From: Chrysophaeum taylorii
Taxonomy: Eukaryota > Sar > Pelagophyceae > Pelagomonadales > Pelagomonadaceae
Length of the DNA stretch: 31,624 bases
Direction of reading: 5' to 3'
Assembly: GCA_029834535.1 (NCBI GenBank)
Contig: JAQMWT010000368.1
Location: forward strand, 1 to 31,624
The notes beneath the pieces were generated by a model, which was given only the letters and a program-made list of their open reading frames with translations, was not told where the DNA came from and did no database searches. Made by a program: the position numbers and the translations under genes. Below are positions 1-31,624 of this stretch, in pieces (the stretch's first letter is position 1; each line of letters opens with the position of its first letter).

Positions 1-693
1 TTACCACCCAACCCTACACTTCATTTCCATTATCACACGCCAGACTCTGCGCTCCTTTCGCTCCGTTGACTCCCCTCCCGCACCCCCCCTTCTGGCTCTT
101 TGAGCCTGGCAGATACTCCTTCCTTTTTCTCTGCGATCATCCACCCTGGCTTTTTGGCCCTGGGAGTTGCGCACCAAAGTGCAATATACCTTTAATATTC
201 GCACCTTGCTTCGCTGTCCTCCTCCTACCTCTCCATTTGCTATCTAGCTCACTTGCTCTTTTCCTGTATCCTGCTTTGCAAACCCTCGCTCCTTCACTCG
301 GCTCCCCTTCTTGCCCCCCCTTCCCTTGGCCCCCTACTATTACCGCTCCACTTCGAGCCTTCTTGCTTTTTCTTTGCCGTCTTCTCTCGCCTTTTCTGCT
401 AAATTTCTCTTCCTCTGCGCTCTTACTTTCTGTCAAGCCTTCGAGTTGCTTACCACGATAAGAAGAAGAGATTGGGAGGGGGGGTGGGGTGAAGGGAGGA
501 AGGAAAATGTATGAGCAAGCACATCGCAAGTGGACCCTATGTGAGGGTTTAGGAGTGAAATATGAGGGTAGCTGTGGACTCTATGCCTCGTAGCCAAGAT
601 TTTGTTGAGGTACAAAAAAGTAAAGATCGGTCGAAATTAAAACCCTTATCCCAAAAAAGATCGCTTCGAAGTGTTCAAAACACAAACAAAAGC
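1..693. other. Pyrimidine-rich upstream region of LHC gene 1
   Basis: I see no convincing coding sequence here. The plus strand is strongly C/T-rich from about 60 to 460, so the open frames in it look like composition artefacts. The last ~100 bases before the LHC start resemble the bases before the second LHC copy (14110-14221), including the CAAAACACAAACAAAAGC leader directly before the ATG. That stretch is the likely 5' UTR. The promoter was not identified. Confidence 0.5.
91..175 (+). repeat. Two copies of a short dispersed repeat
   Basis: Copies at 91-109 and 143-175 share the core TGGCTCTTTGAGCCTGG followed by GAGTTGC. Further copies lie at 16313-16345 (+) and 13403-13438 (-). The core contains a small inverted repeat, GGCTC-TTT-GAGCC. 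The function is unknown. Confidence 0.55.
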
Positions 694-1305
694 ATGTTCT
701 CCAAGGTCGTCGTTGCGCTTTGCCTCACCTCGGCTACTGCCTTCGCGCCCGTAGCCTCCCACACCGCACCCAAGACCGTCGTCAAGGCCTTCGAGACCGA
801 GCTCGGCGTCCAGCCCCCGCTCGGCTTCTTTGACCCTCTCGGCCTTTTGGCGGACGCCGACCAGGAGAAATTCGAGCGCCTCCGCTACGTCGAGATCAAG
901 CACGGCCGTATCTCGATGCTTGCCGTCCTCGGCCAGATCGTGACCAAGGCGGGGATCTTCCTCCCGGGTACCATCGACTACTCGGGCACCAAGTTCTCCG
1001 ACGTCCCCACGGGATTTGGTGCCTTCTCCGCGATCCAACCGGCCGGCATCGCCCAGATCGTCGCCTTCGTCGGCTTCCTCGAGCTCTTCGTGATGAAGGA
1101 CTCGGCCAACGGCGCCGCTCCCGGCGAGTTCCCGGGCGACTTCCGCAACGGCGCTCTTGACTTTGGCTGGGACACATTCTCGGCAGAGGAGAAGCTGAGC
1201 AAACGTGCGATCGAGCTGAACAACGGCCGCGCTGCCATGATGGGCATCCTCGCGCTCATGGTCCACGAGGAGCTCGGTGTTTCCCTCTGGCCGGGCGGCA
1301 TCTAG
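694..1305 (+). CDS. Fucoxanthin chlorophyll a/c-binding (LHC/FCP) protein, copy 1
   Basis: This is a 203-aa light-harvesting antenna protein of the plastid thylakoid, binding chlorophyll a/c and fucoxanthin-type carotenoid. The first ~18 residues are a hydrophobic signal peptide ending in SATAFAP, the cleavage/transit motif of secondary red plastids. The mature part has the FCP N-terminal pattern LGVQPPLGFFDPLG, then three membrane helices: helix 1 with the chlorophyll-ligand segment VEIKHGRISM, helix 2 around IAQIVAFVGFLELFV, and helix 3 with ELNNGRAAMMG. Length and helix order fit the family. The frame is open back to 562, but the ATG at 694 is preferred: the second copy begins at the matching Met and has no open frame upstream. 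No intron is apparent. Family assignment is strong; the subfamily was not resolved. Confidence 0.95.
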   Translation: MFSKVVVALCLTSATAFAPVASHTAPKTVVKAFETELGVQPPLGFFDPLGLLADADQEKFERLRYVEIKHGRISMLAVLGQIVTKAGIFLPGTIDYSGTKFSDVPTGFGAFSAIQPAGIAQIVAFVGFLELFVMKDSANGAAPGEFPGDFRNGALDFGWDTFSAEEKLSKRAIELNNGRAAMMGILALMVHEELGVSLWPGGI

Positions 1306-1684
1306 GTCTGATCACAAAGTCGCCGCCGCGGCCGCGACGGCCGCGCCGGCCGCGCCAATTTCGTACACATTGATTCAACAGGACAAAGTAAGTCGAGGTA
1401 GATAGCAATAAAGTGGATTATCTGCACTTGGTCATGGGGAATGCGGCCAAGTCGAATTTCCGTGTGAAGAGGGATGTATCGAGGGTGTGCGCGAAGTGCA
1501 CGGCGCTAGAAGTGCATCTCGTCGGGAGTTTAGGCTAACTGTTCAATTGAATTTTAGGCGCACGAGATGACGGGAAATTGGCACCCCCGCATGCTGCGCT
1601 TGGTACCGAAGACTAGCGTGATCGGCGTCCGTCTTGAACACAGTGCATAAAACTAAGGTGTTGGGGTGCCTTGATCGCTAACCG
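1306..1684. other. 3' flank of LHC gene 1, no gene seen
   Basis: Just after the stop, at 1322-1357, lies a run built almost entirely of GGCCGCG-type words. Such GC-rich sequence could fold in the 3' UTR. I see no coding sequence in the rest. It does not resemble the hairpin-bearing 3' flank of the second LHC copy. Confidence 0.4.
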
Positions 1685-1875
1685 CACGGTTGCGATGGAG
1701 GACGGTGCCTTCTGAACCTGCGCCTTGCGAGGGCACTCGTCTCCCGGCGTAGATTGGCACCTGCTCGCCTAAACGACGAGATGGTTGTCAGTCAACTCGC
1801 GGTCTTCGAGTCGCATGGCGACAGGCGTCGTATCTCATCCGACGCGCTGGCCTATAGTTCGTTAGATAGTTGGGG
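1685..1875 (+). repeat. SINE-like repeat S1, internally deleted
   Basis: The head GGTTGCGATGGAGGACGGTG and the segment TTGGCACCTGCTCGCC match the minus-strand sequence of the full-length copy at 9113-9472. Relative to that copy about 60 bases are missing after the CGCC. The match resumes at GACGAGATGGTTGTCAGTCA and GTCGCATGGCGACA. A degraded GTTAGATAGTTGG may be the tail. Confidence 0.6.
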
Positions 1876-2332
1876 TGCAGCGCGACAAGAGCTTCAGCTT
1901 TCTGGTGGGTTTGCGATTCCGGAGCCAGCCTCTGCGGCGAGCGCGGCGGTATCGAACGAGCGAATATCAACGAACTCCCTAGGCTGACTTCTTTTGTAGG
2001 ATATAGCGTGGCTATTGTAATCGCGGCAGCAGAGGTATCGAAGGCGGAAACTACGGATGGTGCGGCGCGTGCAAGCGGCGTGGGCATAGTGGTCCTGGAT
2101 AAAATGTCGTAGCTGCCTGCCTTGAGGCAAAACAAAGCGAGTTTCGGCGGAATCATCCCGGCGCCCCCGGCGAAAGGGGATGCCAGGGTGCTGGAACACA
2201 TCGATGTGAGCCACGACTCTCGGCTCATGCGCCATGTGAAGCGAAGTTGCCTCTCCATCCGTTTGTCCACCTCACCTTGCTCCAAACTAATGCAACACCA
2301 CCACGCTTTCCTCCCAAATCGAAACTCCACAT
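1876..2332. other. Unassigned sequence before element E
   Basis: The stretch 1905-1980, around GCGGCGGTATCGAACGA, loosely resembles 17030-17065 (GGCGGCAGTGTCGAACGAAC), so an old repeat may be present. I see no convincing gene; the open frames here match nothing I recognise. Confidence 0.3.
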
Positions 2333-2455
2333 GCTGGAGAGATTTGACCCTCTCCGGGTGTATGGTAGAGACCGCGTGCGGTCTTAGGTGTGACTAGACC
2401 ATTCCGCATGTCACGTGTTACTACACAAGGCAGGAATTAGCTCCTCACTCGCCCA
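2333..2455 (-). pseudogene. Element E, left fragment (methyltransferase region)
   Basis: This fragment aligns with 26438-26550 of element B (shared words CGACCCTCTCCGGGT-like, GCGTGC(A/G)GTCTTAGG, ACTACACAAGG). In B that stretch encodes the methyltransferase region around SLYYVPGEGR. The fragment stops exactly where the LTR of element A begins. The continuation of the B-like sequence is found on the other side of A at 12556. E is therefore an older family member split by the insertion of A. Confidence 0.7.
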
Positions 2456-2704
2456 TGCAGAGCATTTAGCATGCAGTGGTAAGTCACCTGGGAAACCATC
2501 AAGTCTCATCATGAACGTCTGGAATTATTTAATTCGGGGAATGAAAAGGTATGTTCCCTATATCCTCAGAACACGACAGGCGGCATCTAGAACTACACGA
2601 GAAAGGTAAAGTGTATAGTGCTACATACCTCGGGACGCGCTAGACCATGATGATGAGCTTAAGCACAAATCAGAGGACTAATTGACTGTGTAGAAAGGAA
2701 GAAG
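2456..2704 (-). repeat. 3' LTR of element A, truncated
   Basis: It starts TGCAGAG at its outer edge, like the LTRs at 12241 and 17220. Similarity to the 5' LTR runs to about 2704 and then stops. The ~66 bases that should end in CTCTGCA are absent, and ORF-X sequence follows directly. The ORF-X stop codon lies inside the LTR. A deletion has fused the end of ORF-X to the LTR and removed the polypurine tract. Confidence 0.85.
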
Positions 2705-3599
2705 AGTGGGATCTGTGGCTGTATCGGATACAGATAAGACTAAATTAACAAGTGACGGGTATTGTGATAGTATGCTAGTCAAAAGGGTATATAACTCCTT
2801 TGGCAAATGATAGATGCGTATGAGGGTAGCGCGTATATGACCAGCTGAGCGCGCATCACCGGGGAATCGGAAGGAAGTAGCATTGCGAGCACATACAGTA
2901 GGCTGTATAGGCACCTGATCGGTATTGTGACAAGCACAGCAAATTTCCATAGTAATAGCAGAGATGGGGATGTGACCATTCTTCTTGTGGTCGTCCGTGT
3001 TGAGGTGACTCAGCACTTCAGTAGGGAGTTCACGAGGTGTTTGTGCCTTGGAACTGTACGTGGTCGAGACAAGGAAAGTCGGTTGTCCCAGATCATTGAG
3101 ACATTGCGTACAAAAAAGACGACGAAATGAAACGTTCGCGTTTGGGGCCTCTGTAGCAGCCAATAGAAGCAATAGCAGGAGAAGCTGCCCAAGGTATAGT
3201 AATGGGTAAGCGCATGGATATGAGTGTTGTAAGTTCCACAAACAGTGAAAAGTCAGTAGACTCATAGATAGAGTTGAGTGCAGTGATGAGTTCCACTCGC
3301 ATAAAAGAAGAGAGAAATGGGGTGACAGGGACACGGAAGTTCTCAAGGAGAGAGATTCCCCGTTCGAACAGAGCATAATCGATGCTGAGGCCGTCCTGGA
3401 GTGTTAGCGATTGAGGTAAGGTATGTTCGGCTGGTGTCGGTGCAACAACAGCAGCCTGTGAGGTAGCAGTAACAGCGGTCATGGGTTGTCGCTTTTGCGA
3501 CAACCTGGGAGAAGGTTCGGCCGTGGAGAGCGAGCGTGGGATTGTCCTTCGAACGACTGGGGAGATGCCGCGGCCACGGGAGTGCCAAGAAAAAGACAT
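2678..3599 (-). pseudogene. ORF-X of element A (double CxxC protein), frameshifted
   Basis: This is the A copy of the extra gene found downstream of RNase H in A, B and C. The likely start is the ATG at 3599 (MSFSWHSRGRG). The frame runs to the conserved CYRGPK motif and is then lost. The protein continues in the next frame with FCTQCLNDLG and, about 50 residues on, EICCACHNTD. These are the two conserved CxxC pairs, suggesting one bound zinc. One frameshift lies between roughly 3093 and 3160. The C-terminal part, including the coiled coil of B and C, is missing because the LTR junction cuts it off. The function is unknown. It occupies the position of an env-like gene, but I see no signal peptide or membrane anchor. 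Confidence 0.65.
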
Positions 3600-3663
3600 G
3601 AGCGACACTCACACGCGTACAAAAAAAAATGTGGCAAAAGAAGGTAGGGCCAGGGCTAGTGGC

Positions 3664-3684
3664 TAGTTTAACGACGTTGCGGTC
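3664..3684 (-). repeat. SLN module M1 (RNase H/ORF-X joint of A), stop form
   Basis: One of nine copies of the consensus GACCGNAANGTCGTTAAACT plus A. In the RNase H frame it reads T-A-T-S-L-N followed by TAG, and lies 12 codons after the RNase H stop. The extension reads LTLVTA before it, as in element B. Confidence 0.85.
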
Positions 3685-3701
3685 ACTAGGGTTAGGCATC
3701 T

Positions 3702-5738
3702 TCAATCCTGTAAAGGCTTGTCGCCAGAGGCATGATGCATACCGAGTAGAGAACGAAAAGTGGAGAACTCAGCAGCAAGTGGCTTTGTAAAACCATCCGC
3801 CACGTTTAGCGTGCCGGGAACATGATGGACTCGAATTTTCTGTAGCGAGATGTAAACACGGATCTTAAACCATCTGGTCGACAGTGCCTTGGATCGAGAA
3901 GATCCATCTGGGTTATTAGAGGTGTGAACGGCGGCGGCATTGTCAGATAAGAGAGGTAGGCTTCTGATGAAGCGCATATCTTCAGCAATTGGGTTGTCAT
4001 TGTCATCGAAATCAACGGGATCAGCGGTGTTCTCACCATTAACATTGTTGACGTAGAATGTGGGGTTGACGACAAAGGAAAGTTCCAATAGCAGCTTGCG
4101 TAGCCAAACAGCTTCATCAGCGCAAATACTGAGGGCAATCAACTCAGCTTCGTGAGTTGAGCAGGAGATAATCGGTTGAAGCTTGCTTTTCCGGCCTATA
4201 AGGCAGTTGAAAAGATAGAAGACAAACCCGGTGGTAGATTTCCTATCTTCCTGTGCTAAGGAAGGGGCGTTGTCAGCGTCAACCTTGGCGACTAAGGGAT
4301 CAAACTGTCCAGTGGATACATCCTGCGGTTGGTAGTCGACCACAGTGGAGAGATCAATTCGATTAGCGGAGACAGTACGAAGGTGAGCTTCAATAGCATT
4401 ACCTTTAGGATGGAACCAGAGGCGAAGTGAGCGGTTTTCCGGCTTCTTGAGGTAGCGAAGCAGTTGCTCTAGCATTTGGGCGTGAACATACGTGGGTGCA
4501 TGCATACCACGCGAACATCTGCCCAAGGCTTGCGAGAAGTCAGGTCTGCAGGCCACTTGCATGAACACCAGCTTGCAAAGGAGGGTGGCAAAGTGCGAAG
4601 TGATGTACAACTCTGTTTCAGAGCTGGGAGTGCCATCTTTATACTTGAAGGACGATGACATAGGATATTTGAGCGGGGTCAGTTGCTGCAAGACAGGGTG
4701 ATCAGCGAAGAGTTCATCCAGCTTGGCGTGCACATCCAGAGAAATGGAACCGTCAGATGTGCGACACACACGCATACCTAGGAGGGTATGGACGGGTTCA
4801 AACTGCTCTACAGCATACCGTTTGTGGAGGGCATCCTGTAACTCAGTACGAAGCGTGTCATCATTGGACACAATAACAATGTCGTCTACAGACAGACTGC
4901 ATACGACGAACTTAGCATGTGCGGATACTCGAGCATATAGGCAAGAGTCAGAATGCAGGCGCTTGTAGCCAAGGCTACGGAAGAAGCCGTCTATCTCTTT
5001 GTTCCATAGAGATGGTGATTGCCGAAGTCCATAAAGTGACTTCAGCAGTTTCGGTAGGCGTCGGCCCTTGTACTTAGTGTCATCGGGGTCGATAAGCTTG
5101 ATGCCGTCTGGTAACTGAACATAGACGGTGGCATCAATGTTAGACTGAACGAAGGCGTTCGGGACGTCTGCGTGGTAGACAGGCAATTGCTTGTATGCTG
5201 CAATAGCCAGTAGTACCCGGACTGCGGTCATTGTGGCCATTGGGCTGAAAGTGCCAAAGAAATCGGCGCCAAGAGATGCTAAGAAGCCACGTAGCACGAG
5301 GCGAGCCTTGTGCTTAACGTATTTGCCTGCAGAGTCTGTTTTAATCTTCAGCACCATCCTGCTGTCAATAGGGCGAGAGACACCGTCGGGTAAGGAAAGT
5401 TTGAAGCAGCCAAAGCGGCTAATGTCGTGGAGTTCCTTGGCGATGGCCTTGAGGTAGGCGTGCCTGTTTTCAGGCGACGTACCGTGGAAGCACTTGAGTT
5501 TATATTCGTCGATGGAAACGTCCGCTTCTTGGACCATATATTCGTCAGAACCAACAGTGGCTGGTGAATTATAGTTTAACGACGTTGCGGTCGAGGCAGT
5601 GTGCGCAACTTCGGGATAAGCGGAAACAGCGTCAGTAGGAGGAGTAGAAGCAGCAGATTCCAGTTGAATATGGATAGTAGGGTCGGCATGTAAGACCTGG
5701 GTGATATACTCTGTAGAGACCAGAAGGTATTCCTCCAT
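3702..5738 (-). CDS. Reverse transcriptase-RNase H of element A
   Basis: The open frame is 678 codons with no break. RT (about residues 100-345) has the copia core: HKARLVLRGFLASLGADF, the first catalytic Asp at D191 in YHADVPNAFVQ, SLYGLRQSP, and the catalytic pair at 285-286 in SLSVDDIVIV. RNase H (about 480-660) has D487 in VDADN, DRKSTTGFVF, E530/E532 in STHEAELIAL and D599 in LLSDNAAAVH. It ends in the usual VHHVPGTLNVADGFTKPL region. The reading frame continues upstream of this ATG to an in-frame TAA at 5823-5825, so RT was originally part of a longer polyprotein. An SLN module lies at residues 51-56. All catalytic residues I can identify are present, so the enzyme could still be functional if expressed. 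Confidence 0.93.
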   Translation of the reverse strand: MEEYLLVSTEYITQVLHADPTIHIQLESAASTPPTDAVSAYPEVAHTASTATSLNYNSPATVGSDEYMVQEADVSIDEYKLKCFHGTSPENRHAYLKAIAKELHDISRFGCFKLSLPDGVSRPIDSRMVLKIKTDSAGKYVKHKARLVLRGFLASLGADFFGTFSPMATMTAVRVLLAIAAYKQLPVYHADVPNAFVQSNIDATVYVQLPDGIKLIDPDDTKYKGRRLPKLLKSLYGLRQSPSLWNKEIDGFFRSLGYKRLHSDSCLYARVSAHAKFVVCSLSVDDIVIVSNDDTLRTELQDALHKRYAVEQFEPVHTLLGMRVCRTSDGSISLDVHAKLDELFADHPVLQQLTPLKYPMSSSFKYKDGTPSSETELYITSHFATLLCKLVFMQVACRPDFSQALGRCSRGMHAPTYVHAQMLEQLLRYLKKPENRSLRLWFHPKGNAIEAHLRTVSANRIDLSTVVDYQPQDVSTGQFDPLVAKVDADNAPSLAQEDRKSTTGFVFYLFNCLIGRKSKLQPIISCSTHEAELIALSICADEAVWLRKLLLELSFVVNPTFYVNNVNGENTADPVDFDDNDNPIAEDMRFIRSLPLLSDNAAAVHTSNNPDGSSRSKALSTRWFKIRVYISLQKIRVHHVPGTLNVADGFTKPLAAEFSTFRSLLGMHHASGDKPLQD
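5572..5592 (-). repeat. SLN module M2 (integrase/RT joint of A), Tyr form
   Basis: In the RT frame it reads T-A-T-S-L-N-Y, with codons TCG TTA AAC TAT, in the linker just before the RT domain. Element B has the module at the same place (21568). Element C lacks it there. Confidence 0.85.
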
Positions 5739-6572
5739 GTCAGCCAGAGATGCAGAATTAGCGCCAAACTCGGAGGAGTTGTGATCGATAAAGCTGGTCG
5801 GCGCCAGATACGTAAGTGCATATTATAAGGAAGAAATGCCAAAGGCAGCAGCGTGCTCAGTGAACGCAGCTAAAACGGGCTGAGGAATGGGGCACGTAGG
5901 TGAGCCATCAGCAGTTAGAAAGGTTGCAGCTGGGATGCTGGATGCACACTTGGCGTGGGCGAAGTAACCATCGTCGTGCGGATAGCGGGCAAGTAAGTCA
6001 GTGCGCAACGGGAGAAGAAGACGAGCTAACAACGCATGTTCCCCCTCTGAGCAGAGAGCAGACCAGTGGATACCACCATTGATATGAAGGGCGGAGAGGG
6101 CGGGAGACTTGAACGTGAGAAAGTGGTGGCGAAGATCCCAGCGGAAATCGGCGAGTTTGCCACCAGCGGCTTTGTAAGCACCAATAGTAGACGCTTGCAG
6201 CCGGGCTTCGATATTTTTCATGGAGGTTGCCTTGCGGGTGTTAGGTTGTTTGGAACTGGGACAAGAATGAGGTCATCTTGTGCAAAAAGGTCTTTGTAAG
6301 AAGGAAGCAAGGGCGGCGGTGGCATAGAGCCAGAATCGTCGGCGAGAGCGTCGGAAGAGGGAGAAGAGGCAGAGAAGCCAGGGCGAGCCAGTACGTTGGG
6401 GGCCTTGGCAGCGACGTTGTCGGGGCAGTAGTGCACCCGGTGGAAGCGATTGGCACGTTCTTTGGCGTTGAGGTATTCGGCAGATCCGTGTGCGAAGGAC
6501 TTGCGAGGAATGGGATGAGCGGGGATATGACGTTTGCGTCGAACATCGAACTTGAGTTCGGTGTCCAAGGCA
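5739..6572 (-). pseudogene. Integrase zinc-domain remnant and pre-RT linker of A
   Basis: From about 6572 the frame reads KFDVRRKRHIP, then RANRFHRVHYC, the His-pair start of the integrase HHCC domain. Compared with element B (25191-25655), the sequence after GFSAS jumps directly to a Pro/Ser-rich linker. The C-x2-C half of the zinc site and the whole DDE catalytic core are gone, with the breakpoint near 6360. Next comes the conserved pre-RT domain (IGAYKAAGGKLADF, GIHWSALCSEGE), after a frameshift near 6222. It ends at an in-frame TAA (5823-5825) where element B has CAA, a Gln-to-stop change. A run of nine G at 6573-6581 probably caused the frameshift that separates this part from the methyltransferase. 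Confidence 0.7.
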
Positions 6573-6581
6573 GGGGGGGGG

Positions 6582-7838
6582 CGATGCGTCGTCATCCTGG
6601 TGCGCAGCAGGGTCACTTGGAGGTGCATCCTCATCATCACGAGTAGCGAGAGTATCTTCGTAGGACGAAGATATATAGTTTAACGACATTTCGGTCAAGC
6701 AGTTGCTGGAAATAGACGTCATAAAGGTTTGTGCCAAAGACAAGGTATCTGTGCTGCACGTGGTGGAGGCCTGACCAAAGGTCATAAAGTTGGATACATA
6801 GGATTTCGTCGTCACGGCAGCAGTATGTTGGAAGGTAGGGTCCAACAAAAGAGATTTAATATCGGCAACGAGGAGCGAAAGGTGCTTGTACAGTGTGCTG
6901 TACGTACCGGCAGGCAGAGCATTGCTGAGCATGTCGCAGCAAAGGTCGTGGCGAAGAGACAAGAGGAAAGATTCCTGTTGTTTGGTGTGGTTGTTAGCAC
7001 GAATCAACTCCGGTCGAGTGGGGTAGCGTAATTTCCCGTTGCGAGGGTCGAGTAAAATAATGTTGGCATACCCTCGGAAGGTGGGTAATGGAGCAAGCAT
7101 GGAGTGGATTTTAGAGCCGAGTTTGCGGTCACTTCCACGAAGATACCCTATATAGCGACTATGAGATAAGTGGTGATCTTCCAGAGCAAAATGAGAATCC
7201 TTGTAGTCGAAAGAGTTGTCGGTGGCCTTGTAGGTAAGGCAGCCAGGCATTACAAGAGAGCATCTGGACAAGAGCTTTTGTATGGCGGTGCCTTAGGTGG
7301 CAGCGGAGCCACCTTGAGGAAGGGCTTGGATTATCCACAAGTAACCCACAAACGGCTCCAAATATATAGATCTGTCCCTGTCGCGGGGGACGTTGGAGGC
7401 AGTAAACGTATACGTGCTTCCAAACGCGTCAATGGAAGCATGATATTTGGTGGCGGCGTTCTCTATGGTGAGGTTGCCGTCAGAGTGGAGGAAACCGGTT
7501 AGGAAGTAGGTATTGTGTGATGTTGATGAGGTTGTAAGTAGTAACCTATGTGACGGTTGGTCAGTTTCGAAAACGGTTATGTAATAGGACACAGGAGTGG
7601 GTGAGTTAGTGTGCAATCTGGCAAGCACGTTATAGAGGATTGTAAAAGCCTGTTGCATGAGGCAGCGGCTCCATGGAGGAGCGTTTGAAACACAGCTGAT
7701 GATAAGTACACTCGGATTGAACAGAGTGCGTGCGTTGCTCGTGAGCCTGTTGTGAGTGAAGGCGCAGCAATAACATATTGAGTGTTTCAAGGTCAGCCAT
7801 AGTAAGCTGAACAGAACCTGTGCGAGAGTAAGGTGCAA
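6582..7838 (-). pseudogene. Cytosine-C5 DNA methyltransferase, target-recognition and C-terminal part (A)
   Basis: Two open stretches in one frame (7838-7293 and 7271-6582) are separated by a TAA at 7293-7295. The second has features of C5-methyltransferase motifs IX and X: RYPTRPELI near 7028-7002, then LSNALPAGTYSTLYKHL near 6929-6879, comparable to the family's GNSVP-type motif X followed by a helix. The stretch before it would be the variable target-recognition region, with a conserved HLSHSRYIGYLRGSDRKLG segment shared with element B. After motif X comes a linker with SLN module M3. The frame differs from that of the N-terminal half (9103-7630), so one frameshift lies between 7838 and 7630. 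The motif IX/X match is weaker than motifs I-VIII; order and position support it. Confidence 0.7.
6676..6696 (-). repeat. SLN module M3 (methyltransferase/integrase joint of A), Tyr form
   Basis: It reads T-E-M-S-L-N-Y in the methyltransferase frame, between motif X and the integrase zinc domain. The matching site in element B is at 25860. Confidence 0.85.
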
Positions 7839-9103
7839 ACGTTTTAGGAACGGGGACTATATGGGGGATCGGGGAACACCCGGGTCCAATCTTTGGCGAT
7901 GTGTTCGGGTAGCCAAAGTCGCTTAGGAATGGCCTGTAAGTCATCCACGATCTTAGGAAGGGGCGTGGATGGAGGATAGGCCATGACAATATGTTAATTG
8001 GTCCAGTAGAATACCTACGTGCGATGCATATCCATCTTTCTCTAGATTGGTAGTCGCCACAGAGGTAGGTCGGGAACCTATCAACAACATCGACACAGTA
8101 ATCGAGTGTAGCATGGATGAGATTGGCCACAGTTATGTGGTCTTGATGACAGTACTTGTGCGGGGGTGTCATCTCAGCCAGTAGTACCAGGGGTTGGAGT
8201 AGCTTGATGACAGACAGCATGCTGTCGAAAAGAGAATCGTCCAGCAGGCTGTGTAAGTCTTCGGTCATATGCTGCTTTAGTAGATTCCTGTTCGTGCAGG
8301 GAGGAGTAATCTCAATGATATCACAATAAAATTTGCGCCTTTCCTCTGGTGAGATTAGGTGAAGATGGTTGATAAAGGCGGGGGGAGATTCAAATAATAA
8401 TACTGTAGGGAAACGGTGGCGTAACATACGAACAAGCGTATCATCAGACTCAACAACAACTTTTACATTGATATTTAAGCCTAAGTCATTAGTGGCTTGA
8501 GACAGGAACGCCGGAGTTGACAAACCAGAACAAAGTAACATGACAGAGGGTTTGCGAAGATTGGGCTCTTGTGAGAGAAACACTGGGCGCGATAGTATTC
8601 AGGTTAATGGCGGTGTGTTTTGCTGGACAAACTTGTTCTGTTTCCGAAGATTAAGAACCAAAGGACGAATCCACGGGCGATCTGGTAAAACTCTTTTGAG
8701 GAGATAATTGTAATATGCCAGTAGATCCCTGTTTTCATGGTATCGCTTGAGCGGAAATGCGAGGGAGCGAAGTTCGAGTTGCTTGTCGCGAGCGATGTTG
8801 TAGGTGAGACAAGGGAGAGCAGGTAAATTAGCTGCTATGTAGTGTATGGGAATACGTACATCTTTGTCTATGCGGCTCGTGACAGCGCTGAGCTTTGGCT
8901 CAGATCGATCATTGAACACAGTGGTCAGGTTCGACTGGTTCCACTCGAGCATGCTCAGGATAGCGAGATGTCGGTCGTGCACTGGCTGAAGACATAAAGC
9001 GAAATCGATCTTGACATAGCCAATTTGTGGATGATCTGGTAGGGGAACAACTATGTTACGTGTTAGCATCATGCGTGAGGCACGTTGGTGTCCAGTGGCA
9101 GTT
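7630..9103 (-). pseudogene. Protease C-terminal half and C5-methyltransferase catalytic half (A)
   Basis: A single frame is interrupted by one TGA at 8599-8601. The first part reads VIQTATGHQRASRMM, then LPDHPQIGYV and HLAILSML. This fits the flap and C-terminal strands of an aspartic protease whose active-site half lies across the SINE (9473-10026). After the TGA come the hallmarks of cytosine-C5 methyltransferases (numbering from 8583): motif I VMLLCSGLS at 14-22, motif II VVVESDD at 42-48, motif IV DIIEITPPCTN with the catalytic Cys at 96, motif VI LLAEMTPP with Glu at 137, and motif VIII GDYQSRERWICIARR at 176-190. Spacings of about 41 from Cys to Glu and 42 from Glu to Gln match the family, for example M.HhaI. 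Motif VI has EM in place of the usual EN. The enzyme would methylate cytosine in DNA using SAM. Confidence 0.82.
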
Positions 9104-9112
9104 TGAATAACA

Positions 9113-9472
9113 CTAACTAACTAACTTCAGACCTCTCCCGAGCATGGGAGCCAGGCCGGACCGACAGGAGCCAGTCCGGAATCACGGGCCTGTAGACGAG
9201 GAGCGCCGAAAGGTCGGTCGGCGGAGAGTGACCATCAAGCTTGTCGCCATGCGACGAGGAGACCGCGATGTGACTGACAACCAACTCGTCGATAACCTTC
9301 CATCTTCGCCCCCCGGCCATGCCCCGTCCCACTGCGAACGTTCCGGCTGCCAACCGGCCCGCCCGGGAGGCGACTAGGTGCCAACCTACGCCGGGAGGGC
9401 GGATGCCCTCGCAAGGCTCAGGATTCATGAGGCACCGTCCTCCATCGCAACCGTAGTCGGCGGCGATCAGGG
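9113..9472 (-). mobile_element. SINE-like repeat S2, full length, inserted in protease
   Basis: This is a 360-bp repeat with head at 9472 and a (GTTA)n tail at 9113. It is flanked by TGAATAACA (9104-9112) and TGAATGACA (9473-9481), a 9-bp target duplication with one mismatch. It interrupts the protease frame after IYAPIVI. Related copies lie at 1685, 15045, 15980 and 16643. I could not identify clear Pol III A and B boxes, so 'SINE' rests on size, tail and duplication. Confidence 0.8.
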
Positions 9473-10305
9473 TGAATGACAATCGGCGCGTATATGGAGT
9501 CCAGTGGAATAATATGATTTGGTATTGCAAAATCGTACGTGGACATCAAGGATATGGTAGCACAAGAGTCAAAATATAAAAAGGAACAATGTTGAGGGAC
9601 ACTGTTTACCTTCATATAGTTGGTTAGGAGTGCATTTTCCGAATGCGGGCAAGTAGTGGAGAGGCTGGCAGTGAAGAAGTTCTCCAGAAATAACAAGAAA
9701 TTTGGAATGATAATCGGTTGAACAGGTGGTGATGGTTCGTCAGCCTCATCAGCCATGCCGTGCTTCTCATCAAATGACGATAGCGAAGTCTGATCGACAT
9801 CCCTTTTGGTTTCGGCTTGTGGTGGTTGGTTGATGGCAGATTGGACCTGTGAAGATAGCGAGGACAGTAACGCTGGTGGTAAAGCCGAGATGGCGGAAGC
9901 AGTAAAGAAGTTAGGCACAATATCGGAGGGATTACCCTGTGTGTTGGAGGCATCCTTGGTATCTGTAGTAGGAGGAGTTGCCTTTGGGGTGGGAGCAGTA
10001 GCAACAGTATGATGTTGTGACTCCACTTAGTTTAACGACATTTCGGTCGAGGATAGATGAACGTCTACATCATAAATGATGTCCTCTGCGAACATGAGTT
10101 GTTCGATTAGACGAAGTAAGCCACTATTGTCCTCAGTAGATGTCGTTGACAGAATGTCAGCGGATTGCAATAGAGTCTCAAATAACTTGTTGATATTCTG
10201 TTGTAGCTGAGCCGTGGTATCATTATCTGTCACATGCTTCGTAAGTTCGCTACACTGCTCTTGCAGTGTATTTAAGGTGTGCTTCGTTCGATCTAATAAT
10301 TTCAT
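9473..10305 (-). pseudogene. Coiled coil and aspartic protease active-site half (A)
   Basis: The frame opens with a helical, Leu- and Gln-rich segment (KHTLNTLQEQ, TTAQLQQNINKLFETLL), probably a coiled coil. It reaches SLN module M4, which ends in a TAA stop. The same frame continues without interruption as a Pro/Thr-rich linker and then FLYFDSCATISLMSTYDF (9570-9556 for DSCAT). This has the position and surroundings of the copia protease signature DSGAT, with Cys in place of Gly. The frame is cut by the SINE at 9472. The layout Gag-stop-protease recalls stop-codon-separated gag/pol of some retroelements. The start is unknown because Gag upstream is in another frame. Confidence 0.65.
10028..10048 (-). 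repeat. SLN module M4 (Gag/protease joint of A), stop form
   Basis: It reads T-E-M-S-L-N followed by TAA, after which the same frame stays open into the protease. Confidence 0.85.
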
Positions 10306-10343
10306 GTTAGATCGAGAGGACCTGTCAAAAGTGCGGGGGTAAA

Positions 10344-11019
10344 TTAGGTGATCATGGGACTGTCCAGCAGTTTTCTTGGTGACATAAGAATCACCAGAAC
10401 GATAATATGATAGATCGCTGCGAGAGGCTGGCGAGCATCATTAGAGTTACGCAAGCGTCTAGCATTAAACGTGGAAGATGTACCAGGTTGAGACGAAGTA
10501 ATGGACGCGAGTGTGTTAGCAGTTTGAGTCAGACTTTTGTCTGATAAGTCCAACGTGTTGGTAAGTAGTAACTTTGGCTTTGGTTGAGGTGTCAATCCTT
10601 CGACATAGGGTTGCCAAGAAACAGGGCGTTCTAAGCGTCTTTTGTTCGACCCATTTGATACTACATTATATAAGTCTAATGCATATTCTAAGATATAGCT
10701 AGGGTTGGTAGGGTGACACAATCGTTCAGCGTCTGGCACAGGCCGAGATGAAGATCGGGTTTCATACATATAACACCAATCTACCCAACCACGATCGTAA
10801 CGATTGTTGCTGGTATTATCGGCATAATGCCGATGTATCTCTTCATAAATTTTTCTACAAAGAGTACCAAAGTCGAATTGAAGGTCAGTCTCTTCCTGGT
10901 TAAGTTGGTAAGAGATTTGCCTAAATGCTAGGACACCTTCGATAAAGACATGGACATACCAGTTAGGATTATAAACAACAGAGTTAACACAGCCCCCCTT
11001 TAGAATGTCTAGACAGTGT
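10344..11019 (-). pseudogene. Gag, C-terminal half (A)
   Basis: An open frame of about 225 codons begins after a TGA near 11020 with no Met. It reads VVYNPNWYVHVFIEGVLAF, then QFDFGTLCRKIYEE and a basic C-terminus. Its place between leader and protease, and its mixed helical composition, fit Gag. I see no zinc knuckle (CX2CX4HX4C). The frame stops at 10344 and the downstream coiled coil is in another frame, so a frameshift lies near 10390. At 11020 it abuts coding-like sequence on the opposite strand (next entry), which I interpret as the other half of the same gene. Confidence 0.5.
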
Positions 11020-11026
11020 CAACTGC

Positions 11027-11871
11027 GTGACTGAACCCACAGGTTCCCCGTCAACTTCTATGGCAGAACACGCAGCACGAGCCGCACCCAAGGCGATCAC
11101 AGTAGTTGAGTTTCTTAACGAAGGAAATCGATTTCAGCTTCAGACCCGCAAGGTATCCTGCAAATTAGACACATTAAGCAATTGTTACGGTCCAGTTATG
11201 CCGATGCCTTCCTGGAGTACGACTCGTACGAAGCATACACTCGGCCATGCAAGGACTACGAGATCCTCCGGAATCAAATTCTCGATCGCGTTTTCCTGGA
11301 ATGGAAGACCGATAGGGCTGCTGATCTCCGTTTAGCTGTTGATGAATTGCCCCCTGAGTATCAGGAATGGCATGTCACCAATTAAGCTTTCCCCAACTTC
11401 CCTGATGCAGAAGTAGCTCAGCTAGCTACTGTCTGTTACGACAATGAAGTCAAGGCATTACGCCCTGAAATCAATCCTCGTTTCTTAGAAGAGGAACGAA
11501 TCTTAAATCGCGCGCAACCGAAAGCATTAGCTTTTGACACCCGTGTTCGTGCCCCTATTACTATGTTTTCGTTAACTGCTGCTGACTGGCACACTTATCA
11601 GAATTCGTATGCTACATTCTTGCATACTTACTTCAATCTTGAAAGTGTTGGAAAACCAGCACTAGCGGCCTGGCCCGCCATCAATGAGGTGTATAACAAA
11701 AGTTATTTACCCGACAAGGCTCGAGCCATTATGCTCATTGCCTTTAGTCACTACGAGTCTGTTACGACTACTGATGCGTCCTACTCGAAACAGCGGTGTC
11801 TATGTATACTCATTCGTTATCGATGGAAAAATGTCTATTTGACGACTGTGCAGACTGTGAGTCCAGAGTAG
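11027..11871 (+). pseudogene. Probable Gag N-terminal half of A, inverted
   Basis: Plus-strand coding sequence with a frameshift near 11140 and a TAA at 11383-11385. Pieces include AITVVEFLNEGNRF, LLRSSYADAFLEYDSYEAY, RFLEEERILNRAQPKALAF and MFSLTAADWHTYQNSY. It lies inside element A but runs against it. Its N-terminal end abuts the minus-strand Gag half and its C-terminal end faces the leader. That is exactly the arrangement produced by inverting one ~850-bp segment of a minus-strand gag. The alternative is a fragment of an unrelated plus-strand element. I recognise no domain directly. Confidence 0.45.
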
Positions 11872-12225
11872 TGTCGCTAAGCGTAGTCACTCATGGCAGC
11901 TGGTTATTTTTGGTGCTCTCAGGGAGCTTGTTAGGTACATTGCCATGGAATGTACGAGTGGACGTACCCAAAATATTCCATATCATGTGTGCAAGAGTAC
12001 AGGTTAGCCAACTTACACACACATCAACATTGACATGACAATACGATACTATGAACAGGTGCACACAAGGTTACACGACCACGTGTGCAAAATATGCTAT
12101 ATACAGCCCAATGGTAATGGCGTTATATTGACAAGCGTGTCTGCGTGGCGAGGCTGGACCGGCGCGGTAACAGTCCAAAACCCATAGGCTACGTGCACGC
12201 AGACACATGGTTTCTCAGGGACCCG
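11872..12225 (-). other. 5' leader of element A
   Basis: No coding sequence is evident between the primer site and the inverted Gag segment. It contains the inverted repeat GGAATGTAC/GTACATTCC-like words around 11945-11985. It probably includes the untranslated leader and the second inversion breakpoint. Confidence 0.4.
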
Positions 12226-12240
12226 CCTGGGCCCATAACC
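12226..12240 (-). other. Primer-binding site complementary to the initiator tRNA-Met anticodon arm
   Basis: On the minus strand the LTR end CTCTGCA is followed at once by GGTTATGGGCCCAGG. This is complementary to the CTGGGCCCATAACC anticodon stem-loop of eukaryotic initiator tRNA-Met, with CAT the anticodon. Drosophila copia uses the same internal site, priming from a cleaved half-tRNA. The site fixes the LTR end, the strand and the superfamily. Confidence 0.9.
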
Positions 12241-12555
12241 TGCAGAGCATTTAGCATGCAGTGGTAAGTCACCTGGGAAACCATCCCGTCTCATTTTGAA
12301 TGTCTGGAAGTATTTAATTCGGGGAATGAAAAGGTATGTTCCCTATATCCTCAGAACACGACAGGCGGCATCTAGAACTACACGAGAAAGGTAAAGTGTC
12401 TAGTGCTACGTACCTCGGGGCTCGCTAGACCATGATGATGAGCTTAAGCACAAATCAGAGGACTAATTGACTGAGTAGAAAGGAAGAAGAAGGGTAAGGA
12501 AGAGATCACGTTCTCAACGGACGGATAAGGGTAAGAGGCAGCAGATTTCTCTGCA
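12241..12555 (-). repeat. 5' LTR of element A, complete
   Basis: 315 bp with perfect 7-bp inverted ends (TGCAGAG...CTCTGCA). It is homologous to 2456-2704 and 17220-17533. The primer-binding site lies directly inside it. Confidence 0.9.
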
Positions 12556-12880
12556 CCCCAGGGACATAAAGTCCCGGAGAAGCTTTCACACTGACAACGA
12601 GGCACAGAGCTACTGCTATTTAAGCAACAGACACGGCACCCCCCTCCCCCCCTCTTAGCAGTCGACCTTTAAAAACTGACACTGCACCCTACGGCACGCA
12701 AGGGTGGATTTCTCCTGTCAGGAAGAAAACACTAGACGATTCTCATCATGTCTAGGTAAATAGCAAGCGGAAGGGCAAGGAAGAAGGATGAGGGAAAGCC
12801 GTATGAATTCGGAGAGAAAACCCTCATGAGAAGTAGAGGTATAGTGGAGAAGGTACGAAGAGCTCCAGAACGTTGTACAT
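12556..12880 (-). pseudogene. Element E, right fragment
   Basis: It aligns with 26556-26800 of element B: ACTGACAACGAGG, then GGAAAGCCGTAT and GGAGAGAAAACCCTC in the same order. In B this is the region upstream of the methyltransferase C-terminal ORF. With 2333-2455 it forms the E element split by A. It contains the hairpin GGGAC-ATAAA-GTCCC (12561-12575). It also carries an extra segment (about 12630-12690) with the word CCTCTTAGCAGTCGACCTTT, shared with the LINE tail at 22661-22924. Confidence 0.65.
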
Positions 12881-12896
12881 ATTCTGAGTAAACTCT

Positions 12897-13064
12897 CTAG
12901 ACATGCAAGGCGTTCACTGACAAAAATTTCGCGGCGGATTTGGCTTTAGTCATCTCGGCCTTCCGCGACTCTTTCGTATTGGCAAGATACACAGTGGAGA
13001 CACCACGGTTGTGCCTGCGCCGACACACGTGTAGGCCAGCTGGAGATTGGGCTAACTGCTCCAT
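12897..13064 (-). CDS. Small unrecognised ORF, possible C-terminal fragment
   Basis: An ATG-initiated 55-codon frame with coding-like composition: GLHVCRRRHNRGVSTVY followed by a Lys/Ala-rich tail. It is highly basic. It adjoins the end of element E and has no recognised neighbour. It may be the C-terminus of a lost transposon or host gene, or chance. I assign no function. Confidence 0.25.
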   Translation of the reverse strand: MEQLAQSPAGLHVCRRRHNRGVSTVYLANTKESRKAEMTKAKSAAKFLSVNALHV

Positions 13065-13450
13065 GCTTACTTAGAGCATAAGCCTCTTTTCGCTTCGTTC
13101 CCAAACGCTCGTATTCAAGCTCCGCAAGCTCTAACTTCCATGTGGCAGTTATATATGTACCAGCTTCATCTGGTCTTGTTTGCTAGGCACAACCCACCGA
13201 CTTTTTTTTGAAGTCAGGGGTTCTACCAGCAGGGGAGCTTCAGCTCCGGTTTCGACAAGCCTGGACGCTGTAAACGCTGAATCGCTGATTGTCCCGCGGG
13301 CTGCGCCTGCTTCTTGTGCCCGTGCCCCTCTCGCGTGCGAAATCTGGTCGCGCTACTGCGCGAAGCCTGCCTTGTACTGATGGAAGCTTAATTTTTATAA
13401 CTATGGTTTGCAACTCCCAGACTCAGAGAGCCAGGATGGGAAGATCGCTC

Positions 13451-13542
<92 letters not shown>

Positions 13543-14221
13543 AAGAAAGAAAGAAAAGGCCGCAGTCGACCGCAGAGGACGGCAAAGGAGAAGGCAAGAA
13601 AGCCAAACAAGACGGGGGGATTCAGGGAGAGACAGAAACGCAGAGAGAAGCGGGGTGATAAAAGGAAAATGAGTGCATGGCGTGAATAGGCGCAAAAAGA
13701 GGTGCAGAACGTAGGGGGTGGTAGAAGATATCCGAGAGGGAAAGTGTGCTTTGGACTTGGTGTTGAGAAATTGCTTGGGACTTAGCTTAGAGGAAAGTGC
13801 CGCCACAACCGCCGTTGTCGCCGCTAACACCCGGGATACGTAATAATTGTAGCGTAAAAAGGAGACGACTTCTCCGGATCAGCCTTTTGTCCCATGTTTC
13901 ATTCGCCACTTAAGGACGAACTGTCACAGTAATTAGCTTAGATCCGACAACCGGGCCTAAGCCGGCCGCAAGAATCCAACCGAATCAAAACGAGACTGCC
14001 GCTTTTCCTTTCCCGGGTTAGACTATGTTTTTTTGCGGCATGATTTCCGCGTGATGGATCACGTTTCGCTTATGTAGCAGCCTCGAACCGAAGCACCAAG
14101 CGGCAATCAAGTCGCATGGGGGTAGCCAAGATCTGTTGAGGATCTTGGGATCGGGTGAAGTTTGAATCCTAGTCCCAAAGGTCGCGTCGAGGTGTAAGGT
14201 GTCCAAAACACAAACAAAAGC
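13065..14221. other. Non-coding stretch upstream of the LHC pseudogene
   Basis: No supported gene. It contains one copy of the short repeat (13403-13438, minus), the GA microsatellite, then purine-rich DNA to about 13830. The last ~110 bases resemble the leader of LHC copy 1, so the LHC duplication included at least the 5' UTR. Confidence 0.45.
13447..13558. repeat. GA microsatellite
   Basis: About 110 bases of almost pure (GA)n passing into (GAAA)n at its right end. The Arg/Glu and Leu/Ser open frames across it are artefacts. Confidence 0.95.
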
Positions 14222-14836
14222 ATGTTCTTCTCCGGGGTCGTCGTCGCGCTCTGCCTCACCTCGGCTGTGGCCTTTGCCCCCGTGGCCACCCACGCAACAC
14301 CCAAGACCGTCGTCAAGGCCTTCGAGACCGAGCTCGGCGTCCAGCCTCCGCTCGGCTTCTTCGACCTCCTCGGCCTCCTCGCGGACGCCGACCAGGAGAA
14401 ATTCGAGCGCCTTCGCTACGTTGAGATCAAGCACGGCCGCATCTCGATGCTTGCCGTCCTCGGCTAGATCGTGACCAAGGCGGGGATCTTCCTCCCGCGC
14501 ACCATCGACTACTCGGGCACCAAGTTCTCCGATGTCCCCACAGGCTTCGGCGCCTTCTCCGCGATCCAACCGGCCGGCATCGCCCAGATCGTCGCCTTCG
14601 TCGGCTTCCTCGAACTTTTCGTGATGAAGGACTCGGCCAACGGCGCCGCTCCCGGCGAGTTTCCGGGCGACTTCCGCAACGGCGCTCTTGACTTCGGCTG
14701 GGACTCGTTCTCGGCAGAGGAGAAGCTGAGCAAACGTGCGATAGAACTGGACAACGGCCGCGCTGCCATGATGGGCATGCTCGCGCTCATGGTCCACGAG
14801 GAGCTCGGTGTCTCCCTCTGGCCGGGCTGTATCTAA
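14222..14836 (+). pseudogene. Fucoxanthin chlorophyll a/c-binding protein, copy 2, with in-frame stop
   Basis: A second LHC gene, colinear with copy 1 over its whole length. It has the SAVAFAP targeting motif, the three helices and the chlorophyll-ligand motifs VEIKHGRISM and ELDNGRAAMMG. Codon 82 is TAG (14465-14467) where copy 1 has CAG, so translation would stop just after helix 1; a new Met follows at 14471. Other changes include FDPLG to FDLLG, PGT to PRT and ELNN to ELDN. The third helix keeps its Asn-Gly-Arg. The rest of the frame is clean, so inactivation looks recent. A sequencing error, or rescue by readthrough or RNA editing, cannot be excluded. Confidence 0.85.
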
Positions 14837-14894
14837 GTGCAATCCTGGTTGCACCCCGGCTGAGTTGGCTGGGTCTATTTCTGCGCATAGACCC
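14837..14894 (+). other. Two hairpins directly after LHC copy 2
   Basis: GTGCAA-TCCTGG-TTGCAC (14837-14854) starts at the base after the stop. GGGTCTAT-TTCTGCGC-ATAGACCC (14871-14894) is a perfect 8-bp stem. They may act in mRNA 3' processing or be repeat remnants. Confidence 0.5.
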
Positions 14895-15044
14895 GGGAAT
14901 CTCACGATAAAGAGAGCGAGAGAAACTAAGTGAAGGATGATGCCGGGGGTATATAATCTATCGAAATGCGCACTTGTCTTGGATGCTCGTTCCGCCGGAA
15001 CCAGGCGCATTAGACAGCGGAGACGTGGCATTTCTGGTTTCTGG

Positions 15045-15257
15045 TGTCTGTGTCACGGGCCGGTTGGTAGCCGGAACGTTCGCAGCGGGGCGGGGTATGG
15101 CGGGGGGCCCAGACCGAAAAGCTAGCGACGAGTTGGTCGTCGGTCACATCGCGTTCCCCGCGTCGCATGGCGACAAGCCTGATGGTCACTCTCCGCCGAC
15201 TCACCTTTCGTCGCCCCTCGTCTACACACTCGGTTACTCTAATCCCAGCGCCACTGG
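15045..15257 (+). repeat. SINE-like repeat S3, truncated at both ends
   Basis: Matches the middle of S2: GGCCGGTTGGTAGCCGGAAC, GCGGGGTATGGC, GACGAGTTGGTCGTCGGTCA, GTCGCATGGCGACAAGC. The GTTA tail is missing and LINE-tail repeats follow. Confidence 0.7.
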
Positions 15258-15949
15258 GTTTTAGGAGTAAACTCACAGGTTAGAGGCGGAGCGTGCGCTG
15301 ATCAAAGCAGCTTAGATTGGCGGGTGTGAGAGCGTCGCGCTGAAAGGAAAGTGGGGTGAGTGGGAGGAAGGCAAGCCGATTATAGGGGTCGGCCAGGCGC
15401 TAGCCTAACCACCCGGGCGCCGCCAGGACCCGGCGGCCGAGAGACGTAGGGGCCGTTGGCGTTTCTGTGAGCGTCTTGGCGCTCCCTGAAGTGTGCCTGT
15501 GCGTAATCCCGCTGCTGGAGGCGGGCGGTGGCTGCACCGCCTTCGACGTACGTGAGGCCCGCTAGAAGGAGACGGGCACGCTCACGGTTGCTCCGTGATG
15601 GTGAGACTGGGGTTTATGAGTAAACTCAAAGGTTAGCGAACGTGCGCTGATGAAAGCAGCTTAGATTGGCGGGAGTGAGAGCCTCGCTGAAATGAGAGTG
15701 GGGTGAGAGGGTGTAAGGGGTGTAAGGTGTAAGTAAGGACGACTAGGATTAGCCTAACCGTCCGGGCGCCTCCGGGGGCCCGGCGGCCGAGAGACGTAGG
15801 GGCCGTTGGCGTTTCTGTAAGCGTATTGGCGCTCCCTGAAGTGCGCCTGTGCGCAATGCCGTTGCCGGAGGTGGGCGCTGGCTGCACCGCCTTCGACATA
15901 CTGGAGGCCTGCTAGAAGGAGACGGGCACGCTCACGATGCACTGGGGTT
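15258..15949 (-). repeat. Tandem duplication of a LINE 3' end
   Basis: Two units of about 350 bp (15258-15608 and 15611-15949) are clearly homologous. On the minus strand each begins with coding sequence: RERARLLLAGL, VEGGAA(S/T)A, AQAHFRERQ, NANGPYVSRPPGP. This resembles the C-terminus of the LINE at 22911 (GRARCALTHVA, RRKYVRRQHAYD, AGPVL). Non-coding sequence ending near TTTACTC follows. I read it as the last ~60 codons plus 3' UTR of a related non-LTR element, present twice. Confidence 0.6.
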
Positions 15950-15979
15950 AGCCTACGCCCCATGCACCGGGCTGGCATA

Positions 15980-16240
15980 TAGTTAGTTAGTTAGTTGTCA
16001 CGTTCGCAGTGGGACGGGGTATGGCCGGGGGGCGAAGACGGAAGGTTATCGACGAGTTGGTTGTCAGTCACATCGTGGTCTCCTCGTCGCATGGCGACTA
16101 GCTTGATGGTCACTCTCCGCCGACCGACCTTTCGGCGCTCCTCGTCTACAGGCCCGTGATTCCGGACTGGCTCCTGTCGGTCCGGCCTGGCTCCCATGCT
16201 CGGGAGAGGTCTGAAGTTAGTTAGTTAGTTAGTTAGTTGT
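15980..16240 (+). repeat. SINE-like repeat S4 between duplicated GTTA tails
   Basis: Matches S2 from GTGGGACGGGGTATGGCC to GGGAGAGGTCTGAAG, and ends in (GTTA)n. The word AGTTAGTTAGTTAGTTGTCA occurs at both ends (15980 and 16219). One copy's tail therefore runs into the next copy's head, a head-to-tail arrangement. About 20 bases near the head are deleted. Confidence 0.7.
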
Positions 16241-16642
16241 CACGGACCGGAAACTAGCGAGATCGTCAGTCAGCCGCCCCGTCCCATCTTTAGAGAAAAT
16301 GAAATATATCCATTCTGGCTCTTTGAGCCTGGGAGTTGCAAACCATATTAATAATAATATAAGCGTGGGCTTGCAGCGCGGTGAGCACTGGAAACTAGGC
16401 GGTTATCCCAACGACCGAGTGCAACTACTAGCCAGCTCCAGGTTTGCTTCGAACTCGACCCGAGAAGGTCCCCTTTGTTCCACATCTTATTGCTCTTTCG
16501 GAGCTTCCCTCATGATCCAGGTTCACTATCAGACCTATACAAAGGGCGTCGTTTAGCACTCAGTGTACTGTTGTAACAGGGAGCACTTAGCTGCACATCA
16601 GATTTGAATAACTAAAGCTTTCCTTTTTAGAAATAAGGATTA
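16241..16642. other. Unassigned spacer with one short repeat copy
   Basis: Contains the short dispersed repeat at 16313-16345 (TCTGGCTCTTTGAGCCTGGG then AGTTGCAAACC). No gene or RNA gene is recognised. Confidence 0.4.
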
Positions 16643-16905
16643 ACTAACTTCGGACCTCTCCCGGGCATGGGAGTCAGGCTGGACCGGCAAGGGCCGGTCC
16701 AGGATCACAGAGCAAAAAAATTGGTCCACGAATAATCGACCCGTCCGTCGCGTTCTACCCAACCGAGCGAACCCCATCCCAGCGCAGACTTTCCGGGTGC
16801 TACCCGGCCAGCCCGAGAGGCGAGCACGCGCCGTCTCATTCCGGGACGGCCGGGGCCGCCGCAGGGAGCAGGCGTATTAGACGCCGTCCTCCATCGCAAC
16901 CATAA
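16643..16905 (-). repeat. SINE-like repeat S5, diverged
   Basis: The tail end TAACTAACTTCGGACCTCTC at 16643 and the head GACGCCGTCCTCCATCGCAA at about 16880-16900 match S2 in minus orientation. The middle is strongly diverged and carries an A7 run. Confidence 0.6.
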
Positions 16906-17103
16906 GGTTAACGATCGCAGATTTGAATGACGGGTTTGTTTCGCGTAGCTTGCACGCGGGGTCGAAGCGAGATTTTACTGTTGCAGTGTTTCTATCCGGC
17001 TTTGCTGTTCTACAAAAAACCTCCACGGCAAGGGCGGCAGTGTCGAACGAACATTTTTTTAATAGGCTCTTGGCGGACTCGAGGCTAATTATTCCCGATT
17101 GGT

Positions 17104-17219
17104 GTCATTTGGTCAACCAAAAAACGTCATTCGGTCAAAAAAAAAGTCATTTGGTCACTACTGTCATTTGGACACGAAAAAAAGTGTCTTTTGGTCACAG
17201 AAAATATGTCATTTGGTCA
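17104..17219 (+). repeat. Short interspersed array of GTCATTTGGTCA
   Basis: Six variants of GTCATTTGGTCA (one GTCATTCGGTCA, one ending GGACA, one with TCTTTTGG) are separated by A-rich spacers of varying length. The last copy ends exactly at the LTR of element B, so B inserted at the end of, or within, this array. Confidence 0.7.
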
Positions 17220-17533
17220 TGCAGAGAATTCCGCTAGGCAGTGGTAAGATCACTGAGGAACCATCCCGTCTCACAGCGTGAGTCTGGCAGGGCAGAGTTC
17301 GGGGGACAACGGGCACAGCCCTCCTAGCCTCGGCAAACGGCAGACGATACACAGAAACACACCAAGGCAACATGTGATTACTACGTACCTACGGGACGCG
17401 CTAGGCCATGATGATGAGCGTGAGCACAATATCGTAGACTAATGACTTGTGTAAAAGGGAAGAAGAAGGGTAAGGAAGAGATCGCGCTCTCAACGGACGG
17501 ATAAGGGGTAAGGAGTGAGCAGATTTCTCTGCA
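17220..17533 (-). repeat. 3' LTR of element B
   Basis: 314 bp with TGCAGAG/CTCTGCA ends. It is clearly homologous to the A LTR at both ends but strongly diverged in the middle. Confidence 0.88.
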
Positions 17534-17540
17534 CCTCCTC
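17534..17540 (-). other. Polypurine tract of element B
   Basis: GAGGAGG directly precedes the LTR start on the minus strand, the expected plus-strand priming site. It is short for such a tract. Confidence 0.5.
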
Positions 17541-17672
17541 GAGATGTCTTGATGCAGAGCAATATGACGTCTATTGAAAAGTGTGATAAGGACGAGATTA
17601 GGATGAACAAGAGGTGCACCTCAGAGGTCACATAAAGTGGTACAGCGTGTTCATCATTAGACACGAAAGGTG

Positions 17673-18152
17673 TCAGGACTCGGAAGACTTGGTCAGAGCA
17701 GTAACACTTTGAATGCTTTTAGCAAGGGAGGCTTTGATAAAAGGGAGCGAGTGTTGGGTTGTTAATGGTGGCGGTGAGGAGATGGCTTGATCCCCAGGTA
17801 TTTCGCATATGGCGGAAACATCATCATCCTCAGGTTCGGAAGGAGGACTGATGTGCTGTGCAGAGCAATGTTGAGGAATGATGCAGTGGGTCAGCGCAAG
17901 TAGTTGATTTAAGATCTGCGGAATGAGACTACTCAGCTGCAGTTCATCGAGATGATCTTCAACGAATTGTGGTGTAGTAAAGGGGTCTTGGAGTGACTCC
18001 ACCTGTTGTAGGGACGGGTGATGAGTCAGGTGAATTAAATCATGACGAAGTTGAATCTGAGCAGCATCGGGCACGCCGTATTGCCCGATGCTGCTCTGAT
18101 TCAAAGTCGTGTTGGTCGTGGAGCGCAAGTGTAAGTCGGTTAAGTAATTCAC
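17673..18152 (-). CDS. ORF-Y of element B, unknown acidic protein
   Basis: A 159-codon open frame follows ORF-X. It has no recognised domain: Leu- and His-rich segments (DHLDELQLSSLIPQILNQL) and an acidic SEPEDDDVSAI stretch. Element C has an ORF of similar size, position and composition (27458-26955, with AQRVQIDAAAHHLH and an acidic tail). A small last gene is therefore a family feature. The start is uncertain. Confidence 0.45.
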   Translation of the reverse strand: MNYLTDLHLRSTTNTTLNQSSIGQYGVPDAAQIQLRHDLIHLTHHPSLQQVESLQDPFTTPQFVEDHLDELQLSSLIPQILNQLLALTHCIIPQHCSAQHISPPSEPEDDDVSAICEIPGDQAISSPPPLTTQHSLPFIKASLAKSIQSVTALTKSSES

Positions 18153-18207
18153 ACATTTTGAATAAGGTCACCAGTAGAATATTGGTGTTGGAAGTTGCAG
18201 GGGGCAG

Positions 18208-19677
18208 TCAGTTCTCCATGTCGCTTATGGTAGTGACAGCTCTGCGCAAGTCAGACCGTATGGTAGCATTTTCGGTTGTCAGTGCATGAAAACGTCGGTT
18301 AAGTTGTTCGTGTGATATCTGGAGCGTCTCGGCCTGTTGATTGAGCCGAGTTACTTCGGAAGATTAAGCTTCAAGATCCGGGGAAGAAGTAACGATAGCT
18401 TGTGCAGTCGCTGGTGTTGGTGCCGGGGCAGTAGATGCCGTTGGCGGGTAAATTAACGAGGTTTCGGTCGTAGCGGTAAGTTCAGCATAGAGCTGAGGAT
18501 ATCTCGACGATAACAAGTTAGCAAAGTCTTTACGGTCGGTGTCGGAGAATGTAGATGGTGACAATATCTCATCAAAGATCGATGGTGGATTCTCTTCGTC
18601 ATCGAGGGAGTTATAGTCGGCAATATGTTGAACGAGGAAGCGACTTAATGTCTGCACTAAAGGCTTGTAGGCACTGGCCTTGATGATCGACTGTTTCTTC
18701 GCATGTGTGCGTACAACCGTGACAATAACCGACAAAAGCTCCAAGTGAAGTCGAGAGATGTACTTTAGGTTGAAGGGATAAGCCACTTGATGTGACTCAG
18801 TGGATAGCGTAGATGGCACAATGATATCTTCGGGCAGATTGTATTCTTTTCCTATTTCTTGCAGCAGTGCGTGTAGATCCGAAGGTAGAAAGTAAACACG
18901 AAGGATGGTAGCCCGGAGGTGACCAGCAGGAGATGATTCACAAGAAAAAGCAACAAGACGTGCATTCCATGCAAAGAAAAGAAATTAAACAAGAACGTGA
19001 TCGGACTTTCGACACGCACAGCACATGGACATGGTAGGAACTGATACGGGTATGAACGCGCTTTTACAATGTGTCTCACTGGCGAGAAGTTCCAAGACAT
19101 CGGCAGGAAGTTCATCCATTTTCTTCTTATAGGAAGATACACAAATCTGAATCGGTTTGCCATCTTTGTCAAAACATTGGAGACAATGAAAAGCAACAAG
19201 CTGAGTCTCCTTTTTAGGACCACGGTAGCACAAAGTAGCATGTACTGCTGGTGCAGTCGACAGGGGAAAGACGACAGGTGTCCGGATAGACAAGTAGTTC
19301 CCTAGTTCCATGACGCCTTGGAAGTCCAGGTGATCGCGCGTAGCATAGAGGGCATCAATAGCGCGCGTTAGATCTGAGTGCAAGAACGAAGAAAGAAGGT
19401 TAGTGAACACAGGCCTATATTTTGCATCAGAAAGAACAGATGAGCCTTGTTCATGTTGGGTGGTATTGAAAATCGCAGCATCTGCAAAAGTATTTGGTGA
19501 GCTCGCGTCGGCACGTATCGCAGCGGCGGAAGTAGAGTGCAAACGCGTAACGTCATCGCGAGTCGGCTTCCTGCGGCTCGGGGGAGTGTTGGCAGAAGAC
19601 TCCGCGGGAGTAAGGGTTCGCGGCAGTTTGCGGCGGGCGGGCGTGACGCCGCGTGGGAAGCTTCGCCAGTGATGCAT
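18208..19677 (-). pseudogene. ORF-X of element B (double CxxC, coiled coil), two stops
   Basis: One reading frame of 490 codons from the ATG at 19677 to a TGA at 18208, interrupted by TAA at 18985 and TAA at 18364. The N-terminus is basic and Ser/Thr/Pro-rich. Conserved CYRGPK, then HCLQCFDKDGK and, about 50 residues on, CCACRKSD form the two CxxC pairs shared with A and C. A helical middle (LRATILRVYFLPSDLHALL) follows. Near the end is SLN module M5 (TETSLIYP), a Pro/Ala/Thr linker, then a coiled coil (LNQQAETLQISHEQLNRRF) to the terminus. Length and layout match the intact C copy. The function is unknown; zinc binding plus a coiled coil suggests nucleic-acid binding and oligomerisation. Confidence 0.65.
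18449..18469 (-). repeat. SLN module M5 (inside ORF-X of B), Tyr form
   Basis: The most diverged in-frame copy, reading T-E-T-S-L-I-Y, before a Pro/Ala/Thr linker. TCG and TTA codons are retained. Confidence 0.65.
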
Positions 19678-19718
19678 TGGCGACGTAAGAATACGAGGTA
19701 GTGGCAAAAAATAAGGGC

Positions 19719-19739
19719 TAGTTTAACGACATTGCGGTC
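19719..19739 (-). repeat. SLN module M6 (RNase H/ORF-X joint of B), stop form
   Basis: In the RNase H frame after its TAA: S-L-T-L-V-T-A-M-S-L-N then TAG. Matches module M1 of A in place and frame. Confidence 0.85.
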
Positions 19740-19753
19740 ACCAGGGTTAGCGA

Positions 19754-21668
19754 TTAGGTCTCATCTTGGTCTGAACCAGTAGCATGATGCATACCTAGAA
19801 GAGAGCGAAACGTAGCAAAGTCGGCTGCAAGAGGCTTTGTAAATCCGTCAGCTACATTTAACTTGCCTGGGACGTGGTGAACACGAATCTTCTGTAGTGC
19901 AATATATTCGCGAATTTTGAACCATCGTGTAGAGAGGGTTTTGCTGCGAGAAGAACCGTCAGGATTATTGGAAGTGTGCACGGCGGCAGCATTGTCAGAC
20001 AAAAGAGGTAGGCTCTGATGAAGCGCATGTCCTCGGCAATAGGGTTGTTGTCAGCGTCAAAATCGGATGGAGGGTCAGCTTGCGTGTTCATGTAGAATGT
20101 CGGAGTAACCACAAACGAGAGTTCGAGGAGTAGTTTACGGAGCCAGACTGCTTCGTCAGCGCAGATGCTAAGGGCGACAAGCTCAGCTTCGTGGGTAGAG
20201 CACGATAGAATAGGTTGTAATTTACTTTTCCATGTAATGCGGCAGTTGAACAAGTAGAAGACAAAACCCGTAGTGGACTTCCTGTCTTCCTGTTCCAGTG
20301 AAGGGCATTGTCAGCATCCACCATGGTAACGAGGGGATCGAACTTGCCGGTGTTGATATCTGTAGCCTGATAATCGACTATTGTCGATAAGTCAACTCGA
20401 TTGGCGGATATAATGCGTAGGTGAGTTTCAAGAGCATTTCCTTTAGGGTGGAACCAGAGGCGAAGAGCTCGATTGGCGGGTTTAATAAGGTACCTTATGA
20501 GGTGACAGAGCATCTGGACGTGCACATAGGTAGGTGAGTGCACACCTCGGGAACAGCGTCATAGAGCTTGGGTGAAATCTGGGCGGCAAGCAACTTGCAT
20601 GAACACTAACTTGCCAAGTAACGTAGCGAAGTGGTCATGAATATAGATTTCCACGTCAGTGGAAGGAGAGCCTTCTTTGTACGTGAATGTTGACGACATA
20701 GGGTATTTAAGCGGGGTAAGGGATTTTAATATGGGATGGTCGTCGAATAACGCGTCTAGCTTGGCTTGAACGTAAAGGGATATAGATCCATCCGGCGTTC
20801 GGCAGACACGCATTCCCAGAAGAGTATGGACTGGCTCGAACTGTTCCACAGAGGAGCGCTTATGCAGTGCTTCTTGGAGCTCAGTGCGTAGTGTTTCGTC
20901 GTTCGACACTATAGCAATGTCGTCCACAGGTAGGAGACAAGTATCCGCGTGGAGTCGCTTGTATCCAAGACTCCGAAAGAAGCTGTTGATCTCTTTGTTC
21001 CAGAGAGAAGGAGATTGTCTGAGTCCATAGAGAGACTTCAGCACCTTGGGCAAACGGTGGCCACGGTGTTTGGCGTCTTGAGGATCGAGTAACTTGATGC
21101 CGTCAGGGAGCTGTACGTAGACGTGCGCATCGATATCAGATTGGACGAACGCGCTGGGCACGTCACTGTGGTACACGGGCAGGTTCTTGTATGCAGCAAT
21201 AGCTAAAATGACACGTATAACGGTCATCGTTGCCATGGGACTAAACGTCCCAATGAAATCGGCGCCAAGTGAAGCTAGGAAGCCACGCATGACTAACCGA
21301 GCCTTGTGCTTGATATACTCCCCGGAGGAGTTGGTCTTGATCTTGAGTACCAGGCGACTGTCAATTGGACGAGTCGAAGCATCAGGTAGAGCTAGCTTGA
21401 AGCAACCGAAGCGCACTATATCGTGCAACTCCTTTGCGATCGCCTTGATATAAGCTTGTCTGTATTCGGAAGAAAGTCCTTGTAGACACATGAGCTTATA
21501 CTCGTCGATAGATACGTCGGCTTCTTGGACTTTGTATTCGTCCGGGCCTGCGGTGGCCGGAGAGCCATAGTTTAACGACTTTTCGGTCGAAGCAGAGTAA
21601 AGAACTTCAGGATAGGCGTGAGTGGCACAGGTGCATGGAGTGGAGGTATCAGGTTCCAACTCCACCAC
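19754..21668 (-). pseudogene. Reverse transcriptase-RNase H of element B, degraded
   Basis: Closely similar to the RT-RNase H of A. RT is open from 21668 to a TGA at 20559-20561 (Q-A-L-stop-R-C-S-R-G). It keeps YHSDVPSAFVQ and VDDIAIVSND, but has an in-frame deletion at about 20930: A's CLYARVSAHAKFVVCSLSVDD corresponds to CLLPVDD in B. About 14 residues next to the catalytic pair are lost. RNase H is split over three frames by frameshifts near 20300 and 20010, but keeps STHEAELVAL, SDNAAAVHTS and the HHVPGKLNVADGFTKPL end. The frame continues upstream past a TAG at 21693-21695 where A has CAG. Confidence 0.85.
21568..21588 (-). repeat. SLN module M7 (integrase/RT joint of B), Tyr form
   Basis: Reads T-E-K-S-L-N-Y-G, at the same place as M2 in element A. 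Confidence 0.85.
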
Positions 21669-21692
21669 CAGGAGAGGTTCCTTATGAAGTAC

Positions 21693-22620
21693 CTAGGTAG
21701 TGTACCCGGTAGAGCAGAGGAGATATTCCTCCAGGTCAGATAGTTCAGCGGATGTAGCGCCAAACTCAGATGAGGAATGGTCAATAAAGCTCGTAGGTGC
21801 CAGGTCGCTGTAAGCGTATTGCAATGGAGAAACACCGAAGGCCGAAGCGTGTTCCATGAACATGGGAATAAGTGGAGGCGGAAGGTGGCGACGTGGAGTG
21901 TCATCAGTGGTGAGGTGTGTGGCCACTGGAATGCTGGATGCGCATTTGGTTTGCGAGAAAACACCATCCAGTAGAGGGTGTCGAGATAGAAGATTGGTAC
22001 GCAATGGAAGGATGTGTTGAACCAGCTTGGCCTGTTCCCCCTCTGGGCAGAGAGCCGTCCAGTGGATGCCACCAGAGGTGTTGAGGGCGGAGAGGGTGGG
22101 TGAGTTGAAATCGAGAAAGCGATGTTGAAGGTCCCGGAAGTCAGCGAGTTTGCCACCAGCGGCTTTGTAAGCACCAACAGTGGAAGCTTGGAGCCGAGCA
22201 GCGACAGAGGCCATGGAGGAGGCTTTGCGTTGGTCGGGGCGCTTAGGACCTGGGACAAGGTGAAGGTTGTCTTGAGAAAACAAATCTTTGTAAGAAGGAA
22301 GGAGTGGCGGTGGCGTAATAGTAGGAGCGTCAGCAGGAGTATTGTCGTCAGCAGGAGGTGAAGCTGCTGTGGGAGAACTAGAGAGTGGAGGCGGAGTCTG
22401 CGACGGAGCAGGAGCAGCAGACGGAGCAGGAGCAGGTGGGTGCCCCCTCTGAGTATGAACCCCCCTCTGCAACGCATCATCGGGGTCTTCATCTCGATGA
22501 GGGCTAATGTCGAAGGACACAGGCGGAGCATCAGGTGGAGGAGCATGTTCAGGATCCAGAGTGGAGCGTTGGATCATATAGGTGAAGGTCAGCTCGGAGG
22601 AAAGACGGAGCTGACCATTT
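21693..22620 (-). pseudogene. Pre-RT domain of element B
   Basis: A frame of about 294 codons lies after the LINE. It begins with a Pro/Ala-rich, acidic linker, then PLLPSYKDLFSQDNLHLV, VGAYKAAGGKLADF, GIHWTALCPEGEQ and SFIDHSSSEFGA. These are shared with A, and partly with C, between integrase and RT. The function of this conserved segment is unknown to me. It ends at a TAG where A has CAG, which cuts it off from RT. Confidence 0.65.
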
Positions 22621-22660
22621 CTTTACTACTAATTGGCAGATGTTTGTCTGTCTGTTTGTT

Positions 22661-22924
22661 TGTCTTTAAAGGTCGACTGCTAAGAGGGGTGTGTGTGTGT
22701 GGCGGAACGAAGGATGTGTGTGGTTTTGTGGGGTAGGAGGGATGTGCCTGACGGGCGTAGATAGGTATGCGGGACCTAGTCGGGGTCATGTTTGTCTTTA
22801 AAGGTCGACTGCTAAGAGGGGTGTGTGTGTCTGGTGCATGAAGGATGTGTGAGGTTGTGTGGGGTAGGAGGGATGTATGTGCCTGATGGGCGTAGATAGG
22901 TATGCGGGACCTAGTCTGGGTCAT
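22661..22924 (-). repeat. Tandem duplication of the LINE 3' UTR
   Basis: Two units with a period of about 132 bases, each with TTTAAAGGTCGACTGCTAAG, GGGATGTGCCTGA-type and GATAGGTATGCGGGACCTAG words. The ORF stop (22911-22913) lies within the right-hand unit, so the last codons and the UTR are duplicated together. Confidence 0.85.
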
Positions 22925-25190
22925 CGCCGAGTCGTGGGGCAGGCGAAGAGAGGACGGGCCCCGCCCGTAGGTCGTACGCATGCTGCCGCCGGACGTATTT
23001 GCGACGAAGGGTGACGTCCTGCTGGGGTCGGGCGGCCTGGGTGGGGCTCCCCGAGGCGGCGACATGGGTGAGGGCACAGCGAGCCCGGCCCAATGCGTTG
23101 GCGATCCCCCACTCACGGTAGATGCGGCGAGTTTGGGCCGCCTTTGCTACTGTGAAATTGGCGCGGCCGCTTGCCACCCAGGTTCGCGCAGCGATGCGCT
23201 CTGCGCATGTTTGGGCGAGGGCGTGGCACGCCGCGCTGGCCTCACCGATGGCACCAAAGACGAGGCCGGCGACGGTGCCGTAGCTACGTAGCCGCTGTTC
23301 GACAGGACCCAAGAAGCCAGGCGGTGGTGCTGTACCCGGCTGGGGGATGATGGCGTCGATGCCGCGGGCGTGAGCGAGGTATTCGGAGTGGACTTGCGCT
23401 GCGCGCCGATCGACAGGCAACGGGTGGGAGGGATGGAGGGCGTGGGCGGTGTATAACGAACCCCAAGCGAGGGTTTTGAGGTCGTAGAGTTGCTCCTTGT
23501 TGTCGAGCGTGGTGTGGATGTCTGGGACGACTTGGCGTCGGGCGAGATTGCCTCGGTACCGGCCGTAGAGGCGCGTGCGAATGGTAGGGGCGACGACGTC
23601 AGCAAAGATGCCGAAAACCTCGGACACGGCGGGGATGCCGGCCTCTTTGACGATGCAGAGGACGCACTCGAGCAGGCCGTCGTGCCAGGTGGTCCGCGCT
23701 CCTACGCGACAAGGTTGGCCTGCGAGCACCTTGCCGTGAGCGTCGAGAACGACGTTAGTGCCCAGAATGCGAGGCCCACGAGGCCCGAACAAGCTGGAGA
23801 GGGGTAGCCAAAGTACTGGGCACACATCTCGGCCCAGCAGCGGTTGGGGATTTGAAGGGAGGAGCTGGTGGGCCACGAGCTGATGAACGTGGTCGAGAAG
23901 CGATCCCATGAGGACGCCGCTACTTGAAGTGCATCGGTGATGGGAAGGGTGGCCGCAAGGCGCTGGAGTGCAGTGGCCCGAGCTGTCTCGCGCTGGGAGG
24001 TTAGAGCACGCTGGAGTTGGGGTATGAGCACGGGTGTCGAGACGGTGGGGTCGACGAGGACGCCCATGGAGACGAATTCGTGGGAGAGTGGACCGTCGAC
24101 GAGATGAACGTTGGCGGGGTCGCCGGAACCAGCGCCACCGTGGGAAGCCTGCGTGGTACGGAGATCAGCCCGAAGTCCGTCCCACGCAGTCTCGAGTGCT
24201 CGCCCCAGGCGGCAACCGGATGCGAGGAGGTGGTGCCAACGGTGCAACTCGTTACCTGTGCGAAAAGAAGTGGCACCCAGGATCGAGGCGAGGCGGTGGA
24301 GGTAGCCAGGGACCTCCACGGTACCCGTAGGATCGCGAAGGTCGACGAGGTGTGGGAGGGCCTGGGCCGCCATGCCAACAAAGGCGGCGGGGCTGAGGTC
24401 GGCGCAGGAGCGAATGCCGCCACCCCCACTTCGAGCAGGAAGGCGGAGGCGTTGGAGGACGATGCCGGTGGAGTCAAAAACCTGACGCGGATCAGCGCCA
24501 AGTGCTGTGGCGACGAAGCTGAGGACGGCAACGTCGAAGCGGCGGAGCGCGCTCAAGGCATTGGTGGGGTAGCAGTGTTGCGCGAGGTAGTCCAAGCGCA
24601 GGGCGATGCCGTAGCGGCCCAACGAGTACATGCAGTGGAGGGAGACGTTCTGGAGCTTGGTGCGAATGGTGCTCATGTAGCTCACCTGAGCGTCAACCTC
24701 GCGTTGCAAGGTAGCTTCGACATAGGCATCTCCGGCGTGTCCGGGGGAGCCGATGGGCACACCGTAGATTACGAGGCCGTCGGCGACAACGGGGATACCC
24801 GCAAGAGTGCGCGTGCCGTCCTGCGCAACTAGGACGTGGACTTGAACATCGGGGTGATCGAGAAGACCCATGCCAAGTGCCGGACAGAACGCCACGCACT
24901 TGTCGAGGCGGAGCTCCTCGCCGCTAGCTTGGATGTCGCGGGCGTACTGCAGGAGGGCGTCGACAACCTCACGAGGGGAACCAGAGATGACGCCGCCGTC
25001 CATGCCAAATCGTGCGTAGCCGGCACATGAACGTAAGCGGGTGTCAAGGGTCTGTGCGGCGTCATGCGTTGCCTGACAGTACGCCGGTGGATAGGTGGGG
25101 TCGCCTTGCTGGCCGCCTTCTTGAGAGTCGAAGGGGGCGCGGCGCGATCGAGGCCGGTGGGGCCATGGAGGGCCACCCAGGATGCTCGAC
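22911..25190 (-). pseudogene. LINE polyprotein: RT C-terminus and restriction-like endonuclease
   Basis: Two frames join by a frameshift near 23780. The first (to 23702) starts inside RT at EGGQQGDP, then FGMDGGVISG where an MDD/ADD catalytic box is expected, so the second Asp is replaced by Gly. It continues with RLDKCVAFCP and the algal-type RLP-GGGGIRS region. The second (from about 23780) has DGLLECVL, FADVV and RQVVPD followed 13 residues later by DLK. That is the PD-X(12-14)-D spacing of restriction-like endonucleases of R2/NeSL/Utopia-type elements. A conserved RRAAQVHSEYLAHARG-like stretch and a basic C-terminus end it. The 5' truncation and the changed catalytic Asp mean no activity. 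Confidence 0.75.
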
Positions 25191-25655
25191 CCTGTAGGGA
25201 GTGGTGATGTGTTGGCTGAAGCACGGCCGGAACGCGTCGGAGTATACTGTGCGTAAATGCACATTGAGTTGGGTCTTGCAGAAAGCATGCAGGTAATCGA
25301 GTGCTTGCGTGAACTCGGTCGCGTTGGTGGTGCGAGTAAAATAGGCTAGTAGGAACTTCGATAGTAGTTCTTTGAAGACAATAATGTGGGTGAAGCCGCC
25401 CCATTCAGAAGGTACGGTTACGTAGCCACCATCGCAAGCCCAGACTTCACCGGGCCGGTGGGTCTGTTCAAAATTGGGCTTGGTCTCGTTCTCTTGGTCG
25501 TGACGGTGGCGTTCGTTGTGGCAAATGCAGTCTATGCACATATCCCTGTAGGGAATATCCGATGCTGAAAAGCCAGGACGAGCAATGACGTCAGGGGCTT
25601 TGGCAGCAACGTTATCAGGGCAATGGTGCACATTGTGGAAGCGATTGGCTCTTGT
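25191..25655 (-). pseudogene. Integrase of element B, truncated by the LINE
   Basis: The integrase zinc domain is complete here: FHNVHHC, then about 30 residues later C-I-D-C, giving H-x3-H-x(~30)-C-x2-C. The catalytic core starts with GEVWACDGGYVTV (first Asp, residue 67 counted from 25631). It runs through HIIVFKELLSKFLLAYF to LRTVYSD (second Asp, 132) and is cut at ITTPYR before the catalytic Glu. It is joined to the methyltransferase frame upstream by a one-base deletion near 25650 (compare the intact stretch in A at 6440-6470). Confidence 0.8.
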
Positions 25656-26578
25656 TTGACATTTAGGTATTCAACAGTGCCATGGGCGAGCGTTTTTCGG
25701 GGAATTGCCTTGACAGGGATATGTCGCTTCCTACGAACGTTGAATTTGAGCTCCGTGGGTACATCTAAGGAGGGAGCGTCACTGTCGTCGTTGGAGTCAC
25801 CATCCGCAGCAGCTGTGCTTGTAGAGAGTGCTTCTTCAGGTGGAGTTCCTGAAGAGCGGTAGTTTAACGACTTTTCGGTCCAGCTACGGTTGGAAATGTA
25901 AGTCATGAATGCATCTGCCCGAGAGATAGTGTCTGAACTGTGACTGGAAAGAGATAGTTCACGAGTTAGGAAGGTAGACACATAGGTCTTCTTCAAAGTG
26001 GCAATATCGTGTTGAAAGGAAGGGTCCAACATAAGGGACTTCATATCGACGACTATACGGCAGATGTGTATGTACAGAGTATGGTAAGTGCCTGCAGGCA
26101 AGGCATTAATGAGAAGGTCGCAGCATAAATCTTTCTTCAGTGCAAGTAAGAAGGCTGCCTGGGAACGGGTATGATTATTGGATCTGGTAAGCTCAGAGCG
26201 AGTAGGGTAACGGAGTTTGTTATTTCGAGGGTCCAGCAAGATCATATTTGCATATCCACGTATGGTAGGCAGTGGAGCTAGCATGGAATGGATTTTGGAT
26301 CCAAGCTTGCGGTCGCTGCCGCGTAAGTAGCCAATATATCGGGCATGAGAGAGATGGTAATCTTCCAGGGCAAAGTATCTGTCTTGGTAATAGAGTCGAC
26401 CGGAGGGTTGGTTATAAACAACACAGTTGGGCATGACAAGTGGAGAGATTCGACCCTCTCCGGGTACATAGTAGAGACTGCGTGCAGTCTTAGGCGTGTA
26501 CAGACCATTCCGCTTGTCACATGCTACTACACAAGGTAGGGATTTAAGCCCTAACTCCTTAAGGACATTAGGTCCCAT
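25656..26578 (-). pseudogene. C5-methyltransferase C-terminal part of element B
   Basis: An open frame of about 300 codons homologous to 7271-6582 of A: HLSHARYIGYLRGSDRKLG, RYPTRSELTRSNNH (motif IX position) and LINALPAGTYHTLY (motif X position). Then a linker carries SLN module M8 and KFNVRRKRHIP. Upstream residues (VLKELGLKSLPCVVACDKRN, SLYYVPGEGR) are not present in A but occur in the E fragment. The catalytic half with motifs I-VIII is absent: the element is cut off near 26880. Calling it a methyltransferase depends on the comparison with A. Confidence 0.62.
25860..25880 (-). repeat. SLN module M8 (methyltransferase/integrase joint of B), Tyr form
   Basis: Reads T-E-K-S-L-N-Y-R (TAC for Tyr), at the same place as M3 in A. 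Confidence 0.85.
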
Positions 26579-26954
26579 AGAAGCGTTTACACTGACAACG
26601 AGGAACGAAGCCTCTGTTAATTAAACAGAACACCCCGTACCTGACGGTACGCACCTGGAGGCCTACTCCATGTTGGAAAAGAGCTTCGGACTGGGTTCTT
26701 CATAGTCATGAAAATACATAATTGCGGAAGGGTAAGGAAGGAAGGAGGGAAAGCCGTATTACGGAGAGAAAACCCTCTTGTAGAGATAGGTGTGAAATGT
26801 TCCAGTGTCGCATACAATAATAGTGTAGCTCTCTGGACCCCCTCAACGTGTGAAAATGGCTTATGCATTTCAGACGCTCTTGAGGCGGAACTTGTGCAAT
26901 ATACATGAGAACAGTGAACAATGGAACAAACAACAACTGAACAGGACAAATTAA
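26579..26954. other. Junction of elements B and C
   Basis: The first part (to about 26800) is shared with element E at 12556-12880 and belongs to B upstream of the methyltransferase ORF. From about 26880 the sequence is AT-rich and probably belongs to C. No LTR of C is recognisable (no TGCAGAG end), so the B-C boundary is undefined. Confidence 0.4.
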
Positions 26955-27458
26955 TTATGATGTCGAGCGTGTTGTGATGTTGCGCAAAGAAGCAGTATCG
27001 GTATCCACAACATCAGATGTGTGGTCCAATTCATCCTCGCTATTATCGTCCAGTTCCTTTAACTCTGGAGAAGACGAATTATGATCATCGGAGGATAGGT
27101 CGTTAGCAGTGTTGGTATTGTGCGTAGTCATTGCATCACTCAAGGTGACCAAGGGTGATATGACAGACGAAAGGAAAGACATAGCAGCATCTGGTGTAAG
27201 AGCGTGTAGATCCAATGCAGGAATAGCACGATCATGTGCATCAGACATAGCTGTGTGGAGGTGATGAGCTGCTGCATCGATTTGAACTCGCTGTGCCTCA
27301 TTATACGTATCTGGAGGGAGCTGTCCAATAGACGAGATAAGCGATCGAGAAATGATATGGACAAATACAGCAGACGTCGGTATTATGGTGTTCTGATGCA
27401 TTTGAAGACTTGACAAAATGTTATCTAGTAAAGAAACATGTTTAATGTTCTCGGTCAC
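26955..27458 (-). CDS. ORF-Y of element C, unknown acidic protein
   Basis: A 167-codon frame, helical at first (SLLDNILSSLQMHQN, AQRVQIDAAAHHLH), with a strongly acidic Ser/Asp/Glu-rich C-terminal third. It overlaps the end of ORF-X by four bases in the -1 frame. The only initiator at the overlap is GTG, so in a eukaryote it would be reached by reinitiation, -1 frameshifting or a later Met. I recognise no domain; B has a positional counterpart. Confidence 0.5.
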   Translation of the reverse strand: MTENIKHVSLLDNILSSLQMHQNTIIPTSAVFVHIISRSLISSIGQLPPDTYNEAQRVQIDAAAHHLHTAMSDAHDRAIPALDLHALTPDAAMSFLSSVISPLVTLSDAMTTHNTNTANDLSSDDHNSSSPELKELDDNSEDELDHTSDVVDTDTASLRNITTRSTS

Positions 27459-28963
27459 TTAAGTATTAAGGGTTCGTTGTTTTCTTGCAATTGTGTGAGA
27501 GACGTTAGAGCAAGCGATAGTTGATGTTCTCGTGCCATCAATTGCTGTTCAGTGTTAGTGAGACGTAGGGATAAGGACTGAATCTCTTCTTTTAATTGGT
27601 GTAAGGATGCAGCCATATTGTCGTTAGCTTTATCTGGCGTGAGCTCAGCGGGTGGATTATCGATCGGCGCTGGTGACACATCTTCAGAAGGGGTATTATT
27701 AAAGGTATCAATGATATGGGATGGGTAGCCAACTTGGATTAACACGTTTTTAAATGCTAATTGTTGATCAGGTGGAAGTTGGCGAAAGTAGTGCAACATT
27801 GGCGGTACCGTCTCGGAAGAAGTTGCATCCAGTTGATGAGAAACATCGTTAACAAAGCGTTCGATGAGCACGTTAAGTAAATCCTCAGGATTGGTAACTA
27901 CACAGGTCTTATCTTCAACAGATTGTAACAAAGACCAAGCTGCTGCAAGAATTTCAAGATTTACATTCGAAATGAAGGGCAACTGAAGTAAGAGCATGGC
28001 GTTAGCGTCAGGGTTGACAATGATTTTAGAGGCATCAACGTTAAGGGATGTTGCAGCCTGCATGATTGCCTCTTTGAGCAGCTTATTAATAGCAATGGAC
28101 TTTCCAAGGCGGAGGATTATAGCTCTTGTGTGGGCAGCTGGATCCTTAAAACAAGAGAGTTGGAAGGGTTGCTGATTGTTGCGAATTAAAGCTATCCCAT
28201 GATTCGACAAGTTGCACATCACACAAAGCAACAAAAAGAAAGGGCGCGGTATATCAAGGCAGTGCGATGCATGTTGCTCAGACGCGAGATGATCCTCAAT
28301 AATTTGGCGAATCCTGTCAGTTTTAAGCTCATCTTCAGTACAGATGATGAGCACGAGGGGTGTGCCCGGCATCTCAGTTTTATTGTAACACTTTGTACAC
28401 GCCACATGTACTTTGACATCCCCTTTAATGGGTGGAAAGCGGTGAAATCGAATACCCTCATTAGGAGATATAGCGGGGGCATTCCGAATGCGCTTTGCTT
28501 TGACGCACAGCAATGAACTAAGATATTGGATGTCGTCCACAAAGTCTGTCTGTTGTGCTTCGGTAAGCAGCTGCTGCACAGACTTAAGCCAACACTGAGG
28601 ATTATTATGTTGGGGGATGACGAAATTCGGCGGGGATCCACCAAGGGCGGCTATATTCCCTGACATCATCGCAAGTGCGTCAAATTTGCAATGTTTAAGC
28701 AGGAAATACTCAGACTTAAATGGTTGCGATTTAGACGGTTGTTGGACATTTGTCTTGGGTGCCTTAGGCGTAACGGGCGTAGATTGATGTCCTTGAGCCA
28801 CCGACAAATAGGTTTGATGCTTCCGATTAGGGGAACTAGTCGGTGCAACGCTTGGAGTTAGAGCGTTAAAAGGTGGGGATAGTGACAGTGCACCACCACG
28901 ACCACGGTTTAGGGTAGAGTGGCGTCGGCTCGCAGCATCTTTGTTTTTAGTGGGATTCACCAT
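27455..28963 (-). CDS. ORF-X of element C, intact
   Basis: From the ATG at 28963 the frame is open for 502 codons (it is open back to 29002 without another ATG). The N-terminal ~80 residues are basic and Ser/Pro/Thr-rich (RRHSTLNRGRGG). Two CxxC pairs lie at about 189-192 (ACTKC) and 247-250 (LCVMC). The middle is hydrophobic/helical. The last ~70 residues form a predicted coiled coil (LHQLKEEIQSLSLRL, TEQQLMAREHQL). It matches ORF-X of B in length, order and cysteine pattern. That it stays open while the adjacent RT has several frameshifts is notable. The function is unknown. No protease, integrase, RT or clear membrane segment is seen. Confidence 0.75.
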   Translation of the reverse strand: MVNPTKNKDAASRRHSTLNRGRGGALSLSPPFNALTPSVAPTSSPNRKHQTYLSVAQGHQSTPVTPKAPKTNVQQPSKSQPFKSEYFLLKHCKFDALAMMSGNIAALGGSPPNFVIPQHNNPQCWLKSVQQLLTEAQQTDFVDDIQYLSSLLCVKAKRIRNAPAISPNEGIRFHRFPPIKGDVKVHVACTKCYNKTEMPGTPLVLIICTEDELKTDRIRQIIEDHLASEQHASHCLDIPRPFFLLLCVMCNLSNHGIALIRNNQQPFQLSCFKDPAAHTRAIILRLGKSIAINKLLKEAIMQAATSLNVDASKIIVNPDANAMLLLQLPFISNVNLEILAAAWSLLQSVEDKTCVVTNPEDLLNVLIERFVNDVSHQLDATSSETVPPMLHYFRQLPPDQQLAFKNVLIQVGYPSHIIDTFNNTPSEDVSPAPIDNPPAELTPDKANDNMAASLHQLKEEIQSLSLRLTNTEQQLMAREHQLSLALTSLTQLQENNEPLILK

Positions 28964-29038
28964 GAGACGGATCTCCACATCACACCTGTTATTGCATTTC
29001 ACATTCTAGCGAGCCAGTATTCCTTTACATAGCAGGGT

Positions 29039-29059
29039 TAGTTTAAGGTCATTTCGGAC
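29039..29059 (-). repeat. SLN module M9 (RNase H/ORF-X joint of C), stop form
   Basis: In the RNase H frame, after two stops: S-E-M-T-L-N then TAA. The hairpin arms are GTC/GAC instead of GAC/GTC, so the middle base pair is swapped. Confidence 0.75.
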
Positions 29060-29085
29060 ATAATGAAGGGTAATGATTAACCATC

Positions 29086-31127
29086 TTATTGAGCTATGGG
29101 TTGTTGTAAGCCGAGTAACGTGCGAAATCGGCTGAAGAGCGGAGCTCCAAAGGGTTTAGTAAATCCATCGGCGATAATGTGGGTACCGGAAACATGATGT
29201 AGACGTATGCGTTTTAACTGTACGTAGTCGCGTATACGAAACCAGCGTGTGCTAATAGCTTTGGCTTTAGTCGCACTGTCGGGATTGTTGGAAAGATGAA
29301 TAGCAGAGGCAGAGTCTCCCAGTATAGAACTGTTACGTATGAACGACATGTCCGATGGGAGGGGATTGTCATGAGCATCATAATCTAGTAGCAAGTCTTT
29401 CCCTGAAGGTTGGCGGAGAAAGAAGTGAGGATTTATAGCGAATGCCATTTCTGTTAACAATTTGCGCAACCAGACCACATCATCGGCACACATATTAAGG
29501 GCGATAAGTTCACTCTCATTCGTAGAAGTAGCTGTAATAGGCTGCAACATAGACTTCCACGTGATGAGAGAACCAAACAAGAAGATAGCGTAGCCGGTTG
29601 TAGACTTGCGGTCTTGTTCATAAGAGGGTGCATTATCGGCATCGACGAACGCGACCAATGGATCAAAATTACCTGAATTAATTTTTTCTTTAGTGTAGTC
29701 CAACATGGTGGCCATGTCGGTACGATTACCGATAAGAAGTCGAAGATGGTCCATTAGAGAGGAAGAGCCAGAGTAGTACCAGAGGCGAAGATTACGATTT
29801 TCGGGCTTGCGCAAGTAGCGGAGCGTTCCTGTTAGTACTTGAACATGTAGAAAGTTTGGATTGTGCATTCCTCGAGAGCAACGACTAAGACTTTGTGATA
29901 GATCGGGGCGACAGGCCAATTGGACAAACGTGAGCTTGCCAAGTAGAGTGGAGAAGGTGTGAAGGATGAACTTGTCCATATCAGAAGATGGCTCTCCAGT
30001 TTTATACGTGGATGATGGTGACATCGGTGTGGAAGTGGGACGTAACTGCATTAAACTGGGGTACTCTTCGAACAATGCATCAAGTTTAGCCTGACAGTCC
30101 AGTGATATAGAGCCATCAGTTGTACGCGTTATGCGCATGCCTAGGAGAGTATGGACTTCCTCGAAGGTGTCGACTGAGTATTCCTGTTTCAGGACTTGCT
30201 GGAACTCACGACGTAGAGTTTCCGAAGTGCAAGTAATGACGACGTCGTCTACTGAGAGCGTGCAAATTAGAAATGTAGCGTCAGCTTGGACTTTAGCGTA
30301 AATGCATGTGTCTGTTCGAAATCGTGTATAGCCTAATGAATCAAAGAAGCCGTTTATGGTTTGATTCCAAAGGGCAGGGCTCTGACGTAATCCATAGAGA
30401 GATTTAAGTAGCTTTGGGAGACGACGGCCTTGGTATTTAGTATCTTCGGGATCGAGAAGGTAAATGCCTTGTGGCAGTTTGACATAGACATGAGAATCGA
30501 TGGGAGCTTGAACAAAAGCGTTAGGACGTCGACATGGTAGACGGAAGTCGCAGATGAGCTGCTAGCGCCAGAACACAACGGATGCCAGTAAGCTGTGCCA
30601 TAGGGCTGAATGTGTTAAAAAATCGGTGCCCAGAGGCTAAGAATCCTCGTAGGACCAGGCGCTTTATGTTTAATGTACTGACCAGCAGCGTTGGTTTTTA
30701 TACGTAGGACGAGACGGGTGTCAATAGGCTTTGAGTTGACCATTGGCAGCGCTAGTTTAAAGCAGCCAAACTTAACAATATCAAAAATCTCTTTGGAGAT
30801 GGCAGCAACATAAGCTTTGCGATCAGCGTCAGTGAGACCTTTGAGGCAGTTCAACTCATATTCATCAATTTTGATATCTTTGGCTTGAATCTTGTATTCG
30901 TCCGAACCAACCGTGCTGGGGTCATGAGTCGTCGTCAGATGAGTAATTGCGTAAGAAGCGACATTATCGTGCAGATGAGCGTGATCGGGATCTTCGACGA
31001 GTTGAACAACTAGTAGAGGAGCATCACCAAGGTGGGCCTCAATGTAATGCGATTGCACGGTGATATAGTCTTCGATGGCGGAGAGATGAGGCTCGGAGGC
31101 ACCATAAGAAGCGTCATTATGATCCAA
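29086..31127 (-). pseudogene. Reverse transcriptase-RNase H of element C, frameshifted
   Basis: RT starts with TVGSDEYKIQAKDIKIDEYEL and continues to IKHKA. There and near 30535 single-base losses shift the frame, including one inside VYHVDV, the first catalytic Asp motif. From about 30530 the frame is clean: RRLPKLLKSLYGLRQSP, CTLSVDDVVIT (catalytic pair), and RNase H with VDADNAPSYEQDRKSTTGYA, STNESELIAL and LGDSASAIHLSNN, ending at QQPIAQ. More diverged from A than B is. The C-terminal half alone is an open 350-codon frame. Confidence 0.85.
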
Positions 31128-31144
31128 ATGGAGTGGGGCGTGAA

Positions 31145-31603
31145 CTAAGCATAAACGTATTGAGCGGGAGGAACTTGAAAGGCGTGAGCATGTTCAGAAA
31201 TTAAAAGAACGAGAGCCTGAAGAAGGTGAAAGTCTGCAAGGTTGACTTCGTCGCAGAAGTGAACATGAGGAGCATCAGGCGAGGTGGCTATGGCTCCTAT
31301 GACGCATATCTGAAGAGGACTGTGAGATCGCTTGGTGCACATGGTGATGAAGGGATGGTGTAAATTCCCTCTGAGGTATAGCCGTCCAGTGGATGCCATG
31401 AGCAAGATGAGGGGAGGGAGGGTGGGGTCGCAGAAGGTTATGTACTGCTTGGAGAGGTCATACTTGAAGTCGGCAAGCGTACCACCGGCTTGTTTATAAG
31501 CGGCAACAGTAGGCGAGGCAAGACGAGTAAGAACATCCTTGAGATTGGTTTTGCGACGAGGTTGAGGGTGATGAGGACCAACGGGTGAGACGAGGACATC
31601 CAA
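31145..31603 (-). pseudogene. Pre-RT domain of element C
   Basis: TVAAYKQAGGTLADFKYDL corresponds to VGAYKAAGGKLADF in A and B. The following GIHW segment is out of frame, and the ORF ends with PPAQYVYA matching SPLQYAYS of B. A frameshift lies near 31400 and another between this ORF and RT. It runs to the window edge. Confidence 0.55.
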
Positions 31604-31624
31604 ATAGAGAGACCGATAAGATGG

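What the first reader, a model, noticed from the sequence alone, without database searches (positions are those of the whole stretch)
3664..29059. A 21-nt in-frame module marks nearly every polyprotein joint in these copia elements
Nine copies of GACCGNAANGTCGTTAAACT(A) occur on the coding strand: 3664, 5572, 6676, 10028, 18449, 19719, 21568, 25860, 29039. All nine are in the local reading frame and encode T/S-(E/A)-x-S/T-L-N/I followed by Tyr or stop. They sit at domain joints: Gag/protease (TAA), methyltransferase/integrase (TAT, TAC), integrase/RT (TAT, TAT), RNase H/ORF-X (TAG, TAG, TAA) and near the ORF-X end (TAC). TTA is used for Leu in all nine, and TCG and AAC in eight, although neighbouring codons drift freely. 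Selection therefore seems to act on the nucleotides as well as the peptide. I know of no described retroelement with a repeated module that alternates Tyr and stop at successive joints.
Basis: partly seen in the sequence, partly recalled or inferred. Interest (0 to 1): 0.92.

Follow-up and report, generated by a model that had tools for sequence, protein, structure and literature searches.

The report
Coremin-like RNA motif in algal retrotransposons
Jumping genes of a marine alga carry, at the joints between their protein parts, the same tiny RNA shape that some plant viruses use to stop the cell's RNA-shredding enzyme, which suggests that these elements may control the decay of their RNA piece by piece.

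Summary
The 21-nt module is real: 7 exact copies and 2 with three mismatches, all on the minus strand. The window is from the pelagophyte Chrysophaeum taylorii; its genome holds 1,766 copies at up to 2 mismatches (control 1). The module matches the hairpin plus spacer of the coremin Xrn1-resistant RNA of plant viruses, hexaloop form. It constrains nucleotides beyond the peptide: between two copia families synonymous codons agree at about 40% of shared residues but at 12 of 12 fixed module codons. The stem covaries: A-U and U-A occur, tested mismatches are rare or absent. 'Tyr or stop' is the free base after CUA. The RNase H/ORF-X copies lie after the pol stop, outside any ORF. A second retroelement type carries it twice. 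It also sits, mostly noncoding, upstream of bacterial and phage genes. Best reading: a ladder of 5'->3' exonuclease stops at domain boundaries. No activity was measured. Against: 559 of 1,094 exact copies end the loop in C, inactive in one published context; a clear downstream hairpin was found in 10 of 16 contexts.

The parts
10028..10048 (-). module m1, family A, Gag/protease joint; loop CGAAAU; TAA in this copy, TAC in 9 of 9 other family A copies printed
6676..6696 (-). module m2, family A, upstream of integrase; loop CGAAAU
6654..6672 (-). downstream hairpin (hp2) of m2 family A, -7.1 kcal/mol when folded alone
5572..5592 (-). module m3, family A, integrase/RT joint; loop CGCAAC
3664..3684 (-). 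module m4, family A, noncoding, after the pol stop and before ORF-X; loop CGCAAC
25860..25880 (-). module m2, family B; loop CGAAAA
25830..25857 (-). downstream hairpin (hp2) of m2 family B, -12.1 kcal/mol
   Evidence: cluster 1
21568..21588 (-). module m3, family B, integrase/RT joint; loop CGAAAA
19719..19739 (-). module m4, family B, noncoding, after the pol stop; loop CGCAAU
18449..18469 (-). module m5, family B, inside ORF-X; decayed (3 mismatches, stem broken)
29039..29059 (-). module m4, family C, noncoding; compensatory stem GTC/GAC, loop CGAAAU; one further change at position 13
3705..5822 (-). RT-RNase H ORF, family A (Pfam RVT_2)
20562..21692 (-). RT ORF, family B (RVT_2)
29089..30561 (-). 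RT-RNase H ORF, family C (RVT_2)
25065..25670 (-). integrase core (rve, below the curated cut-off), family B
27458..29005 (-). ORF-X, family C (no Pfam match), starts just after m4
2456..2705 (-). LTR copy flanking element A (3' side)
   Evidence: 95.6% identical to 12241-12490
12241..12490 (-). LTR copy flanking element A (5' side)

Best explanation
The module is the conserved part (hairpin hp1 with hexaloop CGNAAN, then spacer UUAAACUA) of a coremin-type exoribonuclease-resistant RNA. Copia elements, and a second retroelement type, of the alga carry it; in copia it sits at the 5' edge of each protein domain (before protease, before integrase, before RT-RNase H, before ORF-X, and inside ORF-X). 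In the published coremin system Xrn1, moving 5'->3', halts one nucleotide before hp1. Here that would leave 5'-trimmed RNAs that start at domain boundaries. Shown: sequence match with coremin, nucleotide-level and stem-pair constraint, placement at joints, Xrn-family genes in the host. [quoted passage not shown]
For: Published coremin is GUCCGAAGACGUUAAACUAC, hexaloop variant YGNNAD. 6 of 9 window copies carry loops CGAAAU, CGAAAA or CGCAAU, reported Xrn1-resistant in the BNYVV context. Over 77 distinct contexts, which were collected by matching the motif with up to 3 substitutions, the variable sites are loop positions 6 and 9, both second codon positions, while third positions are near-invariant. 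Joints found by flanking peptide alone, in the window and twenty 10-kb loci that had been chosen for holding modules, have the module at 9 of 9 m1 (all exact), 10 of 10 m3 (6 exact, the rest 1-2 off) and 8 of 12 m2 peptide hits; the 4 m2 hits without it are loose matches that I take for chance. Families A and B: 12 of 12 fixed module codons identical over three joints against 39-41% elsewhere. Stem pair 2 in the host genome: flipped pair 28, mismatched 4 and 1. The base before GACC, which the search left open, is C or T (pairs with G13) in 71 of 77 contexts. A noncoding copy (m4) is kept in three families. Downstream hairpins beat controls overall, combined p 0.005 and 0.001. Three XRN_N matches over the cut-off in the host.
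Against: 559 of 1,094 exact genomic copies end the loop in C, and loop CGAAAC was not Xrn1-resistant in the BNYVV context, although some natural viral motifs and 22 of 166 bacterial and phage contexts also end in C. hp2 reaches -3 kcal/mol in only 10 of 16 contexts; it is weaker in two and absent in four, these six including m4 of families B and C and m5 of family A, and only 2 of 16 contexts alone pass p 0.05 against random sites. In 60 sampled bacterial/phage contexts it is no commoner than in shuffles. The flipped-stem copies in the alga are mostly one sequence (25 of 28 have loop CGAAAU), so they may be one event. Inside family A the m4 sample chosen without the module shows only a modest contrast: 0.978 against 0.949 upstream and 0.902 downstream. 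No Rfam family matched. No RNA or enzyme data exist here.
Confidence: 0.68

Rival explanations
1. The same RNA structure is used against ribosomes, not exonucleases: it slows translation at domain joints so that each domain folds or is processed, and before ORF-X it holds scanning ribosomes.
For: xrRNA_C stalls scanning ribosomes in vitro, and hexaloops CGAAAA and CGAAAU do so more than wild type. Most copies sit inside ORFs at domain joints.
Against: m4 lies after the pol stop, where no elongating pol ribosome passes. The paper tested scanning, not elongation. CGAAAC lost most stalling, yet C-ended loops are about half of the exact copies.
Confidence: 0.17
2. The module is a repeated protease cleavage site; the peptide T-x-x-S-L-N-Y is what is selected, and the shared codons are incidental.
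For: Copies sit at joints of a polyprotein, and the in-ORF copies printed use the same one of the two open frames. The peptide has a general likeness to known retroviral cleavage sites (recalled, from no call).
Against: Amino acids vary (A/E; T/M/K) while third codon positions do not. Synonymous sites are conserved against the element's own codon usage (TTA 13% of Leu, TCG 11% of Ser). m4 is noncoding. A motif scan of the 120 listed RT relatives found no such peptide, which is weak evidence because many do not cover the joint.
Confidence: 0.06
3. No function: a 21-nt sequence was copied recently between joints and families by template switching or gene conversion.
For: Young element families with many near-identical copies; module shared across unrelated contexts.
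Against: Match with an independently known RNA motif; compensatory stem change; the same joints keep it between families whose synonymous sites have drifted to about 40% agreement; reversed-pattern control 1 against 1,766.
Confidence: 0.04
4. A DNA-level site or small-RNA target: recombinase or transcription-factor site, or the target of a 21-nt host small RNA.
For: Length 21 nt; high copy number.
Against: Stem covariation and loop rules point to folded RNA. The motif precedes genes in bacteria and phages that share no such machinery with the alga.
Confidence: 0.04

Closest known systems
[quoted passage not shown]
   Same: hp1 with C-G closing pair, loop YGNNA(D), spacer UUAAACUA, and often a following hairpin of free sequence; some viral copies also lie in coding sequence or span a stop codon
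   Different: Here in DNA-encoded retroelements of an alga, about five per full-length copia element at domain joints, in frame with a polyprotein, with many C-ended loops and sometimes no clear hp2
Flaviviral xrRNAs (PMC5760640: passages on RNase J1 seen)
   Same: Proposed outcome: a folded RNA that stops 5'->3' exonucleases, including bacterial RNase J1, and leaves 5'-trimmed RNAs
   Different: Unrelated sequence; larger ring-like fold with pseudoknots; 3' UTR location
Ty1/copia LTR retrotransposons
   Same: RVT_2 reverse transcriptase, LTR pairs, weak integrase match before RT
   Different: RNA motif at joints; extra ORF-X downstream of RNase H; extra stretch of unclear identity before integrase

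Membership tests
coremin xrRNA (xrRNA_C) | 4-bp hp1 with C-G closing pair | tested here: met
   outer pair Y-G in 71 of 77 alga contexts, a base the search left open; pair 2 occurs as A-U or U-A, tested mismatches rare or absent. The inner pairs were part of the search pattern
coremin xrRNA (xrRNA_C) | hexaloop YGNNAD | tested here: inconclusive
   loop position 5 other than A only 2 stretches in IMG/VR against 31; last base A/G/T in 535, C in 559 of 1,094 exact copies
coremin xrRNA (xrRNA_C) | spacer UUAAACUA(C) | tested here: met
   kept at joints found by flanking peptide alone: 9 of 9 m1 and 10 of 10 m3 within 2 mismatches of the module; the following base is free
coremin xrRNA (xrRNA_C) | second hairpin directly downstream | tested here: inconclusive
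   -3 kcal/mol or better in 10 of 16 contexts, combined p 0.005 and 0.001; not enriched in 60 sampled bacterial/phage contexts
coremin xrRNA (xrRNA_C) | halts Xrn1 in vitro | not testable with these tools
   needs the degradation assay
Ty1/copia LTR retrotransposon | RVT_2 reverse transcriptase | tested here: met
   three ORFs, E 4e-43, 3.9e-33, 1.3e-21
Ty1/copia LTR retrotransposon | paired long terminal repeats | tested here: met
   window 2456-2705/12241-12490; C9:99403-99722/110591-110903
Ty1/copia LTR retrotransposon | integrase upstream of RT | tested here: inconclusive
   rve matches below the curated cut-off (E 1e-4, 7e-3) between m2 and m3
retroviral-type protease cleavage site | constraint on the peptide with drifting synonymous sites | tested here: not met
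   fixed synonymous codons at three joints, variation at second codon positions, noncoding copies

The most novel reading that the evidence does not exclude
Retrotransposons encode a ladder of exonuclease-stop RNAs inside their own polyprotein gene and so turn host 5'->3' decay into a processing step that yields RNAs starting at each domain. The same 21-nt RNA is a stop used across life: against Xrn in eukaryotes and, upstream of dnaK, adhesin and phage scaffold genes, against RNase J in bacteria.
Probability: 0.38. Interest if true: 0.93.

Novelty: new variant of a known kind. Interest (0 to 1): 0.8.

Why it matters
Coremin was described in RNA viruses. Finding it in a eukaryotic genome in about a thousand exact copies, dual-coded within ORFs and placed at domain joints, would give exonuclease-resistant RNA a role in retroelement gene expression. 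The bacterial and phage occurrences make the idea testable in laboratory strains that have RNase J. Among the titles and abstract openings listed I saw none on a coremin or xrRNA in a retroelement or in bacterial mRNA. Most of those lists were capped (for example 40 of 68, 30 of 77, 40 of 85, 20 of 7,956) and the library holds open-licence PubMed Central papers without bioRxiv, so prior reports elsewhere are possible.

Tried and rejected
Rfam: no family reached its gathering score in the window; 14 of the 31 viral loci, searched whole, gave only tRNAs. So the identification rests on the literature hit and the rule tests. Considered and dropped as recalled resemblances with no supporting call: hammerhead or pistol ribozyme, riboswitch, -1 frameshift signal, group I intron core, tRNA primer site, rRNA complement. 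The peptide in distant copia relatives: a motif scan of the 120 listed RT relatives found none, but in the 17 closest the joint could be recognised by my pattern in few, so this is weak. An attempt to broaden the phage set by scaffold-protein similarity returned only 6 close relatives. Tetraloop coremin in this genome: 4 copies. G or C at both sides of stem pair 2: none in the genome, 2 stretches in IMG/VR, so A-U/U-A is favoured. An earlier count said 11 of 16 contexts have hp2 at -3 kcal/mol or better; the table gives 10. In one search one of 17 clusters (number 16) was left out because it repeats cluster 1, and one member stood for each cluster. The 77 contexts and 166 contexts were collected by the motif itself, so conservation inside the pattern is partly built in; searches are the less circular tests.
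Full report
Observation. A scan for GACCGNAANGTCGTTAAACT with up to three mismatches finds nine sites, all on the minus strand, against 0.03 expected. Seven are exact; 18450 and 29040 differ at three positions. The sites fall into three copia families on the minus strand: A (m1 10029, m2 6677, m3 5573, m4 3665), B (m2 25861, m3 21569, m4 19720, m5 18450) and C (m4 29040). RVT_2 matches mark the RT ORFs and an LTR pair flanks element A. The three copies between RNase H and ORF-X lie after the pol stop codon, so they are not translated with pol.

Host and copy number. The best hits of the light-harvesting protein encoded at 691-1302 are Chrysophaeum taylorii proteins (94-98% identity), and one listed C. 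taylorii protein lies on a contig of 31,624 bases, the window's length; it is a pelagophyte. The 70.8-Mb assembly has 877 + 889 hits at up to two mismatches and 1 hit of the reversed control. A full-length element at about C9:99403-110903 carries five modules (101322, 104322, 106490, 108397, 109681), i.e. before protease, before integrase, before RT, after the pol stop, and inside ORF-X (domain names follow the Pfam matches and, for protease, the eye). A second element type, with a 2,207-aa frame matching RVT_1 (E 5e-12) and weakly a C5 DNA methylase (below its cut-off), carries two copies 87 nt apart near its N-terminal end.

Nucleotides, not peptide alone. Over 77 distinct 141-nt contexts, collected by the motif with up to 3 substitutions, the fixed positions have entropy 0 to 0.34 bit, flanks about 1.4 to 2.0 apart from one column (0.93), and the two variable module positions (6 and 9) are both second codon positions; third positions are almost invariant. 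TTA is 13% of Leu codons and TCG 11% of Ser codons in the copia ORFs counted. In family A against B, the same codon is used at 39%, 41% and 40% of identical residues around m3, m2 and m1; at the fixed module codons ACC, TCG, TTA, AAC it is 12 of 12. To lessen the circularity I looked for joints by flanking peptide alone in the window and twenty 10-kb loci (which had been chosen for holding modules): m1 9 of 9 exact; m3 10 of 10 within 2 mismatches, 6 exact; m2 12 peptide hits, 8 with the module (7 exact) and 4 loose hits without, which look like chance matches. In 40 of the 150 copies listed by an RNase H tail search, plus-strand matches picked by hand from the upper and lower part of the list, the noncoding m4 is exact in 32, one mismatch off in 6, and not found within 4 substitutions in 2; module sites are 0.978 conserved against 0.949 upstream and 0.902 downstream. 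That within-family contrast is modest.

What it is. 31 viral stretches and 32 bacterial or archaeal contigs hold the exact pattern; the reversed pattern has 1 in the viral set. There it is mostly noncoding (a sense frame of 150 codons or more runs across it in 18 of 166 contexts) and often shortly upstream of a gene: a DnaK start within 320 nt in 13 of the 32 contigs, adhesin-like genes, phage scaffold-like genes; contigs also come from Mycoplasmataceae, Helicobacter, Paceibacterota, Planktothrix and Methanobrevibacter (gene names from the translations, by eye). A text search for GUUAAACUA led to the coremin Xrn1-resistant RNA: GUCCGAAGACGUUAAACUAC, with a hexaloop variant YGNNAD followed by a spacer and a free second hairpin. 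The module is that motif with stem GAC/GTC.

Rule tests. The published rule says loop position 4 is free and position 5 must be A: in IMG/VR position 4 other than A gives 26 stretches, position 5 other than A gives 2, against 31 with A at both. In the alga the flipped pair occurs 28 times, the two mismatched forms 4 times and once; window copy 29040 has the flipped pair. G at the last loop base, which would close a GNRA tetraloop, is 2 of 166 in the prokaryote and phage set and 0 of 77 in the alga. The outer pair is Y-G in 71 of 77 and the base is Y in 150 of 166.

Results against. 559 exact copies end the loop in C and 535 in A, G or T; CGAAAC failed in the BNYVV context. The second hairpin is convincing at m2 of both families, where unrelated sequences fold in nearly the same place (-12.1 and -7.1 kcal/mol), but only 10 of 16 contexts reach -3 kcal/mol, four have none, and 2 of 16 alone pass p 0.05 against random sites. 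In 60 of the 166 prokaryote and phage contexts it is not enriched (16 of 60 against 30 of 120 shuffles). No Rfam family matched.

Mechanism. The host has three Xrn-family matches over the cut-off. A flaviviral xrRNA blocks Xrn1, Dxo1 and bacterial RNase J1, so a mechanical block working in both kingdoms is plausible. I favour a ladder of decay stops at domain boundaries, because it is the one use that covers in-frame joints, the noncoding copy before ORF-X and the noncoding bacterial copies. Ribosome pausing at joints uses the same fold and remains the main rival. 'Tyr or stop' follows from the free base after CUA. That the in-ORF copies printed use one of the two open frames may reflect descent by duplication or an added role of the peptide; I did not resolve this.

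Judgement. Identity with the coremin hairpin and spacer I hold at about 0.9; exonuclease stopping in this alga at about 0.68, since nothing was assayed here.

Noticed in passing
L103-L134 (bacterial/archaeal contigs) and L051-L081, L141-L166, L169-L288 (viral contigs): The coremin hairpin and spacer occur mostly noncoding: a DnaK start lies within 320 nt downstream in 13 of 32 contigs, others precede adhesin-like and phage scaffold-like genes. By a crude ORF rule 117 of 166 distinct contexts have a putative start codon within 100 nt downstream, without a control. One Helicobacter and one Paceibacterota contig hold two copies each.
   Followed up: partly
L038:2-6622 (minus), also L039, L046, L050: Second retroelement type: 2,207-aa open frame with RVT_1 and a weak C5 DNA methylase match, with two coremin modules 87 nt apart (in L050 the second copy is damaged).
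   Followed up: partly
   Followed up: no
window 23702-25345 (minus): A long ORF with a QQGDP stretch, like a non-LTR reverse transcriptase, sits between m2 and m3 of family B and probably marks a nested insertion; by eye only.
   Followed up: no
window 671-1304 and 14199-14835: Two copies of a light-harvesting (chlorophyll-binding) gene, 92% identical.
   Followed up: no
window 10028: The TAA in the Gag/protease module is private to this copy within family A; 9 of 9 others printed have TAC, so element A here is a damaged copy.
   Followed up: yes
G000 C27, C24, C402: Three XRN_N matches in the host, one more than the Xrn1/Xrn2 pair I would expect from memory.
   Followed up: no
window 13423-13672: Simple repeat that reads as an RE repeat on the plus strand and an SL repeat on the minus strand.
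   Followed up: no
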